Positions 1 to 64,000 of a DNA stretch of 64,000 nucleotides are shown here, piece by piece (the stretch's first letter is position 1; every line of letters starts with the position of its first letter). The position numbers and the translations under genes are program-made. The stretch is from Nonlabens agnitus (lineage in GTDB: Bacteria; Bacteroidota; Bacteroidia; Flavobacteriales; Flavobacteriaceae). The notes under the pieces were generated by a model that was not told the DNA's origin, ran no database searches, and worked only from the letters and a program-made list of their open reading frames with translations. The stretch lies in NCBI RefSeq assembly GCF_002994045.1, contig NZ_MQUC01000003.1:2270501-2334500 (forward strand), read 5' to 3'.

Positions 1-792
1 AGTAGGGAGATCAATATTTTTATATGTATTAGTGTTGTCAATCTTTGCAAAATCAACAAAGTAGTTAGAGATGTAGTTTTTAAATTGCTTTCTTTTAAAT
101 CCCTTTTTTCGAGCCTCTTTGAGCATCGTTTTCCACATATCCCATGTCCCTAAATCAACGTTTTCATCTACAACTCCATGCACGAATTCTAAAATCTCTG
201 TTTTCTCTTTGATGGATTTAGCCGAAATATATTTATCATAATTATTAAAACCATTTTCAATCTGATATTTTGCTATTTCCCTAGGCTTTCCAATTGGTGA
301 AGCCCATTGTATTAAAAAGTTGGGTTTAACACCATTTTTAATAACTTGAATAGTGACCAAACCACCTAAGCTATGTCCTAAAAAACCAATGGTTTTATTT
401 TGGACAGAATTAACCGCCCTTAATTCATGATATATTGCCGTAAAATCATTGGTGTAAGTTTCCAGGCGGTCATCATAAGTACCTGTAGATTTTCCAACAC
501 CTCGTTTGTCAAATCGAAATACGGCGATATTATTTTCTAAAAGATACTCAGTTAAGTAATTGTGAGCTTTTTGGGAGATCTCTCCAGTCCCAGATACGAT
601 GATGAGTAATTTTTCAAATTCCGATTTTGGTTTAAGTAGCGTTCCGAAAATTGTAATGTCATTATCAATTTTAGAGCTTACCTCTATTAAATCAAAGTCC
701 GAAATATTTTTTATCTCTTTTTCATTATTCAGCGTTTGACAGAAAATCAATTTGGCTGCAAATACAAATGAGATTAACAAAGTATTTTTCAT
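1..792 (-). CDS. Alpha/beta hydrolase, exported, C-terminus beyond window edge
   Basis: The reading frame is open from an ATG at 792 to base 1, so the C-terminus lies outside the window. The first ~19 residues are a signal peptide (hydrophobic stretch ending in IFCQ). The fold is recognised from the nucleophile elbow GHSLGG (Ser about residue 141) and the preceding FRFDKRGVGKS segment, typical of the serine aminopeptidase/dienelactone hydrolase-like branch. The catalytic Asp and His would be in the missing part. It is clearly a paralogue of the frameshifted hydrolase at 1363-2354 (same layout, Ser at the same residue number). Substrate unknown. The gene sits in the AT-rich accessory block. 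Confidence 0.85.
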   Translation of the reverse strand, partial: MKNTLLISFVFAAKLIFCQTLNNEKEIKNISDFDLIEVSSKIDNDITIFGTLLKPKSEFEKLLIIVSGTGEISQKAHNYLTEYLLENNIAVFRFDKRGVGKSTGTYDDRLETYTNDFTAIYHELRAVNSVQNKTIGFLGHSLGGLVTIQVIKNGVKPNFLIQWASPIGKPREIAKYQIENGFNNYDKYISAKSIKEKTEILEFVHGVVDENVDLGTWDMWKTMLKEARKKGFKRKQFKNYISNYFVDFAKIDNTNTYKNIDLPT

Positions 793-1362
793 CGGGTTGT
801 TTTTTACGTTTTAAGAAGCAATTAATTCCGGTTAATTTTATTCGTGATAAAACATTTAAAAAGCTATGAAATCCTTTAAAGCTTATCCTCCAAAAAGTAG
901 AGATCTACTTGCGGTGTACTTTCTTTTGATGGTACTTTGAGACTAAAAGTTTAAAGAGTTTTAATTTATTTGTTAATAAAGTGAAATCCTTATTACTTCA
1001 ACTACACTTTTATTGAATCATGCTAAAAAAGCCGACATCAAAGAAATGGCAAATGTCTTTAAAGTATTTACGGTACTATGAGTAAAAGAATCCAGCGAGT
1101 CGATCCAACATGCGCGTGGAATGAGTTTAACTGTTTGAAGAAACTCAATCTTCAACTTATGAAAGTGAACCACCTAATTAAATAAGTAACCTACGGTTAA
1201 GAATTATTTATCGCCGTATAAGAAAAGTAGAGATGAAATTGAGCTACAGCTTTTCGGAATAAAAACAATCCAAATTTAAAATTTGGCTACTTGCAATGAA
1301 CGCCCAAACCTTGGTGTTAGAAACAACTTGCACTATTTTCGATATCCCATGTTGACCCACAG
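793..1362. other. 570-base gap without a convincing gene, cassette-like AT-rich spacer
   Basis: No supported gene is present. The stretch holds only short open frames with no good start or homology that I recognise, for example 35 codons from an ATG near 1078. It contains a 17-bp inverted repeat, CCAAATTTAAAATTTGG at 1270-1286, next to a GC-richer piece at 1287-1320. Similar spacers between minus-strand accessory genes continue at 3040-3208 and 4139-4665. Confidence 0.5.
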
Positions 1363-2354
1363 TTATTTTTCCGATGTCCAATTAATAATCAAATTGAGCG
1401 GTTCTTTATCCATTTCGTAAAGTGACGAGCCAACTTTGCCATTTCTATCGGTTAAATAATGATTTAGACCATCAAACACTCTTATATCAATATTAGGATT
1501 TTTAAAAGATTTTACTAAATCGACTTCTTGCGCGTGATTAATAATTTTATCTTCTGTTCCCGTAAGGTATAAAGCCTTTAAAGAAAGATTCTTGAGCGTA
1601 TCTTCTAAATTAGTTCTTGCCATTTCTATTAAAAAAGTGTCATCCAATAATAAAATATATCTTTTTTAAATTCTTTTTCTTTAATGTACTTTTTTACTTC
1701 TTTTTTAGTAGCATTAGGTTCACTTTTACTTATTATATCTATGTATCCTTCTAGGAATGACGTGATTTCTATTTTGGTTTTTCCCTTGCGCATTACTTCT
1801 GGAAGGCTATTTTCATAATTCATCTTGAATTGATTGACCAGAAACGCTCCGTTTTTGGCGATAGGAGTTTCAATCAAAACGATGAAATCTATATCATCAT
1901 TAATAGCATTAAGAGTTGCAATTCCTCCAATGCTGTGTCCGATTATTCCAATTTTTTTATCTAAGTACGTTTGTTGTATTTTTTTTAATGCAAATCCCAA
2001 ATCATTTGACAGGTCTCTAACTAATTCTGAATATTCCCCTTTTGATTTACCAACTCCGCGTTCATCGAAACGGTAGACAGCTATTCCGTGTTTAAGTAAC
2101 TCTTCCGCTAAAACAAAATGTGTGTGTCGAGAATCACGACCACTTCCAGCAACAATCAAAATTATTGTATCAAACTTGGTTTTAGGTGTTATTAAAGTTC
2201 CTGATAGTTTTATATTTTCATCTTCGTTTTGAAAATCAATTTCGCTAAAAATATAGTTTTCCCGATTACCTATTTCTTTCTCGTAATCATAGATATTTTG
2301 AGAATTAGCGATTATCGAAAGAGTCAGAAAAATTATCGTAAACGTTCTTTTCAT
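1363..2354 (-). pseudogene. Alpha/beta hydrolase split by a frameshift
   Basis: The N-terminal frame runs 2354 to 1629 (241 residues): signal peptide ending in IANSQ, FRFDERGVGKS-like segment and the nucleophile elbow GHSIGG (Ser about residue 141). It ends in an out-of-family tail (YYWMTLF). The other frame, 1647 to 1363, carries the missing C-terminal part of the same fold: TGTEDKII with the likely catalytic Asp and GLNHYL with the likely catalytic His. The two frames overlap at 1629-1647 in an A/T-rich run, and joining them there restores a protein of about 325 residues. This is a single-base frameshift; a sequencing error cannot be excluded. A TTG would be the only start for the second part, which makes a separate gene unlikely. 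Paralogue of the hydrolase at 1-792. Confidence 0.75.
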
Positions 2355-2418
2355 ACCTATGGATAACTCTATTTACTAGACAAAGCCGATTATATTTCCC
2401 GTATCGCCAACTAAATAT

Positions 2419-3039
2419 CTAATCTATAGGATTTGTTACTGTTTCAACTTCCAAGTTATTAAAAAACAAACCCGTCCAACCTCCATTTAGTTTTAGTATT
2501 TCACCTGTGTTCATTTCCTTAAACGTAGCTAAAAAACTAGCTTTATTTTCTCGGAGGAATACAGTATAGTTTGAAGTCAATTTTGAGTTAGGCTGAAGAT
2601 TAGTAGAGTTTTTTACTGTCGTTGAAAATGGAAAGGATGACTTTTCATTAGTTAAAGGAACTTTGATGCCTCCAATTAAGTTTGAATATCCTTCAGATAA
2701 GAAACTAATTTCCTCTGGAATGGATACTTTAATTTCTTCATAATTGATTACTGAAAATGCTTCTGAATCTTCAAACTTAAATATTGAAAAACCTTTCAGG
2801 TCTTTAAGAGGCTCAATCACTATTTCCATCACCGTATCTGAATTATTTTCAAAACTAAATTCAGGTATCTGTTCTTCTATTATTCTTTGACCGTCCGTTT
2901 CTGTTAACCTCCATTGTATATCAACCAATTCGTATGATTTCAAATCTTGATTGTTGTCAATGATAGCATCGTCATCACTACAAGATGTAAAAGTTAAAAA
3001 CATCAGTAGTCCAGTAATTATCTTTGTAATTTTCAACAT
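2419..3039 (-). CDS. Small lipoprotein of unknown function
   Basis: 206 residues. The N-terminus has a lipoprotein signal with lipobox FTSC (Cys at residue 20) followed by SDDD, an acidic stretch common after the lipid-modified Cys in flavobacterial surface lipoproteins. The rest is beta-rich with no motif I recognise. It is preceded and followed by AT-rich spacers and is on the same strand as the hydrolases and the aspartic protease, so it belongs to the accessory block. Function not known; a secreted or surface-exposed beta-sandwich is only a guess. Confidence 0.75.
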   Translation of the reverse strand: MLKITKIITGLLMFLTFTSCSDDDAIIDNNQDLKSYELVDIQWRLTETDGQRIIEEQIPEFSFENNSDTVMEIVIEPLKDLKGFSIFKFEDSEAFSVINYEEIKVSIPEEISFLSEGYSNLIGGIKVPLTNEKSSFPFSTTVKNSTNLQPNSKLTSNYTVFLRENKASFLATFKEMNTGEILKLNGGWTGLFFNNLEVETVTNPID

Positions 3040-3208
3040 ATTAATTTTTTAAGTTGTGTTTAACTTGCTCATGAAAGGTATAATTAAATAGGTGCAGAAA
3101 TTATTAGCTAGGTACTCAGAGACTGTGCAAAATGCTTTAACCGCTATGTTAAGCTCTTGAGTACATTATTTTAATACATCTCAAGTTTACTTGACGCTAT
3201 TATTTTAC

Positions 3209-4138
3209 TTATTCCTGGCTTTCAATTAATTTTATTTTTTTATCATCCCAATTGATAACAGTGCGATAGTTTTTGAAAAAATCCAAACCGAATAAATGCT
3301 CTAGATACTTTTCGGAATATACTTTTTCCTCTCCTAAAGCAGAATTTCCAAATTCAATTTCATTGATTATTCCTTTATAGGATTGCCTTGACAAATCTTC
3401 TGCGCCATAAATTCCAATTACACCATTGGTTATCGATTTTTTGAATTCCGTTATTTTCCCATCTTCTATTTGTTTTTCAAATTCAGAAAACGGTATCACT
3501 ATGCCACCATTAAATCCTAAATCCACAGTAAAGTTCCAAACTCTTTCATTATTTATTTTACATGCTATCGAGGGTATACCCGCATAACCAACAAATAATT
3601 TATTCTCAATTGTTTGTTTTGGTAAGTTCAATTTCAACTCATCGTCAGTTATAGTAATTTGACCTTTTTTGAAATCAATATCCCAAATGGCGTGTTGCAT
3701 CAAATTAGAACCAATGAATCCAGAGATATTCATAGAAGACCAAGTTGGAACAGAGTTAAAGTCAAGGATAGCTCCAATAGTTTCAACAAATTCTATTCCT
3801 CCAATCTGGATTGTGTCTATTCTGCAATATTCTTTTAGTTGAGATTTGTTGTAAACATCGTATATGTTTTCTCTACCAATAATCTCTAAATTTAAACTTT
3901 CAGCGAATTTTTTGGATATTACATTTGATGATCCGGTATCTAAAATAAAATCGTAATCTTCATCCTTTATTTTTGCTTGTACAATTATAAATCCATTTTT
4001 TATCTCGAATGGAAAAGTTTCTTTGAAGTTTTCTTGTACTGTTTTTCCTTGTTTGAGATATTTCTCTGCTTTGTTAACGGCGCAGCTATTAATTAAAATG
4101 ATAATTGCAAAACAAATAAACACTCTTACTATTTTCAT
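3209..4138 (-). CDS. Retropepsin-like aspartic protease domain lipoprotein
   Basis: 309 residues. The lipoprotein signal ends in LINSC (Cys about residue 19). A hydrophobic strand followed by FILDTGSSNV (DTG at residues 67-69) is the active-site motif of pepsin/retropepsin-like proteases. A second, degenerate motif (FTVDLGFNGG) lies in the second half, and the C-terminus GLDFFKNYRTVINWDDKKI matches the end of this family in Bacteroidota. It probably sits on the inner leaflet of the outer membrane or on the cell surface. The second motif lacks the DTG triad, so single-chain activity is uncertain. A separate small member of the same clan is at 30126-30566. Confidence 0.75.
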   Translation of the reverse strand: MKIVRVFICFAIIILINSCAVNKAEKYLKQGKTVQENFKETFPFEIKNGFIIVQAKIKDEDYDFILDTGSSNVISKKFAESLNLEIIGRENIYDVYNKSQLKEYCRIDTIQIGGIEFVETIGAILDFNSVPTWSSMNISGFIGSNLMQHAIWDIDFKKGQITITDDELKLNLPKQTIENKLFVGYAGIPSIACKINNERVWNFTVDLGFNGGIVIPFSEFEKQIEDGKITEFKKSITNGVIGIYGAEDLSRQSYKGIINEIEFGNSALGEEKVYSEKYLEHLFGLDFFKNYRTVINWDDKKIKLIESQE

Positions 4139-4665
4139 TTTATCGCTTTTATAAATATCGCTTTTTACGTCTTTTCACAACATAATTTGGTATGGGATTT
4201 CGTAGCTTAAAAATCCGATAAATTTACAAACCCAAGAAAATGCTTTAGATTGCCACTCAACTTTTTAGCAGAAATTCTGAGACAACAGATAATATGTGTC
4301 GTTATGAGTTTACCTTTTGATACTTAAAAAACCAAAAAGTTTATTCCGTTAATATAATTTTACTGTTTTCAGATTTTTATATCCCAGCAAACTAGCAAAA
4401 ATCTTTAATTGATATTATTAAAAAGTAAGAAGTTGCAGCTCTGTTCAATTGAACAAAGAATGAATATATTATCAATTTCATTTTGCTTTTCAACAAATTA
4501 CATGTTGTTGAGAGTGTGGTTTTTGATCCATTTTGCGTTGCGTTACTTTGAATTGCCAGATTTTTCCGCTTTTTGTTTAATTAGCAGAAAAACATAGCTA
4601 ATATTATTTCAAGTTGAATGCAAAACAAATTGACTAATAAAATTTTTTTAGCTAAATACTTCACT
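4139..4665. other. 527-base AT-rich gap, no supported gene
   Basis: Nothing here codes convincingly. A 62-codon open frame on the plus strand (4409-4597) has no recognisable domain, runs against the surrounding strand, and is very AT-rich, so it is not called. The segment near 4185-4230 contains a short inverted repeat (GGATTT / AAATCC) around GTAGCTTAA, similar in style to spacers seen between accessory genes. The change from AT-rich to normal composition occurs at the right end of this gap, before the deoxynucleoside kinase. Confidence 0.5.
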
Positions 4666-5283
4666 CTAAGCAAACAACCCAGTCATCTCTGCATCGATCC
4701 TGTTGATGATATCTCCTAGATCCTCAGGGTTATTGACAAAGTCGATGTTATCCACATCAATAATCAACAGATTCCCTTTGTCGTAACCATGGATCCATGC
4801 TTCATAGCGCTCGTTCAAGCGGCTTAAATAATCAATAGAGATAGAATTCTCATAATCGCGGCCACGTTTGTGGATCTGGTTCACAAGGTTTGGGATAGAA
4901 CTGCGCAAATAGATCAACAAGTCTGGAGCTGCCACTAATTTTTCCATGAGGTTGAACAACCTGCTGTAGTTGTCAAAGTCACGCTGGGACAACAATCCCA
5001 TAGCATGCAGGTTAGGCGCAAAAATGCTCGCATCTTCATAAATCGTACGATCCTGGATGATCTTCTTTCCACTCTCACGTATTTCCAACACCTGGCTAAA
5101 ACGGCTGTTCAAGAAATACACCTGCAGGTTAAAGGACCAGCGCTCCATATCCTGATAAAAATCTTCCAGATAGGGATTTTCAAGAACGTCCTCAAATTGC
5201 GGTGTCCATTTATAGTGTTTGGCAAGTAGTTTTGTGAGTGTAGTCTTTCCTGCTCCTATGTTTCCTGCGACGGCGATGTGCAT
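4666..5283 (-). CDS. Deoxynucleoside kinase (dCK/dGK family)
   Basis: 205 residues, the usual size. It phosphorylates deoxynucleosides with ATP in the salvage pathway, in the cytoplasm. Visible motifs are the P-loop GNIGAGKTT at residues 7-15, the substrate-binding/DRT region IIQDRTIYEDA, and the LID-type arginines HKRGRDYE. The substrate (dA, dG or dC) cannot be told from the sequence. It follows the exported protein gene at 5286-6107 with only 2 bases between them, so the two are probably co-transcribed. Confidence 0.9.
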   Translation of the reverse strand: MHIAVAGNIGAGKTTLTKLLAKHYKWTPQFEDVLENPYLEDFYQDMERWSFNLQVYFLNSRFSQVLEIRESGKKIIQDRTIYEDASIFAPNLHAMGLLSQRDFDNYSRLFNLMEKLVAAPDLLIYLRSSIPNLVNQIHKRGRDYENSISIDYLSRLNERYEAWIHGYDKGNLLIIDVDNIDFVNNPEDLGDIINRIDAEMTGLFA

Positions 5284-5285
5284 GT

Positions 5286-6107
5286 TTAGTTCTTCTTCTG
5301 GTTAGTCGTAAAAACGCTCAGGCGAGCGCGGCTGTAAAGATAGAGTTTTCCGTTCTTTAGGTAAAGTGATTTTGGCGGCTCTTGTGGTTCAATGTTCAGG
5401 TCGTTTTCCATAGGAGTGAACTTATAATCTGCGGTGAATTTAAAAATCTTGAAGGCATCGTCTTGTTGCACCACCAGCTGTTCAAAATCATAATCGGCAA
5501 GATGGATGTTGTCAAGTTTCAGTTCGCTGGTCTTGCTCGCATAATTGTTATAGCTGGCGACTCCTTTATCGCTTACTAGATGACAGTAGTTATAATCGGT
5601 CAACATTTGCGTGACCTGGTTTTGTATAACTGGCGAACTCACCACTAGTTTGTCATTGATATAGTCGTACAATTCCAATCGCTGCTGATCCAGGTTGTAA
5701 AGCCACAAACGACGCTCACCAGCGAGACCGGCAAAATCAAAATACCGATAAGGTTGCAATTGATTGAGTTCCACACGCTGGGTTTCATTGAGCCGATTAT
5801 CCAGCAATACGATGGTTTGTGTGTCCTTATAAAATAGTAAAATCTTAAGCGGATTGATCAAATCCACACTGGTCAGGTCGCCCAACTGCACATCATAAAA
5901 CTGTTGTTTTGGGACACTGGCACGGCCATCGATGGGTGATTTATAGAACACGTTGTCTTTGCCGTAGTACAGGTTTTCAAAATCATCGACACCATAGAAC
6001 GCATCTGCCTGCAGGGAATATGCTGTAGTACTGGTAGATGGTATGGATTGCGCTTTCGCGAAAGCGAAAAAAAATAAACTTCCCAACAATGTGAAAACCA
6101 ACTTCAT
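5286..6107 (-). CDS. Exported protein of unknown function
   Basis: About 273 residues from the ATG at 6107. A further upstream in-frame start at 6161 is possible but would put 18 polar residues before the signal peptide. The chosen start gives a clean signal peptide whose end is AFAKAQ, with an expected signal peptidase I cut after AKA. That segment is encoded by a copy of the dispersed palindrome (6051-6066). The mature part has alternating strand patterns with repeated LYDY/LYLY motifs and could be a beta-propeller-like periplasmic or outer-membrane protein. It is located directly before the deoxynucleoside kinase gene. Function not recognised. Confidence 0.75.
   Translation of the reverse strand: MKLVFTLLGSLFFFAFAKAQSIPSTSTTAYSLQADAFYGVDDFENLYYGKDNVFYKSPIDGRASVPKQQFYDVQLGDLTSVDLINPLKILLFYKDTQTIVLLDNRLNETQRVELNQLQPYRYFDFAGLAGERRLWLYNLDQQRLELYDYINDKLVVSSPVIQNQVTQMLTDYNYCHLVSDKGVASYNNYASKTSELKLDNIHLADYDFEQLVVQQDDAFKIFKFTADYKFTPMENDLNIEPQEPPKSLYLKNGKLYLYSRARLSVFTTNQKKN
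6051..6066. repeat. Dispersed palindrome, copy 1 (inside signal peptide)
   Basis: The core CGCTTTCGCGAAAGCG is perfect. It lies in the frame of the exported protein at 5286-6107 and encodes the AFAKA end of the signal peptide. Confidence 0.95.
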
Positions 6108-6217
6108 ATAATAGGTATCTTTGCCGCCGGTAAAGCGATGCCTTAAAAATACGACTTCCAAAAGTCGCGAGAGTCACAGTGCCTGTAAATAAGTTGTGTA
6201 AAATTATTTGCTAGGGC

Positions 6218-6247
6218 TTGTCAATCAAATTTTTAATAGTACATTTG
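6218..6247 (+). promoter_or_regulatory. Bacteroidota-type promoter for rplM-rpsI
   Basis: TTG at 6218-6220 and TACATTTG at 6240-6247 are separated by 19 nt and match the -33/-7 consensus (TTTG and TAnnTTTG) known for Bacteroidota. The predicted transcript would start about 45 nt before the rplM GTG. Confidence 0.7.
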
Positions 6248-6298
6248 CGGCCCGATTTTAGTTAGTAAAATCGCCTAAGAAATTAAAACTATTTCACA

Positions 6299-6754
6299 GT
6301 GAATACTTTAAGTTACAAAACCGTATCAGCTAACAGCGCTACCGTAAACAAGGAATGGGTACTGATAGATGCTGCTGATCAACCATTGGGACGCATGGCT
6401 TCCATCGCCGCAAAGTTCTTGAGAGGTAAATATAAGACCAATTATACACCGCACGTTGACTGTGGTGATAACGTGATCATTATAAATGCTGCTGGAGTAC
6501 AATTAAGCGGTAACAAATGGAACGATAAGAGTTACATACGCCACACGGGTTACCCAGGTGGACAGCGTAGCCTTACCGCAAAGGAGCTTTATGATAAGGA
6601 TCCCGCAAGAGTAGTAGAAAATGCCGTAAAAGGTATGTTGCCTAAAAACAAGTTAGGAGCTGCTATCTATCGCAACCTTAAAGTATATGCTGGTGCCGAG
6701 CATGAGCAAGGTGCACAACAACCTAGAACAATCAATCTTAACGAGGTAAAGTAA
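6299..6754 (+). CDS. rplM: Large ribosomal subunit protein uL13
   Basis: 151 residues, normal length. It is an early-assembling 50S subunit protein. The segment KEWVLIDAADQPLGRMAS, the HVDCGDNVIIINA strand and the RHTGYPGG motif are diagnostic. The start is a GTG at 6299, chosen because the following residues (NTLSYKTVSAN) match the N-terminus usual in Flavobacteriaceae and no ATG lies upstream. rpsI follows after 4 bases, the common L13-S9 operon. Transcription probably starts from the promoter at 6218-6247 and ends at the hairpin at 7161. Confidence 0.97.
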   Translation: MNTLSYKTVSANSATVNKEWVLIDAADQPLGRMASIAAKFLRGKYKTNYTPHVDCGDNVIIINAAGVQLSGNKWNDKSYIRHTGYPGGQRSLTAKELYDKDPARVVENAVKGMLPKNKLGAAIYRNLKVYAGAEHEQGAQQPRTINLNEVK

Positions 6755-6758
6755 ACCT

Positions 6759-7145
6759 ATGGAGACAGTACACAAAATAGGTAGAAGAAAAACTGCCGTA
6801 GCAAGAGTCTACCTTACAGAAGGTAAAGGCGCTGTAACGATCAACAACAAGCCATTAGATCAATATTTCACAACTGGAATGCTTCAATACAAAGTGAAGC
6901 AGCCGTTTATGTTGACTGACGATGTGGATGGTTATGATGTTCGTGTAAACGTTTTCGGCGGTGGAATCACTGGACAGGCAGAAGCTGTACGTCTAGCGAT
7001 CTCAAGAGCCCTTGTAGAAATCGATGCAGACAAGAAAACATTATTGAAAGCTGAAGGTCTTATGACTCGTGACCCAAGAATGGTAGAGCGTAAGAAATTT
7101 GGTCAAAAGAAAGCGAGAAAGAAATTCCAATTCTCCAAGCGTTAA
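6759..7145 (+). CDS. rpsI: Small ribosomal subunit protein uS9
   Basis: 128 residues. It is a 30S head protein whose C-terminal tail reaches the P-site tRNA. The N-terminal GRRKTAVARVYL, the GGGITGQAEAVRLAISRAL segment and the basic tail ending in KKARKKFQFSKR are classical S9 features. It is the second gene of the rplM-rpsI operon and is followed 15 bases later by a strong hairpin terminator. Confidence 0.98.
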   Translation: METVHKIGRRKTAVARVYLTEGKGAVTINNKPLDQYFTTGMLQYKVKQPFMLTDDVDGYDVRVNVFGGGITGQAEAVRLAISRALVEIDADKKTLLKAEGLMTRDPRMVERKKFGQKKARKKFQFSKR

Positions 7146-7160
7146 TACAACACAATCTTT

Positions 7161-7190
7161 ATCGTCCCGCAACTGCGGGACGATACTTTT
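7161..7190 (+). terminator. Rho-independent-like terminator after rpsI
   Basis: The 10-bp perfect stem ATCGTCCCGC (7161-7170) and GCGGGACGAT (7175-7184) has an AACT loop and is followed by a T-rich stretch. Confidence 0.85.
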
Positions 7191-7329
7191 GTTCTTTATT
7201 TATTATTTTAATTTGCTGTCAACTCGATTGCCGTCGAGTGCTAGTTTAGCATCTAAATGGGTCAGGCGATTTCCTTATGGAATGACCACTAATCCATTGC
7301 TATCTGACAGAACGTAAACTATTTAAGAA

Positions 7330-8130
7330 ATGGCAAATACTATTGAGGTCAAGGATCTACTTGACGCAGGTGTACACTTTGGACACCTAACCCGCAAATG
7401 GGATCCCAACATGGCACCATATATCTATATGGAACGCAACGGGATTCACATCATCAACCTTTACAAAACCAGTGCAAAACTGGATGAAGCTAACGCTGCA
7501 TTGCGCAAGATCGCTGCATCTGGTCGCAAAATCCTTTTTGTAGCTACTAAGAAGCAAGCCAAGGACATCGTTGCAGAACATGCAAAAGATGCTGGCATGC
7601 CTTACATCACAGAAAGATGGCCTGGTGGAATGTTGACCAACTTTGTAACTATCCGTAAGGCAGTTAAGAAGATGGCTACTGTTGACCGTATGAAAAAAGA
7701 TGGTCGCTATGAGACTCTTTCTAAGAAAGAGCGTCTTCAAGTAGACCGTATGCGTGCAAAATTAGAGAAGAACTTAGGTTCCATCTCTGACATGTCCCGC
7801 ATGCCAGCAGCTCTATTTATCGTTGATACCGTACGTGAGCACATCGCTGTTGCAGAAGCCTTGAATCTAGGTATTCCAATTTTTGCAATGGTAGATACCA
7901 ATGCAAATCCACGTGATATCGATTATGTGATCCCATCTAATGATGATGCATCCAGATCTATTGAAATCATCATCAAATCTGTTACTGATGCTGTAAAAGC
8001 TGGATTGGAAGATCGTAAGAACGAAAAAGGTGATGACGATCAACCAAAAAAGAAAGAAGGTAAAGCAGACAAAAAGGACGCTCCTAAAAAAGCGGCCAAG
8101 AAAGCTGTAGCATCTGAAGAAGAAGAATAA
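7330..8130 (+). CDS. rpsB: Small ribosomal subunit protein uS2
   Basis: 266 residues. It is a 30S protein needed for S1 binding. The N-terminal LLDAGVHFGHLTRKWDP, the RWPGGMLTNF motif and PIFAMVDTNANP are diagnostic. The C-terminus (from about residue 232) is a lysine/alanine-rich low-complexity tail ending in a run of Glu, longer than in enterobacteria. It forms an operon with tsf, which starts 37 bases downstream. The 185-base leader from the rpsI stop contains the rpsI terminator and presumably the rpsB promoter, but no consensus promoter stands out. Confidence 0.97.
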   Translation: MANTIEVKDLLDAGVHFGHLTRKWDPNMAPYIYMERNGIHIINLYKTSAKLDEANAALRKIAASGRKILFVATKKQAKDIVAEHAKDAGMPYITERWPGGMLTNFVTIRKAVKKMATVDRMKKDGRYETLSKKERLQVDRMRAKLEKNLGSISDMSRMPAALFIVDTVREHIAVAEALNLGIPIFAMVDTNANPRDIDYVIPSNDDASRSIEIIIKSVTDAVKAGLEDRKNEKGDDDQPKKKEGKADKKDAPKKAAKKAVASEEEE

Positions 8131-8167
8131 ATAACTCTGTAAATACAGAATTAAAAAAACGTACAAA

Positions 8168-9130
8168 ATGGCAAAAATAACCGCCGCTGAAGTAGGTAAA
8201 CTAAGAAACACTACCGGTGCTGGTATGATGGACTGTAAAAAGGCCCTTGTAGAAGCAGATGGTGATTTTGATAAAGCAATTGATATCCTTAGAAAAAAAG
8301 GACAAAAAGTTGCTGCAAAGAGAGCAGACCGCGATTCATCTGAAGGTGTGGTTGTAGCAAAAATCAACGACGACAATACAAGAGGTATCTTACTTTCCTT
8401 GAATTGTGAGACTGACTTTGTTGCAAAAAATGACTCTTACGTAGAGCTTGCTGATAAAATCGCAGAAATCGCTTTGGACAAAAACTCTAAAGAAGAAGTT
8501 CTTGCAGCAGACTTTGATGGGATGACCGTTGAAGAAAAGTTGATCGAGCAAACTGGTGTCATAGGTGAAAAACTAGAAATAGGAGGCTTTGAAGTTTTTG
8601 AAGCACCTTATGTTGGAGCTTATGTTCACGGTGGCAAGATTGGTGCATTAACCGGTCTTTCTACAGAGAGCGAAAACAAGGAAGAAGTTGCAAAATCTGT
8701 AAGCATGCAGGTAGCTTCCATGGGAGCAACTACATTGTCTTATAAAGATTTTGATCCAGAATTCGTAAAGTCTGAAACTGAAGCTCGCATCGCTGCGATC
8801 GAAAAGGACAATATTGAAAGAGGTCGTCTAGGTAAGAACTTGATCAATGTACCATTGTTCATCTCTAGATCTCAATTGACTGACGCTGCTATCGCAGATG
8901 CCAAAGCTAATTTTGAGCAAGAATTGAAAGCAGAAGGAAAACCAGAAGCGATCTGGGACAAAATTATTCCAGGTAAAATTGAGCGATTCATTTCTGACAA
9001 CGTTACTCTTGATAAGGAGTTGGCACTTTTGGACCAGAATTTTATCATGGATGACAAGAAAACAGTTGCAGAATATGTTGATTCTAAAAATGCAGATGTA
9101 GTAGGCTTCAAGAGAGTTTCTCTAGCTTAA
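8168..9130 (+). CDS. tsf: Translation elongation factor Ts
   Basis: 320 residues. It is the nucleotide exchange factor for EF-Tu in the cytoplasm. The N-terminal UBA-like domain has the TTGAGMMDCKKAL motif (RNTTGAGMMDCKKALVEADG), followed by the core KINDDNTRGILLSLNCETDFVAKND. Length is somewhat above the E. coli protein, as is usual in Bacteroidota. It is the second gene of the rpsB-tsf operon and ends at the hairpin at 9152. Confidence 0.97.
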   Translation: MAKITAAEVGKLRNTTGAGMMDCKKALVEADGDFDKAIDILRKKGQKVAAKRADRDSSEGVVVAKINDDNTRGILLSLNCETDFVAKNDSYVELADKIAEIALDKNSKEEVLAADFDGMTVEEKLIEQTGVIGEKLEIGGFEVFEAPYVGAYVHGGKIGALTGLSTESENKEEVAKSVSMQVASMGATTLSYKDFDPEFVKSETEARIAAIEKDNIERGRLGKNLINVPLFISRSQLTDAAIADAKANFEQELKAEGKPEAIWDKIIPGKIERFISDNVTLDKELALLDQNFIMDDKKTVAEYVDSKNADVVGFKRVSLA

Positions 9131-9151
9131 GTCATACATTCATAAATATTA

Positions 9152-9187
9152 AAATCCCGTTCCTTTTGTTAGGAACGGGATTTTTTT
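9152..9187 (+). terminator. Terminator after tsf
   Basis: The 13-bp stem AAATCCCGTTCCT (9152-9164) and AGGAACGGGATTT (9171-9183) has a TTTGTT loop and is followed by a T run. Confidence 0.9.
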
Positions 9188-9244
9188 GTAGCCGCTTTCA
9201 AGTTAAATTAACATCTATCATTTCAAGCCGTCCTATCTTGCGGT

Positions 9245-10150
9245 ATGATGTATAGACTATTCTTTTTTATAGCCTTAGTTGCCAGCTGTGAGTCTGATGA
9301 AAAGACCGCACAGGCTATCATTGAACCTGTTTTCAAAATAGATCAAATTGCAACACTTGATTCCAGTATTACAGAATCTTCAGGGATTGTGGCCATTGAT
9401 GATTTGCTATATACACACAGCGACATTAGAGGCAAGGCAGAATTGATCCAGATCCTCAAGGACGGCTCTATAAGTAGTACAACAACCTATCAAAATATAG
9501 ACATACGCGACTGGGAAGACATCACCATCGATGAAGAATTTCTGTACATAGGTGACATAGGCAATAATCTAGGCAATAAAACCGACCTCAAGATTTTTAA
9601 GATCAAAAGGGCAGACTTGAACAACACCAATCCAACCGTAGAAACCATCACCTTTTCCTTTGCAGATCAAACCAACTTTGACAATACAGAATTGAACCAA
9701 ACCAGCTATGATCTAGAAGCACTGGTTGCCATCGACAACGATTTGTATATACTCACTAAAGATTGGCTCAACTTAAACAGCAATATCTACAAGTTAAACA
9801 AGGAACCAGGAACCTATGCCCTACAGCCGCTGGCAACATTGAACGTAGGCGGCCTGGTAACCGGTGCGACCAGCAGTCCAGAAGGTGACATAATTATTAC
9901 AGGTTACAGCCCAACCCTTTCACCCTTTGTGGGACGCGTCAACATTCAAGGCGAGACTCCGGTTTTGGAACGCAAAATCAATCTGACCAGCATGCTTGCT
10001 AATGCTTCTCAAATTGAAGGCATCACCTATTTTGGAATGATCGATAACGTCGCGACCTATTACTTGACCAGTGAGCAGTTCACGAGATCCTTTGCCGGCA
10101 ACCAGATCGTACTACCAGCGCATCTTTATGAATTGAAGTGGAATGAATAA
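9245..10150 (+). CDS. Lipoprotein, predicted beta-propeller, paralogue A
   Basis: 301 residues. The lipoprotein signal ends in LVASC (Cys about residue 15). The start could be either of two adjacent codons (9245 or 9248). The body contains ESSGI, IDIRDWEDI and YIGDIGNN, and then repeated LYILTKDW/GLVTGATSSPEG blocks, consistent with a beta-propeller related to SdiA-regulated/esterase-like phytase folds. The gene directly downstream (10201-11160) is a paralogue with the same motifs in the same order (SGL, NIDWEDIAI, YIADIGNN, SKDWINF, GLVTGATF). Function unknown; probably attached to a membrane facing the periplasm. Confidence 0.75.
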   Translation: MMYRLFFFIALVASCESDEKTAQAIIEPVFKIDQIATLDSSITESSGIVAIDDLLYTHSDIRGKAELIQILKDGSISSTTTYQNIDIRDWEDITIDEEFLYIGDIGNNLGNKTDLKIFKIKRADLNNTNPTVETITFSFADQTNFDNTELNQTSYDLEALVAIDNDLYILTKDWLNLNSNIYKLNKEPGTYALQPLATLNVGGLVTGATSSPEGDIIITGYSPTLSPFVGRVNIQGETPVLERKINLTSMLANASQIEGITYFGMIDNVATYYLTSEQFTRSFAGNQIVLPAHLYELKWNE

Positions 10151-10156
10151 AATAAG

Positions 10157-10176
10157 TTCGCTTTCGCGAAAGCGAA
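10157..10176. repeat. Dispersed palindrome, copy 2 (intergenic)
   Basis: A full 20-bp TTCGCTTTCGCGAAAGCGAA begins 6 bases after the stop of paralogue A and lies 24 bases before paralogue B. Confidence 0.97.
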
Positions 10177-10200
10177 ATACCTATAAATCGTAGTAACTAT

Positions 10201-11160
10201 ATGAAAATCCCGAATTTTCTCAAACATATGGTAACGATGGGATACACGAATTTGAAAATGATTTTTCTAGTTGTAATCCTTCTCTTTATTTATTCTTGCA
10301 GCACCATCGATAAGGCTGTTCCATCATCAGCGTCCACGACCATTTTATCATCGTTTGAAGTCGTGTCCAATCTGAATTTAGAAATCACCGAAACCTCAGG
10401 TTTGGAGACTTATAACGGTCATCTTTTAACCCATAACGATAGTGACGCAAAACCCGTCATCTACTTTCTAGATACTAATGGAATTATTAAGTCTCAAATC
10501 GAGTATCGGGAAATGACAAACATCGACTGGGAAGACATCGCCATAAGTGACACAGATTTGTACATCGCTGATATTGGTAATAATTACGGTGACCGTAAGG
10601 ATTTGAAAATCTATAAAATCCCCATCTCAGAAATTCAAAATCCAGCCGTACAGCCAGAAATCTTGGCTCTTGAATATGATGGACAGCAAAGCTTTACACG
10701 CCAGAACCAAAGACATTCTTTTGATGGTGAGGCGATTGTTTATGCGAAAGATCGGCTGCTGCTGTTTTCTAAGGATTGGATCAATTTCAATACAGATGTG
10801 TATGCAATCGAGCCCATAAAAGAAAAACAGAACGTTACCAGCCTTCAAAATCTTGATGTGAATGGATTGGTGACAGGTGCGACGTTTAATGGATCCAATC
10901 GCGTCGTTCTTTGTGGTTATAATAGTAGCTTGAATCCCTTTATTGCCATTTTGAAACTGGAAAACGGCACCTTGCAAATTGTGCAGCGTATAACATTACC
11001 GGTGAAAAATGGAGCGCAAATAGAAGCGATCACCTATTTTGAGACGATAGGCAATGACGAAGTTTATTACTTGAGCAGCGAGGCCGTCAACTTGAAACTG
11101 GGTGAAGACGAGGCCAAAACCAATGGCCAACTTTATAAAATGACGCTCAAAATTGAATAA
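10201..11160 (+). CDS. Lipoprotein, predicted beta-propeller, paralogue B
   Basis: 319 residues from 10201. An ATG at 10258 would place the hydrophobic lipoprotein signal (lipobox FIYSC) directly at the N-terminus and is an equally likely start. The motifs TSGLETYNGHLLTHNDSD, NIDWEDIAI, YIADIGNNYGD, FSKDWINF and GLVTGATF run in the same order as in the upstream gene, so the two come from a tandem duplication followed by strong divergence. The palindrome at 10157-10176 lies between them. The downstream pyrH has its own promoter. Function unknown. Confidence 0.75.
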   Translation: MKIPNFLKHMVTMGYTNLKMIFLVVILLFIYSCSTIDKAVPSSASTTILSSFEVVSNLNLEITETSGLETYNGHLLTHNDSDAKPVIYFLDTNGIIKSQIEYREMTNIDWEDIAISDTDLYIADIGNNYGDRKDLKIYKIPISEIQNPAVQPEILALEYDGQQSFTRQNQRHSFDGEAIVYAKDRLLLFSKDWINFNTDVYAIEPIKEKQNVTSLQNLDVNGLVTGATFNGSNRVVLCGYNSSLNPFIAILKLENGTLQIVQRITLPVKNGAQIEAITYFETIGNDEVYYLSSEAVNLKLGEDEAKTNGQLYKMTLKIE

Positions 11161-11166
11161 GTCTAG

Positions 11167-11200
11167 TTTGAATTGATTCTGTACGATTAAATTATATTTG
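11167..11200 (+). promoter_or_regulatory. Bacteroidota-type promoter for pyrH-frr
   Basis: TATATTTG at 11193-11200 is a perfect -7 element. Upstream, TTTG (11167-11170, 22-nt spacing) or TTG (11173-11175, 17-nt spacing) can serve as the -33 element. The pyrH ATG follows 21 nt after the -7 box. Confidence 0.6.
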
Positions 11201-11220
11201 CAGCGCACACAACACATCCT

Positions 11221-11928
11221 ATGAAATACAAACGCATATTACTCAAGCTATCTGGAGAAGCCCTTATGGGAAATCGTCAATACGGTATCGACCCAGAACG
11301 CCTCGCAGACTATGCCCATGAAATTAAGGAAGTAGTAGATCAAGGTGTAGAAGTAGCAATCGTGATAGGCGGCGGTAACATCTTTAGAGGTGTCGCAGGA
11401 GCCAGTAATGGTATGGATCGCGTTCAAGGTGATCACATGGGAATGCTGGCGACCGTCATCAATGGTCTGGCATTACAAAGTGCCTGTGAGGACGCTGGCA
11501 TACCTACCAGATTGCAAACCGCCATTCAAATCAATGAGGTCGCAGAACCTTTTATTAGAAGAAAAGCAATGCGTCACTTAGAAAAAGGTCGTGTGGTGAT
11601 CTTTGGTGGTGGAACTGGAAACCCTTATTTCACAACAGATAGTGCCGCAGTTTTAAGAGCTATTGAAATAGAAGCAGATGTGATTCTAAAAGGTACCAGA
11701 GTTGACGGTATCTATACAGCAGATCCTGAAAAGGACAGTTCTGCAACTAAGTTTGATTTCATCTCTTTTGATGATGTGCTTACTAAAGGTCTTAAAGTGA
11801 TGGATACCACAGCCTTTACCTTGAGTCAGGAAAATGAGTTGCCCATCATCGTTTTTGATATGAACACACCAGGGAATCTGGTTAAATTGATCAAAGGAGA
11901 ATCCATAGGAACTAAAGTACAGATGTAA
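11221..11928 (+). CDS. pyrH: UMP kinase
   Basis: 235 residues. It converts UMP and ATP to UDP in pyrimidine nucleotide synthesis, as a cytoplasmic hexamer of the amino-acid kinase family. The N-terminal [16 protein letters not shown], the glycine-rich [26 protein letters not shown] and [13 protein letters not shown] motifs are all present. It is followed 42 bases later by frr, the usual neighbour in many bacteria (often with tsf upstream, as here two genes away). Confidence 0.97.
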
Positions 11929-11970
11929 AAATGGCAAAGCTTTTGCCGCAGGTTTTATAAAAAGAATAAC

Positions 11971-12525
11971 ATGAACGAAGAAGTAGATTTTGTTTTGGAT
12001 AGCGCCAAAGAGGACATGGATAAAGCTATCGCTCACTTAGAGAAATCATTATTGAATATACGCGCCGGTAAAGCCAGCCCAGCCATGCTAGGTGGTGTAA
12101 TGGTAGATTACTATGGTAGCCAGACGCCACTTTCCAGAGTAGCTAACGTGAACACTCCTGATGCTCGCACGATAAGTGTCCAGCCTTGGGAAAAAGGATT
12201 GATTCCAGAAATCGAAAAAGGAATCATGATTGCCAATCTAGGTTTGAACCCTATGAATAATGGCGAGAGCGTGATCATCAATGTTCCTGTATTGACAGAG
12301 GAGCGACGCGTACAGCTCGCAAAACAAGCAAAAGCTGAAAGCGAAGAAGCAAAAATAGGCGTGCGTAACGACCGCAAGGTGGCTATGAATGAATTAAAGA
12401 AGCTGGACATCTCTGAAGATCTTTTGAAGAATGCAGAAGACGATGTTCAAAAATTGACCGATAAATACATTGCCAAGATCGATGAGATGTTCGTGGTAAA
12501 AGAAAAAGAGATCATGACCGTATGA
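11971..12525 (+). CDS. frr: Ribosome recycling factor
   Basis: 184 residues, typical. It splits post-termination ribosomes together with EF-G. The signature IRAGKASPAMLGGVMVDYYG, the SVQPWEKG segment and the C-terminal helix with KKLDISEDLLKNAEDDVQKLTD are present. It is the last gene of the pyrH-frr unit, ending at the hairpin at 12546. Confidence 0.97.
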   Translation: MNEEVDFVLDSAKEDMDKAIAHLEKSLLNIRAGKASPAMLGGVMVDYYGSQTPLSRVANVNTPDARTISVQPWEKGLIPEIEKGIMIANLGLNPMNNGESVIINVPVLTEERRVQLAKQAKAESEEAKIGVRNDRKVAMNELKKLDISEDLLKNAEDDVQKLTDKYIAKIDEMFVVKEKEIMTV

Positions 12526-12545
12526 TTTTTTAATATTCATCAAGT

Positions 12546-12573
12546 AAAAGCTGGCTGTCGCCAGCTTTTTTTT
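12546..12573 (+). terminator. Terminator after frr
   Basis: The stem AAAAGCTGGC (12546-12555) and GCCAGCTTTT (12560-12569) has a TGTC loop and continues into a T run. Confidence 0.88.
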
Positions 12574-12659
12574 GGTCATGCCACATCACAATATCTTCCT
12601 ATAATAAGCCGCTGATCCTAAGCGTTTAATTAGCTTTGATCACATTTGTAAATTTCCCT

Positions 12660-14849
12660 ATGAAGTTCTGTTTTTTGTTTTTCAGTCTACTGGTGAGCTG
12701 TTTTTGTATGGGTCAACAAGATCTCGCTTCAAGTTCTGAAATTGGGTTTATCAACGACATCATTAAGGCAAAGGCGAGAAACAATCCACAGTTACGCTTT
12801 TCTGAGTTTCAATATGAGAGCTATGAGAATCTAAAGATCACTGGTGACCCAGAGGCCATCACTGGTCCAGGATACAAGAAAACCGAACTGCGCAAAACCA
12901 TCAAGCAGACTAAGGTTTTCTATGCAGAAAAGACATCCAGCTACATCTACTCTCAAAAATACGGCCTTAAAGAACAGATCACCGCTGCAGATATGCCCGG
13001 TTTTGCAGAGCCTGTCTACCCTATTTACAACATCAACTTTCAATCGTCCAGTGCTTACCAGTCACCATATATCATCTTTGACAACAAGTACATCAACCCT
13101 ATAAGTGCAAAAGGCCTAAATAATTATCTATATGCCATAGGCAACGATTCCACCATCCACAATCGCCCAGTGATAAAACTTAGTTTTATTCCAGCAAACG
13201 AGCGTAACAAAACAACACTGGAAGGCCATCTTTACATTGATAAAGAAACTCTTGCAATTGCAAAAGCGGTTTACAGTATTTCCAACGATCTTAACGTACA
13301 GGCCATTCACAATTTTGAATATCAGGAAGATCTGGACTTGTGGTTCAATACAGAGCGTTTTCTATCAATCAAGAAGGAAAAGGATAAAAAGGAACTGGAA
13401 TTATTCGGTGCGAGACTAGAAGTTGGGATAGAAAAAACCGACAAGGCCAAAGCGAAAAATGAAGACCTCTATGTATTCATCAAAGCCATCAATTACAACT
13501 TCACCAACCAATTGAACCAAGATTACGGTCGCCGAGGTCTTACCAAAGAAGTACTCGATGAAGCTATCGATAAGTCACCAGAATATTGGGAACCCTACAG
13601 AGATAGAGCCAATAATACAGATGACGAGTTTGCCTCTTACAAAAACATCGATAGCGTCGTGGTGGCGACAAACATTACCAAAAAACTGGAAACCCTAGAT
13701 AAGTTCAAAATAGGCTACTATCCCGTTGGATTCTTTGACATTGATCTCAAATACCTCATTAAGTACAACAATTACGAGGCCTTTAGATTAGGAATAGGTG
13801 GAACGACTAACGAAAAGTTATCAGAGCATTACCGCCTAGGTGGCTATGTTGCCTATGGTACAAAGGATCAGACGTTCAAGTACAATCTCAACGCCGGTTA
13901 TAGAATCAATAAGGAAAAAAATACCTGGCTTAACGTTTATCGCACAGATGACATTACAGAGTTTGCTGCAGAATCCTTCCTGACAGATGCTAGAGTTTAT
14001 TCGCTCTTTGAACCGCGATTGGTCAACATACCTACTTTTTACTTGTATCGCGAGTATGGTTTATCCCTACAGCAACGATTGTTACCATCAGTGATTAGTG
14101 AAGTTTCGCTTTCGCGAAAGCGAATAGATCAAACCACAGCCTACATTTTTCAGCCTGATGATGTACCCTTTGATCGCTATGCATTAACAGAGCTGAAAGT
14201 TGGGGCGCGATGGAGTCCGTACAGTGAATTCATGCGAACACCCAATGGCTATGAAGAAAGCGTCAAAGGTTTCCCGGTATTAAGTGCACAACTCACTAAA
14301 GGATTTAAGGACGTGCTGGAATCTGATTTTAATTATGTAAAGGTGTCAGCAAAAGCTTCTTACACTAGGCTGCATTCCAACAATTCCAGTACAGAATTTT
14401 CAGTGGAAGGTCACTATGCCAGTGGCGAGGCTCCTTTAACGCATTTATTTCACGCCTATCCTAACGCACCTAATAAAGATGCTCTTTTCCAGCGATTTTC
14501 AGTAGCGGGTCGCCGCAGTTTTGAGACCATGTATTTCAATGAGTTTTTCTCTGATAAAATCGCGATAGGACAAGTCAAGCATGAGTTTGCGGCGTTTAAG
14601 ATCGCTCCTTACCTACAGCCAGAACTGGTGTTGATTACCAGATATGCCATAGGCCAATTAAATGATCAACAACAACATCTCAATATTGAGTTCGACACTT
14701 TGGAGAAAGGTTATCTGGAAAGTGGATTTGAACTTAACAAGCTCTTATTTGGTTTTGGTCTAAGTGCCGCCTACAGGTATGGCGCCTATCACCTACCAGA
14801 ATTTGAAGATAATCTTTCCATCAAATTCACCTTTTACCTAGAGCTCTAA
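12660..14849 (+). CDS. DUF5686-family outer membrane protein
   Basis: About 729 residues from the ATG at 12660, chosen because it puts a signal peptide (KFCFLFFSLLVS, ending FCMGQ) first; an ATG at 12636 is in frame. The N-terminal half carries the FSEFQYESYENLKI and KTSSYIYSQKYGLKE segments typical of DUF5686 proteins. The C-terminal half is rich in alternating aromatic strands and ends in FTFYLEL, as expected for an outer-membrane beta-barrel. Unlike many relatives it has no carboxypeptidase-regulatory domain at the N-terminus. A copy of the palindrome (14105-14124) encodes SLSRKR in the barrel part. Function of the family is not established. Confidence 0.8.
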   Translation: MKFCFLFFSLLVSCFCMGQQDLASSSEIGFINDIIKAKARNNPQLRFSEFQYESYENLKITGDPEAITGPGYKKTELRKTIKQTKVFYAEKTSSYIYSQKYGLKEQITAADMPGFAEPVYPIYNINFQSSSAYQSPYIIFDNKYINPISAKGLNNYLYAIGNDSTIHNRPVIKLSFIPANERNKTTLEGHLYIDKETLAIAKAVYSISNDLNVQAIHNFEYQEDLDLWFNTERFLSIKKEKDKKELELFGARLEVGIEKTDKAKAKNEDLYVFIKAINYNFTNQLNQDYGRRGLTKEVLDEAIDKSPEYWEPYRDRANNTDDEFASYKNIDSVVVATNITKKLETLDKFKIGYYPVGFFDIDLKYLIKYNNYEAFRLGIGGTTNEKLSEHYRLGGYVAYGTKDQTFKYNLNAGYRINKEKNTWLNVYRTDDITEFAAESFLTDARVYSLFEPRLVNIPTFYLYREYGLSLQQRLLPSVISEVSLSRKRIDQTTAYIFQPDDVPFDRYALTELKVGARWSPYSEFMRTPNGYEESVKGFPVLSAQLTKGFKDVLESDFNYVKVSAKASYTRLHSNNSSTEFSVEGHYASGEAPLTHLFHAYPNAPNKDALFQRFSVAGRRSFETMYFNEFFSDKIAIGQVKHEFAAFKIAPYLQPELVLITRYAIGQLNDQQQHLNIEFDTLEKGYLESGFELNKLLFGFGLSAAYRYGAYHLPEFEDNLSIKFTFYLEL
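14105..14124. repeat. Dispersed palindrome, copy 3 (in DUF5686 gene)
   Basis: A perfect 20-bp copy in frame SLSRKR, followed by IDQTT in the protein. Confidence 0.97.
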
Positions 14850-14932
14850 GCCTAGTGGTAAACCTTATAATTCTGCCAGTCGTACTACACTAGCATTGCT
14901 TTAAGCAGTACCTTTGCATACTGCTTTTATCT

Positions 14933-17311
14933 ATGCATAAGTTATTAAGTTTTGGTTTTTGGAATTATGTCGCAAGACTGATCCTGCGCAATAGAATCCT
15001 TATTCTAGTGGTTCTAGGAATTGCCACCATTGCATTATCCACGCAATGGAAAAACCTGCGATTCACTCATACTGAAGCCAACTTATTACCCGACGATCAT
15101 CCTGTAAATGTGGAGTACAATCGATTTTTGGCACAATTTGGTGAAGAAGGCAATCTCATCATCTTGGGTGTGGAAAATTCCCAACTGAATAGCTTTGATA
15201 AATTCAACGCTTGGAACCAGTTAGCAGATAGTATCGCTACATTTCCTGAAGTAGATCTCGTACTTTCCACCGCAAATCTTCCAGAGCTCGTAAAATCTGA
15301 AGATGGATCCACCTTTGAGATACAACCCTTTGTCGATCGCAGGATCACCTCTAATAAGGAGCTAGACACCATCAAGAAAAAGCTTTACAGTGAGCTACCC
15401 TTTTATAAAAATCTGATTTATTCTGAAAAGGATAGTGTCATAAGGACAGCGATTTACCTTAAAAAGGAAATCGTCAACACGCAGGCACGCAAGGATTTTG
15501 TGCTGGACAACCTACAACCGCTTATAGACGCACAAAATCTGGATATTAAGGTTTCTGGTATGCCGTACATTAGGACGCTTAATGCAAAAAACATCGTTGA
15601 TGAGATTGGCATTTTCCTTCTGGCGGCATTGCTGATTACATCGGGTATTTTCTTCTTTTTCTTTAGGTCCTGGCGAGCCACATTTATATCCATCATTACC
15701 GTAGTCATAGGTGTGATGTGGGCATTCGGGATACTTGGATTGCTGCAATACGAGATCACCGTCCTGACGGCTTTGATACCACCGTTGATCATCGTGATTG
15801 GAATTCCCAACTGCATTTTCCTGATCAATAAATACCAGCAAGAGATCAAAAAACACGGGAACCAAGCAAAATCTCTACAACGCGTAATTACCAAAATTGG
15901 TAACGCCACGCTAATGACTAATATCACTACGGCCAGCGGTTTTGCCACCTTCATCTTTACAGAAAGTACACTGCTTAAGGAATTTGGTGTCGTGGCCTCG
16001 ATCTGTATTATTTCCATATTCCTTATTAGCTTGATGGTGATTCCCATCATCTACAGTTATTTACCATTACCTAAGGAACGCCACTTAGAACATCTAAGAA
16101 AAAGGTGGATAGGTGCCTTTGTAGACTGGATGGAAAACATGGTGCGCAATCATAGAATCGCCATTTACATTTCCAGTGTGGCCGTGTTGATTGCCAGTTT
16201 TATAGGAATGTATCAGATTAGAATATCTGGTAGCTTGATTGAAGACATGCCTAAAGGCGCACAATTTTATAAGGACATCAAATTCTTTGAAGAAAGTTTT
16301 GACGGCATCATGCCAGTGGAAATATTAGTGGACACTAGATCCAAAGAAGGTGTTACCAAATCCAAGAACCTTAAAAAACTTGAACGTCTCGAGGAACATA
16401 TCATAGAAACTCCAGAACTTTCCAGACCATTGTCCGTAGTAAGTCTCGTTAAGTATTCCAAACAGGCATTCTATGGTGGTGATCCAGAATTCTATGATTT
16501 ACCTACCAGCAATGAACGTATGTTTATGGCGCCATTGATGCAAAGCAGCGGCACGGACATCGGTCTTATGTCGAGTTATGTGGACAGTACAGGCCAAATC
16601 GCTAGGGTGACCACGTTTATGAAAGACATGGGCACCGACCGTATGGAACGTGTGGAAGAAAACCTGATTGCACAGGTGAACACCATTTTCCCAGCAGAAA
16701 GCTACGATACGCTAATTACCGGTAAGGCGCTGGTTTTTCAAAAAGGAACCAATTACCTGATCAACAACCTGATCATTTCTCTTTCTCTTGCGATTATTTT
16801 GATCGCTGTATTTATGGCATTCATGTTTCGTTCGTATAAGATGATTTTGGTATCGCTCATTCCCAACCTATTGCCGTTATTGATAACCGCAGGTTTGATG
16901 GGCTTTATAGGCGTTCCCATAAAGCCATCGACGATTCTGGTTTTCTCTATCGCGTTCGGGATTTCTGTGGATGATACCATTCACTTTCTGGCCAAATACC
17001 GTCAGGAACTCATTGCCAATGACTGGAAAATCAAGAAATCGGTTTACGGTGCCTTGCGGGAAACTGGCGTGAGCATGTTTTACACGTCCATCGTCTTGTT
17101 CTTTGGGTTTAGCACGTTTACAATATCTAGTTTTGGTGGTACGGTAGCTTTGGGTGCTTTGGTCAGTGCCACGCTCCTATTTGCGATGCTGGCAAACCTT
17201 CTGCTTCTGCCCAGTATGCTGCTTTCCTTTGAGCGCCAGTTCAGTAATAAGGAAACCATCAAAAAGCCGGCATTTCCCATCATTGCCAAGGATGGTGATG
17301 AAGAAGAATAG
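14933..17311 (+). CDS. RND/MMPL-family transporter
   Basis: 792 residues. It has two repeats, each a transmembrane helix, a large periplasmic loop and a cluster of five helices. The first helix is around residues 22-40, the first cluster about 225-380, and the second cluster from about 625 to the end. The motif GISVDDTIHFLAKYRQE and the paired GNATLMTNITTASGFATF/RETGVSMFYTSIVLFFGF segments are typical of MMPL/Patched-like exporters of hydrophobic molecules, probably lipids or hopanoids, driven by protons. No membrane-fusion partner is adjacent, which fits the MMPL branch rather than tripartite drug efflux. A TACCTTTG box at 14909-14916 may be its -7 element. Confidence 0.85.
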   Translation: MHKLLSFGFWNYVARLILRNRILILVVLGIATIALSTQWKNLRFTHTEANLLPDDHPVNVEYNRFLAQFGEEGNLIILGVENSQLNSFDKFNAWNQLADSIATFPEVDLVLSTANLPELVKSEDGSTFEIQPFVDRRITSNKELDTIKKKLYSELPFYKNLIYSEKDSVIRTAIYLKKEIVNTQARKDFVLDNLQPLIDAQNLDIKVSGMPYIRTLNAKNIVDEIGIFLLAALLITSGIFFFFFRSWRATFISIITVVIGVMWAFGILGLLQYEITVLTALIPPLIIVIGIPNCIFLINKYQQEIKKHGNQAKSLQRVITKIGNATLMTNITTASGFATFIFTESTLLKEFGVVASICIISIFLISLMVIPIIYSYLPLPKERHLEHLRKRWIGAFVDWMENMVRNHRIAIYISSVAVLIASFIGMYQIRISGSLIEDMPKGAQFYKDIKFFEESFDGIMPVEILVDTRSKEGVTKSKNLKKLERLEEHIIETPELSRPLSVVSLVKYSKQAFYGGDPEFYDLPTSNERMFMAPLMQSSGTDIGLMSSYVDSTGQIARVTTFMKDMGTDRMERVEENLIAQVNTIFPAESYDTLITGKALVFQKGTNYLINNLIISLSLAIILIAVFMAFMFRSYKMILVSLIPNLLPLLITAGLMGFIGVPIKPSTILVFSIAFGISVDDTIHFLAKYRQELIANDWKIKKSVYGALRETGVSMFYTSIVLFFGFSTFTISSFGGTVALGALVSATLLFAMLANLLLLPSMLLSFERQFSNKETIKKPAFPIIAKDGDEEE

Positions 17312-17323
17312 CCGCTGAGTGAG

Positions 17324-17364
17324 TTCGCTTTCCTGCCTGACCGGCAGGCAGGCGCGAAAGCGAA
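17324..17364. repeat. Composite palindrome, copy 4 (nested GC-rich palindrome)
   Basis: TTCGCTTTC (17324-17332) and CGCGAAAGCGAA (17353-17364) are the two parts of the dispersed palindrome, separated by CTGCCTGACCGGCAGGCAGG, itself nearly palindromic. On the minus strand the split is TTCGCTTTCGCG / AAAGCGAA, identical to the element at 55566-55605. It starts 13 bases after the transporter stop codon. Confidence 0.92.
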
Positions 17365-17425
17365 TACATCATCCACCTCATTACTCTTTTACAGGATCCC
17401 ATCGCAGGATTTATAGCTTTCTACG

Positions 17426-17456
17426 TTGATTATAGCTTTCATAAAATTTATATTTG
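17426..17456 (+). promoter_or_regulatory. Bacteroidota-type promoter for asnS
   Basis: TTG at 17426-17428 and TATATTTG at 17449-17456, 20 nt apart, match both elements of the consensus. The -7 element overlaps an in-frame TTG at 17454, which argues that translation starts at the ATG at 17478. Confidence 0.75.
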
Positions 17457-17477
17457 TCGGCACGAGAAAAATCAACC

Positions 17478-18926
17478 ATGAAGAGAATAGACGCGCTACT
17501 TAAATCAGATCCATCATTGCACGAGATAACCGTTAAAGGTTGGGTGCGCAGTTTTAGAAACGACCGTTTCATCGCCTTAAATGATGGCTCCTGTCTGGCA
17601 AATCTACAATGTGTGATCGAGCCAGATGATTTTGATCGCGAACTGTTGGATCAAATAAATATTGCCGCAGCGGTAGCTGTGACAGGAACGCTGGTAGAAA
17701 GTGCCGGTAGCGGCCAGAAAGTAGAGTTGCAGACCACAGCAGTCAAAATCCTGGCACCTGCAGACCCAGAGGATGTCAAGAAAACCGTGCTGTCGCCTAA
17801 GCGTCACAATCTGGAGACCTTAAGAGAACAAGCCCACTTGAGAGTGCGTACCAACACCTTTGGTGCCGTGATGCGCGTGCGTGCAGCGTTGTCTTTTGCC
17901 GTTCACAGATACTTTCAGGAAAAGGGTTTTTATCAAGCCCACACACCTATCCTAACCGGTAGTGATGCCGAAGGTGCTGGCGAAATGTTTAGAGTAACGA
18001 CGCTCGATCCCAAAAACACGCCACTGACTGAAGATGGCAAGGTGGATTACAAACAAGATTTTTTTGGCAAGGAATCCAACCTGACCGTTTCTGGACAGCT
18101 GGAAGCCGAAACCTATGCGATAGGATTGGGACAGGTATATACTTTTGGGCCAACCTTTAGAGCAGAAAACTCCAATACTTCACGCCACCTGGCAGAATTC
18201 TGGATGATTGAGCCAGAGGTCGCCTTCAATGACTTGCAGGACAACATGGATCTTGCCGAGGATTTTATCAAGGACGTCATAGAATACGCCATGAAAAATT
18301 GCGCTGAGGACATTGAGTTCCTGGAAAACCGTCTGTCGCAAGAAGAAAAATCAAAACCAGAAGCAGATCGCAGCCCGATGCCATTGCGTGAAAAACTGGA
18401 ATTTGTCCTTAAAAACAATTTCAAGAGAGTTTCCTATACTGAGGCCATCGAGATCTTAAAAAGCTCTAAGCCCAACAAGAAAAAGAAGTTCCAATACCTA
18501 ATTGAAGAATGGGGCGCAGACCTACAGTCTGAGCATGAGCGTTTTCTTGTAGAAAAGCATTTTAAGTGTCCGGTGATTTTATTTGACTATCCTGCCAAAA
18601 TCAAAGCATTCTACATGCGATTAAATGAGAAGGATAAAGATGGACGCGAGACTGTAAGAGCTATGGATATTCTATTCCCAGGAATAGGAGAAATCGTAGG
18701 TGGCTCCCAGCGTGAGGAACGTTATGATGTCTTAAAGAAGAAAATGGAAACCATGGGCATTCCAGAAGAGGAATTGTGGTGGTATCTGGAGATGCGCAAA
18801 TTTGGTAGTGTGACACACAGTGGTTTTGGACTAGGTTTTGAACGATTGGTGTTATTCGTGACTGGAATGACAAATATCAGGGACGTGATTCCTTATCCGC
18901 GTACGCCTGGCAATGCTGCTTTTTAA
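17478..18926 (+). CDS. asnS: Asparagine-tRNA ligase
   Basis: 482 residues from the ATG at 17478. It charges tRNA-Asn in the cytoplasm. The N-terminal OB-fold anticodon-binding domain has VKGWVRSFRNDRFIALNDGS, followed by the class II core with GSDAEGAGEMF, the motif 2 region FRAENSNTSRHLAEFWMIEPE, and motif 3 FGLGFERLVLFVTGM. The longer reading frame starting with TTG at 17454 is rejected because that codon is part of the promoter -7 box. It is followed by a hairpin terminator and then rpoN. Confidence 0.96.
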   Translation: MKRIDALLKSDPSLHEITVKGWVRSFRNDRFIALNDGSCLANLQCVIEPDDFDRELLDQINIAAAVAVTGTLVESAGSGQKVELQTTAVKILAPADPEDVKKTVLSPKRHNLETLREQAHLRVRTNTFGAVMRVRAALSFAVHRYFQEKGFYQAHTPILTGSDAEGAGEMFRVTTLDPKNTPLTEDGKVDYKQDFFGKESNLTVSGQLEAETYAIGLGQVYTFGPTFRAENSNTSRHLAEFWMIEPEVAFNDLQDNMDLAEDFIKDVIEYAMKNCAEDIEFLENRLSQEEKSKPEADRSPMPLREKLEFVLKNNFKRVSYTEAIEILKSSKPNKKKKFQYLIEEWGADLQSEHERFLVEKHFKCPVILFDYPAKIKAFYMRLNEKDKDGRETVRAMDILFPGIGEIVGGSQREERYDVLKKKMETMGIPEEELWWYLEMRKFGSVTHSGFGLGFERLVLFVTGMTNIRDVIPYPRTPGNAAF

Positions 18927-18947
18927 TAACGAGAAACGAATAGAAAT

Positions 18948-18976
18948 AATAGCCTGTCAGTGACAGGCTATTTTTA
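18948..18976 (+). terminator. Terminator after asnS
   Basis: The stem AATAGCCTG (18948-18956) and CAGGCTATT (18964-18972) has a TCAGTGA loop that can pair further, and is followed by Ts. Confidence 0.88.
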
Positions 18977-19066
18977 TGTTGAGCAATTCCATACCTTAAC
19001 ATTTATAGTTTCAATGGGATTTATAAAACTGGGTTTCTTTATTTTTACTAGTCAAGTACATCTATC

Positions 19067-20515
19067 ATGCTTAAACAGTCCTTAAATTTTAAGCTTTCGC
19101 AAAAGCTATCGCCGCAGCAGATCCAACTCATGAAGTTGATCCAGCTGCCCACGCAGGCTTTTGAACAACGTGTCAAATCAGAGCTGGAAGAGAATCCTGC
19201 GTTAGATAATGGCAAGGAAAAAAGCGAAGATGAGTATGATGAATTTTCCAACGAGAATGAATACGATGATGCTCCAGAGCCAGACATCAATGTGGATGAT
19301 TATTTGAGTGACGATGAGATTCCAGAATACCGCACGAGAGCTAACAACTACAGCTCTGATGATGAGGAGACCAGCATACCTTACGCTTCAGGAAAGTCCT
19401 TTACACAGTCTTTAAAAGATCAGCTCAATACAAGAAGATTGAGTGAAGAAGATCAAGGCATTGCAGAGTTTCTCGTGGGAAGCATTGACAATAGCGGATA
19501 TATAAGACGCAGCCTCGAGGATATTACAGATGATCTTGCCTTTACCATGAATATTTATACTACGGTAGAAAAGGTGGAGAAAGTGCTCAAGATTGTTCAC
19601 CAGTTAGATCCTGCCGGTGTTGGTGCTAGAGATTTACAAGAATGTCTGGTGATTCAGCTTTCGCGAAAGCGTAACAACCCAGCTACCGAACTTGCTCTTA
19701 AAATCGTTAAAGATTCCTTTGATGCTTTTAGCAAGAAACACTACAAAAAACTGATCGCGAAATATCATATCACAGAAGATGATCTGCGCGACGTGATTGA
19801 AGAAATAAGTCATTTGAACCCTAAGCCTGGTAGTTCCTACGCTGGTGGTTCCACTCGTATTGTAGAACAAGTCGTACCAGATTTTACCATAAGAATTAAA
19901 GATGGTGAGCTGGAACTGACCCTTAATGGTCGCAACACTCCAGAATTGCATGTGAGCCGCGATTATTCCAATATGTTGAAAGGTTATAAAGAAGCAAAGG
20001 AAAAGACCAAGTCGCAAAAAGATGCGGTCATGTTTATCAAGCAGAAACTTGATGGCGCAAAATGGTTTATAGAGGCTATTAAGCAACGTCAAGAAACCTT
20101 GTTTATGACCATGTCCTCCATCATGAATTATCAAAAGGAGTATTTCATGACCGGTGATGAGCGTAATTTGCGACCCATGATTCTCAAGGATATTGCAGAC
20201 GAGATTCAAATGGACGTTTCTACCGTTTCTAGGGTTGCAAACAGCAAATATGTGGACACACCTTACGGAACAAAATTGATTAAGGAATTCTTCTCCGAGT
20301 CCATGACTAACACAGATGGAGAAGAAGTCTCCACTCGTGAGATCAAGAAAATACTGGAAACGGTCATTGGTGATGAGAGTAAAAGAAAACCTCTAACCGA
20401 TCAACGTCTCGCCGAAATACTCAAGGAAAAGGGATATCCCATTGCCCGTAGGACCGTTGCCAAGTATCGAGAGCAGCTCGATATTCCCGTAGCGCGTTTA
20501 CGCAAAGAAATTTAA
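19067..20515 (+). CDS. rpoN: RNA polymerase sigma-54 factor
   Basis: 482 residues. It directs RNA polymerase to -24/-12 promoters that need an AAA+ activator. Region I is the Gln/Leu-rich N-terminus (LKQSLNFKLSQKLSPQQIQLMKLIQLP), region II is acidic (residues ~45-90), and the C-terminus contains the helix-turn-helix and the RpoN box ARRTVAKYRE. A palindrome copy (19657-19670) encodes LSRKR in the core-binding region. No sigma-54 activator is visible in the window. The next gene begins 6 bases after the stop. Confidence 0.97.
   Translation: MLKQSLNFKLSQKLSPQQIQLMKLIQLPTQAFEQRVKSELEENPALDNGKEKSEDEYDEFSNENEYDDAPEPDINVDDYLSDDEIPEYRTRANNYSSDDEETSIPYASGKSFTQSLKDQLNTRRLSEEDQGIAEFLVGSIDNSGYIRRSLEDITDDLAFTMNIYTTVEKVEKVLKIVHQLDPAGVGARDLQECLVIQLSRKRNNPATELALKIVKDSFDAFSKKHYKKLIAKYHITEDDLRDVIEEISHLNPKPGSSYAGGSTRIVEQVVPDFTIRIKDGELELTLNGRNTPELHVSRDYSNMLKGYKEAKEKTKSQKDAVMFIKQKLDGAKWFIEAIKQRQETLFMTMSSIMNYQKEYFMTGDERNLRPMILKDIADEIQMDVSTVSRVANSKYVDTPYGTKLIKEFFSESMTNTDGEEVSTREIKKILETVIGDESKRKPLTDQRLAEILKEKGYPIARRTVAKYREQLDIPVARLRKEI
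19657..19670. repeat. Dispersed palindrome, copy 5 (in rpoN, reduced)
   Basis: A 14-bp core GCTTTCGCGAAAGC, flanked by CA on the left and GT on the right, so the outer bases of the full element are lost or were never acquired. Encodes LSRKR. Confidence 0.85.
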
Positions 20516-20521
20516 TCTACA

Positions 20522-21124
20522 ATGAAATGGTTCTTGAGGGTCTGGAGTTTTATTTCAAGTCCATTGTTAGTGCCACTGGCAATCTCCATTTGGTTCTTGA
20601 GTTATGCAGGTAGTTTTTCAGATCCTGTTATAAAGCTTAAGCTTTACATCATCGCCTTATTTACTGTTGGCATACCATTACTTTTATATGCCGTATTATA
20701 CTCCTTAAAATTAGCAGATAGCATTCATCTATCTTCTACAAAGGAGCGTTTGATCCCATTACTGATATATGGAATATTAATTATTACCATTGTAAAATTA
20801 GCTTTCGACGATGGTATGTTCATGCCTCTTTACTTCTTTTTTATTGGCATCTTGATGTCCACCATTATCGCGCTTATTTTGGCACTATTCCAGTTTAAGA
20901 TCAGTTTGCACATGATGGGAATGGCTGGAGCGTTGGCATTTGTAATTCTATTGGGATTCTATCTTAAAGTAGATTTGATCTATTATGTGATAGGCCTCGC
21001 AATTGCTACAGGATTGACAGCAACCTCAAGACTATCCATGAAAGCACACACTCCAGCAGAATTGATTTTTGGTACCGTGATGGGTATTGCGGTTCAGGTG
21101 GTGGTAGCCGCATATTATGTTTAA
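20522..21124 (+). CDS. PAP2-like polytopic membrane protein
   Basis: 200 residues with about six hydrophobic helices. The segments KISLHMMG and ATSRLSMKAHTPAELIFGTVMG resemble the second and third motifs of PAP2 phosphatases (SxxxH and Rx5HxxxD), with Glu in place of the final Asp, so catalytic activity is uncertain. It starts 6 bases after rpoN and is probably co-transcribed. It ends 4 bases into the convergent porT-like gene. Function unknown. Confidence 0.65.
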   Translation: MKWFLRVWSFISSPLLVPLAISIWFLSYAGSFSDPVIKLKLYIIALFTVGIPLLLYAVLYSLKLADSIHLSSTKERLIPLLIYGILIITIVKLAFDDGMFMPLYFFFIGILMSTIIALILALFQFKISLHMMGMAGALAFVILLGFYLKVDLIYYVIGLAIATGLTATSRLSMKAHTPAELIFGTVMGIAVQVVVAAYYV

Positions 21125-21840
21125 AGGAAATAAAACTCGATACCAAATTTGATGATCTGCAGTCCTACATCGTCTCCATCAACAGTGACTGCATTTTTAT
21201 CAAACATATCATTGAGGCTATAATTGACAAAGGCATTGAAACTTCCATTACCTATAGCCAGAGTTGCATGGTATCTCAATCTATTAAGTTCTGGAACATC
21301 AGTCTGACGAATTAACACATCGCCATCTTTAAAAGTAGATCTAAAAAAGTACATGTAACCTACTTTAAAACCAGGATAGATACGCCAAAAATTAAATGTC
21401 GTAGGAGTGGATGTACGCCACCTAAATTGAATGGGAACTTCTACCAAATTAGTACTGAACCTATTGGCATCAGAGTTGTCCTGAATGTTTTCAATCGTCC
21501 TGAACACGGTTCGCTCGTTGATGGTCTCACAAATAACCAAGTTGGAGTTATAGGTGTTAGAAGATAAACCCAACCCAACTCCAAGAGCAACATTACGTCG
21601 TTGATTGATGGGCATATCTCTAATAAAACCCAAGTGCAACCCACCAGAAAAACCATTTTGGGAAAAACTAGACGGGTCATTCACCACCAGATTGAACGAT
21701 AGTCCTAAATAGAATTGATCTTCTCGATACAAACTATCTACCACTTCTGGAATCGCATTCTCATCGCTAGGAAGATCTGCTGGCTGCGCCCACGATAGGC
21801 TGATGAAAAGAAACGAGAATGTAAACAGTAGTGACTTCAT
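21121..21840 (-). CDS. PorT/SprT-like outer membrane beta-barrel protein
   Basis: 239 residues. A signal peptide ends in SLSWAQ, followed by a short acidic linker and a beta-barrel with alternating aromatic strands, ending in GIEFYFL. Size, layout and position next to an exbB/exbD cluster agree with PorT/SprT, an outer-membrane component of the type IX secretion system. I recall the same arrangement in other Flavobacteriaceae but cannot check it, and a generic porin-family protein is the alternative. It is separated from the exbD genes by a terminator, so it probably has its own transcript. Confidence 0.6.
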   Translation of the reverse strand: MKSLLFTFSFLFISLSWAQPADLPSDENAIPEVVDSLYREDQFYLGLSFNLVVNDPSSFSQNGFSGGLHLGFIRDMPINQRRNVALGVGLGLSSNTYNSNLVICETINERTVFRTIENIQDNSDANRFSTNLVEVPIQFRWRTSTPTTFNFWRIYPGFKVGYMYFFRSTFKDGDVLIRQTDVPELNRLRYHATLAIGNGSFNAFVNYSLNDMFDKNAVTVDGDDVGLQIIKFGIEFYFL

Positions 21841-21879
21841 TACTTAAATATAGACTAACTCGCAGTTACTTTAAACAAA

Positions 21880-21908
21880 AAAACCATCCTGAAAATCAGG
21901 ATGGTTTT
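21880..21908 (-). terminator. Terminator after the exbB-exbD cluster
   Basis: The stem AAAACCATCCTGA (21880-21892) and TCAGGATGGTTTT (21896-21908) has a 3-nt loop and is flanked by A and T runs, so it can act in both directions. It lies between the last exbD and the porT-like gene. Confidence 0.85.
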
Positions 21909-21927
21909 TTAATAATTGAATCACTAT

Positions 21928-22413
21928 TTATTTCTTAAGGTTACGCATAGGATCACCATTCTTTGCGGTGTAGTTAATTTTTAACGCCATAGCCTCACGC
22001 AATTCCTGTTTCACATCGGTAAGTACTCCAACTTTAGAGCCACTATCTACCTTAAGAGAAACCATCATTTCATCCTGAATATCTTCAGGCATATCGTTAC
22101 GCTTTGTATTTACATACGTTTGAACCTCTTCAACTGTAGAAATCTTGTCTCCTAATTGAATTACGTCAGTAACACCATAGGTTTTTTGGTATTGTGCACT
22201 AGGCTTTCCTATGTAGATGTATATCAGTTTATTCTTGCTCTCTAGTTTTTCAACCTGATTAGCATTAGGCAACTTATTCTCAATCTTCAACTCATCTTCT
22301 CTCATCACGGTTGCTACCATGAAAAAGAACAAAAGCATGAAAACGATATCTGGAAGCGATGCTGTAGAGATCGCAGGTAAGTCACCACTTTTTTGTTTTT
22401 TAAATTTTGACAT
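21928..22413 (-). CDS. exbD: Biopolymer transporter ExbD/TolR (second copy)
   Basis: 161 residues. It is a single-helix inner-membrane protein that uses the proton gradient with ExbB to energise TonB or Tol systems. The N-terminal cytoplasmic tail (KKQKSGDLPAISTAS) is followed by the helix LPDIVFMLLFFFMVATVM with the essential Asp, then a periplasmic domain. It starts 3 bases after the stop of the longer exbD gene at 22417-23040, so the two are translated from one message. It ends before the terminator at 21880. Confidence 0.93.
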   Translation of the reverse strand: MSKFKKQKSGDLPAISTASLPDIVFMLLFFFMVATVMREDELKIENKLPNANQVEKLESKNKLIYIYIGKPSAQYQKTYGVTDVIQLGDKISTVEEVQTYVNTKRNDMPEDIQDEMMVSLKVDSGSKVGVLTDVKQELREAMALKINYTAKNGDPMRNLKK

Positions 22414-22416
22414 AAT

Positions 22417-23040
22417 TTATGATTCTTGTGGTTCAGCTTCAGACAACTTCAATGGAAAAAGATCACGGATCAAGTTGACTTGCTCTTCTAACTTTTCGTA
22501 TTCTGGAGTTTCCTTTTCGGTTTCAGGCCATTCCTTGTAACGTAGATACATATCCTCATAAGATTCGTTGTATCTCTTGTTAGACTCTCTATTACGTAAG
22601 ATTGTGTAAGCACGAACCAATTCGTTATATACAGTCACGTACGTGTTATACGTTGCTTGACGGTCATTTACCAAAGAAATTACAGCCTTATCTGGATTGT
22701 CTGAACTTTCAGGATCACGCTCACCTTCACAATAAGCACATCCAGCAGGTCCTTCACCACCACCGTTATCCAAAAACTTTACTGCAGCAGCAGTTAAATC
22801 TTTGATCTCCATGTCCTCATTTTCAACCAAAAGACGATTGTCTTGGTTAACTAGAACTTGGAAGATATTCTTCTGCTTGATCTTAGGTGGAGTAACCTCA
22901 TCCGGCACAGGTGGCGGTAGTTTACTCTGAATACCACTATCTACTTCAATGGTTGTAGTAACCAGGAAGAATATCAATAGAAGAAATGCGATATCTGCCA
23001 TAGATCCAGCATTAACTTCGGGTGCAGATCTTTTAGCCAT
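22417..23040 (-). CDS. exbD: Biopolymer transporter ExbD/TolR (first copy, extended)
   Basis: 207 residues, longer than the usual ~140-160. The N-terminal helix SMADIAFLLLIFFLVTTTI has the conserved Asp. The periplasmic domain includes an inserted segment with CAYCEGE (CxxC-like) and a charged C-terminal extension rich in Tyr, Arg and Glu. Two non-identical ExbD proteins beside one ExbB are usual in Bacteroidota. The Cys pair could form a disulfide in the periplasm (inference). Confidence 0.92.
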   Translation of the reverse strand: MAKRSAPEVNAGSMADIAFLLLIFFLVTTTIEVDSGIQSKLPPPVPDEVTPPKIKQKNIFQVLVNQDNRLLVENEDMEIKDLTAAAVKFLDNGGGEGPAGCAYCEGERDPESSDNPDKAVISLVNDRQATYNTYVTVYNELVRAYTILRNRESNKRYNESYEDMYLRYKEWPETEKETPEYEKLEEQVNLIRDLFPLKLSEAEPQES

Positions 23041-23043
23041 AAT

Positions 23044-23520
23044 TTATTTTTTTACAAGTTTAGTTGCTCCAGCCCACAAGATCGATCCTATCGCTAGGAT
23101 ACCGATAATATAGAATGTCCAGAGCGCAGCGCCGATCCATTGTGAATCGCCAACGGTAAGTGCTTCACCGTCATCAAGCATCACTTGTTTTCCTGTTGCT
23201 GGATCTAGTGTGCTATTATCAGCAAATACGAAATACGCCAATAAAATGATAACAAGCATTATGCCAACTGATACGGCAGCACTCTTAAGAGCACCAGGTT
23301 TTGTAAATAAATTGATGACTACAAATGCTGCAACCAAGACCAAAATAATGAGCATCACCAAATAAGCAATGTACATCATAGGGACTACGGTCATACCTTG
23401 AACGCCGTCTTCGTCCATCTGGATGGGATCGTCACCTACACTAAGCGCGTATATAAAGAATACGGCTGCGATAAGGCACAACGCCATTGATAAATATTTT
23501 AATACTTTATGTAAAATCAT
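23044..23520 (-). CDS. Small membrane protein in the exbB-exbD cluster
   Basis: 158 residues with about four hydrophobic helices and a periplasmic-looking acidic loop between the first two. No domain recognised. It lies between exbB (24 bases upstream) and exbD (3 bases downstream), so it is co-transcribed with the proton-channel genes and may be an accessory subunit of that complex. The association is inferred from position only. Confidence 0.75.
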   Translation of the reverse strand: MILHKVLKYLSMALCLIAAVFFIYALSVGDDPIQMDEDGVQGMTVVPMMYIAYLVMLIILVLVAAFVVINLFTKPGALKSAAVSVGIMLVIILLAYFVFADNSTLDPATGKQVMLDDGEALTVGDSQWIGAALWTFYIIGILAIGSILWAGATKLVKK

Positions 23521-23544
23521 GATTAAGTATTGATTAAGGGTTAA

Positions 23545-24327
23545 TTACAGCTTACCGTTCTTGTAATCTACAAGAATATCGATAAGAGTAATAGAAGCAT
23601 CTTCCATATCGTTCACGATACTATCGATTTTAGCAACGATATAGTTATAGAAAATCTGCAGGATGATCGCAACGATCAAACCAAATACAGTCGTCAAAAG
23701 TGCTACCTTAATACCAGTTGCAACAAGTGCAGGTTCCATAGTTCCAGCCTCTGCAATACTATCAAAGGACTTGATCATACCTATTACCGTACCCATGAAC
23801 CCAAGCATAGGAGCAAGAGCGATAAATAGGGATACCCATGATACATTCTTCTCTAGTTGTCCCATTTGAACACCACCGTAAGCTACAACTGCTTTCTCAG
23901 CAGCCTCTACGCTTTCGTCAGCTCTATCAAGACCTTGGTAATAGATAGATGCAACAGGACCCTTTGTGTTACGACACACATCTTTGGCAGCTTCAATACC
24001 ACCGCTTTTAAGAGCCTCTTCTACATCTGCAGCTAATTTCTTAGAGTTTGTAGTAGAAAGGTTTAAGTAGATAATTCTTTCTATAGCTATAGCAAGTCCT
24101 AAGATCAAACAAACTAGTACGATAGACATAAATAGAGGTCCACCTTCTATAAATCGTTTTTTAAGTTCTTGATGAAAACTAACTGTTTCCACAGTTTCTG
24201 GTTCATCTTGGGCTGCTACAAGTGCAGTAACCGCTGTGTTAGTAGTCGTTGTAGTTGCCGTTGCAGTAGTTGACATTCCTAGTATCATTACAACTGCCAT
24301 GAACAAAATTGAAAGTGATCGTTTCAT
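23545..24327 (-). CDS. exbB: MotA/TolQ/ExbB proton channel protein
   Basis: 260 residues. An N-terminal signal-like helix with a Thr/Ala-rich linker (TTATATTTTTNTAVTA) precedes the three-helix ExbB core. The LAPMLGFMGTVIGMIKSF and GIKVALLTTVFGLIVAIILQIFYN segments are diagnostic. It forms the inner-membrane proton channel with the two downstream ExbD proteins, energising TonB-dependent receptors such as the two in this window. First gene of a four-gene minus-strand unit. Confidence 0.93.
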   Translation of the reverse strand: MKRSLSILFMAVVMILGMSTTATATTTTTNTAVTALVAAQDEPETVETVSFHQELKKRFIEGGPLFMSIVLVCLILGLAIAIERIIYLNLSTTNSKKLAADVEEALKSGGIEAAKDVCRNTKGPVASIYYQGLDRADESVEAAEKAVVAYGGVQMGQLEKNVSWVSLFIALAPMLGFMGTVIGMIKSFDSIAEAGTMEPALVATGIKVALLTTVFGLIVAIILQIFYNYIVAKIDSIVNDMEDASITLIDILVDYKNGKL

Positions 24328-24900
24328 TTGAAGATTTATTGATTATATGATTTTTCTAATAAAGGGCTAAATATATAATTTATTGTGGTAAAACCGAACC
24401 GCAAACCTATTTCTATAAGATTTTAACCAATATTTTTTTGAGGTCAGATCTACTAGGACAATCCTTAATAATTGCTTACGAGGGTTAAGAAATCGGCACT
24501 TTCACTGGCCTTGCTGTTCTAGTTTGCTACATATCAATTAGAAAGAACAATTTGTGATTATTAGCGACTTTGATTTTGAGGTATTCGCTTTCGCGAAAGC
24601 GAACTAGACACCAACATATTTCTGCAAAAAACTTGGGACTGTTTAGTACAACGTCATTAGTTGCCTTCTAGTGTTCGCCTAAACTTTATGAATCATACTA
24701 TTTAAGTCTTTTGAATCAAGTCTAACTTCTCAAGCCAACAGCTACTTAAGATCGATGTCGTATCCACCATTGTTATCCTACTAATTTCTGGCTGCGCGTT
24801 TTACAACTTTGGCTATAAAAAATGAGCGCAGGATTCAAGCCATCGTAAGTGTCTGGGCAGCTTCATGGAAACTGAAATGGGCAAAAAGCCTAGGTCATTT
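24328..24900. other. 573-base gap between exbB and the App1-like gene
   Basis: No gene is supported. It contains the palindrome copy at 24584-24603 and presumably the exbB promoter at the left end. An open stretch of about 36 codons at 24714-24825 reads ILLISGCAFYNFGYKK, which looks like a lipoprotein signal, but it has no start codon and may be a remnant. Confidence 0.6.
24584..24603. repeat. Dispersed palindrome, copy 6 (intergenic)
   Basis: A full 20-bp copy in the large gap between exbB and the App1-like gene, about 260 bases from the nearer gene. Confidence 0.97.
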
Positions 24901-25860
24901 TTATGTATCCAAATAGGTCTTGGAGTGTTGCCTGGCCTCTGCACTATTCTCAAAATAACACACAGGCGTACCGGCAGCCATTATCTCTTCAAGTAAAGAG
25001 GAAACTTTTCCTCTTTTAGATTTACTTACCTGTCGAATGTAAACGGCTAAGATCCTTTTGGGATGTTCTTTAAAAACCTCACTGTATATATAAGGATCCT
25101 GTTGGGTGTCGTCGCCCAACAATACAAACGACCGATCTGGATAGAATTCCAGAATATCATTTATGCGATGTAATTTATGATCGTGATTGCCGCCGCCAGA
25201 GGCCAGTAGATCAAACACACCACTTTTTATCGACTTTAGAAAAAAAACAGCTTTAGGAAACTGATGGAGAATGGTGAATTTTTCAATAAAACTATATAGA
25301 TTCCATTCACTACTGGAAACATAAAAGAACAGTGCTGGTTGCAAATCTGGCTTATCGATGTGTGCAAGTTCCCTGTAATGCTGGACCACACCTTTGAAGA
25401 AATTACGCTTGTTGATATTTCTGGTCAATAGAATGTAGATCTTCTTAAATATATTTCCAGAATGGGACACTAAAAAGGTATCATCAATATCTGAAATGAT
25501 CCCATAACCTGACGCGGCTTTCAATAAAGAGCCTTTGGAAACTATTCTTTCAGAACCCATATTCACCGTAACGGTGGCTTCGTGCCATCCAGCCTCAATG
25601 TCCAGTTGATGCTGCAGATTGAAAACGTAAAACCCGTTTTTGTCGGTTTCAACGGTTTGCGTGATGCCTTTAAATTCAAGAGTGACAGAAATACCTGATA
25701 AGGTCTTTATACTTAAAGTACGCCACATATAGTAGGCATATCTTAACCAACTGTGTTCAAGATTAAAACTGGACGGATCGGTTTTCTTAAAAACGTGTCC
25801 ACTGGTATAAAGGTGATTATCATTGACAAAGCCTCTATATACTTTAAGTTTTAATTTCAT
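24901..25860 (-). CDS. App1-like phosphatidate phosphatase (DUF2183)
   Basis: 319 residues. The C-terminal half holds the App1/DUF2183 phosphatase domain: ISDIDDTFLVS (DxDxT catalytic motif near residue 145), FFYVSSSEWNLY and FVLLGDDTQQDPYIY. The N-terminal half is a beta-rich region with GISVTLEFKG, common in these proteins. In yeast, App1 removes phosphate from phosphatidate to give diacylglycerol. The start is 46 bases from the divergent diacylglycerol kinase-like gene, which would catalyse the reverse conversion. Substrate in this organism is inferred. Confidence 0.82.
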   Translation of the reverse strand: MKLKLKVYRGFVNDNHLYTSGHVFKKTDPSSFNLEHSWLRYAYYMWRTLSIKTLSGISVTLEFKGITQTVETDKNGFYVFNLQHQLDIEAGWHEATVTVNMGSERIVSKGSLLKAASGYGIISDIDDTFLVSHSGNIFKKIYILLTRNINKRNFFKGVVQHYRELAHIDKPDLQPALFFYVSSSEWNLYSFIEKFTILHQFPKAVFFLKSIKSGVFDLLASGGGNHDHKLHRINDILEFYPDRSFVLLGDDTQQDPYIYSEVFKEHPKRILAVYIRQVSKSKRGKVSSLLEEIMAAGTPVCYFENSAEARQHSKTYLDT

Positions 25861-25906
25861 TGACGGTACCGCAATTTATCTACTTTTAAATATAAGTACT
25901 CTACTT

Positions 25907-26785
25907 ATGAACACGCTTTCTTCTCAAGATAAATTGTTACTCATTGTCAACCCCATCGCCGGCGGGACAGATAAAGCTGCATATGTTGATACGGTAAAGA
26001 AACTGATAGAGCATCGGTGGACCCTTGAGGTTTTTTACACGACTGGAGAGAACGATGCTTCCAGTATAAAAGATGTCATCGATAATTATCAGCCAGATCG
26101 CATCATGGTTATGGGTGGTGATGGCACCATCAAACTAGCCGCTGAAATTGTTACCAATAAAATCCCCATTGCCATCTTGCCTGCTGGATCTTCTAACGGT
26201 CTCGCTACAGATCTTGATATACCCATGGAAGAAAGTGCAGCGATCCAGATTGCGTTGGGCTCCAATGCTAAGGTTATCGACACACTATACATCAACGATG
26301 GATTAGGCCTGCATATAAGCGACATAGGACTCAATGCAGAATTGATTAGAGAATATGACAGCGGTACCATTAGAGGTCATCTGGGATATGCGTTACAAGT
26401 CATTCCTACTTTATGGAAAAGTGAGACGCCTTGTAAATTCAAAATCATCACTAAGGATGAAACCAGGGAAGTGACGGCCGTCATGGTTGCCTTTGCAAAT
26501 AGCAAGAAATTTGGTACCGGTGTTACCGTCAATCCTAACAGCAGTATGGAAGACGGCTATTTTGAAGTACTTATCTTCAAAAATCTAGACCCTATAGATG
26601 TAGTCAAAACTATGATGGGCAGCATACCACTGGATTCAGAATTTGTAGAAATAATTAAGACCCAAGAAGCCATTGTTACTACTGAGAAACCAGTGAGTTT
26701 TCAAATTGACGGAGAATACTGCAGCGAGAAGACCAAAGTTAAAGTTTCTATTCTACCCGGCAATCTTTGCGTGATGGTGCCCTAA
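25907..26785 (+). CDS. Diacylglycerol kinase-family lipid kinase
   Basis: 292 residues from the ATG at 25907, directly before KLLLIVNPIAGG, the usual N-terminus of the family; the upstream in-frame start at 25823 lies inside the divergent gene and is rejected. The motifs VNPIAGG, VMGGDGTIKLAAE and ILPAGSSNGLATDL are the nucleotide-binding and catalytic elements of the DAGK/YegS/BmrU fold. It probably phosphorylates diacylglycerol or a related lipid at the membrane. Transcribed divergently from the App1-like phosphatase. Confidence 0.88.
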   Translation: MNTLSSQDKLLLIVNPIAGGTDKAAYVDTVKKLIEHRWTLEVFYTTGENDASSIKDVIDNYQPDRIMVMGGDGTIKLAAEIVTNKIPIAILPAGSSNGLATDLDIPMEESAAIQIALGSNAKVIDTLYINDGLGLHISDIGLNAELIREYDSGTIRGHLGYALQVIPTLWKSETPCKFKIITKDETREVTAVMVAFANSKKFGTGVTVNPNSSMEDGYFEVLIFKNLDPIDVVKTMMGSIPLDSEFVEIIKTQEAIVTTEKPVSFQIDGEYCSEKTKVKVSILPGNLCVMVP

Positions 26786-26807
26786 TAGCACTAGTGATCA
26801 AAAAATA

Positions 26808-26840
26808 AAAGCCCGAATTCACAGTTGGAATTCAGGCTTT
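26808..26840 (+). terminator. Terminator between lipid kinase and tRNA-Ser
   Basis: AAAGCCCGAATTC (26808-26820) and GAATTCAGGCTTT (26828-26840) pair with one mismatch. It lies between the convergent lipid kinase gene and tRNA-Ser and can serve both. Confidence 0.75.
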
Positions 26841-26847
26841 CTTGATG

Positions 26848-26932
26848 CAGTGAGGAAGGGATTCGAACCCTCGAAACGTTGCCGTTTACACGCTTTCCAG
26901 GCGTGCGCCTTCGACCGCTCGGCCACCTCACT
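26848..26932 (-). tRNA. tRNA-Ser (anticodon GGA)
   Basis: Reading the minus strand, a 7-bp acceptor stem AGTGAGG / CCTCACT encloses a D arm beginning GCCGAG, an anticodon stem-loop CACGC-CTGGAAA-GCGTG with anticodon GGA (26896-26898), a long variable arm and a T arm with GGTTCGAATCC. The long variable arm marks it as a class II tRNA for serine. CCA is not encoded. Confidence 0.96.
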
Positions 26933-26983
26933 AATTTAAGATTGCAAGATTACGACTTTATGTCGCTCTGTGCAAGAATCAAT

Positions 26984-28057
26984 TTATACAGTTAATTCAC
27001 CTCGCAAGGATTTTTCAAAATAATGTTTGAAATCTTCCAAAGTGCTGGTATAGTTGAGCAAGTACATCATTTTGGCCAGCGCAGATTCTGTCGTGATGTC
27101 CTTTCCAGACACCAATCCTATTTCTTTAAGCTGGATACTGGTTTCATATTTCCCCATATCAACGGCGCCTCCACGACATTGGGTGACGTTTACGATGTAG
27201 ATTCCTTGATCCAGCGCTTTTTTCATGAGAGCTACAAACCAAGGTTCACTGGGCGCGTTTCCGCTACCGTAAGTTTCTAATACGATACCTCTCAACCCAG
27301 GAATGTTACATATAGCCTCGACTACGGTTTGGGTAATGGCTGGAAATATTTTGAGAACCACTACATCCTTGACAAAGTCTGGACGGTAGTTCATGCGCTG
27401 TTGCGTGATGGACGTTTTGGATGGTTTCGCTTTCGCGAAAGCGAACTCATCATAGCCCTGCTGCCACAATAAACCGCGATCCACCTTCAAATGCACACCG
27501 CTCACTGCCAGTGGCGGATAGTTAGGCGATGCAAAGGCCTCAAAGCGGTCTGCGCTTACTTTAACCGTACGATTAGCACGATACAGCTGGTATTCAAAAT
27601 AGATACAAACTTCCTGGATGATAGGCCCGCCCTGTTCCCTTTGGGAAGCGAGTTCTATGGTGGTGATGAGATTTTCTTTAGCATCTGTGCGCAGATCGCC
27701 AATAGGCAACTGGGAGCCGGTAAGGATGATAGGCTTAGTCAAATGCTCAAACATAAAGCTAAGGGCGCTACCGGTATATGCCATGGTATCACTGCCGTGC
27801 AAAATGACAAACCCATCAAAATCGTCGTAATGTGTATTGATGGTTGCACCCATTTCTTGCCAGTGCGACAAGTTCATGTTTGATGAATCAATTGGGTGGT
27901 CGTAAGATAGTGTGGTAATCTCGCATTCCAACTGTCTAAGCTCTGGAATATGTAATAATAATTCCTTAAAGTTGAAGGCTTTAAGCGCTTTGGTAGCTGG
28001 ATCCTTGATCATTCCTATGGTTCCACCCGTATAGATGAGTAGGATCTTAGGCTTCAT
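26984..28057 (-). CDS. ansA: Type I L-asparaginase
   Basis: 357 residues. It hydrolyses asparagine to aspartate and ammonia. The N-terminal YTGGTIGM has the first catalytic Thr, LHGSDTMAYT has the second Thr-Lys-Asp region, and GLRGIVLETYGSGNAP is typical. No signal peptide, so cytoplasmic (type I). A palindrome copy (27426-27445) adds EFAFAKAKPSK in a likely surface loop. The start overlaps the end of the upstream acyltransferase by 11 bases, suggesting co-translation. Confidence 0.93.
   Translation of the reverse strand: MKPKILLIYTGGTIGMIKDPATKALKAFNFKELLLHIPELRQLECEITTLSYDHPIDSSNMNLSHWQEMGATINTHYDDFDGFVILHGSDTMAYTGSALSFMFEHLTKPIILTGSQLPIGDLRTDAKENLITTIELASQREQGGPIIQEVCIYFEYQLYRANRTVKVSADRFEAFASPNYPPLAVSGVHLKVDRGLLWQQGYDEFAFAKAKPSKTSITQQRMNYRPDFVKDVVVLKIFPAITQTVVEAICNIPGLRGIVLETYGSGNAPSEPWFVALMKKALDQGIYIVNVTQCRGGAVDMGKYETSIQLKEIGLVSGKDITTESALAKMMYLLNYTSTLEDFKHYFEKSLRGELTV
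27426..27445. repeat. Dispersed palindrome, copy 7 (in ansA)
   Basis: A perfect 20-bp copy in frame FAFAKA within the asparaginase gene. Confidence 0.97.
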
Positions 28058-29177
28058 AGGCTAGCTCCAATTTTTGCTTGTTGATCACTGGTCGTGCATA
28101 CATGTTCAAAAAGCTTTTTACGGCTTCGGGATCTTGCATGTCCACACGCATGCGCAACCTGCGCTCAAACTGTGCCTGGTCCTTCTTGCTATAAAATTTC
28201 TCGTATTCTCTCGTATCACGCAATAGGTCGTATGCAATGTAATTGGTAGGCCACAGCTTATAATTGCTCTGGATAATGTCATTCAGTTTTGTGACCAGTT
28301 GCTGCAGCACCTGGTTGGTAGCCTCATCACTGCATTCTTCCAGCGATAAAGGCTTTGAAGCCGTGATGTGAATGTGTTTCTTTTGACCCAATGCTCCTTT
28401 AAGAATGCTATTGAAGTCTTCATTTTCTGATTTTATGTATTCTGTTTGAGCTTTTTTGGCAAGCAGCTCTGGCACTTTTAGTATATCTGTAGGGTCATAT
28501 TCATAGGAAATGGAAACCGGTACGATCTTAAGCGAATTCAAATATTCTATGACAGATCTTTTACCTGCAGCCAGTGCAATCATTTTAAGCACACCTTGCT
28601 CGGTAACGTCATTACCGTCTTTGGTACGTCCTTGACGTTGGGCAATCCAGACACTTTGTTGCTGGTCTTTGAGCAAATATTCTATGTATTCACTCAACTT
28701 CTTACTGCTCATTAAAGTCTCGCGAGGTGTGCCACCACGCTTCACGATAAAATTACGGGTAAGTTTACTCAAGGCGTTCACAAAAGGTCGTTGCACCAGA
28801 TTATCGCCTATGGCGCTAGCTGTGCGTATCAAATTATGTTTGAACAAAGTAAGATTAATCAAACAAGTGTCCAGAACAATGTCTCTATGGTTGGAAATGT
28901 ATAGATAGGATTGTGACTCCTCAAGATCTTCAAAACCTGACGTCGTCAATCCAGCACTGGTTTCTTCCAGAATGCGTTCTACCGTTACAGAAATCACATC
29001 TCGTTGAAAATCGTTGATAGATCTGCAAGACAAGACAATGTCCTTAATCTCGTCTTCTGTCTTGTCAGGAAACGTGTATTTAAAAAGGGTTTTAATCATT
29101 GGGTGACGCACCGCACTTTGCAACGCAATGGAAACCTCTTCATCATTAAAAAACCGTATATCGTCGTAAATCGCCAA
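28047..29177 (-). CDS. Glycerophospholipid acyltransferase (PlsC/PlsB superfamily)
   Basis: 376 residues. The acyltransferase signature YISNHRDIVLD (about residue 113) resembles the NHx4D active-site box but with the acidic residue one position later, and is followed by FIVKRGG and a substrate-binding VPVSISYEYDPTDI. It would transfer acyl groups to glycerol-3-phosphate or lysophosphatidate at the inner membrane. Longer than typical PlsC (about 240), with a C-terminal extension rich in charged residues. Together with the nearby lipid kinase and App1-like gene it makes a small lipid-related neighbourhood. Confidence 0.82.
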   Translation of the reverse strand: MAIYDDIRFFNDEEVSIALQSAVRHPMIKTLFKYTFPDKTEDEIKDIVLSCRSINDFQRDVISVTVERILEETSAGLTTSGFEDLEESQSYLYISNHRDIVLDTCLINLTLFKHNLIRTASAIGDNLVQRPFVNALSKLTRNFIVKRGGTPRETLMSSKKLSEYIEYLLKDQQQSVWIAQRQGRTKDGNDVTEQGVLKMIALAAGKRSVIEYLNSLKIVPVSISYEYDPTDILKVPELLAKKAQTEYIKSENEDFNSILKGALGQKKHIHITASKPLSLEECSDEATNQVLQQLVTKLNDIIQSNYKLWPTNYIAYDLLRDTREYEKFYSKKDQAQFERRLRMRVDMQDPEAVKSFLNMYARPVINKQKLELAYEA

Positions 29178-29218
29178 ATCTCAATATTCTAGAATTTCAA
29201 AAGTAAGCATCTTAATCG

Positions 29219-29986
29219 CTAGACACCGAACACTTCACATGAATTTGACGTTGTGATCCTAGCAATCTCCTCAACGCTCTTGTTGAATAACTCGGCGACC
29301 TTCTCTGCGACCAATTTTACGTAGGCACTTTCATTGCGTTTTCCTCTATAGGGAACTGGTGACAAATAAGGAGCGTCAGTTTCCAGAACAATGTGCTTTA
29401 GATCTATTTGATTTAGAAACTGGTCAATTTTACCGTTTTTAAAAGTAACAACGCCACCTATTCCCAGTTTCATACCGCATTTGATGGCACGATGTGCCTG
29501 CTCCAGCGTACCTGTGAAACAATGAAAAATCCCTTTTAAACCTTGCCCGTCAAAACGTTCCAATACCTCAAAAACTTCATCAAAAGCATCTCTACAATGG
29601 ATTACAATAGGTAAATCCCGCTCGAGCGCCCATTCAATTTGCTGGTGAAAGGCACGCATCTGGATGTCCTTAGTAGATTGATCCCAATACAAATCCACTC
29701 CTATCTCGCCTATGGCGACATACTTCTCTTTATCCAACTGCTGAAGCACGTGATCCAATTCTGCTTCATAATTTTCTTTAACATGCGTAGGATGCAGGCC
29801 AGTCATTAAATGAATGTGCTCTGGAAAATCTCGTTGTAACTGCAGCATTGCTTCTGTAGTTTCAGAATCTATAGCTGGTAGAAAAAAACGATTCACGCCG
29901 GCACCCATGGCCCGCTGGATCATGGCATGTCTATCCTCATCAAATTGCTCACTATATAAATGCGTATGCGTATCGGTCAAATTCAT
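29219..29986 (-). CDS. tatD: TatD-family metal-dependent DNase
   Basis: 255 residues, typical. The metal-binding motifs are all seen: TDTHTHLYSEQFDED (HxH), AIGEIGVDLYWD (Glu), PIVIHCRDAFDE (His), IFHCFTG (His) and VLETDAPYLSP (Asp). TatD proteins are cytoplasmic 3'-5' nucleases or deacylases linked to DNA repair. It lies 41 bases downstream of no other minus-strand gene and 41 bases upstream of the acyltransferase, so co-transcription with the acyltransferase and ansA is likely. Confidence 0.93.
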   Translation of the reverse strand: MNLTDTHTHLYSEQFDEDRHAMIQRAMGAGVNRFFLPAIDSETTEAMLQLQRDFPEHIHLMTGLHPTHVKENYEAELDHVLQQLDKEKYVAIGEIGVDLYWDQSTKDIQMRAFHQQIEWALERDLPIVIHCRDAFDEVFEVLERFDGQGLKGIFHCFTGTLEQAHRAIKCGMKLGIGGVVTFKNGKIDQFLNQIDLKHIVLETDAPYLSPVPYRGKRNESAYVKLVAEKVAELFNKSVEEIARITTSNSCEVFGV

Positions 29987-30078
29987 GCGGCAAAGGTAGC
30001 AAGCTCAAAAAGAAAAATGGCGTGAGTATAAAAATTGGATTTCTCTCTCTTTAAAGATGGACAATGACTGGTTTTCAT

Positions 30079-30098
30079 TTCGCTTTCGCGAAAGCGAA
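30079..30098. repeat. Dispersed palindrome, copy 8 (5' of aspartic protease)
   Basis: A perfect 20-bp copy. If translation starts at 30057 it encodes FRFRESE near the N-terminus; if it starts at 30126, as preferred here, the copy lies 27 bases upstream of the gene. Confidence 0.95.
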
Positions 30099-30125
30099 CC
30101 TATCTTTGATCTCTTAACTAGCGCC

Positions 30126-30566
30126 ATGGCATCGATCAAGAAAACACTTTTGGAACAAGGATATATCGCACATCGGTTGCGCATAGCAAAAAAAAGTGGA
30201 CATATTGTAACCAAAGTATCGCTCAACGGCTACTCAGGTAGATTCATCATCGACACTGGTGCAAGTGCTACCTGTGTGGATCAACTGCTTTATAAGGAGT
30301 TCCAGTTGACGACAGAGTTTATGGATAAGCAAATAGGTACAGCTAGTGGTTCTTTACGGCCTCGTATTTCTCACAATAACACCTTAGAATTGGGCGACTG
30401 GAGTGATGAAGATACCACCGTACTTTCCATGGACATGAGCTTTGTGAACAGCGCACTCAAAGCCGAAGGCATGAGATCGATTCAAGGTTTACTGGGAGCA
30501 GATTTTCTCATTGCCAGCAAAGCGGTTATCGATTATCGCGGCAAATGGATCTTCCTTAAATTATAG
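30126..30566 (+). CDS. Retropepsin-like aspartic protease
   Basis: 146 residues from the ATG at 30126. This start is preferred over the in-frame ATG at 30057 because ASIKKTLLEQGY looks like the natural N-terminus of this family, and the earlier start would only add a segment made of the palindrome. The catalytic motif FIIDTGASATCVD (DTGA) is followed by the beta strands and GLLGADFLIASKAVIDY. The DTG motif occurs once, so a homodimer would be required, as in retropepsins. No signal peptide. It ends 6 bases into the convergent lipoprotein gene. Confidence 0.8.
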   Translation: MASIKKTLLEQGYIAHRLRIAKKSGHIVTKVSLNGYSGRFIIDTGASATCVDQLLYKEFQLTTEFMDKQIGTASGSLRPRISHNNTLELGDWSDEDTTVLSMDMSFVNSALKAEGMRSIQGLLGADFLIASKAVIDYRGKWIFLKL

Positions 30567-31373
30567 GGTCACGGTAAATGAGCCTTGGGTCACGGTGACG
30601 TTTGATGGCGGTCCAGTTACAAAACTAAAAATCCCACTATACTGTCGTCTTGCAGCATTCACAATGGTAATGTCTAATGTACCATCAATGGCATCTGCCG
30701 TGGTACCATTATTAGTGACGCTTGCACGATAGTTTCCTGTGGCTGTTATGTCATAACTTCCCACGGTAACGTTTTGAGGAAAGCTCAAAAGAAGGGTTGT
30801 GTTGGAATTATTGGCATTTACAATTACAACTCCAGATGCCGCATTAGTTGCTACTGTTGTCGGGTTAAGCGCGGTTCCATTGATCATGGCGCGAACGGTA
30901 TTGACAATATCAGAGCCTACCTCAGTACCAAACGGCACCTGATAAATGACACCTTTACGCATGGTCAAGGTATCTTGAGCGTTAGGCGTATAACTAACAA
31001 AGCTAAAATCACCACTCACGGTTCCTTCTGGGCTATTGGCAGATAAAACCACAGTACCATTGCTCTCACCTGTACGAGTGCTAAATTGTTGCTGGTTGTT
31101 AAAAGTATAAATCGCTTCGTTAGGAGATCCTTGGCCTAAAGGATACACTCCAGGATTGGAAGATGTCAAAACAAAACGAAGTCTCTCCAGCGGATTCTCA
31201 CCAGCGATAGTAACAGTACCGTCTGCATTATTCGTCACACTTACTTGATCACTTCCAAAGAATTCTCCATTACGGGAAGCCTGTAGTGCCGGGACATTAT
31301 CCTTATCCAGATTCTCCTCGCAAGATATGAATAGACCCAAAGTGATCAATAATAATAGGTATGTCGCTCTCAT
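30561..31373 (-). CDS. DUF6252-like lipoprotein
   Basis: 270 residues from the ATG at 31373; a TTG at 31382 is in frame but less likely. The lipoprotein signal ends in LFISC (Cys about residue 18). The sequence falls into two similar halves built from beta strands with NADGTVTIAG, YTFNNQQQFSTRTG and, later, NTTLLLSFPQNVTVGSYDI, followed by SGIFSFV; this resembles DUF6252 proteins of flavobacteria, with which it shares the final strand pattern. Function unknown. Convergent with the aspartic protease gene. Confidence 0.7.
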   Translation of the reverse strand: MRATYLLLLITLGLFISCEENLDKDNVPALQASRNGEFFGSDQVSVTNNADGTVTIAGENPLERLRFVLTSSNPGVYPLGQGSPNEAIYTFNNQQQFSTRTGESNGTVVLSANSPEGTVSGDFSFVSYTPNAQDTLTMRKGVIYQVPFGTEVGSDIVNTVRAMINGTALNPTTVATNAASGVVIVNANNSNTTLLLSFPQNVTVGSYDITATGNYRASVTNNGTTADAIDGTLDITIVNAARRQYSGIFSFVTGPPSNVTVTQGSFTVTL

Positions 31374-31431
31374 AGATATCAACTCGTTGTTCCAGGTTAT
31401 AACTCAAAAGTAAATAAAATAGTACTGCTGG

Positions 31432-31461
31432 TTGCTCATAATTAAATTAATAGTATTTTTG
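31432..31461 (+). promoter_or_regulatory. Bacteroidota-type promoter for rpsP-rimM
   Basis: TTG at 31432-31434 and TATTTTTG at 31454-31461 are 19 nt apart and match the consensus. The rpsP ATG follows 47 nt after the -7 element. Confidence 0.7.
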
Positions 31462-31508
31462 CAACCTCAAATTAATAACCAGGGTCGAGAACCCATAAAA
31501 TTAATGTT

Positions 31509-32033
31509 ATGCCTGTAAAAATCAGACTTCAAAGACACGGTAAAAAAGGAAAGCCATTTTTCTGGATCGTTGCTGCAGATGCACGTTCAAAAAGAGACGG
31601 TAAATATCTTGATAAGATAGGAACCTATAACCCTAACACCAACCCAGCTACAATCAACCTTGATGTAGATGGTGCTGTAAAATGGTTGGAAAATGGTGCA
31701 CAGCCTACTGACACTGCTCGTGCGATCCTAGGATACAAAGGTGTGTTGTTGAAGAGACACTTAAAAGGTGGTGTGAAGAAAGGCGCTTTCACTGAAGAGC
31801 AGATGGAAGAGAAATTCAACGCATGGATGGAAGAGAAAGAAGCTAAGATTGCTGCAAAAGCATCTGGTCTTTCTAAAGATGAAGAGAAAAAAGCTGCTGA
31901 GGCACTTGCTGCAGAAAAAGCAGTAAATGAAGCTCGTATCGCTGCTAACGCTCCAGAGCCAGAAGCTGTTGAAGAGCCTGCTACTGAAGAAGCACCTGCT
32001 GCAGAAGCTGATGCTTCTAAAGAAGAGGAATAA
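31509..32033 (+). CDS. rpsP: Small ribosomal subunit protein bS16, with long acidic tail
   Basis: 174 residues, about twice the usual bS16. The first ~85 residues are standard (VKIRLQRHGKKGKPFFWIVAADARS, IGTYNPNTNP). From about residue 95 an Ala/Glu/Lys-rich extension (EEKFNAWMEEKEAKIAAKASG, then EEPATEEAPAAEADAS) makes up the rest. Such tails occur in other Bacteroidota; their role is not known. The gene is followed 11 bases later by rimM, the common S16-RimM pair, which links ribosomal protein and 16S maturation factor. Confidence 0.97.
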   Translation: MPVKIRLQRHGKKGKPFFWIVAADARSKRDGKYLDKIGTYNPNTNPATINLDVDGAVKWLENGAQPTDTARAILGYKGVLLKRHLKGGVKKGAFTEEQMEEKFNAWMEEKEAKIAAKASGLSKDEEKKAAEALAAEKAVNEARIAANAPEPEAVEEPATEEAPAAEADASKEEE

Positions 32034-32044
32034 ATCAATAAGCC

Positions 32045-32572
32045 ATGCGTAAAGAAGATTGTTTCTACGTAGGCACTATTGTCAATAAATTTAGTTTTAA
32101 AGGCGAACTCCTAGTCAAGCTTGACACAGATGAGCCAGAACTTTTTCTAGAAATGGAATCAGTTTTTATCGAGATCGGTAAAAACTTGGTTCCATTTTTT
32201 ATTGAACGCAGTCAACTACACAAATCCTTATTGTTACGGGTCAAGTTTGAAGATGTCGACGATGAACCCATGGCAGACAGTCTCATGAAAAGAGAACTGT
32301 ATCTACCATTGACGGTTCTGCCTAAATTAGAAGGGACTCAATTCTATTTTCACGAGGTGATAGGTTTTGAAATCATCGACACAGAGTATGGAACTGTTGG
32401 GACCATCACTGGTGTGAACGACACCACATCACAAGCTTTGTTTGAAGTTGACCATGATGGTGACGAGGTTCTTATTCCTATCAACGATGAGTTTATTGAA
32501 AAAGTAGATCGTGAGAATAAAACCATCACCGTTAATACTCCAGAAGGTTTGATTGACCTTTACATCTCCTAA
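32045..32572 (+). CDS. rimM: 16S rRNA processing protein RimM
   Basis: 175 residues, typical. It binds S19 and helps mature the 30S head. The N-terminal CFYVGTIVNKFSFKGELLVKLDTDEP and the C-terminal PRC-barrel region VLIPINDEFIEKVDRENKTI are diagnostic. It is co-transcribed with rpsP from the promoter at 31432. Confidence 0.96.
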   Translation: MRKEDCFYVGTIVNKFSFKGELLVKLDTDEPELFLEMESVFIEIGKNLVPFFIERSQLHKSLLLRVKFEDVDDEPMADSLMKRELYLPLTVLPKLEGTQFYFHEVIGFEIIDTEYGTVGTITGVNDTTSQALFEVDHDGDEVLIPINDEFIEKVDRENKTITVNTPEGLIDLYIS

Positions 32573-32654
32573 TACTTATTCAGCGGTTATTTTTATCTCA
32601 ACCGCGCTGGCGGAGATCATATAAACTCCATATCACTTCCCAAACCTTTGATTC

Positions 32655-33398
32655 ATGAGCGTTTTTAAATTCAAACAATTTGAAGTTGCTCAAGATCAAT
32701 GCGCGCAAAAAATTGGAACTGATGCTGTGCTGTTAGGCGCTTGGGCAGATCCAAAAGAGCAACCTTTTTCCGTGCTCGATGTTGGTACTGGTACTGGAGT
32801 AATTGCTTTGATGATGGCGCAGCGATTCTCCAGCTCTCAAGTCGATGCGATAGAGATTGACGATGCTGCCTTTGAGCAGGCGACCTTTAATTTTGAGAAC
32901 AGTCCTTATGGAGATCGACTGTTTTGTTATCATGCGTCATTTCAGGAATTCTATCAAGAAGTTGAGGAACGTTATGCTCTCATCATTTCAAATCCGCCAT
33001 TTTTTGATGGTAATCTAGAGCGTGACGACCAGATCGTGGATCAAAAACGCCAGCAAGCGAGATTTGACGACGCCTTGCCCTTTGATGAATTGGTGTATGG
33101 TGTTTATCAACTACTGGAGAATGATGGGACTTTTGCCTGCATCATTCCGTCAGATCGTGAACAAGCCTTCCTTAAAATCACAGATCATTTTCAGCTTGTG
33201 CCAGTTCGCAAGACTTATGTGAAAGGTACGGCAGATGCTCCTGTCAAGAGAGTTTTGATGGAATTTCGCTTTCGCGAAAGCGAAAAGACTACCAGCAACC
33301 TGCCAACCGTAATAAGTCATCTCATCATTGAGAAATCCCGCCATTACTATACCGATGACTACGTGAATCTTACCAAAGATTTTTACCTGAAAATGTAG
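32655..33398 (+). CDS. tRNA1(Val) adenine(37)-N6-methyltransferase-like protein
   Basis: 247 residues. The SAM-binding motif VLDVGTGTGVIALMMAQRF and the NPPFF catalytic motif (ISNPPFFDGN) are those of the TrmN6/YfiC group, which methylate A37 of valine tRNA. The N-terminal FKQFEVAQDQCAQKIGTDAVLLGAW also fits. A palindrome copy (33265-33284) gives FRFRESE near the C-terminus, in a region that seems longer than in relatives. It lies 82 bases after rimM. Confidence 0.88.
   Translation: MSVFKFKQFEVAQDQCAQKIGTDAVLLGAWADPKEQPFSVLDVGTGTGVIALMMAQRFSSSQVDAIEIDDAAFEQATFNFENSPYGDRLFCYHASFQEFYQEVEERYALIISNPPFFDGNLERDDQIVDQKRQQARFDDALPFDELVYGVYQLLENDGTFACIIPSDREQAFLKITDHFQLVPVRKTYVKGTADAPVKRVLMEFRFRESEKTTSNLPTVISHLIIEKSRHYYTDDYVNLTKDFYLKM
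33265..33284. repeat. Dispersed palindrome, copy 9 (in trmN6-like gene)
   Basis: A perfect 20-bp copy in frame FRFRESE, near the C-terminus of the methyltransferase. Confidence 0.97.
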
Positions 33399-33531
33399 CT
33401 AGGGACGATCAACAATTACGACCAATTGTACCAGATTCCTTGTTAGGATTGCTATTTTTACCTTGATTAGCGATTTAGCAATAACTTATATTTCAAATTA
33501 AGGAAATCACAATATATCATTCCATCTACCT

Positions 33532-34710
33532 ATGAAACCAGATTTATTTGAAGCACCGGATTATTATCAGTTAGACGATTTATTGACTGAGGAACACAAA
33601 ATGATACGCGATGCGGCTCGCACATGGGTAAAACGTGATGTATCGCCTATCATCGAGCAGGCTGCCCAAGATGCCAAATTTCCTAAAAGTATCATTCCTG
33701 GATTGGCTTCCATAGGCGCTTTTGGCCCATATATTCCAGAAGAATATGGCGGTCCTGGACTGGATCAAATCTCTTACGGATTGATCATGCAGGAACTGGA
33801 GCGTGGCGATAGTGGTGTAAGATCTACAGCATCCGTGCAGTCATCACTAGTGATGTATCCTATCTGGAAATATGGTAGCGAGGAGCAAAAACAAAAATTC
33901 CTACCCAAACTTGCCAGCGGCGAGTTTATGGGATCCTTCGGATTGACCGAACCTGATCATGGTTCTGACCCTGGCAGTATGGTGACCCGATTCAAAGACG
34001 CTGGCGATCACGTGATCCTCAATGGTGCTAAATTATGGATCTCCAACAGTCCGTTTTGTGATGTGGCCGTAGTCTGGGCAAAAGATGAAAACAATCGCAT
34101 TCACGGTGTGATCGTGGAACGTGGCATGGAAGGTTTTAGCACGCCAGAAACCCATAACAAATGGTCGCTGCGTGCCAGTGCCACCGGTGAGCTGATCTTT
34201 CAGGATGTCAAGGTTCCCAAAGCCAATATTTTACCAGGTCGCAGCGGTTTAGGCGCTCCATTGAGCTGCTTGGACAGTGCTCGTTTTGGCATTGCATGGG
34301 GCGCCATAGGTGCTGCGATGGACTGCTATGACACCGCATTGAGATATGCCAAGGAACGCAAACAGTTTGGGAAACCTATTGCAGGATTCCAATTGCAACA
34401 AAAGAAACTCGCAGAAATGATCACAGAGATCACCAAAGCCCAACTACTCGCTTGGCGATTAGGCGTACTCCGTGAAGAAGGAAAAGCCACCAGCGCACAA
34501 ATCTCTATGGCCAAAAGAAACAATGTCGAGATTGCCATCAATATTGCTCGTGAAGCCCGACAGATTTTGGGAGGTATGGGAATTACTGGCGAGTACAGCA
34601 TCATGCGCCACAGTATGAATCTAGAAAGTGTGATCACTTATGAAGGCACGCACGATATACATTTGCTTATTACAGGACTGGATATCACGGGTGAGAATGC
34701 GTTCAACTAA
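33532..34710 (+). CDS. Acyl-CoA dehydrogenase, glutaryl-CoA dehydrogenase-like
   Basis: 392 residues. FAD-dependent oxidation of acyl-CoA. The N-terminal LLTEEHKMIRDAARTWV helix region, GSFGLTEPDHGSDPGSM in the substrate domain, and the catalytic Glu in VITYEGTHDIHLLITG at the C-terminus are characteristic of glutaryl-CoA dehydrogenase, which would act in lysine and tryptophan breakdown. This fits the kynA gene elsewhere in the window, but another short-chain substrate is possible. Flanked by unrelated genes. Confidence 0.88.
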   Translation: MKPDLFEAPDYYQLDDLLTEEHKMIRDAARTWVKRDVSPIIEQAAQDAKFPKSIIPGLASIGAFGPYIPEEYGGPGLDQISYGLIMQELERGDSGVRSTASVQSSLVMYPIWKYGSEEQKQKFLPKLASGEFMGSFGLTEPDHGSDPGSMVTRFKDAGDHVILNGAKLWISNSPFCDVAVVWAKDENNRIHGVIVERGMEGFSTPETHNKWSLRASATGELIFQDVKVPKANILPGRSGLGAPLSCLDSARFGIAWGAIGAAMDCYDTALRYAKERKQFGKPIAGFQLQQKKLAEMITEITKAQLLAWRLGVLREEGKATSAQISMAKRNNVEIAINIAREARQILGGMGITGEYSIMRHSMNLESVITYEGTHDIHLLITGLDITGENAFN

Positions 34711-34763
34711 TGCTATTTGGTACTATAGTTGATGAAATTTTTCCCTAAACTAACCTTCCCAAC

Positions 34764-35312
34764 ATGAAACAAATTCTCTTTACGGCAACAGCATTGTTGC
34801 TGTCAGCTTTTACTTTTGCACAGATTCCAGATCAAAATCGCTCAAAGACCGATTTTCAAAATGAAACGATTTACAGGGTCAACCTTCTTTTAACACCTAA
34901 CCTAGAAATTGAAAAAGATGTCACAAAAGATATTTCAATTTTAGCTAGCGCTGGTTTCGGTATTGGGTATTATAACTCTTACAGATTATCTGAACGAGAA
35001 GGTAATTTTATATTCCCATTTCAGATCGAACTAGCCACAAGGTATTACACTAACTTCAATCGCAGGTTAGAAAAGGGCAAAACCATTGAAAATAATAGTG
35101 GTAATTATGTCGCTTTGAGTTTTGCTAATGTTTTTGAGGCAGAAAATGATGACGTTCGTGTAGAGCCTGGCTCAGCGTTAATAGGTGCCTATGGCATCCA
35201 GCGTACCTACTGGAAACATTTCAACCTCAACTTCCAGACAGGATTGGGTTATGATTTTCAACAAGAAGAAGTCGCTGGACAGTTGATCTTGAAGTTAGGG
35301 TACACCTTCTAG
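34764..35312 (+). CDS. Small outer-membrane beta-barrel-like exported protein
   Basis: 182 residues with a signal peptide ending in FTFAQ. The rest consists of alternating strands (LLLTPNLEIEKDV, GFGIGYYNSYRL, GLGYDFQQEE) ending in LILKLGYTF, a typical barrel end signal. No specific family recognised. It has its own terminator immediately downstream and no co-directional neighbour nearby. Confidence 0.7.
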   Translation: MKQILFTATALLLSAFTFAQIPDQNRSKTDFQNETIYRVNLLLTPNLEIEKDVTKDISILASAGFGIGYYNSYRLSEREGNFIFPFQIELATRYYTNFNRRLEKGKTIENNSGNYVALSFANVFEAENDDVRVEPGSALIGAYGIQRTYWKHFNLNFQTGLGYDFQQEEVAGQLILKLGYTF

Positions 35313-35336
35313 TTAATCCTATCCTAAACTTTTTTG

Positions 35337-35370
35337 AGGCTGGTTGTTTGTTACAACCAGCCTTTATTTT
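35337..35370 (+). terminator. Terminator after the beta-barrel gene
   Basis: The 11-bp stem AGGCTGGTTGT (35337-35347) and ACAACCAGCCT (35353-35363) has a TTGTT loop and is followed by a T-rich run. Confidence 0.88.
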
Positions 35371-35383
35371 TGTAAAAAAAAAG

Positions 35384-36193
35384 ATGATACAAGAGCCCGT
35401 TAATCAAACAGTTCCAAGTTCTAGTAGTGATGCTATGAAAATGTTGAATGAGGCTATCTCGCTTTCGCGAAAGCGATTATTACAACATCCGCTTTACACC
35501 TCGATAAACACCACTTCTCATTTACAGACTTTTATGAAGTCTCATGTTTATGCGGTATGGGATTTCATGTCGTTGTTAAAGGCGCTCCAGCAACAATTGA
35601 CGTGTACGACCTTGCCATGGCGACCTGTGGGCGACACCCAATTGCGATATTTGATCAATGAAATAGTACTCGCCGAAGAAACCGATGAAGACATGGATGG
35701 CCACCGCTTGAGCCATTATGAAATGTATATTGACGCCATGCAGGCGGCCGGCATCACTACCGAAAAGGTAGAAAACCAAATCTCCAACTGGATGTCTGTC
35801 AATCAAGTTCTTGAGGTTACAGAAACAGATGAGTTACCAGCACATGTGAGCCAATTTTTAAACAACACTTTTACAGTCATCAAACGAGGCAAGGCGCACG
35901 AGATCGCTGCCGCTTTTACCTACGGTCGCGAGGATCTTATACCAGAGATGTTTACTGAAATTATTGCTGGCCTGGAAAAATCTGAGGTCTCTATTGATCT
36001 CTCAAAAATCAAATACTACTTTGACCGTCACATAGAACTGGACGGTGATGAACATGGACCCATGGCGCACAAGATGGTCGCTCTACTTTGTGGTGATGAT
36101 GAAACCAAATGGAAGGAAGCCACGGCCGTGAGCCAGCAAGCTTTGGAAAGTCGATATGAGTTATTCAGTGGTATTCTAGAGCGTCTGGACTAA
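35384..36193 (+). CDS. DUF3050 (heme oxygenase-like fold) protein
   Basis: 269 residues from the ATG at 35384; the longer frame from 35348 begins inside the preceding terminator loop and is rejected. It has His-rich and Glu-rich helices (KSHVYAVWDFMSLLKALQQQL, EEDEDMDGHRLSHYEMY, YYFDRHIELDGDEHG) that resemble the metal-binding helices of heme oxygenase-like proteins. No activity is assigned. A palindrome copy (35459-35476) near the N-terminus gives SLSRKR. Confidence 0.75.
   Translation: MIQEPVNQTVPSSSSDAMKMLNEAISLSRKRLLQHPLYTSINTTSHLQTFMKSHVYAVWDFMSLLKALQQQLTCTTLPWRPVGDTQLRYLINEIVLAEETDEDMDGHRLSHYEMYIDAMQAAGITTEKVENQISNWMSVNQVLEVTETDELPAHVSQFLNNTFTVIKRGKAHEIAAAFTYGREDLIPEMFTEIIAGLEKSEVSIDLSKIKYYFDRHIELDGDEHGPMAHKMVALLCGDDETKWKEATAVSQQALESRYELFSGILERLD
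35459..35476. repeat. Dispersed palindrome, copy 10 (in DUF3050 gene)
   Basis: An 18-bp copy, TCGCTTTCGCGAAAGCGA, in frame SLSRKR. Confidence 0.95.
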
Positions 36194-36197
36194 TTAT

Positions 36198-36485
36198 CTA
36201 GTTTTCTGCATCAAGATTATCGCGATAATCTTCTTTTTCTACCATATTTGAAACGTCGACCACAGTTTGTATCTGTGGTGCGTGTTTCTTAATGGTAAGC
36301 TCGACACCAGACTTGAGGGTCATTTGATTGACATGACATCCCACGCAAGTACCCAGTAAGCGCACTTTTACATTCACGCCATCGGTAATGCTGATTAATT
36401 CTATGTCGCCACCATCTCTTTGTAGAAAGGGTCTTATTTCTTCAAGTCCTGCCTCGACAGCTGCTTTTAATTGAGTTGCGTTCAT
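36198..36485 (-). CDS. NifU-like Fe-S scaffold protein
   Basis: 95 residues, consisting of the NifU C-terminal domain only. It has the CVGCHVNQMTLKSGVE (CxxC) cluster-binding motif and RPFLQRDGGDIELI. It would carry or deliver a [4Fe-4S] cluster. It directly follows mrp without a gap (stop and start adjacent), so the pair forms a two-gene unit for Fe-S assembly. Confidence 0.93.
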   Translation of the reverse strand: MNATQLKAAVEAGLEEIRPFLQRDGGDIELISITDGVNVKVRLLGTCVGCHVNQMTLKSGVELTIKKHAPQIQTVVDVSNMVEKEDYRDNLDAEN

Positions 36486-37628
36486 CTATTTTTTATTAAC
36501 GGGACTGCATCCAGCCATGGTGGTGATCTTTACGGCTTCAGTTGGAGGCATTTGATCATTGCGACGTACAGTTTCAGTTACCACATTCCTTGTAATATCT
36601 ATAAAGGATTTTTCTATCATAGTTCCATCCTGCATAGCTGCTGGTCGGCCTACATCACCTGCTTCGCGTATGCTTTGGATAAGAGGCAATTCACCTAGAA
36701 AAGGAATGTCCAAATCTTCGGCAAGATGTCTCGCGCCGTCCTTCCCAAAAATATGATATTTATTTTCTGGCAATTCTGGTGGTGTGAAATACGCCATATT
36801 TTCAATAATTCCCAGAACAGGCACATTGATACTTTCCTGCTGGAACATGGCAACCCCTTTACGAGCATCTGCAAGCGCAACATTTTGCGGTGTGCTAACC
36901 ACAACGGCTCCAGTTAACGGTAAGGCCTGCATGATACTCAAGTGGATATCACCGGTTCCTGGTGGCAAGTCAACCAGCAAAAAATCCAATTTTCCCCAGT
37001 CAGCATCAAAGATCATCTGGTTCAACGCTTTAGACGCCATAGGTCCACGCCATACGACTGCCTGATCCAGCTTTGTAAAAAAGCCTATGCTCAAAATCTT
37101 TACGCCATAGCTTTCTACAGGCTTCATTTTTGACTTGCCATCAATATTGACAGACAGTGGTCTCTCGTTGACCACATCAAACATAATGGTAGCCGATGGA
37201 CCGTAAATATCTGCATCCAGTAAACCAACTTTAAAGCCCATTTTAGAAAGGGTCACAGCAAGATTTGCGGTCACTGTAGATTTACCAACGCCACCTTTTC
37301 CTGAGGCTATAGCAATAATATTATCAATTCCAGGAATGGGTTTTCCCTTAATTTCTGGAGCATTGTTTGACTTTACAGGAGCTTCTACCTTGAGGTTCAC
37401 TTTTACCTGAGCCTTGTCTGTAATCTTTTCTTTGATGACCTGCTGGATGGAGCTTTCCGTTTTCTTTTTGGCCTGCAGTGCAGGATTTGTAATGGTAATA
37501 TCCACGATAACCTCATCGCCAAAAACCAGAACGTTTTTAACCGCACCACTCTCTACCATATTCTGACCTTCGCCGGGAACACTAATGGTTTCCAGAACTT
37601 TAAGGACTGCGCTTTTTTCTATTTTCAT
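36486..37628 (-). CDS. Mrp/ApbC-type Fe-S cluster carrier ATPase
   Basis: 380 residues. An N-terminal MIP18/DUF59 domain (residues 1-95) precedes the P-loop ATPase: IIAIASGKGGVGKSTVTANL near residue 107 and DLPPGTGDIHLSI. It transfers Fe-S clusters in the cytoplasm. Unlike E. coli Mrp, the segment after IENMAYF is TPPELPENKYHIFG and has no CxxC; this seems lineage-typical but is worth noting. Followed immediately by the NifU-like gene. Confidence 0.93.
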   Translation of the reverse strand: MKIEKSAVLKVLETISVPGEGQNMVESGAVKNVLVFGDEVIVDITITNPALQAKKKTESSIQQVIKEKITDKAQVKVNLKVEAPVKSNNAPEIKGKPIPGIDNIIAIASGKGGVGKSTVTANLAVTLSKMGFKVGLLDADIYGPSATIMFDVVNERPLSVNIDGKSKMKPVESYGVKILSIGFFTKLDQAVVWRGPMASKALNQMIFDADWGKLDFLLVDLPPGTGDIHLSIMQALPLTGAVVVSTPQNVALADARKGVAMFQQESINVPVLGIIENMAYFTPPELPENKYHIFGKDGARHLAEDLDIPFLGELPLIQSIREAGDVGRPAAMQDGTMIEKSFIDITRNVVTETVRRNDQMPPTEAVKITTMAGCSPVNKK

Positions 37629-37730
37629 GTGACTTTCAATTATTACAAAGATAAGGTCTAGAGAGACGTATTGGAAATGATTCTAAATTATATAAAGAGG
37701 GAAATAGGTAGTGATTGATGATGTGGTAGT

Positions 37731-37750
37731 TTCGCTTTCGCGAAAGCGAA
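37731..37750. repeat. Dispersed palindrome, copy 11 (intergenic)
   Basis: A full 20-bp copy in the divergent region between mrp and the CBS-domain gene. Confidence 0.97.
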
Positions 37751-37850
37751 CTCTACACTATTCCTCTTAATTATAAATAGATATGGTAATTATTTCACTG
37801 CATATCTAAAGATTTGCTAACTTACTGGTTCTGTTTTTAAATAATTCATT

Positions 37851-38315
37851 ATGGGTATCAAAAGTTTTATGGGCCGTAGGTCTGAAGTCAAAGAAGATAA
37901 AAGAGAAGCGATACGTGTCAAGGATTACATGAAACGCAAACTGATTACCTTTTCTATTGACCAAAGCATTAACGAGGTGATGGAGATCATTCTCAAACAA
38001 CGCATCACTGGTGGACCAGTGACAGACGATAACGGCAATCTTATAGGAATCATAAGTGATACAGATCTCATGCAGGTCATAGGCGACAGCCGCTACCACA
38101 ATATGCCTGTAGGCGATCGTACCGTAGGTGATCTCATGAGCACTCAAGTAGCGACCATAGATGCCGAGGCTGATATTTTTGATGCCGCTGGAAGATTTCT
38201 TAAATCTGGGCACCGCCGTTTTCCCGTTACCGAAAACGGAAAATTGATAGGTCAAATCTCTAGGATGGACGTGATTATCGCCGCCACAAACCTAAAGAAG
38301 AACCACTGGAGATAA
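37851..38315 (+). CDS. CBS-domain pair protein
   Basis: 154 residues. Two CBS motifs cover nearly the whole protein: VKDYMKRKLITFSIDQSINEVMEIILKQRITGGPVTDDNGNLIGIISDTDL and TVGDLMSTQVATIDAEADIFDAAGRFLKSGHRRFPVTENGKLIGQISRMDV (key residues only are cited: the ITGGPV and HRRFPV strands). Such stand-alone pairs bind adenine nucleotides and regulate partners. No partner is adjacent. The palindrome copy 11 lies 100 bases upstream. Confidence 0.85.
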   Translation: MGIKSFMGRRSEVKEDKREAIRVKDYMKRKLITFSIDQSINEVMEIILKQRITGGPVTDDNGNLIGIISDTDLMQVIGDSRYHNMPVGDRTVGDLMSTQVATIDAEADIFDAAGRFLKSGHRRFPVTENGKLIGQISRMDVIIAATNLKKNHWR

Positions 38316-38318
38316 TTT

Positions 38319-38819
38319 CTAATAGTTAATTTCCAGCACTTTTAGTTTACGAACTTCATTGCCTAGTTTGAAATCCACTTCTTGGCCTTCTTGTGCACCA
38401 GCTAGCGCGCGTGCGATAGGTGTGGTAAATGCAATTTTGCCTTGGGAAACATCTGCCTCGTCCACGCCTGTAATGTGAATGGTTTGTACAGCATTACCAG
38501 ATGTATTTTTGAATTTTACGGTGGCTCCAAAACGCACTTCATCCTGTGCCTGATCTTCTGGTTTTAAAATCCTAGCGCTGGCGATACGTTCTTTGAGCAA
38601 TTTGATCTTGCCGTGAATCAAAGTTTGAGACCTGCGTAGGTCGGTTTCATTTTCATTAGATAAAGTGCCCAATTCATTTTCCAATGCTTCCAACTTATTT
38701 AAAAGCTGTTGATGTCCATAAGGTGTAACATAGTTAATGACGCCATCTGGTAAAATCGCTCTTGGCGGGATTACTACTGGCTCTTCCTGGTCACCTTCTT
38801 TTACAAATCCGCGGCTCAT
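38319..38819 (-). CDS. GreA/GreB-family transcription elongation factor
   Basis: 166 residues from the ATG at 38819, which overlaps the stop of the DUF2237 gene (TCAT at 38816-38819). The longer frame from 38948 would overlap that gene extensively and is rejected. It has an N-terminal coiled coil (HQQLLNKLEALENELGTLS, KIKLLKERIASARIL) and a C-terminal FKBP-like domain (VRFGATVKFKNTSG, TTPIARALAGAQEGQEVDF). It would rescue backtracked RNA polymerase. Last gene of the trxA-DUF2237-greA unit. Confidence 0.85.
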   Translation of the reverse strand: MSRGFVKEGDQEEPVVIPPRAILPDGVINYVTPYGHQQLLNKLEALENELGTLSNENETDLRRSQTLIHGKIKLLKERIASARILKPEDQAQDEVRFGATVKFKNTSGNAVQTIHITGVDEADVSQGKIAFTTPIARALAGAQEGQEVDFKLGNEVRKLKVLEINY

Positions 38820-39178
38820 TCTGCATAGGTTTTCAAGACGTTGATGTCTGTGTATTCCAGTGCTTTTTGATCTGTTGCGTTTAAATCTACCAATGGTGCT
38901 ACACCAGCTTTTTCTGCCTCTAGCCAGCGGCTTATGCACAAACACCACTTATCACCAGGCACAAGTCCAGGAAATTGATAAGCCGGTATAGGCGTGGATA
39001 GATCGTTGCCTTGAGCTTTTGTATACTCCAGGAATTCTGCCGTCATGATGGCGCAGACGACATGAGTTCCTGTATCTGCATTTGAAGTTCTACAATAACC
39101 ATCGCGATAGAATCCTGTCATGGGATCTGTACAACAGGCCATAAGCGGTTCTCCTAGAATATTTTTCTTTTGGTCCAT
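38816..39178 (-). CDS. DUF2237 family protein
   Basis: 120 residues, full length for the family. The conserved segments are LMACCTDPMTGFYRDGYC, DTGTHVVCAIMT, FPGLVPGDKWCLCISRW. Several Cys are conserved, including CC and CLC. Function unknown. It starts 2 bases after the thioredoxin stop and its stop overlaps the start of the GreA-like gene, so all three are translated from one message. Confidence 0.92.
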   Translation of the reverse strand: MDQKKNILGEPLMACCTDPMTGFYRDGYCRTSNADTGTHVVCAIMTAEFLEYTKAQGNDLSTPIPAYQFPGLVPGDKWCLCISRWLEAEKAGVAPLVDLNATDQKALEYTDINVLKTYAE

Positions 39179-39180
39179 TT

Positions 39181-39474
39181 TTATGCCTTTTGTATTTGAT
39201 GTTTTAATTCGGTAATGGGTTGTACGCCACTACCACGCCAGACTTGCTTTCCATTTTTGAAAATCATAAAAGCTGGAACACCGCGCACGTTAAATTGAGC
39301 GGCAAGCGGCTGGTTTTTATCTACATCAACCTTAATGATTTTGACCTTTTCACCTAGGTCTTTTTTTAATTGCTCCAGCACCGGCATCATGGTTTGACAT
39401 GGTCCACACCAGGTCGCATAAAAGTCCACGAGAACAGGAACGTCATCTGCAATTATTTCGCTGAATTTTGCCAT
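39181..39474 (-). CDS. trxA: Thioredoxin
   Basis: 97 residues, standard size. The active site FYATWCGPCQTM (WCGPC near residue 22-26), the cis-Pro segment GVPAFMIFKNGKQV and no signal peptide define a cytoplasmic thioredoxin that reduces protein disulfides. First gene of a unit with DUF2237 and a GreA-like factor, which might link this copy to the Cys-rich DUF2237 protein (inference). Confidence 0.95.
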   Translation of the reverse strand: MAKFSEIIADDVPVLVDFYATWCGPCQTMMPVLEQLKKDLGEKVKIIKVDVDKNQPLAAQFNVRGVPAFMIFKNGKQVWRGSGVQPITELKHQIQKA

Positions 39475-39652
39475 AGCATTGTCATTTTACACAAAATACA
39501 CAAAGCCAGACTCACGACTGGTACTAGTAATATTTATTTAAGAATTAAAAGTTCATCCTAATAGAAGTTGTGAATGCATATGCCATTTCAAAACCACAGC
39601 TTAGTAAAAATTTAAAAGCCCCAGTAATTAAAATTGATACCTTTACCATGCT

Positions 39653-41449
39653 ATGGAAGTACCGCCGTTAGAGGTTCAAATAAAAACCTTGCCCTTATCG
39701 CCAGGAGTCTATCTGTATTTTGACAAAACAGATCGATTGCTTTATGTAGGTAAGGCAAAAAAACTCAAAAAAAGGGTTTCCTCTTATTTTACCAAAAGTC
39801 ATGACAGCTATCGTATTAGGACGATGGTCAAAAAAATAGCACGCATCGAGCACATCGTCGTCCAGACAGAAACGGATGCGCTTCTTCTAGAAAACAGTCT
39901 TATCAAATCCAGATCTCCTAAGTATAACATCATGCTTAGGGATGACAAGACCTATCCATGGCTGTGTATTAAAAACGAACGTTTTCCTAGAATCTTCTTG
40001 ACTCGCAAAATGATCAAGGATGGCAGCGAATATTACGGGCCATATACCAGCGTACGTACCGTACGTACATTATTGGAATTGGTCAAGAGTCTCTATCCCA
40101 TTCGCACCTGCAAATACGACTTACAAGAAGAAAAGATTCAGGCCGGCAAATACAAGCTATGTCTAGAATATCATATAGGCAATTGCAAAGGTCCTTGCGT
40201 TGGGCTGCAAAATGAAGCGGCCTATAATCGCAACATAGAGGCGATACGCAACATTGTGAAAGGTGATTTTAAGGATGCGGTGAACCACTTTCACAACTCC
40301 ATGAAAGAGCATGCAGAAAATATGGAGTTTGAAGATGCCCAACGCATCAAAGACAAGCTCGATATTCTAACTCGATACCAGACTAAATCAACGGTCGTCA
40401 ATCCTAACATTTCCAACGTGGATATTTTTACCATCGTTAGTGACGAGGCTGCCGGTTATGTCAATTACATCCAGATCAATCACGGTTCCATTACGCGATC
40501 GCACACGATGGAACTCAAAAAGCAATTGGACGAGACCGATAAAGAGCTTTTAGAGCTTGCCATTGTAGAATTAAGAACCCGATTTGATTCCCAAAGCACC
40601 GAAGTGTATACTCAGTTTCCAGTAGATCTAGGTGATTTGATAAAAGTGACCGTACCTAAACTGGGCGATAAAAAGCGCGTGGTAGAATTATCAGAGCGCA
40701 ATGCAAAATTCTTCCGTCAGGAGCAGTTCAAAACCATCAAAATAGTGGATCCAGATCGTCATGTCAACCGACTCATGGCACAAATGAAGGCCGATTTACG
40801 TCTGGATGAGGAGCCACGACACATGGAGTGTTTTGACAACTCCAATATACAGGGAACAAATCCTGTGGCTGCCTGCGTGGTTTTCAAAAACGGAAAGCCC
40901 AGCAAGAGCGACTACCGTCATTTCAACATTAAAACCGTTGATGGTCCAGATGATTTTGCCAGTATGGAAGAAGTCGTCTATCGCCGTTATCGCAGGTTAC
41001 TGGAAGAAGATGAGCCTCTACCACAATTAGTTATTGTGGATGGTGGTAAAGGACAGCTTTCCAGTGGCGTGACTGCCTTGGAACGACTGGGCTTGAGAGG
41101 CAAGGTGCCGATTATAGGTATTGCAAAACGCCTGGAAGAACTGTTTTATCCCAACGATCCCGTACCTTTATATCTGGACAAACGCTCTGAAACATTGAAA
41201 GTTATCCAGCAAATGCGTAACGAGGCGCACCGTTTTGGTATCAATCACCACAGGAACAAACGCAGCAAGCAAGCCATAGAGACAGAACTGGACGAGATTC
41301 CAGGAATAGGTGAGAAAACCACGGTAGAACTGTTGAGACACTTTAGGTCTGTCAAACGCGTTAAGGAAGCTACTAAGCAAGAACTGGAATCTGTAGTGGG
41401 AACCATCAGGGCACAAAAAATAATTAACTTCTATAGTGAAGAAGAGTAG
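39653..41449 (+). CDS. uvrC: Excinuclease ABC subunit C
   Basis: 598 residues. Together with UvrA and UvrB it makes dual incisions at damaged DNA. The order of domains is GIY-YIG nuclease (SPGVYLYFDKTDRLLYVGKAKKL), a UVR motif (FEDAQRIKDKLDIL), the RNase H-like endonuclease (ECFDNSNIQGTNPVAACVVF, VDGGKGQ) and a C-terminal helix-hairpin-helix (IPGIGEKTTVELLRHF). The patatin gene starts 14 bases before the uvrC stop, so the two are coupled. The TACCTTTA at 39638 is a possible but weak -7 element. Confidence 0.96.
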   Translation: MEVPPLEVQIKTLPLSPGVYLYFDKTDRLLYVGKAKKLKKRVSSYFTKSHDSYRIRTMVKKIARIEHIVVQTETDALLLENSLIKSRSPKYNIMLRDDKTYPWLCIKNERFPRIFLTRKMIKDGSEYYGPYTSVRTVRTLLELVKSLYPIRTCKYDLQEEKIQAGKYKLCLEYHIGNCKGPCVGLQNEAAYNRNIEAIRNIVKGDFKDAVNHFHNSMKEHAENMEFEDAQRIKDKLDILTRYQTKSTVVNPNISNVDIFTIVSDEAAGYVNYIQINHGSITRSHTMELKKQLDETDKELLELAIVELRTRFDSQSTEVYTQFPVDLGDLIKVTVPKLGDKKRVVELSERNAKFFRQEQFKTIKIVDPDRHVNRLMAQMKADLRLDEEPRHMECFDNSNIQGTNPVAACVVFKNGKPSKSDYRHFNIKTVDGPDDFASMEEVVYRRYRRLLEEDEPLPQLVIVDGGKGQLSSGVTALERLGLRGKVPIIGIAKRLEELFYPNDPVPLYLDKRSETLKVIQQMRNEAHRFGINHHRNKRSKQAIETELDEIPGIGEKTTVELLRHFRSVKRVKEATKQELESVVGTIRAQKIINFYSEEE

Positions 41450-43673
41450 GATAGCATTATTGTTGATGGTTCTCGCTTTCGCGAAAGCGAACTACCTACA
41501 AGCGCAACAATCCCAGTCTTTTAAAGAACAAAAAATAGGCCTTGTACTTTCTGGTGGTGGCGCCAAAGGACTCGCTCACATAGGAGCGCTTAAAGTCATT
41601 GACTCTTTGGGAATCAAAGTGGATTATGTGGCTGGAACCAGCATGGGCGCCATTGTGGGTTCATTGTATTCCAGTGGCTATACAGGTCACCAAATTGATT
41701 CCATATTTAAAGTCACCAACTTCAACAACCTGATTGCAGACGAGATACCTCGCAGCGCCAAAACTTATTATGAACGCAAGCAAAATGAGCGTTATGCGGT
41801 GACCTTGCCATTTAAAGATTTTAAAGTTAGTCTTCCCAGCTCGCTTAGCAAAGGGCAAAATGTCTATAATTTAATGTCGCAATTGCTGTCGCACGTCAAT
41901 GATGTAGATGACTTTTCACAATTGCCCATTCCGTTTTTTTGCATCGCAACTAATATCGCCACTGGTGAAGAGGTGGTCCTTGATTCTGGATACTTGCCTA
42001 GAGCTGTAAATGCCAGCGGCGCTTTGCCATCACTATTTGCACCGGTACAAATCAACGACCAGATGTTGATCGACGGCGGCGTGACTGATAACTACCCAGT
42101 GGAGAAGCTTAGGGCCAAAGGAATGGACGTTATCATAGGTGTTGATGTACAAGATGATTTGAAATCCCTGGACGAGTTGAACAGTGCCTTTAGCATCCTT
42201 ACGCAAATCAACAACTTTAGGACCATCAACGACATGAAGGTCAAGGCACCCAAAACAGATGTCTACATCACACCTAATATTAAGGATTATAGTGTCATTT
42301 CTTTTGACCAAGGTGCTGCTATCATTAATGAAGGAGCTATCGCAACCAGAAAAAGTATAGATACACTCACTACGCTGGCTACCGGTGGTTACAAACGTCC
42401 CGCTTTAAAGGTCCAGTCTCAAGATCGATTATACTTGTCTGGTATCACTATTGAAGGCAATCATCGCTATACCAGGTCTTATATCATAGGTAAATTCAAG
42501 ATCAACACTCCAGGTTTTACCACTTATGAGAGTATCAAAAATGGTGTGAACAATCTGCAGGCCACCAATAACTTTACAAAAATCAATTACGAACTCAAAC
42601 CAGACATCAACGGCATCCAACTAGCCGTAATGGTAGAAGAATCTACGGTGCGTAATTATTTGCGCCTGGGTCTGCATTATGACGAGCTGCTGCGCAGCGC
42701 GGCGTTGGTTAATTTGAGTCGCAAGAGTGTTTTGTTTAGCAACGATCAGGTTTCTTTTGATGCCATACTTGGTGACAACCTGCGTTACAGTGCAGACTAT
42801 TATATTGATAAGGGTAAATACTGGTCTGTTGGATTACACAGTGAATTTACCCAGTTTGAAAAAGGAATCCCTACCAGCTTTCTTGAAACGGTAGGTCGTC
42901 CCATACCACCCAACATCAATAGTCTAGACTTTGAATACAATGACTGGACACAACAATTCTACCTCCAAACCCGATTGGATCGTGGTTTTAATGTGACGGC
43001 TGGAATCGAGGTTAAGGCTTTGGATATTTTTACCAATACACTTACCACTGGTAATGTATTGACCACACGTACCGATTTTGAAAACAGTACCACCGGTAGC
43101 ATTTATGGGAAGCTATTGCTAGACACTTATGATAATGCCTTTTTCCCTTCATCAGGATGGTTTGTGGATGGTGATTTTCACCTGTATCTCTATAACGATA
43201 TGTTTCAAGAAGAATTTAGTGAATATTCCATCGCACAACTGCAGGTAGGTCATGCGAGATCCTTTGGGAAGCTTAGCCTCCAGGCGATGGCTCACGTGGG
43301 CGTCTCGATAGGTAACCCGCAAACCTCATCACTGGATTTTGTTCTGGGTGGTTATGGCGCTAGACGCATCAATAATATCCTGCCCTTCTATGGCTATGAT
43401 TTTATAAGCCTTAGCGGCAATTCCATGATCAAATCCTTATTTGAGGTGGATTATGAGGTGTTTCGCAAGAATCACGTGACCTTGAGTGCCAATTTTGCCA
43501 GCCTGGACGATGATCTTTTTGAAAAAGACGACTGGTTTAGCGAGGCACAATACTCAGGCTATGCGATTGGTTATGGCATTGAAACGTTTCTGGGTCCGGT
43601 AGAGCTTAAATACAGCTTTAGCCCACAACGAGACGATAGTGAATTCTATGTACGACTAGGATTTGCGTTCTAA
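41436..43673 (+). CDS. Patatin-like phospholipase with BamA-like barrel (PlpD-type)
   Basis: 745 residues. A signal peptide ends in LAFAKAN / LQAQ; the AFAKA part is encoded by a palindrome copy (41473-41490). The patatin domain follows: SGGGAKGLAHIGAL (oxyanion hole), GTSMG (Ser nucleophile about residue 69) and LIDGGVTDNYP (Asp of the dyad). A POTRA-like segment (SGITIEGNHRYTRSYI) and a C-terminal BamA/Omp85-like barrel ending in FYVRLGFAF complete the type V-d autotransporter arrangement. The protein would place a phospholipase across or outside the outer membrane. It overlaps uvrC by 14 bases. Confidence 0.87.
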   Translation: MKKSRIALLLMVLAFAKANYLQAQQSQSFKEQKIGLVLSGGGAKGLAHIGALKVIDSLGIKVDYVAGTSMGAIVGSLYSSGYTGHQIDSIFKVTNFNNLIADEIPRSAKTYYERKQNERYAVTLPFKDFKVSLPSSLSKGQNVYNLMSQLLSHVNDVDDFSQLPIPFFCIATNIATGEEVVLDSGYLPRAVNASGALPSLFAPVQINDQMLIDGGVTDNYPVEKLRAKGMDVIIGVDVQDDLKSLDELNSAFSILTQINNFRTINDMKVKAPKTDVYITPNIKDYSVISFDQGAAIINEGAIATRKSIDTLTTLATGGYKRPALKVQSQDRLYLSGITIEGNHRYTRSYIIGKFKINTPGFTTYESIKNGVNNLQATNNFTKINYELKPDINGIQLAVMVEESTVRNYLRLGLHYDELLRSAALVNLSRKSVLFSNDQVSFDAILGDNLRYSADYYIDKGKYWSVGLHSEFTQFEKGIPTSFLETVGRPIPPNINSLDFEYNDWTQQFYLQTRLDRGFNVTAGIEVKALDIFTNTLTTGNVLTTRTDFENSTTGSIYGKLLLDTYDNAFFPSSGWFVDGDFHLYLYNDMFQEEFSEYSIAQLQVGHARSFGKLSLQAMAHVGVSIGNPQTSSLDFVLGGYGARRINNILPFYGYDFISLSGNSMIKSLFEVDYEVFRKNHVTLSANFASLDDDLFEKDDWFSEAQYSGYAIGYGIETFLGPVELKYSFSPQRDDSEFYVRLGFAF
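41473..41490. repeat. Dispersed palindrome, copy 12 (in patatin signal peptide)
   Basis: An 18-bp copy, TCGCTTTCGCGAAAGCGA, encoding AFAKA in the signal peptide. Confidence 0.95.
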
Positions 43674-43685
43674 TTTTAAATGAAG

Positions 43686-43705
43686 TTCGCTTTCGCGAAA
43701 GCGAA
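43686..43705. repeat. Dispersed palindrome, copy 13 (intergenic)
   Basis: A full 20-bp copy starting 13 bases after the stop of the patatin gene, and about 105 bases before hmgA. Confidence 0.97.
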
Positions 43706-43811
43706 AAAACCCTTCCCATCGTAACAAATCATAGACTTTTGCATCTAATTAGCAGTCATTTCTATGGAATGGTCTGGAGAATTTCCGAAATTTACGTATA
43801 AACATTGTCCT

Positions 43812-44975
43812 ATGCCTTTCTATCATAAAATGGGTTCCATACCGCACAAGCGTCACACGGTTTTCAAAAAACCAGATGGCTCGCTGTACTATGAACAGCT
43901 TTTTGGCACGATAGGTTTTGATGGAATGTACACTAATTCCTATCATGAACATAGGCCAACGATGGTCAAGGAAATCAAAGGAAGCTACTCTGTAAAGCCA
44001 GAAATAGCCCTTGAAAACCACTTGAAATCCTATCGCCTTAAAGGTTTTCAAGTGCCGCCACAACCAGATTATCTTGATAGTAGAACCTGCATTTTAATGA
44101 ATAGTGACGTGCAGATTTTACTGGCAGCGCCCCAAGAATCCTTAAGGGATTACTGGTACAAAAATGCCGATAGTGACGAGCTGTTGTTTGTGCACCAAGG
44201 ATCTGGAGTATTGCGCACACACCTGGGCAACCTTAAATTTTCTTACGGTGATTATTTATTGATCCCTAGAGGTGTGATTTATCAGATTGATTTTGACACA
44301 GCCGTGAATAGATTGTTTATCGTAGAGAGTCGCAGACCTATTTATACGCCTAAACGTTATCGCAATTGGTTTGGTCAACTTCTGGAACATTCACCATTTT
44401 GCGAGCGTGATCTGCGAAGACCAGAAACTCTGGAAACACACAACGAGAAAGGTGAGTTTTTGATCAAGATCAAGAAACAGGATGAAATATTCAATATGGT
44501 ATATGCATCACATCCTTTTGATGTGGTGGGCTATGATGGTTATAATTATCCCTATGCGTTTTCCATTCATGATTTTGAACCCATAACGGGTCGCATTCAC
44601 CAACCGCCACCAGTACACCAGACCTTTGAAACAGATGCTTTTGTTGTGTGTAGTTTTGTGCCTAGAAAATATGACTATCATCCAGAAAGTATTCCTGCAC
44701 CATACAACCATAGCAACATCGATAGCGATGAAGTTCTTTACTATGTAGATGGCGACTTTATGAGCCGTAACGATATTGAAAAAGGACACATTTCATTGCA
44801 TCCTGCGGGCATACCGCATGGACCACATCCTGGAGCTGTGGAGCGCAGTATAGGACAGACAGAAACTGAGGAGCTAGCCGTTATGGTGGACACCTTCAAA
44901 CCCCTGAAGGTTACCAAAGCCGGCCTAGAAATCGCCGACGATTCCTATCATAAAAGCTGGCTAGATCATGAATAG
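43812..44975 (+). CDS. hmgA: Homogentisate 1,2-dioxygenase
   Basis: 387 residues from the ATG at 43812 (PFYHKMGSIPHKRHT), which matches the usual N-terminus of flavobacterial homologues; an in-frame ATG at 43764 would add 16 residues with no known counterpart. The enzyme opens the ring of homogentisate to maleylacetoacetate in tyrosine breakdown, using Fe(II). Histidine-rich segments SYHEHRP, HQGSGVLRTHLG, HPAGIPHGPHPG and QTETEELAVMVDTF are present. hppD, the preceding enzyme of the pathway, is 641 bases downstream with one small gene between. Confidence 0.93.
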   Translation: MPFYHKMGSIPHKRHTVFKKPDGSLYYEQLFGTIGFDGMYTNSYHEHRPTMVKEIKGSYSVKPEIALENHLKSYRLKGFQVPPQPDYLDSRTCILMNSDVQILLAAPQESLRDYWYKNADSDELLFVHQGSGVLRTHLGNLKFSYGDYLLIPRGVIYQIDFDTAVNRLFIVESRRPIYTPKRYRNWFGQLLEHSPFCERDLRRPETLETHNEKGEFLIKIKKQDEIFNMVYASHPFDVVGYDGYNYPYAFSIHDFEPITGRIHQPPPVHQTFETDAFVVCSFVPRKYDYHPESIPAPYNHSNIDSDEVLYYVDGDFMSRNDIEKGHISLHPAGIPHGPHPGAVERSIGQTETEELAVMVDTFKPLKVTKAGLEIADDSYHKSWLDHE

Positions 44976-45005
44976 CAAATTAATAACCAACCATAAATAA
45001 ACTAC

Positions 45006-45512
45006 GTGAACGACATTCAAAGAAAACTATCAGCTGATCCAGGCGCCACCGTCTTGGGAATCATCGCATTGCTCATAAGCATTACAGGATGCTGTTGTGG
45101 TATCCTTGCCATACCATCGGTCATTATGAGTATCATAGGTCTGGTTTGGGCCGTAAAAAGTGGTAATACCTATAAACAATCACCAGAATCCTATCTTGCC
45201 AAAAGCTACAATGCCATCAAAACCGCCAAGATTTTGAACATTATAGCTCTTGTACTTAGTGCCATTGCGCTAGTAGTATCCATGATTTGGTTCGGTAGTA
45301 TGTTTAACAATCCAGAAAACTTCTTTGAACAACTTGAGAATGGCGAATTCAATGTTGAAGTGGATGACATGAATGAAGATAATTCTTTTGATGATACTAC
45401 TACCGACGAAGAAATCGACACCTGGAGATATGAAGATGCTGTAGATAGCACTACCGCAGGTGATGAGGTCATAGAAGTAGAGGAATACGAACAATACAAC
45501 GATTCCATTTAA
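45006..45512 (+). CDS. CCC-motif membrane protein (DUF4190-like)
   Basis: 168 residues with a GTG start at 45006. Two transmembrane helices flank the motif GCCCGILAIPSVIMSIIGLVWA, and a second hydrophobic stretch ends before an acidic, Asp/Glu/Thr-rich C-terminal tail. This belongs to small CCC-motif proteins with DUF4190-like helices, of unknown function. It lies between hmgA (30 bases upstream) and hppD (103 bases downstream), so it may be co-transcribed with tyrosine breakdown genes, but nothing in it suggests a catabolic role. Confidence 0.78.
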   Translation: MNDIQRKLSADPGATVLGIIALLISITGCCCGILAIPSVIMSIIGLVWAVKSGNTYKQSPESYLAKSYNAIKTAKILNIIALVLSAIALVVSMIWFGSMFNNPENFFEQLENGEFNVEVDDMNEDNSFDDTTTDEEIDTWRYEDAVDSTTAGDEVIEVEEYEQYNDSI

Positions 45513-45615
45513 TACATGATAGAGGTTAAAACATATATGGCATTTCAAACAAGAGCGATGTGGTAACTGCAATTAAGAGTATACCATATCAATTCTAATT
45601 TTTAAAAAACACATC

Positions 45616-46779
45616 ATGCCAGCAGAAATCAAAAACCTCAAAGATTTAAGTAATACAGAATACAGCTTAAAAAAGCTATTCAAGGAAGCCGAAGATTTTT
45701 TGCCGCTTCTAGGTACAGACTATGTAGAGCTTTATGTAGGTAATGCAAAACAGGCGGCACATTTTTATAAGACCGCATTTGGCTTTCAATCGCTCGCCTA
45801 TGCAGGACTGGAAACAGGAATAAAGGATCGAGTTTCCTACGTGCTTCAACAAGGAAAAATACGTCTGGTCTTGACCACACCACTTCAAAAAGGCGGTGAC
45901 ATCAATAGACACATTGATGAGCATGGCGATGGCGTTAAAGTCGTGGCCTTGTGGGTTGATGATGCTACAAAAGCTTTTGAGGAAACCACAAAAAGAGGCG
46001 CAAGACCATACCAGGAACCTACTAAGGAAACAGATGAACATGGTGAAGTAGTACGTTCTGGAATCTACACCTATGGTGAAACCGTTCACATGTTTGTGGA
46101 GCGCAAGAATTATGAAGGTCTTTTTTTGCCAGGATTTAAAAAATGGGAAAGCCACTATAATCCAGAACCGGTCGGTCTTAAGTTTATCGACCACATGGTA
46201 GGAAACGTAGGCTGGGATCAAATGAATACCTGGTGTAAATTCTATGGAGAAGTAATGGGCTTTGCACAAATCATTTCTTTTGCAGATGATGATATCTCTA
46301 CAGAATACACTGCTCTTATGAGCAAGGTGATGAGCAATGGCAATGGTCGCGTCAAATTCCCGATTAACGAACCCGCCAAAGGAAAAAAGAAGTCCCAAAT
46401 AGAAGAATATCTAGATTTTTACAATGGACCAGGCGTACAGCATATCGCGGTCGCTACAGATGATATCGTAAAAACAGTAAGCGCTATGCGTGATCGAGGC
46501 GTTGAGTTCCTGTATGTTCCAGACGAATATTACGACGATCTGTTGGAGCGAGTTGGTGAGATTGATGAAGATGTTGAGGTACTTAAAAAACACGGCATCC
46601 TGATCGACCGCGATGAAGAAGGTTATCTTCTACAACTGTTTACCAAAACCATTGTAGACCGTCCTACCATGTTCTTTGAAGTGATCCAGCGCAAGGGTGC
46701 TCAATCTTTTGGCGTAGGGAATTTCAAAGCGTTGTTTGAAGCTATAGAACGTGAGCAGGCATTGCGAGGCACACTATAA
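45616..46779 (+). CDS. hppD: 4-hydroxyphenylpyruvate dioxygenase
   Basis: 387 residues. It converts 4-hydroxyphenylpyruvate to homogentisate with Fe(II). Two VOC-type domains: ENFYVGNAKQAAHFYKTAFG-like N-terminal repeat, IDHMVGNVGWDQMNTWCKFY, and the C-terminal FTKTIVDRPTMFFEVIQRKG with the Fe-binding Glu and a final helix NFKALFEAIEREQ. It makes homogentisate for hmgA, which is encoded two genes upstream. Confidence 0.95.
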   Translation: MPAEIKNLKDLSNTEYSLKKLFKEAEDFLPLLGTDYVELYVGNAKQAAHFYKTAFGFQSLAYAGLETGIKDRVSYVLQQGKIRLVLTTPLQKGGDINRHIDEHGDGVKVVALWVDDATKAFEETTKRGARPYQEPTKETDEHGEVVRSGIYTYGETVHMFVERKNYEGLFLPGFKKWESHYNPEPVGLKFIDHMVGNVGWDQMNTWCKFYGEVMGFAQIISFADDDISTEYTALMSKVMSNGNGRVKFPINEPAKGKKKSQIEEYLDFYNGPGVQHIAVATDDIVKTVSAMRDRGVEFLYVPDEYYDDLLERVGEIDEDVEVLKKHGILIDRDEEGYLLQLFTKTIVDRPTMFFEVIQRKGAQSFGVGNFKALFEAIEREQALRGTL

Positions 46780-46844
46780 TAATTTTGGAATGGCATTTGT
46801 AAATGATAACTTGTAGCACCATAAACGGTAAGTTGCAAAACACC

Positions 46845-47639
46845 ATGAAAAAAATTGTACTCTTATTAATGACGATCTCTTTAGTGAGTGTTGCTTATAT
46901 ACCACCTAGTTCCAACAATAAAATAGAACAAGCCTATAAATCTGGTGAGTGGTTCAAGTTTCGTATTCATTATGGGATGTTCAACGCCAGCTTTGCCACA
47001 TTAGGAGTAGAAAGTAAAACCCTTAATGGCAAACCAGTGTACCATCTTAAAGGAAAAGGTGAATCTACAGGTTTACTCCACCTATTTTTCAAAGTAGATG
47101 ATCGCTATGAAAGCTATGTAGATCGCAATACGGGAAAACCCTATAGGTTTATTCGCGACATAGATGAAGGTGGACATACCAAGGATATCCAGATCGACTT
47201 TAATCACGACACACGCAAAGCGGTCGTTAATGATAAAAAGCACAAAGAGATCAAGACTATGGACATCAAACCTGGTACCCAGGACATGGTTTCCTCATTT
47301 TATCACCTGCGCAATATTGTAGATCACAACAGTCTAAAAGTAGGAGATGAATTTGTATTGCCTATGTTTTTTGATGATGAGAACTATGATTTCAAAATGA
47401 AGTTTTTGGAACGTGAAGTCGTCAAGACAAAATTTGGTAAGATCAAAGCACTTAAATTCAGACCTTATGTACAGTCAGGCCGTGTGTTTGAAGAAGAAGA
47501 GAGTTTGACCGTATGGATTAGTGATGATGAGAATAAAATCCCTTTAAAAATACAGGCAAAACTAGCCGTAGGTTCATTAACAGCTGATTTAGATGCCTTT
47601 AAAGGATTGAGCCATTCCTTTCAAAAAATCGTTGACTAA
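46845..47639 (+). CDS. DUF3108 periplasmic protein
   Basis: 264 residues from the ATG at 46845 (KKIVLLLMTISLVSVAYI, a signal peptide or anchor); an in-frame ATG at 46803 is upstream. The body has the DUF3108 pattern: GEWFKFRIHYGMFNASFATLGVE, RYESYVDRNTGKPYRFIRDIDEGG and YDFKMKFLEREVVKTKFG. The family is predicted to be a periplasmic beta protein of unknown function, possibly binding lipid. It lies between hppD and kynA on the same strand. Confidence 0.85.
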   Translation: MKKIVLLLMTISLVSVAYIPPSSNNKIEQAYKSGEWFKFRIHYGMFNASFATLGVESKTLNGKPVYHLKGKGESTGLLHLFFKVDDRYESYVDRNTGKPYRFIRDIDEGGHTKDIQIDFNHDTRKAVVNDKKHKEIKTMDIKPGTQDMVSSFYHLRNIVDHNSLKVGDEFVLPMFFDDENYDFKMKFLEREVVKTKFGKIKALKFRPYVQSGRVFEEEESLTVWISDDENKIPLKIQAKLAVGSLTADLDAFKGLSHSFQKIVD

Positions 47640-47730
47640 CAGCAACAGGTTTAAAAATTAGGATTAAACGCAAGGTAATGGACTCAAATCCCTTATGTTG
47701 TTTACATTTGCCAGCTTATAAAGCCCATAA

Positions 47731-48708
47731 ATGCCGGACAAGATCTCTCCAGAAATTGCAGAACGCATCCAACTGCTAGAAAAGAAGTTCAAAAACTCTG
47801 GGCAGGACATGCTTTCCTACCTTGACGGCCTTCTTTACGATCAATACATTACCTACTGGGATTACATAAGACTGGACACTTTGCTTAGTTTACAAGTGCC
47901 GTCCACGCCATTTCCAGATGAGATGATTTTCATAGGATATCATCAAATCACAGAACTGTACTTTAAACTCGTAATCCACGAGCAGCTTCAGGTAATCGAG
48001 CAGGAACAGCTTACGGGCACTTATTTTTTGGAAAAAATCAAGCGCATCAATCGGTACTTTAATGTGATGATCAACAGTTTTGAGGTCATGATCAAAGGTA
48101 TGGAGCGCGAGCAGTTTCTTAAATTCAGGATGTCGTTGTTGCCAGCGAGTGGTTTCCAGAGCGCACAGTTCCGTATGATAGAGCTGTATGCAACAAATGT
48201 GGATCATCTGGTGCATTATGATGATAGAGTTCGCTTTCGCGAAAGCGAAACAACCACAAGCATTCCAGAATTATTCCAACATATTTACTGGAAAAAAGGC
48301 GGCATTGACAAAACCACCGGCGAAAAGACACTTACACTAAAACAGTTTGAGAAACGTTACACACCTAGGTTCCTTAGAATTGCAGAGCAGGTCAAACACA
48401 GCAATATCTACCAGCGATACCTACAACTTCCTGAATCTGAGAAATTACCAGAACTAAAGGAAGAATTACGTAAAATGGATCAAAACGTCAATATTAACTG
48501 GTTACTCATGCACATGGGAGCAGCCCACCGCTATCTGCGTAAGGAAAGCGGTACGGTTCAAGCTACAGGTGGCACCAACTGGAAGGAATTTCTACCGCCC
48601 AGTTTCCAGCGCATCTCATTTTTCCCTTCATTATGGTCTGATCAAGAGCATGCAGAATGGGGAAAACAATGGGTTGACCACACTTTTAATACCTCTACCA
48701 TAGAATGA
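47731..48708 (+). CDS. kynA: Tryptophan 2,3-dioxygenase
   Basis: 325 residues, longer than bacterial TDOs of about 280. It opens the indole ring of tryptophan to N-formylkynurenine using heme. Visible are YHQITELYFKLVIHEQLQVIEQEQL with the heme and substrate-side residues, FLKFRMSLLPASGFQSAQFRMIE and the C-terminal MHMGAAHRYLRKESGTVQATGGTNW. A palindrome copy (48230-48249) encodes RFRESE after RVRF in a loop. Its stop overlaps the start of the M23 peptidase gene (4 bases). A possible -7 element TACATTTG lies at 47703-47710. Confidence 0.94.
   Translation: MPDKISPEIAERIQLLEKKFKNSGQDMLSYLDGLLYDQYITYWDYIRLDTLLSLQVPSTPFPDEMIFIGYHQITELYFKLVIHEQLQVIEQEQLTGTYFLEKIKRINRYFNVMINSFEVMIKGMEREQFLKFRMSLLPASGFQSAQFRMIELYATNVDHLVHYDDRVRFRESETTTSIPELFQHIYWKKGGIDKTTGEKTLTLKQFEKRYTPRFLRIAEQVKHSNIYQRYLQLPESEKLPELKEELRKMDQNVNINWLLMHMGAAHRYLRKESGTVQATGGTNWKEFLPPSFQRISFFPSLWSDQEHAEWGKQWVDHTFNTSTIE
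48230..48249. repeat. Dispersed palindrome, copy 14 (in kynA)
   Basis: A perfect 20-bp copy in frame RFRESE. Confidence 0.97.
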
Positions 48709-49946
48709 AGAAATTAATTGCCCTAGCAACTGCATGTCTATGTCTATTTTCATGTGAACAAGTAGATGAACATACAGACCTAGCAATTGCAGACCCTATT
48801 AAAATCGTACCCAAAGTTCTTTATGGATACGACCTCAATAATTACACGGTTGTAGAAGATACCGTAGAATCTGGAGATACCTTTAACGACCTTATTGCCT
48901 CGCATCTGGTTCAAGGTCAAAGTGCTTATGAAGCTGCCATGACCATGGATAGCGTTTATGAGTTGCGCAAGATTCAAGCTGGCAAACCCTTTAAGATCTT
49001 GAAGCGCAAAGATGCGGCGCGCACACCAGAAGCTTTTATTTATGAACCCAGTCGCCAGGATTTTGTCATTCTTAAATTGACTGATGGCATGCAAGCCATC
49101 AAGGATGAACATCCCGTAACCATTAGACGCAAGACGGCTACTGGTGTTGTGAATTCCACATTGTCTGAAGCTATGGAAGAAGAAGGCCTAGGAATGAGTG
49201 CTATCTGGGAATTGAGCGACATTTATAAATGGACGATTGACTTTTTTAAGTTACAACAAGGTGATCGATTCAAAATGATCTATCAAGAGCGTTATATCAA
49301 CGACACAATTTATGATGGAATTGAAGCCATTGACGTTGCCATTTTTGAGACGCGTGGCAAGCCGTATTATGCGTTTAATTATGTAACAGATTCTATAAAA
49401 GGAGTTCGCGACTACTATGATGATGAAGGTAAAACACTGCGCAATTTCTTTTTAAAAGCTCCAGTGAATTATACCCGTATTTCTAGCCGTTATAGTGGCA
49501 ACAGATTCCATCCCGTACAAAAGCGCTGGAAGGCACACTTAGGAACGGACTATGCTGCAGGCTATGGGACACCTATTGTTTCTACTGCAAATGGTGTGGT
49601 AACAAAATCTGGATACACGCGTGGTAATGGGAATTATGTCAAGATACGTCACAACAACACCTATGAGACACAGTACCTGCACATGACCAAAAGACTTGTT
49701 ACAGTAGGACAACGCGTCGATCAAGGACAAACTATTGGTACCGTAGGTAGTACTGGCCTAGCGACTGGACCTCACGTGTGCTATAGATTTTGGGTAAATG
49801 GAAAACAAGTAGATCCATACCGCCAGAAATTGCCTAGCGCAGATCCATTGCCAAAAGATCAAATGGATGTTTACAAAAACTTCATTGAACCACTCAAAAA
49901 AGAAATTGACAGTCTATCCTATAAAGAAGAAGATTCCGTCTCATGA
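48705..49946 (+). CDS. M23-type peptidase lipoprotein with HxC motif
   Basis: 413 residues. A lipoprotein signal ends in CLFSC (Cys about residue 16). An opioid growth factor receptor/LysM-like region follows (about 50-300), then the peptidase: HLGTDYAAGYGTPIV has the HxxxD zinc motif, TQYLHMTKR follows, and GPHVCYRFW sits where HxH is expected in LytM-like enzymes, so the second ligand His is Cys. I recall the HVC variant in other Bacteroidota. Starts 4 bases inside kynA and ends 4 bases inside pgi. Confidence 0.85.
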   Translation: MKKLIALATACLCLFSCEQVDEHTDLAIADPIKIVPKVLYGYDLNNYTVVEDTVESGDTFNDLIASHLVQGQSAYEAAMTMDSVYELRKIQAGKPFKILKRKDAARTPEAFIYEPSRQDFVILKLTDGMQAIKDEHPVTIRRKTATGVVNSTLSEAMEEEGLGMSAIWELSDIYKWTIDFFKLQQGDRFKMIYQERYINDTIYDGIEAIDVAIFETRGKPYYAFNYVTDSIKGVRDYYDDEGKTLRNFFLKAPVNYTRISSRYSGNRFHPVQKRWKAHLGTDYAAGYGTPIVSTANGVVTKSGYTRGNGNYVKIRHNNTYETQYLHMTKRLVTVGQRVDQGQTIGTVGSTGLATGPHVCYRFWVNGKQVDPYRQKLPSADPLPKDQMDVYKNFIEPLKKEIDSLSYKEEDSVS

Positions 49947-51580
49947 AAAATATCAACCCAACCACTACTACTTCTTGGGAAACCCTGAAAGAACACTATA
50001 AAAACCTCAAGGATTTTGACCTTAAGCAATCCTTTGTAAAAAACCCTAATCGGGTCGATAATTTCACGATCATCAACGATGATTTTTATGTAGACATGTC
50101 AAAAAACCTTTTGACCACCTCTACAAAAGATGTATTGACCCAACTGGCTAGGGAATGTGATCTGGAGAAAGCCATTGAGTCCTATTACAGCGATCAACCT
50201 ATTAACGTTACAGAGTATCGTGAGGTTCTTCATACAGCTCTTAGAACGCCTCTAGACAAAGCAAATGATAAAATCAAAAGCTATGTAAAAGATGCGCTGG
50301 CCAGTAAGGAGAAAATGTTTGCGTATGTCAATGAGATCTTAGATGGCTCTCGTACCACCCATGATGGTCAACCATTTGACACAGTCGTTAATATAGGCAT
50401 AGGTGGTAGCGACTTGGGGCCTATGATGGTTTATACCGCTTTAGAAGCCTACCACAATCAGGTAAAAGTCCATTTTGTCTCCAATGTGGACGGTGATCAC
50501 GTAGAGGAAACGCTCAAAAAGATCAACCCTGAAACCACGTTGTTTATCATCGTATCTAAATCATTTACCACTCAAGAAACCTTGACCAATGCTACGACCC
50601 TGCGGGACTGGTTTTCAAAAGAGGTATCCACAGATGCTGTAGGCAAACATTTCATTGCAGTGAGCAGTAATGTAGAGCGCGCGATAGAATTTGGTGTGGA
50701 GAAAGAAAACATCTTCCCTATGTTTGACTGGGTAGGTGGTCGTTTTTCTTTATGGAGCACCGTTGGGATGTCCATCGCATTGGGAATAGGTACGGCCAAC
50801 TTTCAGGCGCTATTAGACGGCGCTCACGAAATGGATGTTCACTTTAGAGATGCTAAGCTGGACGACAACATCCCAGTACAGTTAGCGCTGCTTACCATAT
50901 GGTACAACAACTTTTTCAAGGCAGAAAGTGAGGTCATCATTCCTTACACACAGTATCTGCAACAACTGCCTGCCTATTTGCAACAAGCGATCATGGAAAG
51001 TAATGGGAAGAGCATCGATAGAGATGGAAAACCCATTGATTACCAAACAGGAAATCTTATTTGGGGAGCACCTGGAACCAATTCCCAACATGCTTTTTTT
51101 CAATTGATTCACCAGGGAACTAAACTTATTCCAGCTCATTTTATCGCTTTCGCGAAAGCGAAATACAATCATCCTGATCACCATCAAAAACTCATGGCAA
51201 ATTTCTTTGCACAGACCGAGGCGCTTATGAACGGCATGTCCATGGATCAAGTGAAAGAAGATTTAGAGAAAAGTAAATTGACTGAAAAAGAGCAGAAGTT
51301 ACTGGCTCCTTTTAAAGTTTTTGAAGGTAATAAGCCTACCACCACTATTTTAATCGATGAACTGACTCCAAAAAGTCTAGGCAAGCTCATCGCGATGTAC
51401 GAACACAAAATTTTCACGGAAGGTGTGATCTGGAACATCTACAGTTACGATCAATGGGGTGTCCAACTAGGTAAAGTTCTTGCAGATAGGATAAACGACG
51501 ACCTAAAGTCCAAAAAGTTTAATGGACATGACGCCTCAACCACTGCGCTTCTTAAGCGCTTTGACTCTAAATTAGGGTAA
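49943..51580 (+). CDS. pgi: Glucose-6-phosphate isomerase
   Basis: 545 residues, typical. It interconverts glucose-6-phosphate and fructose-6-phosphate in the cytoplasm. Diagnostic: NIGIGGSDLGPMMVYTAL, VSKSFTTQETLTNA, the FDWVGGRFSLWSTVG region and SYDQWGVQLGKVLA. A palindrome copy (51144-51161) encodes FAKA between FIA and NHPDHHQK; the spacing in that stretch equals that of E. coli Pgi from memory (nine residues), so the copy did not lengthen the protein. Start overlaps the M23 gene stop by 4 bases (ATGA). Confidence 0.97.
   Translation: MKNINPTTTTSWETLKEHYKNLKDFDLKQSFVKNPNRVDNFTIINDDFYVDMSKNLLTTSTKDVLTQLARECDLEKAIESYYSDQPINVTEYREVLHTALRTPLDKANDKIKSYVKDALASKEKMFAYVNEILDGSRTTHDGQPFDTVVNIGIGGSDLGPMMVYTALEAYHNQVKVHFVSNVDGDHVEETLKKINPETTLFIIVSKSFTTQETLTNATTLRDWFSKEVSTDAVGKHFIAVSSNVERAIEFGVEKENIFPMFDWVGGRFSLWSTVGMSIALGIGTANFQALLDGAHEMDVHFRDAKLDDNIPVQLALLTIWYNNFFKAESEVIIPYTQYLQQLPAYLQQAIMESNGKSIDRDGKPIDYQTGNLIWGAPGTNSQHAFFQLIHQGTKLIPAHFIAFAKAKYNHPDHHQKLMANFFAQTEALMNGMSMDQVKEDLEKSKLTEKEQKLLAPFKVFEGNKPTTTILIDELTPKSLGKLIAMYEHKIFTEGVIWNIYSYDQWGVQLGKVLADRINDDLKSKKFNGHDASTTALLKRFDSKLG
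51144..51161. repeat. Dispersed palindrome, copy 15 (in pgi)
   Basis: TCGCTTTCGCGAAAGCGA in frame AFAKA within pgi; length-neutral relative to E. coli Pgi. Confidence 0.96.
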
Positions 51581-51623
51581 CTCAAAGTTTATCAACACGT
51601 TAAGGTTCATAAAAAAACGAATA

Positions 51624-51670
51624 CTTAATGTTATCTTAATGTTGGAAATGTTTTAAACGGATTACTTTTG
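51624..51670 (+). promoter_or_regulatory. Promoter and 11-bp tandem repeats before the TonB receptor
   Basis: CTTAATGTTAT (51624-51634) and CTTAATGTTGG (51635-51645) are two adjacent 11-bp units. TTG at 51642-51644 and TACTTTTG at 51663-51670 form a -33/-7 pair, so the repeats overlap the -33 element. Direct repeats with 11-bp spacing are typical of OmpR/PhoB-family regulators; the regulator is not identified. Confidence 0.6.
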
Positions 51671-51697
51671 CCGCATCTAAACTAAAACGTTTCAATA

Positions 51698-54600
51698 ATG
51701 AACAAATCTTTACAGATTTTCCTATTTCTAGGAATTATTTTAAGCTCGATGGCCTCGATGGGACAAGGTGTTACAACATCTTCCATAAATGGTCGTGTTC
51801 TTGAAGGAGAAGACCAACCTCTTTTAGGAGCAACAATTGTTGCAGTTCACACGCCTACAGGTACAAAGTACGGTTCTGTAACAGACATTGAAGGTTACTA
51901 CCGTATCAACAACATGCGTGTAGGAGGTCCTTATGACATCACAATTACCTATGTAGGTAAGCAGGATCTTGCTCTAAACAATATCTTCCTACAGTTAGGA
52001 GAATCAGAGCAAATCAACGCTACCCTAGCTGAGTCTACCAACGCTCTTGACGAGATCGTTATACAGGCGCAGCGCAACGGTATCTTTGACAGTGGTAAAA
52101 CAGGTCCTGAAACAAACATCTCAACTCGTGAGATCAATACATTACCTACTACCACTCGTAACATCTCTGACTTGTTGAGAAAAACTCCACAAGCTGATGT
52201 TAGTGAAGGTGGTGCCATAACTCTAGCTGGACAAAACAACAGATATAACTCTTTTTATATCGATGGTACAGTACAAAATGATGCTTTTGGTTTATCCGGA
52301 ACAGGAACGAATGGAGGACAAGTAGGTGTCAACCCTATTTCCTTGGATGCTATCGAATCTTTCTCGGTAAATCTTGCTCCATTTGACGTACGTCAATCTG
52401 GTTTCGCTGGTGGTACGATAAACGCAATTACTCGTTCAGGTACTAACGAATGGTCTGGATCTGCTTACGGTTATTACCGTAATGAAGATCTTGCAGGAAA
52501 AACTCCAGGAGGATTTGATCTTGATGAGCGTGAAAAGTTAGACGAATTCACAGCTACTTTGATTGGTGCCAGAATTGGTGGTCCAATCATTGAAAACAAA
52601 CTTTTCTTTTTCTTGAATTATGAGAGACAAGATGAAGAAACCCCTAGGTTTTTCAACTTTGATGATTACCAAGGAAACGCTTCTTTAGCAGATATCCAAG
52701 CTCTACGTCAGGGCTTGATCGATACATACGGTTATAATCCAGGGACTTTTGGGAATAGCACAGAGACTTTGACATCTGATAAATTTACTATACGTCTTGA
52801 TTATAATCTGGATGACAAAAACACTTTTACATTAAAGCATAACTACGTAAATGCGGAAAACTCAAGTCCGAGCTTAAGCAGTCCACGTAGTATTAACTTT
52901 AGCAACGCAGGTGTCTTCTTCCCGTCAGAAACTAATTCTTCAACACTTGAATGGAGAACCACCAATGGCTCAAATCTGTCTAATAATTTGGTTATAGGTT
53001 ATACCACTGTAAATGATAACCGTGATCCACTTGGTAATCCATTTCCACGTGTTTCAATAGGCGATGGTCCTGGCGGAATCAATTTAGGTTCAGAAGCATT
53101 CTCAACAGGTAATATTCTTGAACAGGAAGTATTTACTGTTACCAATAATTTTGAGATCCAATCAGGAGCTCACAATATTACCGTGGGAGCTAACTTTGAA
53201 AACTTCGATGTAAGAAACGTATTTGTTCGTGAAAATTTTGGAAGTTATAACTTCAGCAGTCTAGCAGATTTCACCACTTATCTCGATGGTATACCAGGAA
53301 ACGAAGCTAACGCAAGATTTTATGACTACAGTTATTCTTTGCTAGATCCAATAGGAACTTCTGGTGACAATATTCAGGCAGCCGCAGCAGCTTTCAATTA
53401 TTCTCAAATAGGAGTTTACGCTCAGGATGCATGGAACTTGACTAACAACTTCCGTTTAACTTATGGAGTTCGTTTTGACGTACCATTCTTCTCTGACGGA
53501 ACGGTAAATGAAGACTTCAACAACAATGCCGTTACAGTACTTGAAGCTGCTGGCAAGGACCTTCAAGGTGCTAGAGTTGGCAAGCCTATCAAGAGTCAGA
53601 TTCATGTGGCTCCACGTCTAGGATTTAACTGGGACGTAAACGGTGATAATTCAACTCAAATACGAGGTGGTTTAGGTGTATTTACTTCTAGAATCCCATT
53701 AGTATGGCCTGGTGGGACATACAACAACAACGGTATTTCTGTAGGTGGTGTTGATGAAAGAAACTTCCCTGGAGGTGTTCAATTCTTAGCAGATCCTGCA
53801 AATCAACCTATTGGTAATGGTGCCGCTCCTGGTAGCGGACAGTTAGGTGGTCAAATTGATCTTTTTGCACCAGACTTTAAATTACCACAGGTGTTGAAAT
53901 ACAACATAGGTGTTGATCAAGAAATAGGAATTTGGGGGTTAATTGCTTCAGCAGATTTCCTTTATAATGATGTATTATCCAACGTTCAATACGAAAACAT
54001 CAATATAGCTGAACCGATTGGGACTCTTAACGGCGCTGATAACCGTCCATTTTATAGTAGAAATAGAATTGTTGGAGATTATACAGCAATCTATCTGGGA
54101 ACCAACACTGACAAAGGATATTCCTACAACGCGACATTTACATTGACTAAACCAGTACAAAATGGTTTTGGCGCTAGTGCTTCTTACACTTATGGTGATG
54201 GTAAAGAATTATTTGACAACACATCTTCACAAAACTCTAGTCAATGGAGAAACCTTGTCACAGTTAACGGTAAAAACCAAGCTAGCTTAACTAACTCTCA
54301 ATTTGCCACAGGACACCGTATTACGGCAAGTGCAACCTATGAATTAAACTGGAATGAAAATATCCGCACTCAATTTGGATTGTTCTATACAGGTCAGAAT
54401 GGTGCTCGTATCTCTTACATCTATGATCAAGAGAACACCTTATTGCTAGGTGATGACTCTAGAGATAACGCTTCTATCTATGTACCAGCTAATGCTAGTG
54501 AGATCAACCTTGTTCCTTTGGTATCAAACGGTCAAATCTTTACTCCAGCAGATCAGTATGCTGCTCTTGATGCTTTTATAGAGAATGACGAGTATTTAAG

Positions 54601-54964
54601 ATCAAGAAGAGGTCAATATGCAGAGCGTAACGGTAGTCGTGCTTCCTGGAATCACTCCATTGACCTTAAAGTTCTTCAAGACTTCTCAATTTATACAGGT
54701 GCAAATAAAGACAAGAGAAACACTTTACAGCTTTCTGTTGACATCTTCAACGTAGCAAACCTAATAAATAAAGATTGGGGTGAAATCACACAGGTTCCTA
54801 ACTTCAACGAAGTTGAGTTGATTAGAACTGAATCTGGTGGTCCAAACCCAACATTTACATTTGACCCTAGCATCAATAATAATAATGTTGAGCAAATAGA
54901 TGATTTTGGTACCAGATCTTCAAGATGGCAAATGCAAATAGGTGCTAGATACATTTTCAACTAG
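51698..54964 (+). CDS. TonB-dependent receptor with carboxypeptidase-regulatory-like domain (Oar-like)
   Basis: 1088 residues. A signal peptide ends in ASMGQG. A carboxypeptidase-regulatory-like domain at about 27-115 (INGRVLEGEDQPLLGATIVAVH, GYYRINNMRVGGPYDITITYVG) precedes the plug (RNISDLLRKTPQADVSEGGAITLAGQNNRYNSFYIDG) and a long beta-barrel ending in MQIGARYIFN. No SusD gene follows, so this is the Oar-like branch, not a SusC. Substrate unknown. Energised by ExbB/ExbD. Its promoter contains 11-bp direct repeats that suggest regulation, perhaps by phosphate. Confidence 0.9.
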   Translation: MNKSLQIFLFLGIILSSMASMGQGVTTSSINGRVLEGEDQPLLGATIVAVHTPTGTKYGSVTDIEGYYRINNMRVGGPYDITITYVGKQDLALNNIFLQLGESEQINATLAESTNALDEIVIQAQRNGIFDSGKTGPETNISTREINTLPTTTRNISDLLRKTPQADVSEGGAITLAGQNNRYNSFYIDGTVQNDAFGLSGTGTNGGQVGVNPISLDAIESFSVNLAPFDVRQSGFAGGTINAITRSGTNEWSGSAYGYYRNEDLAGKTPGGFDLDEREKLDEFTATLIGARIGGPIIENKLFFFLNYERQDEETPRFFNFDDYQGNASLADIQALRQGLIDTYGYNPGTFGNSTETLTSDKFTIRLDYNLDDKNTFTLKHNYVNAENSSPSLSSPRSINFSNAGVFFPSETNSSTLEWRTTNGSNLSNNLVIGYTTVNDNRDPLGNPFPRVSIGDGPGGINLGSEAFSTGNILEQEVFTVTNNFEIQSGAHNITVGANFENFDVRNVFVRENFGSYNFSSLADFTTYLDGIPGNEANARFYDYSYSLLDPIGTSGDNIQAAAAAFNYSQIGVYAQDAWNLTNNFRLTYGVRFDVPFFSDGTVNEDFNNNAVTVLEAAGKDLQGARVGKPIKSQIHVAPRLGFNWDVNGDNSTQIRGGLGVFTSRIPLVWPGGTYNNNGISVGGVDERNFPGGVQFLADPANQPIGNGAAPGSGQLGGQIDLFAPDFKLPQVLKYNIGVDQEIGIWGLIASADFLYNDVLSNVQYENINIAEPIGTLNGADNRPFYSRNRIVGDYTAIYLGTNTDKGYSYNATFTLTKPVQNGFGASASYTYGDGKELFDNTSSQNSSQWRNLVTVNGKNQASLTNSQFATGHRITASATYELNWNENIRTQFGLFYTGQNGARISYIYDQENTLLLGDDSRDNASIYVPANASEINLVPLVSNGQIFTPADQYAALDAFIENDEYLRSRRGQYAERNGSRASWNHSIDLKVLQDFSIYTGANKDKRNTLQLSVDIFNVANLINKDWGEITQVPNFNEVELIRTESGGPNPTFTFDPSINNNNVEQIDDFGTRSSRWQMQIGARYIFN

Positions 54965-54986
54965 TAACTATTTACAAATAAAGATT

Positions 54987-55020
54987 AGAACCCGATGCTC
55001 GCGCATCGGGTTCTTTGTTT
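54987..55020 (+). terminator. Terminator after the TonB receptor
   Basis: The 12-bp stem AGAACCCGATGC (54987-54998) and GCATCGGGTTCT (55003-55014) has a TCGC loop, followed by T-rich sequence. Confidence 0.9.
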
Positions 55021-55052
55021 TTGGACTATTTTTGTGACCACAAATATTTACT

Positions 55053-55487
55053 ATGTACAACATTCTTAAAGCTGCTCACTCTGGATGGGCTTATTTACTT
55101 CTTATCGTTCTTTTCATCGCGACTGTTAATGCGCTTATAGGTTTGTTTGCTAAAAAGGATTTTGGCAATAAGGACTTTAGTCTAGCTCTTGTCGGGTTAA
55201 TTGTTACGCACATTCAATTGCTCTTAGGACTTGCCTTATGGGCTTTATCGCCTTACAGCAGCGCGCTGTTTTCAAATCCGTCTGAAGTTATGGGAAATGA
55301 TAATTTAAGGTTGCTCGCTGTGGAACATCCATTAATGGTGATTATTGCAGTTACACTATTGACTATAGGATATTCAAAGCACAAGAAGAAGATAGTTAGT
55401 CACGGCAAGTTTAAAATGCTTTCAATATTTTACACACTAGCATTCTTGGTAGTGCTAAGCAGACTTCCATGGGATCAGTGGATGTAG
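55053..55487 (+). CDS. Four-helix membrane protein, possible cytochrome b-like
   Basis: 144 residues with four hydrophobic helices. Histidines at AAHSGWAYL, IVTHIQLLLG and VEHPLMVII lie within or near helices and could bind heme, as in cytochrome b561-like proteins; this is inference. Related flavobacterial proteins are usually annotated as hypothetical or cytochrome b-like. TATTTTTG at 55027-55034 may be its -7 element. It ends before a strong terminator. Confidence 0.65.
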   Translation: MYNILKAAHSGWAYLLLIVLFIATVNALIGLFAKKDFGNKDFSLALVGLIVTHIQLLLGLALWALSPYSSALFSNPSEVMGNDNLRLLAVEHPLMVIIAVTLLTIGYSKHKKKIVSHGKFKMLSIFYTLAFLVVLSRLPWDQWM

Positions 55488-55507
55488 AAGATTTAACTAC
55501 ATGAAAC

Positions 55508-55544
55508 AAAAGCGGCGGAATGTAATTCCGCCGCTTTTGTTTTT
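55508..55544 (+). terminator. Terminator after the four-helix membrane protein
   Basis: The 14-bp stem AAAAGCGGCGGAAT (55508-55521) and ATTCCGCCGCTTTT (55525-55538) has a 3-nt loop and is flanked by A and T runs. It lies between convergent genes and could also serve mfd. Confidence 0.9.
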
Positions 55545-55565
55545 AATACGTTACTGTAATTGGAG

Positions 55566-55605
55566 TTCGCTTTCGCGCCTGCCTGTCGGCAGACAGGAAA
55601 GCGAA
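55566..55605. repeat. Composite palindrome, copy 16 (nested GC-rich palindrome)
   Basis: TTCGCTTTCGCG (55566-55577), then the near-palindrome CCTGCCTGTCGGCAGACAGG (55578-55597), then AAAGCGAA (55598-55605). This is the same arrangement, in opposite orientation, as at 17324-17364. It ends 12 bases before the mfd stop codon. Confidence 0.93.
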
Positions 55606-55617
55606 ACAACCACTAAC

Positions 55618-58600
55618 CTATTCCTGCTCCACCGTTGCAGTTTCTAACGGCAGCACGTCGTTCATGATCTTAAACGCCTTATCGACACTTGTGATGTGAT
55701 CCATTTTTAGCAACAGTCTCAAACCAGACCTAGTTTGTTTTTCTTTCATGTGCATCTTACTGCCACGTTGGCTCATGGACTTTATCAAGAAATTGAAGGT
55801 CTCACTTTGATAAAACTTGCTGGTTTGATCTGCGATAAAATATCCTACAAACTTGCCTTGCTTCATGACGATTTTCTCAAGTCCCATACGACTCGCAATC
55901 CATTTGAGTTTAATGCTGGTGAGCAAATCTTCTGCTGGATCAGGCAACTCGCCAAAACGGTCTACCAACTCCTTTCTGAACGTATCAAGCCCAGCCTGAT
56001 CCTCTATATCATTAAGCTTAGAATATAGTGCCAGTCGCTCTGTCACACTGTTGATGTAATCATCTGGGAACAAGAGTTCAAAATCAGTATCGATGGTAAC
56101 ATCACCAACGTGTTTCTTTTTAGTCGCATCAGTAGGGTACAAATCAGCAAACTCATTTTCCTTGAGTTCTTCTATGGCTTCACTGAGAATTTTTTGATAG
56201 GTATCAAATCCTATTTCATTGATAAAACCACTTTGCTCACCTCCTAAAATATCACCTGCACCGCGTATTTCAAGATCCTTCATCGCGATATTAAAACCAC
56301 TACCCAGTTCTGAGAAACTCTCAATGGCTTGCATGCGCTTCCTGGCATCGTCTGTCATCATATCGTAAGGTGGAGTTATGAAGTAGCAAAATGCTTTCTT
56401 ATTGCTACGACCTACTCTACCACGCATCTGGTGCAAGTCAGATAGTCCAAAATTATTGGCATTATTGATGAAAATGGTATTGGCATTAGGTACATCAAGT
56501 CCGCTTTCAATAATGGTGGTACTCACAAGTACATCAAACTCGCCATTCATAAATGCGAGCATCAATTCTTCCAACTTTTTACCATCCATTTGTCCATGAC
56601 CTATGCCTACTCTTGCATCGGGTACTGATCGCTGGATCATTCCAGCAACTTCCTTAATATTTTCGATACGGTTGTGAACAAAAAACACCTGGCCGCCACG
56701 AGAAATCTCATAGCTAATCGCATCCCTAATGGTCGCTTCAGAAAAACGAACAATTTGCGTTTCTATGGGATGCCTGTTAGGTGGTGCGGTTTTGATCACA
56801 CTCAAGTCACGAGCTGCCATTAGAGAGAACTGCAGGGTTCTAGGAATGGGCGTTGCCGTTAAGGTTAACGTATCTATGTTCTCTTTGAGTGTCTTGAGCT
56901 TGTCCTTTACGGCAACCCCAAATTTTTGTTCCTCATCAATAATCAACAATCCAATATCCTTGAATTTGACCGAGTTATTGACCAATTGGTGCGTACCTAT
57001 AACAATGTCAATAGAGCCATCTGCAAGCCCATCCAGAACGGCGCGTCTTTCCTTTGCCGTACGGAATCGGTTTAGATAATCCACCTTCACAGGCATGTCT
57101 GCCAGACGTTCCTTAAAAGTCTTGGCATGTTGAAAGGCTAGAACCGTAGTAGGAACTAAAACAGCTACTTGCTTGCCATTAACAGCGGCTTTAAAAGCGG
57201 CACGTATGGCTACCTCAGTCTTGCCAAAGCCTACGTCACCACAAACAAGACGATCCATAGGGCGCTCACTTTCCATGTCATTTTTGACATCTTGCGTGGC
57301 CGTGCTTTGGTCTGGCGTGTCCTCATAGATAAAGCTGGCCTCAAGTTCATTTTGTAAGTAACCGTCAGGCGCATATTGAAAGCCTTTGTTGGCACGACGC
57401 TTAGCATATAGTTTAATCAAGTCAAACGCAATTTGCTTGACTCGTGTTTTTGTTTTGGCCTTGAGCTTTTTCCAGGCCGGACTTCCCAGTTTATAGATCT
57501 TAGGAGTTTTACCGTCCTTAGCGGAATAGCGCGTGATCTTATGCAGTGAATGGATGGAAACATACAAGATGTCTCGCTCGCCGTAAAACAGCTTGATTGC
57601 CTCTTGCATCTTACCGTTAACATCGATTTTTTGAAGCCCGCCAAATCTTCCTATTCCATGATCAATATGGGTCACATAATCACCTTTCTCGAGCGTGTTG
57701 AGCTCCTTGAGCGTGATGGCCTGCTTTTTAGCATAACCATTCTTCAACTGGAACTTGTGGTAGCGATCAAAAATCTCGTGGTCTGTGTAACACGCGATGC
57801 GCAAATCGTGATCCATAAAACCACGATACAGTGTCATGATAACCGTTTCATAGGCGACATTAGCGCCCATGTCGTCAAAAATATCCTTGAATCTTTTGGC
57901 CTGCTGTGCCGTGCTGCAAAACAGGTAGGTTTTATAACCGTCAGCTTCATTTTGCTTCAGGTTATCGATAAGCAACTCAAACTGTTTATTAAAGGATGGC
58001 TGCGGTACGGTTTTAAAAGTAATGTCTGGCTGATTTCCAGATAATTCCACTAGGTTGAATTCCGCGAGTTGCTCTTTTAGCAGTGCCGATTTGCTAAAAA
58101 TATCTTCTGGTTCCAGCTGCTTAATTTCTCCTTGCAACTCGCTGTATGCTTGTTCCGCTTTCGCGAAAAGCGAATCTATCCTACCATACATCATCTCGAC
58201 ATTCCTCGCGATCACGACTGTCTTGGATGGAAGATATTTTAGAAAACTCTCTCTTTTTTCTGAGGACTGTTTGTTCTCGACATTAGGTATAATGGACAGC
58301 TTCTTAATTTGATCCTTGGACAATTGTGTCTCCACGTCAAAAATGCGGATGGAGTCGATCTCGTTTCCAAAGAACTCGATACGATAAGGCTCATCATTTG
58401 AAAATGAAAACACATCCAAAATACCACCACGCACCGAAAACTCTCCAGGTTCTGTCACAAAATCAACGCGCTTAAAGGCATATTCAAAAAGCACTTCATT
58501 AGCAAAATCGATGGAGATCTGGTCACCTACGCTTATTTTGAGCGTGTTGCGATCCAGCTCTTTTTTAGTCACCACCTTTTCAAAAAGAGCATCTGGATAG

Positions 58601-58989
58601 GTAACGATGACCGCTGGTTTTTTACGGGAATTGATGCGGTTGAGTACCTCAGCTCTCAATAGAATGTTAGCGTTGTCTGTTTTTTCTATTTGATAGGGCC
58701 TGCGATAACTGCCTGGATAGAAAAGCACGTGATCTTCACCTATCATTTTTTCCAGATCGTTCAAGTAATAGGCAGCTTCTTCCTTGTCATTGAGCACAAA
58801 AAGAAATGGCTTATCAGTGGACCCAAACATATTTGTGAGTACCATGGACAAGGCGCTTCCCATAAGTCCCTTGACCTCGCACCTACCGTTAGGTAATGAT
58901 ACATGATCCCTAAGTTTGAGGGATGGACTTGCGTTACTGTAAGATTCTAAAATTTGTGGATAAGACACTTGCAATGCAGTTAGCTGCAA
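55618..58989 (-). CDS. mfd: Transcription-repair coupling factor
   Basis: 1123 residues. It removes stalled RNA polymerase and recruits UvrA. The UvrB-like N-terminus (GVRGGILDVFSFSNDEPYRIEFFG-like segment), the RNA polymerase-interacting CarD-like domain (LEKGDYVTHIDHGIGRFGGL), the RecG-like helicase with Walker A GDVGFGKTEVA and DEEQ box (IDEEQKFGV), and the C-terminal TRCF domain are all present. A degenerate palindrome copy (58154-58174) encodes LFAKAEQ in the domain just before the CarD-like region; homologues I remember read LFEKAEQ there. Together with uvrC it indicates nucleotide excision repair. Confidence 0.96.
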   Translation of the reverse strand: MQLTALQVSYPQILESYSNASPSLKLRDHVSLPNGRCEVKGLMGSALSMVLTNMFGSTDKPFLFVLNDKEEAAYYLNDLEKMIGEDHVLFYPGSYRRPYQIEKTDNANILLRAEVLNRINSRKKPAVIVTYPDALFEKVVTKKELDRNTLKISVGDQISIDFANEVLFEYAFKRVDFVTEPGEFSVRGGILDVFSFSNDEPYRIEFFGNEIDSIRIFDVETQLSKDQIKKLSIIPNVENKQSSEKRESFLKYLPSKTVVIARNVEMMYGRIDSLFAKAEQAYSELQGEIKQLEPEDIFSKSALLKEQLAEFNLVELSGNQPDITFKTVPQPSFNKQFELLIDNLKQNEADGYKTYLFCSTAQQAKRFKDIFDDMGANVAYETVIMTLYRGFMDHDLRIACYTDHEIFDRYHKFQLKNGYAKKQAITLKELNTLEKGDYVTHIDHGIGRFGGLQKIDVNGKMQEAIKLFYGERDILYVSIHSLHKITRYSAKDGKTPKIYKLGSPAWKKLKAKTKTRVKQIAFDLIKLYAKRRANKGFQYAPDGYLQNELEASFIYEDTPDQSTATQDVKNDMESERPMDRLVCGDVGFGKTEVAIRAAFKAAVNGKQVAVLVPTTVLAFQHAKTFKERLADMPVKVDYLNRFRTAKERRAVLDGLADGSIDIVIGTHQLVNNSVKFKDIGLLIIDEEQKFGVAVKDKLKTLKENIDTLTLTATPIPRTLQFSLMAARDLSVIKTAPPNRHPIETQIVRFSEATIRDAISYEISRGGQVFFVHNRIENIKEVAGMIQRSVPDARVGIGHGQMDGKKLEELMLAFMNGEFDVLVSTTIIESGLDVPNANTIFINNANNFGLSDLHQMRGRVGRSNKKAFCYFITPPYDMMTDDARKRMQAIESFSELGSGFNIAMKDLEIRGAGDILGGEQSGFINEIGFDTYQKILSEAIEELKENEFADLYPTDATKKKHVGDVTIDTDFELLFPDDYINSVTERLALYSKLNDIEDQAGLDTFRKELVDRFGELPDPAEDLLTSIKLKWIASRMGLEKIVMKQGKFVGYFIADQTSKFYQSETFNFLIKSMSQRGSKMHMKEKQTRSGLRLLLKMDHITSVDKAFKIMNDVLPLETATVEQE
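58154..58174. repeat. Degenerate palindrome, copy 17 (in mfd)
   Basis: The left part reads TTCCGCTTTCGCG and the right part AAAAGCGAA, with one extra A and one extra C relative to the full element. It encodes LFAKAEQ on the minus strand. Could be a degenerating or a partly formed copy. Confidence 0.75.
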
Positions 58990-59070
58990 AGATAGACTGC
59001 GACACTACCTGATCCCAAATATTGAGAATTCTTTCACAGCCTAAAGATCTTAACCACCTATTTTTAGAAC

Positions 59071-60408
59071 ATGAAAAAATATGATGTTTTTGTTTTAGGA
59101 ACTGGTACAGCTGGCAAACTGGTTGCCAATAGATGTAAAAATGCAGGACTCAAGGTCGGCATCATAGATAATAGAGAATACGGTGGCACTTGTTCACAGC
59201 GAGGTTGTGATCCTAAGAAGTTATTGCTGGCCAGCAGTGAAGCCGTGGATTATGCCAGAAACATGCAAGGTGACGGCGTGGAAGGAGAAGTAAACATCAA
59301 CTGGAGAGATGCCTACAATTACATACGACGATACACCCAAAACATCCCTGACAATACAGAATCTAGCCTGAAAGAAAACGGTATCGATTGCTATCACGGT
59401 GACGGTAGTTTTGTAGATGAAAAAACGTTTGTGTTTGACGATACCACCATAACAGCAAATTACTTTGTTATCGCTACAGGCATGCAACCTAGACCGCTAA
59501 CCATTCCAGGTGCAGATCATCTTCTTACCAGTGAGGATTTCTTTAAAATGAAGGATGTTCCAGAAAAGATGGTTTTCATAGGTGGTGGTTATATAGGTAT
59601 GGAATTTAGTCACATGATGGCCAGGGCTGGCGTCAAGGTGACCATCATTGAACAAGGCGACCAGATTTTATCACCCTTTGAAAAATTTGTGGCAGATTAT
59701 TTAATGGAAGATTCTATCAAATTAGGTATCGACATTAAGTTGGAATCTACCTTATCATCTGTAGAAAAGAAAGATGGCAGGTTTGTGGTCCACTATGGAA
59801 ATGAAGGTTCCATCCATCAAATCACTACAGATGTAGTATACAACACCACAGGTCGTGTACCGTCCACAAAATCTTTGCACCTTGATAAAGCTGGTGTGGT
59901 AACTGATCAAGGTAGTGTGGTCGTCAATGACTGTTTGCAAAGCACTACCAATGAGCGATTCTATGCTTGTGGAGATGTCACTAACATGAATCTACCTTTG
60001 ACGCCGTTAAGCAACCTAGAAGGCGCCATCGCCGCAAAAAATATTATTGAAGGCAAGCATCCACTCGTTCCCGTAGACATTCCTAGCGTTGCTTTTACCA
60101 TCCCGCAAGTGGCCAGCATAGGTTTGAACGAGGCGCAAGCCAAGAATCAAAATAAAAAGTTCAAAGTCCTTAAAGGCGATGCCAGCGGCTGGTTCAATAC
60201 ACGCCGTATGAATGCAGGCACTTATGCTTATAAGGTTTTGGTAGATGATGAAACAGGAATGGTTCTAGGTGCGCATATCGTTTCTCACGAGGCTGGAGAA
60301 ACTATCAATCTATTTTCTGTCGCAATGAATCACGATATCACGTTCCAGCATTTGCAGCAAACGGTATTTACCTATCCCAGCTGGGCTAACGACCTCAAAA
60401 GTTTTTAA
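59071..60408 (+). CDS. Pyridine nucleotide-disulfide oxidoreductase (glutathione reductase-like)
   Basis: 445 residues. The N-terminal FAD site VFVLGTGTAGKLVANRC, the redox pair GGTCSQRGCDPKK (CxxxxC), the NAD(P) site VFIGGGYIGMEFSHMMARAG, the second FAD site FYACGDVTN and a C-terminal dimerisation domain are typical of the family. The lack of a typical His-Glu near the C-terminus (the end is VFTYPSWANDLKSF) sets it apart from lipoamide dehydrogenases and glutathione reductases; substrate unknown. Convergent with the TspO-like gene, overlapping by 4 bases. Confidence 0.9.
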   Translation: MKKYDVFVLGTGTAGKLVANRCKNAGLKVGIIDNREYGGTCSQRGCDPKKLLLASSEAVDYARNMQGDGVEGEVNINWRDAYNYIRRYTQNIPDNTESSLKENGIDCYHGDGSFVDEKTFVFDDTTITANYFVIATGMQPRPLTIPGADHLLTSEDFFKMKDVPEKMVFIGGGYIGMEFSHMMARAGVKVTIIEQGDQILSPFEKFVADYLMEDSIKLGIDIKLESTLSSVEKKDGRFVVHYGNEGSIHQITTDVVYNTTGRVPSTKSLHLDKAGVVTDQGSVVVNDCLQSTTNERFYACGDVTNMNLPLTPLSNLEGAIAAKNIIEGKHPLVPVDIPSVAFTIPQVASIGLNEAQAKNQNKKFKVLKGDASGWFNTRRMNAGTYAYKVLVDDETGMVLGAHIVSHEAGETINLFSVAMNHDITFQHLQQTVFTYPSWANDLKSF

Positions 60409-61229
60409 GCTTTACTGGCACGCCACTGCTGGAATTTTAGCATTGGATTGGTAGCTCTATTTTGATACCCATGAATCATGCAATTGATCGCTATCAATAT
60501 AGCTGCGCCTAACGCTAGATAGGCAATATCATCCATGGTTCCCGTGTGTCTCACATAAATCGCCACCAGTGCCCAGACGGTAACTCCTGCAAATTCACGC
60601 ATGTTTCGATACCAAACCATCAGTAAATTGATAATCGTTGCAACCACAATAATTCCTATCGTGGCAAGTACCTGTTGATTTTCTGGTATATCAAACATAC
60701 CATTCAAATAACTCGCGACATTTGCAATAATTGCGACACTTATCCATCCAGAGTACAAGCATAAAGGCCACCATACAAAGGCGATAATTGGAAATGGCGC
60801 ATCCCATAATTCCATGTCCAGCTGCTTGACGCAAAGCAGTAAACAAACCAGTATTCCTATCATACAAAGCACAGATGCTCCGATCATTTCTTCCAGCCAC
60901 AAAGCGACCCAAACAGAACAAAATATATTGGCCGCTAGAAAATAAGGGAAAGTGGTGATCACAAAGTTGGTCCTATAGCTGCGAGGTTGTAGGGATTTCG
61001 CTTTCGCGAAAGCGGAATACACACCATATCCAGCAAACACCAATAGCATTAAGAAAATAAGACCCCAAATCGAAAAGGCATAGCTGGCTGGAGTAAACAG
61101 GTTATTGTACTCTGCACTTAGATCACCTACGGTTCTACCGTTGAAGTTTCCCGTGTTTGCGTAGCCATTCCATGCAATAAGAACGATAACGATGAAAAGG
61201 TTGAGTATGCTGATCAGACGTTTGTACAT
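60405..61229 (-). CDS. TspO/MBR-like (tryptophan-rich) membrane protein
   Basis: 274 residues with about seven hydrophobic helices. NLFTPASYAFSIWGLIFLML is the hallmark N-terminal segment of TspO-like proteins in Bacteroidota, and Trp-rich helices follow (FVWWPLCLYSGWISV). Longer than TspO (about 160), so it is a larger relative whose function is not established; TspO binds porphyrins and sterols in other bacteria. A palindrome copy (60997-61014) encodes AFAKAK in the loop after the second helix. Confidence 0.7.
   Translation of the reverse strand: MYKRLISILNLFIVIVLIAWNGYANTGNFNGRTVGDLSAEYNNLFTPASYAFSIWGLIFLMLLVFAGYGVYSAFAKAKSLQPRSYRTNFVITTFPYFLAANIFCSVWVALWLEEMIGASVLCMIGILVCLLLCVKQLDMELWDAPFPIIAFVWWPLCLYSGWISVAIIANVASYLNGMFDIPENQQVLATIGIIVVATIINLLMVWYRNMREFAGVTVWALVAIYVRHTGTMDDIAYLALGAAILIAINCMIHGYQNRATNPMLKFQQWRASKA
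60997..61014. repeat. Dispersed palindrome, copy 18 (in TspO-like gene)
   Basis: TTCGCTTTCGCGAAAGCG followed by GAA, so one G is inserted relative to the full element on the right. In frame AFAKAK on the minus strand. Confidence 0.9.
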
Positions 61230-61264
61230 GGCTAGGTTTTGTGGGAATAAATATACAGTAGTTT

Positions 61265-61906
61265 TTAGGATAACTCTACCACTTCATTCTCCACACAAAC
61301 GAAAATGCGATTGCCCTTTTGAGGTTTCATGGCATAGGTTCCCGTAAAATCCCCAAAAGCTGGTACTATCATACCATAATCTGTACAGAAAAAACAAGGC
61401 ATTTTTAAACGTTGCCTACCTATTCCGGTCAATTTTACCGCAGGATGTATGTGCCCAGCAATGTTGAAGACGTTTTCCCTTTCTAAGGGATGATGGGTGA
61501 GCAGTACATCGCCCATTTGTAATTGCTGTACCGTTTTTATTCCCAGCATATTGAAATGATCGCTTGATATAAGGTCGTGGTTTCCCATGACCAGCGTGAG
61601 CTCAATACTTTGCATGCGGGACCATTGTTCAAAAAAATGCCACTCTGCATTTTGATAAGAGTGAAATAAGTCTCCTAAGAACCAAAGCCGTGAAGGCTTG
61701 AAATAATCGATCACAGCATTGAGTTTATCATATTCATTGTCATCTGCCTGCGATGGCACGGCCATTCCATGCTTTCTAAAATGGGCGCTTTTACCCAAAT
61801 GAACATCTGCCAATAAAACAACATCCTGTTCCTGCCAGTAGCAGGCACCAGTGCTATGTAAATGAAAGGTCTGATTGTGAAGAGTTACTTGGAGACTATC
61901 ACTCAT
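61265..61906 (-). CDS. pdeM: Ligase-associated metallophosphoesterase
   Basis: 213 residues. The calcineurin-like motifs DVHLGKSAHFRKHG, FLGDLFHSY, VMGNHDLIS and GHIHPAVKL are in order, and the spacing HLGKxAHFRxxG is typical of PdeM, a phosphoesterase found with DNA ligase and an Lhr-like helicase in DNA repair. No ligase or helicase is seen in this window, so it stands apart from its usual partners, as is common in Bacteroidota. It starts 4 bases downstream of the TonB receptor stop (on the minus strand) and is likely co-transcribed. Confidence 0.85.
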   Translation of the reverse strand: MSDSLQVTLHNQTFHLHSTGACYWQEQDVVLLADVHLGKSAHFRKHGMAVPSQADDNEYDKLNAVIDYFKPSRLWFLGDLFHSYQNAEWHFFEQWSRMQSIELTLVMGNHDLISSDHFNMLGIKTVQQLQMGDVLLTHHPLERENVFNIAGHIHPAVKLTGIGRQRLKMPCFFCTDYGMIVPAFGDFTGTYAMKPQKGNRIFVCVENEVVELS

Positions 61907-61910
61907 TGTT

Positions 61911-64000
61911 CTAAAAAGAATAATTAAGAGCGAGAATCAAGTTGCGCCCGGCAGCCGCTATTCCAGAAGAGTACGTTCTATAGCGCTGGTCTGTGATATT
62001 TTCTAATGTCGCAATCGCGCTTAAGCTATCCGTAAACTGATATTGCGATCTTAGGTTGACCGTGTACCATGAAGGAGAAAACGGATTCCCATTCACATCA
62101 CTGGCATATAGATAATCCCTATCCTGTTGGTCTGGTGCCAACTCGTCAAAATCAAACTGACCATTGAAAATAGTAAACGCGTCCAGCTTGAACTTGCCTT
62201 GATCATAAACCACGTGGGCATCACCAAAAGCTGGTGCCACATGTCTAACGGCAACCTCACTGCCATCTTCTTCTTCCTGCTTTCCATCCAGCCAGGTGTA
62301 GTGACCGTACAGCTTAAAATGATCTGATAATTTGTAATCGACACCTAATTCAATTCCGTAAATTTCAGAGCGTTCTGAATTTTGAATGGCTCGCACTTGG
62401 CTTAATTCTCCTTGATAGACAATCATGTCCTCACCATCGAGTGTAAAATCTCTGGGAACCAAAGCATCCTTTAAAATAGTGTAATAGCCAGCTACTTCTA
62501 CCGTCAAATCATTGCCTATGCGTTTCTTGAGACCTAATTCTGCATTATAGGAATATTCAGATTCTAGGTCTGGATTGGGTACGATCACCGTGCCTGGACT
62601 AGGATCAAAAATCTTACCTACATCATCAATATTAGGCGCTCTAAAGGCTGTGCTTAAATTGGCTCGCAGTTCGAGACTAGGATCTGGCAGGTAAGTTGCG
62701 CCTATGCCACCAGTCAATGCACCAGTGTTGACCATGGCATCATCAAATGGGAAATTAAAAAAAGTATTGTCAAAGTCTGCATCTAGCCAGATGTGATTAT
62801 ATCGAGCGCCAGATTGTACGGTGAAATTAGAAGCAACTTTCCATTGATAGCTTACGTAAGCGGCGAGCGATTGCCATGTAGAACCGTCTGGATATCTGGT
62901 GGCTGCATCTGTTCTTTGTCTGGTCTCAATGTCAAAGACACTGCCTGTAGAACCGACTTTGTTATGAACATATTCTGCGCCATAAAACAAGATGTTATCC
63001 TCACGATTACGGCGCTCAAAATCAACAGAAGTGCTCCAGGCGTCGACTTGTTCGTCATTTTCAAAAAGATCAGGCGATTGAAAACTGCGGGCATTGCGAC
63101 TCTCATCAAACCTTTGGAATGCCTGAGTAATGACCATTTTATCATACCAGGTACCACTACCGCGGTGCTGGGCTTTGGCATTGACCATAAACCACTTTTG
63201 AGGTCCATAATACCACTCTGCATTTCTTGGGTTTCCGCTTTCGCGAAAGCGATCTAAAGCATCATAGCGGCTGTAGTCTGACGTTGCTGTATAAATCAAT
63301 CCTAGATCCAGTTTCCAATACAGACTAGGCTTGTAACTGAATTTTTGCAGCAGGTTGATCTGGTCATAACCCGTGGGCACCTGCACCTCAGGATCTTTAT
63401 TTTCTATCACAACATCTTGACCGTTGCGACGTGCGGCATAACGTTCTCGCAAATAGTCATCAGGACCGTTGGACCCCATTTTTAAATCATCAAAAGAATT
63501 GATGCTAATGCTGGTGGCACTTGCAAAATTTGAAGTGCCGTAATTAAAATCTACGTGACCTGTCTTTTCATTGTTTGCGGTTGCAAAGCGTAAAATGCCG
63601 TTTCCTGTAAAGTCAGCAGCAGTTTCAGTATCTGAAAATTGAGGTGACAGCGTGAAGAAATTCATGACGCCACCTATAGCATCGCTACCATAAACAACAC
63701 TGCCTGGCCCTAGAATCACCTCAGTCCGCTCCACGCTCAATGGATCTATGGAGATGATGTTTTGAAGATTACCGCCGCGAAAAATGGCCGTATTCATACG
63801 CACACCGTCAACCGTGAGTAGCAATCTGTTGGTAGAGAAGCCTCTTATCAATGGGCTGCCGCCACCTTGCTGGCTTTTTTGAACATACACTTGACCGGTT
63901 TGCTGTAACAAATCTGCACTGGTTTGTGGGTTTTGGAAGACGATCTCTTCCTTGCTAGCACTCACGACCGATTGTGGTATATCCTGTTGTCGTTGTTGGA
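61911..64000 (-). CDS. TonB-dependent receptor, N-terminus beyond window edge
   Basis: The frame is open to the window edge. A GTG at 63965 is an internal Val codon and not a start, since QQRQQDIPQSVV continues upstream in frame. The plug domain begins near the edge (LLQQTGQVYVQKSQQGGGSPLIRG, RLLLTVDGVRMN), followed by LGPGSVVYGSDAIGGVMNFF and a barrel ending in NLILALNYSF. The QGGGSPLIRG form is common in heme/vitamin/siderophore-type receptors; substrate unknown. A palindrome copy (63236-63251) encodes DRFRES. Co-directional with pdeM 4 bases downstream. Confidence 0.88.
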   Translation of the reverse strand, partial: QQRQQDIPQSVVSASKEEIVFQNPQTSADLLQQTGQVYVQKSQQGGGSPLIRGFSTNRLLLTVDGVRMNTAIFRGGNLQNIISIDPLSVERTEVILGPGSVVYGSDAIGGVMNFFTLSPQFSDTETAADFTGNGILRFATANNEKTGHVDFNYGTSNFASATSISINSFDDLKMGSNGPDDYLRERYAARRNGQDVVIENKDPEVQVPTGYDQINLLQKFSYKPSLYWKLDLGLIYTATSDYSRYDALDRFRESGNPRNAEWYYGPQKWFMVNAKAQHRGSGTWYDKMVITQAFQRFDESRNARSFQSPDLFENDEQVDAWSTSVDFERRNREDNILFYGAEYVHNKVGSTGSVFDIETRQRTDAATRYPDGSTWQSLAAYVSYQWKVASNFTVQSGARYNHIWLDADFDNTFFNFPFDDAMVNTGALTGGIGATYLPDPSLELRANLSTAFRAPNIDDVGKIFDPSPGTVIVPNPDLESEYSYNAELGLKKRIGNDLTVEVAGYYTILKDALVPRDFTLDGEDMIVYQGELSQVRAIQNSERSEIYGIELGVDYKLSDHFKLYGHYTWLDGKQEEEDGSEVAVRHVAPAFGDAHVVYDQGKFKLDAFTIFNGQFDFDELAPDQQDRDYLYASDVNGNPFSPSWYTVNLRSQYQFTDSLSAIATLENITDQRYRTYSSGIAAAGRNLILALNYSF
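63236..63251. repeat. Dispersed palindrome, copy 19 (in TonB receptor gene)
   Basis: The core CGCTTTCGCGAAAGCG is perfect, with differing outer bases. In frame DRFRESG on the minus strand. Confidence 0.93.

What the first reader, a model, noticed from the sequence alone, without database searches (positions are those of the whole stretch)
6051..63251. Family of a 20-bp dispersed palindrome, 19 copies in 64 kb
TTCGCTTTCGCGAAAGCGAA or its 14-18 bp core recurs at 6051, 10157, 14105, 17324 (split), 19657, 24584, 27426, 30079, 33265, 35459, 37731, 41473, 43686, 48230, 51144, 55566 (split), 58154 (degenerate), 60997 and 63236. A specific 16-bp palindrome is not expected even once by chance in this length. 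Known analogies are Rickettsia palindromic elements, which insert into genes, and the cyanobacterial HIP1 octamer, which is spread over coding and non-coding DNA. I cannot say whether this family has been described. Possible roles are a binding site for a nucleoid, replication or segregation protein, a methylation or uptake target, or a small mobile repeat.
Basis: partly seen in the sequence, partly recalled or inferred. Interest (0 to 1): 0.85.

Follow-up and report, generated by a model that had tools for sequence, protein, structure and literature searches.

The report
Evenly spaced genome-wide 20-bp palindrome
Two genera of flavobacteria carry the same 20-letter mirror-image DNA word hundreds of times, set down about every three to four thousand letters through genes and gaps alike; it behaves like a tag that something must recognise, most likely during uptake of kindred DNA, but the protein that reads it is unknown.

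Summary
All 19 listed copies exist, two of them split and one with an extra base. The window is Nonlabens-like. Its 3.2-Mb genome holds 762 copies of the core GCTTTCGCGAAAGC. All 23 genomes of the genus and four Dokdonia genomes carry 180 or more; no other genus among 395 genomes of the order exceeds 12. In 804 kb sampled, 191 exact cores stand against 13 with one mismatch and an order-5 Markov expectation of 0.5. Gaps peak at 2-3 kb. Copies sit in all reading frames, stay at the same places between Nonlabens species while flanks diverge by 20-30%, and arise by substitution, not insertion. They are missing from a ribosomal-protein operon, mobile islands and two lytic phages, but present in some prophage-type phages. 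Each flank is C-poor and G/T-rich with a 3-nt period, on the strand running into the palindrome. Mobile-repeat and ParB-paralogue readings are disfavoured. The best fit is a DNA-uptake signature of a type-IV-pilus-free competence system (0.45). A Chi-like repair site or a chromosome-architecture site remains open. Ten full-text searches found no prior description. The reader protein is unidentified.

The parts
6049..6068 (.). copy 1 of the palindrome (1 mismatch), inside an ORF (FAFAKA frame)
   Evidence: same core in G007 and G020
10157..10176 (.). copy 2, exact, between ORFs ending 10150 and starting 10201
14105..14124 (.). copy 3, exact, inside 737-aa ORF (LSRKR frame)
   Evidence: core kept in 5 relatives, down to 69% identity of the aligned stretch
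17324..17364 (.). copy 4, split by a nested 21-bp GC-rich palindrome, between ORFs ending 17311 and starting 17454
   Evidence: unsplit in G007, G020 and G019
17332..17352 (.). nested stem CCTGCCTGACCGGCAGGCAGG
19654..19673 (.). copy 5 (3 mismatches outside the core), inside a sigma-54 (rpoN) gene
   Evidence: core kept in 5 relatives
24584..24603 (.). copy 6, exact, intergenic
27426..27445 (.). copy 7, exact, inside a type I asparaginase gene
   Evidence: absent in G016
30079..30098 (.). copy 8, exact, inside 169-aa ORF near its start
33265..33284 (.). copy 9, exact, inside 247-aa ORF; the G007 orthologue carries the nested stem
35458..35477 (.). copy 10 (2 mismatches outside the core), inside ORF
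37731..37750 (.). copy 11, exact, intergenic
41472..41491 (.). copy 12 (1 mismatch), near the start of a 745-aa patatin/BamA-like ORF
   Evidence: absent in G019, degenerate in G002
43686..43705 (.). copy 13, exact, intergenic
48230..48249 (.). copy 14, exact, inside a 325-aa ORF like tryptophan 2,3-dioxygenase
51143..51162 (.). copy 15 (1 mismatch), inside a glucose-6-phosphate isomerase gene (FAFAKAK)
   Evidence: aligns to a solved isomerase without insertion
55566..55605 (.). copy 16, split by a nested 20-bp stem, between convergent ORFs
55578..55597 (.). nested stem CCTGCCTGTCGGCAGACAGG
58154..58174 (.). copy 17, degenerate (one extra A in the right arm), inside 1123-aa ORF
   Evidence: same form in G007, G020, G019 and G022
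60997..61016 (.). copy 18 (1 mismatch), inside ORF (FAFAKAK frame)
63234..63253 (.). copy 19 (2 mismatches outside the core), inside 684-aa ORF

Best explanation
The palindrome is most likely a DNA-uptake (self-recognition) signature of Nonlabens and Dokdonia, which works like the uptake sequences of Haemophilus and Neisseria. INFERRED: a surface or periplasmic protein of a type-IV-pilus-free competence system binds the palindrome and its two G/T-rich arms, so DNA fragments bearing it are taken up and recombined into the chromosome preferentially. Biased replacement then builds and maintains copies wherever the sequence can be tolerated, about one per fragment length, which would explain the even spacing. 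SHOWN: the genome-wide enrichment, even spacing, near-invariant core, symmetric flank pattern, conserved positions within Nonlabens, origin by substitution in most comparable copies, absence from a ribosomal-protein operon, from island-like stretches and from two cultivated phages, presence in other phage records, and presence of the DUF5689 family (linked to competence in Riemerella) in 22 of 23 genomes of the genus. NOT SHOWN: that these bacteria are competent, that uptake depends on the motif, or which protein reads it.
For: Density and restriction: 180-737 16-mers in all 23 genomes of the genus, 827-905 14-mers in four Dokdonia genomes, no other genus of 395 order-level genomes above 12 16-mers. 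Even spacing: of 202 gaps pooled over 804 kb, 10 are under 1 kb (46.5 expected) and 61 are 2-3 kb (27.6 expected); CV 0.42 in a 264-kb stretch against 0.705 as the lowest of 2000 random placements. Haemophilus uptake sequences are reported as significantly evenly spaced and 65% inside reading frames (PMC1939737, introduction read). Here 130 sites are coding and 44 non-coding among those classified. A 16-kb gap is an operon that by eye is the S10-spc ribosomal-protein cluster; other gaps look like islands. Copies arise without insertion in isomerase and sigma-54 and in 8 of 9 genes where Dokdonia lacks the site. Nine phage records that I picked because they have the motif hold 2-7 copies each; three of them bear Mu-like or integrase genes. 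As a control, temperate Haemophilus phages HP1 and HP2 carry 17 uptake sequences each. Nonlabens phages P12024S and P12024L (lytic by recall; no integrase annotated) have none. Riemerella competence needs a DUF5689 protein and its outer-membrane neighbour, which resemble no known uptake-machine protein (PMC8459023, passages and section 19), and R. columbina prefers its own DNA (PMC7965970, passages). DUF5689 is in 22 of 23 genomes of the genus, in the window genome beside an ORF that by eye looks like the beta-barrel gene.
Against: Known uptake sequences are not palindromes (PMC1939737). The core is far purer than theirs: 191 exact to 13 single-mismatch here against 1471 to 764 in H. influenzae (PMC1939737). 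A type II/IV secretion ATPase query matched only 3 of 23 genomes of the genus, so the usual pilus route seems absent in most. DUF5689 is also in 12 of 13 same-family genomes of other genera, which lack the motif or nearly so, so it does not explain the specificity. A 3-nt periodic flank is not a feature of uptake sequences that I know of. No paper joining Dokdonia and natural competence was found, and ComEC and DprA were not looked for in these genomes.
Confidence: 0.45

Rival explanations
1. A Chi-like recombination and repair site read inside the cell: a helicase-nuclease or RecA-loading machine stops at the palindrome and leaves a 3' tail whose G/T triplets nucleate a RecA filament. A palindrome would work from either side.
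For: G/T-rich, C-poor arms on the strand running 5' to 3' into the site from both sides, with 3-nt period (permutation p from under 0.0002 to 0.026 in six sets, coding and non-coding). Density of one per 3-5 kb resembles Chi (1008 GCTGGTGG listed for E. coli, PMC1939737). Phages P12024S/L, which lack it, carry their own annotated ssDNA-annealing protein and exonuclease.
Against: Known Chi sites are 5-8 bp and oriented (recalled). Two genera only, although all relatives need break repair. No RecBCD/AddAB search was made. Presence in phages is equally explained by uptake.
Confidence: 0.2
2. A chromosome-architecture or segregation site: a dimeric nucleoid protein binds each copy and divides the chromosome into 3-4-kb units.
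For: Perfect two-fold symmetry, even spacing, positions conserved between species, near-invariant core, copies in phage records.
Against: No genus-wide extra ParB/Noc-type protein: one ParB_N match in 20 of 23 genomes of the genus, as in most other genera. Gaps of up to 30 kb are tolerated. Stretches at 0, 1.2, 1.7 and 2.2-2.45 Mb carry sites at mean gaps of 2.8-4.3 kb, with only the island-rich stretch at 0.24-0.36 Mb sparser (8.4 kb), unlike Noc or matS (recalled). Only 3 of 12 comparable coding sites are shared with Dokdonia.
Confidence: 0.2
3. A methylation-linked highly iterated palindrome like cyanobacterial HIP1, built by biased repair around a methyltransferase site.
For: Palindrome spread over coding and non-coding DNA, clade-restricted. 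PMC4390886 (abstract read) proposes this for HIP1.
Against: 14 near-invariant bases plus 15-bp phased arms are longer than methyltransferase sites that I know of. Even spacing is not a HIP1 property that I know of. No methyltransferase search was made.
Confidence: 0.07
4. A small mobile palindrome (Rickettsia-palindrome or REP-like repeat) that inserts into genes.
For: Hundreds of near-identical copies. A second 20-21-bp palindrome does sit inside some copies and differs between close species. The asparaginase copy lies in a loop expansion.
Against: Motif peptides align without insertion in isomerase, sigma-54 and 8 of 9 genes where Dokdonia lacks the site. Positions are conserved at 69-79% mean flank identity. 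Spacing is too even.
Confidence: 0.04

Closest known systems
Uptake signal sequence of Haemophilus influenzae (AAGTGCGGT) and DNA uptake sequence of Neisseria
   Same: Hundreds to thousands of copies, even spacing, copies in genes and gaps, suggested origin by point mutation (all stated in PMC1939737), many copies in temperate phages HP1 and HP2
   Different: Here a 20-bp palindrome with two phased arms, far fewer single-mismatch forms, two genera of Flavobacteriales, and no secretion-ATPase match in 20 of 23 genomes; uptake bias untested
HIP1 (GCGATCGC) of cyanobacteria
   Same: Clade-restricted highly iterated palindrome in coding and non-coding DNA
   Different: 8 bp and linked to known methyltransferases (PMC4390886 abstract); ours is 14-20 bp with phased flanks and even spacing
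Chi recombination hotspot (GCTGGTGG in E. coli)
   Same: Similar density; G/T-rich strand 5' of the site (the Chi side of this is recalled)
   Different: Short and oriented; ours is long and symmetric, and relatives lack it
Noc-binding sites and parS
   Same: Dimer-type palindromes of similar style (recalled)
   Different: Far fewer and regionally distributed (recalled); no genus-wide ParB paralogue here
Rickettsia palindromic elements / REP sequences
   Same: Dispersed palindromes, some within genes (recalled)
   Different: Those are inserted elements (recalled); these mostly arise in place and stay put

Membership tests
DNA uptake sequence (DUS/USS) | Strong genome-wide over-representation | tested here: met
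   191 against 0.5 expected in 804 kb; 676 16-mers and 762 14-mers genome-wide
DNA uptake sequence (DUS/USS) | Even spacing, copies in coding and non-coding DNA | tested here: met
   stretches B and C are less regular (CV 0.74 and 0.92)
DNA uptake sequence (DUS/USS) | Origin by substitution, not insertion | tested here: met
   8 of 9; one loop expansion in asparaginase is ambiguous
DNA uptake sequence (DUS/USS) | Single-mismatch forms abundant, as in H. influenzae | tested here: not met
   13 single-mismatch to 191 exact; 764 to 1471 in H. influenzae
DNA uptake sequence (DUS/USS) | Type IV pilus machinery with receptor | tested here: not met
   ATPase query matched 3 of 23 genomes of the genus; one query, so a divergent ATPase could be missed
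DNA uptake sequence (DUS/USS) | Preferential uptake of motif-bearing DNA by competent cells | not testable with these tools
   needs an experiment
HIP1-type highly iterated palindrome | Cognate methyltransferase | not tested
   no methyltransferase search or modification data
Rickettsia palindromic element / REP-type mobile repeat | Copies are insertions relative to relatives | tested here: not met
   8 of 9
Chi site | Recognised by the species' RecBCD/AddAB and stimulates recombination | not testable with these tools
   needs biochemistry; gene content not searched
Noc/ParB site | Cognate ParB-family paralogue | tested here: not met
   one ParB_N match in 20 of 23 genomes of the genus; G014 and G019 have two and G018 three

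The most novel reading that the evidence does not exclude
An unrecognised intracellular punctuation system: a symmetric site every 3-4 kb whose palindrome is bound by a dimer while both arms are read in 3-nucleotide steps on the strand entering the site, as by a RecA-like or other triplet-binding filament, so that repair or chromosome folding can start from defined stations on either strand.
Probability: 0.25. Interest if true: 0.95.

Novelty: new variant of a known kind. Interest (0 to 1): 0.82.

Why it matters
If it is an uptake signature, it would be the first I could find for Bacteroidota (the one paper that one search returned lists over-represented short k-mers in Riemerella and leaves their role open) and the first palindromic one that I know of, and it would give a sequence-specific bait for a pilus-free DNA-uptake machine. 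If it is intracellular, an evenly spaced site with a near-invariant 14-bp core and triplet-phased arms would be a new kind of chromosomal landmark. Either way many proteins have been reworded to hold it (peptides such as FAFAKA, LSRKR and RFRESE).

Tried and rejected
Type IV pilus as reader: a cluster at G000 C4:332508-338698 has a secretin, a secretion ATPase and a pilin with a sub-threshold match to the ComP uptake-receptor family (21.6 against a 27.3 cut-off), but the ATPase query matched only 3 of 23 genomes of the genus, all of which carry the motif, so it cannot be the general reader.

Noc/ParB paralogue: rejected. Canonical parS: none with up to 2 mismatches in 804 kb; the sample does not include the parB locus, so this says little.

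Related palindromes in other genera: none stood out in 20-40-kb samples of 11 near genera, while Nonlabens and Dokdonia controls were clear. Small samples could miss a rarer motif.

Phage copies as evidence for an intracellular role: withdrawn after the HP1/HP2 control.

The stable mini-hairpin d(GCGAAAGC), recalled: the 14-mer equals two overlapping copies, but the folding program gives that 8-mer no stability, so I make no use of it. The 20-mer folds as an 8-bp hairpin, -6.6 kcal/mol, z -1.55.

Autoregulation: site pairs closer than 1.25 kb lie mostly in ordinary genes by eye (histidine pathway, enoyl-CoA hydratase and the like) and point to no reader. Small contigs C1 and C3 look chromosomal by eye, not plasmids (C1 and C3 read in part).

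Full report
OBSERVATION. The 20-mer TTCGCTTTCGCGAAAGCGAA occurs 16 times in the window with up to 3 mismatches; shuffles give none. The three remaining listed copies are two that are split by a GC-rich stem and one with an extra A. The window lies at C4:2270501-2334500 of an unnamed 3.2-Mb genome with 676 exact CGCTTTCGCGAAAGCG and 762 exact GCTTTCGCGAAAGC.

WHO HAS IT. All 22 other genomes of the genus hold 180-737 copies of the 16-mer; of 36 genomes outside the genus in that draw one holds 4 and 35 none. The genus is Nonlabens by inference: UvrC of the window is 85-91% identical to three named Nonlabens species and 77% to Flavobacteria bacterium BBFL7, against 71-72% to four Dokdonia genomes and 74% to the nearest other genus sampled. 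Short nucleotide matches are less clear (65-76% and one short 81% match for Nonlabens and BBFL7, 65-70% for Dokdonia). Four Dokdonia genomes hold 827-905 14-mers; three named Nonlabens genomes and BBFL7 hold 551-611. In 395 genomes of the order only the two Nonlabens and one other genome (630 copies) reach hundreds; the next has 12. That genome's first positions equal those of the Dokdonia sinensis record. In a UvrC protein tree Nonlabens and Dokdonia are not sisters: motif-poor G188 groups with Dokdonia (97/92), so at least two gains or losses are needed (one gene only).

SPACING. I took 804 kb (including the window) in five contiguous stretches. A weight matrix plus the split copies gives 207 sites with few intermediate scores. 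Mean gap is 3.6 kb, CV 0.42, in the 264-kb stretch around the window; the lowest CV of 2000 random placements is 0.705. Of 202 pooled gaps 10 are under 1 kb (46.5 expected) and 61 are 2-3 kb (27.6 expected). Regularity varies: CV 0.37 (D) and 0.44 (E), but 0.74 in B, which lies inside the simulated range (lowest 0.63), and 0.92 in the sparse stretch C. Six gaps exceed 8 kb, all in B and C, and I looked at all six. By eye they hold the S10-spc ribosomal-protein operon, an integrase/relaxase-type island, a Wadjet island with giant ORFs (JetD and an SMC-like protein confirmed), the pilus-like cluster with giant ORFs, and two stretches of ordinary genes. A Dokdonia sample of 400 kb is also short of close pairs (1 and 4 gaps under 1 kb, 8.5 and 11.6 expected), but its CVs of 0.73 and 0.64 lie within the simulated range (lowest 0.65 and 0.63).

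CORE AND FLANKS. In 804 kb there are 191 exact 14-mers, 13 with one mismatch and 13 with two; shuffled cores give 0, 0.05 and 1.6. Outside the 14-mer the preferred bases are softer and differ: T at -9 in the window genome, A in Dokdonia. From -11 to about -26 the strand that runs into the palindrome is C-poor and G/T-rich, from both sides. G+T peaks at -11, -14, -17, -20 and -23 in the pooled set. The 3-nt component passes a column-permutation test in all six sets (coding and non-coding copies of the window genome, other Nonlabens and Dokdonia; p from below 0.0002 to 0.026). It is weakest in non-coding Dokdonia copies, where periods of 3.5 and 4 are nearly as strong. Sites in ORFs of 90-149 aa were left out of that split, and the sets are related species, so these are not six independent tests. 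Non-coding copies show it, so codon structure alone does not explain it.

EVOLUTION. At alignable window sites the window's 14 core letters are all kept in 16 of 17 (G007, 96% flank identity), 11 of 13 (G020), 9 of 12 (G019), 9 of 10 (G022), 2 of 3 (G016), 4 of 5 (G002) and 3 of 6 (G004), the last six at 69-79% mean flank identity; random 14-mers nearby are kept in 20 of 34, 3 of 29, 1 of 28, 0 of 27, 0 of 12, 0 of 12 and 0 of 15. Counted instead as a motif with at least 13 of 14 letters within 40 bp: 14 of 17, 12 of 13, 9 of 12, 8 of 10, 2 of 3, 4 of 5 and 4 of 6. Among other Nonlabens-type loci 8 of 12 mappable sites coincide with the window genome (random positions 3.4% within 60 bp). Against Dokdonia, 3 of 12 coding sites coincide (0.45 expected at random inside the same genes); of the 9 where Dokdonia lacks the site 8 show no insertion in the window genome and one has a 5-residue gap beside the motif. 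A nucleotide mapping of Dokdonia loci gave only 3 usable sites, 1 coinciding. Sites are therefore old within Nonlabens and largely separate in Dokdonia, although core and flank grammar are shared. In glucose-6-phosphate isomerase and sigma-54 the motif peptide replaces a variable stretch with no insertion; in asparaginase it lies in a loop expansion; the fourth protein tried did not align over the motif.

MOBILE DNA. A scan of viral contigs gave 41 stretches with the 16-mer; some are high-GC single hits that look like chance. Nine records that I chose from these carry 2-7 14-mers each, so the density is that of motif-bearing records, not of phages in general. Three of the nine have Mu-like or integrase genes, and in one record a copy lies inside a terminase gene and another inside a portal gene. 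Two cultivated phages of Nonlabens have none, the best match being 3 mismatches in 14; I call them lytic from recall. As a yardstick, temperate Haemophilus phages HP1 and HP2 carry 17 host uptake sequences each against 0.14 and 0.13 for shuffled words. In 29 of 147 other genera 1-17 14-mers occur; those I opened in G131, G122 and G033 lie in or beside heavy-metal efflux genes, which reads as DNA passed on from a motif-bearing genus.

NESTED PALINDROME. A 20-21-bp stem of the type CCTGCCTGCCGGCAGGCAGG sits in the centre of nine copies in 804 kb. Of 27 CCTGCCTG/CAGGCAGG words 19 are in motif context; the other 8 lack the full stem. Close species differ in which sites carry it (17324 in G000 but not G007; 33265 in G007 but not G000). 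None was seen in 36 Dokdonia and 31 other Nonlabens-type loci.

WHAT READS IT. Not a genus-wide ParB paralogue and not the pilus-like cluster. Riemerella, which its authors place in the Flavobacteriaceae, is naturally competent. Its genes include ComEC, DprA, ComF, an HhH protein, a DUF5689 surface protein and a neighbouring outer-membrane protein, the last three unlike known uptake machinery (PMC8459023, passages and section 19). R. columbina prefers its own DNA, although over-represented short k-mers listed there were left untested as uptake sequences (PMC7965970, passages). DUF5689 is in 22 of 23 genomes of the genus; the one without it is 77% complete. In the window genome it lies between a beta-barrel-like ORF (by eye) and an endonuclease/exonuclease/phosphatase-family gene. 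Because DUF5689 is also in 12 of 13 same-family genomes of other genera in that draw, it is a candidate machine, not a demonstrated reader.

JUDGEMENT. The pattern matches an uptake signature in seven respects (density, spacing, tolerance-limited placement, origin by substitution, phage copies, absence from island-like stretches, clade restriction) and departs from known ones in four (palindrome, purity of the core, phased arms, missing pilus). I therefore say it works like an uptake sequence (0.45) and do not file it as a member of the Neisseria or Haemophilus families. Chi-like (0.2) and architectural (0.2) readings stay open. Ten full-text searches, including the exact 20-mer and 16-mer strings, returned no listing that describes this palindrome; most subscription papers are not in that library.

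Noticed in passing
window 17332-17352 and 55578-55597; also G000 C4:20498, 263417, 1284397, 1756243, 2215066, 2351009, 2447456: A second 20-21-bp GC-rich palindrome (CCTGCCTGCCGGCAGGCAGG type) is found as a full stem only inside the centre of the first one, and closely related species differ in which sites carry it: a palindrome that seems to target a palindrome.
   Followed up: partly
L088-L091 (G131, G122, G033) and places in 29 other genera: Copies in several other genera cluster at repeated distances (933 bp, about 2446 bp); those opened lie in or beside heavy-metal efflux genes (CusA/CzcA, TolC-like, P-type ATPases), so the motif works as a tracer of DNA passed out of a motif-bearing genus.
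   Followed up: partly
L232 (G000 C4:301247-307296): A Wadjet-type defence cluster (JetD and an SbcC/SMC-like protein matched in Pfam; JetA and JetB by eye) lies in a 30-kb motif-free stretch.
   Followed up: no
G000 C4:316681-326874 and 340083-350156: A pair of giant ORFs (about 1800 and 1550 aa) is present twice with the same opening residues; Pfam has no match for the one tested, and one pair adjoins the pilus-like cluster.
   Followed up: no
L233 (G000 C4:332508-338698): A pilus/type II-like cluster whose pilin weakly matches the ComP uptake-receptor family; its ATPase matches in 3 of 23 genomes of the genus and in 30 of 147 genomes of other genera.
   Followed up: yes
window 31471-31505: Rfam S16-Flavobacteria ribosomal protein leader, just upstream of the ORF at 31509.
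   Followed up: no
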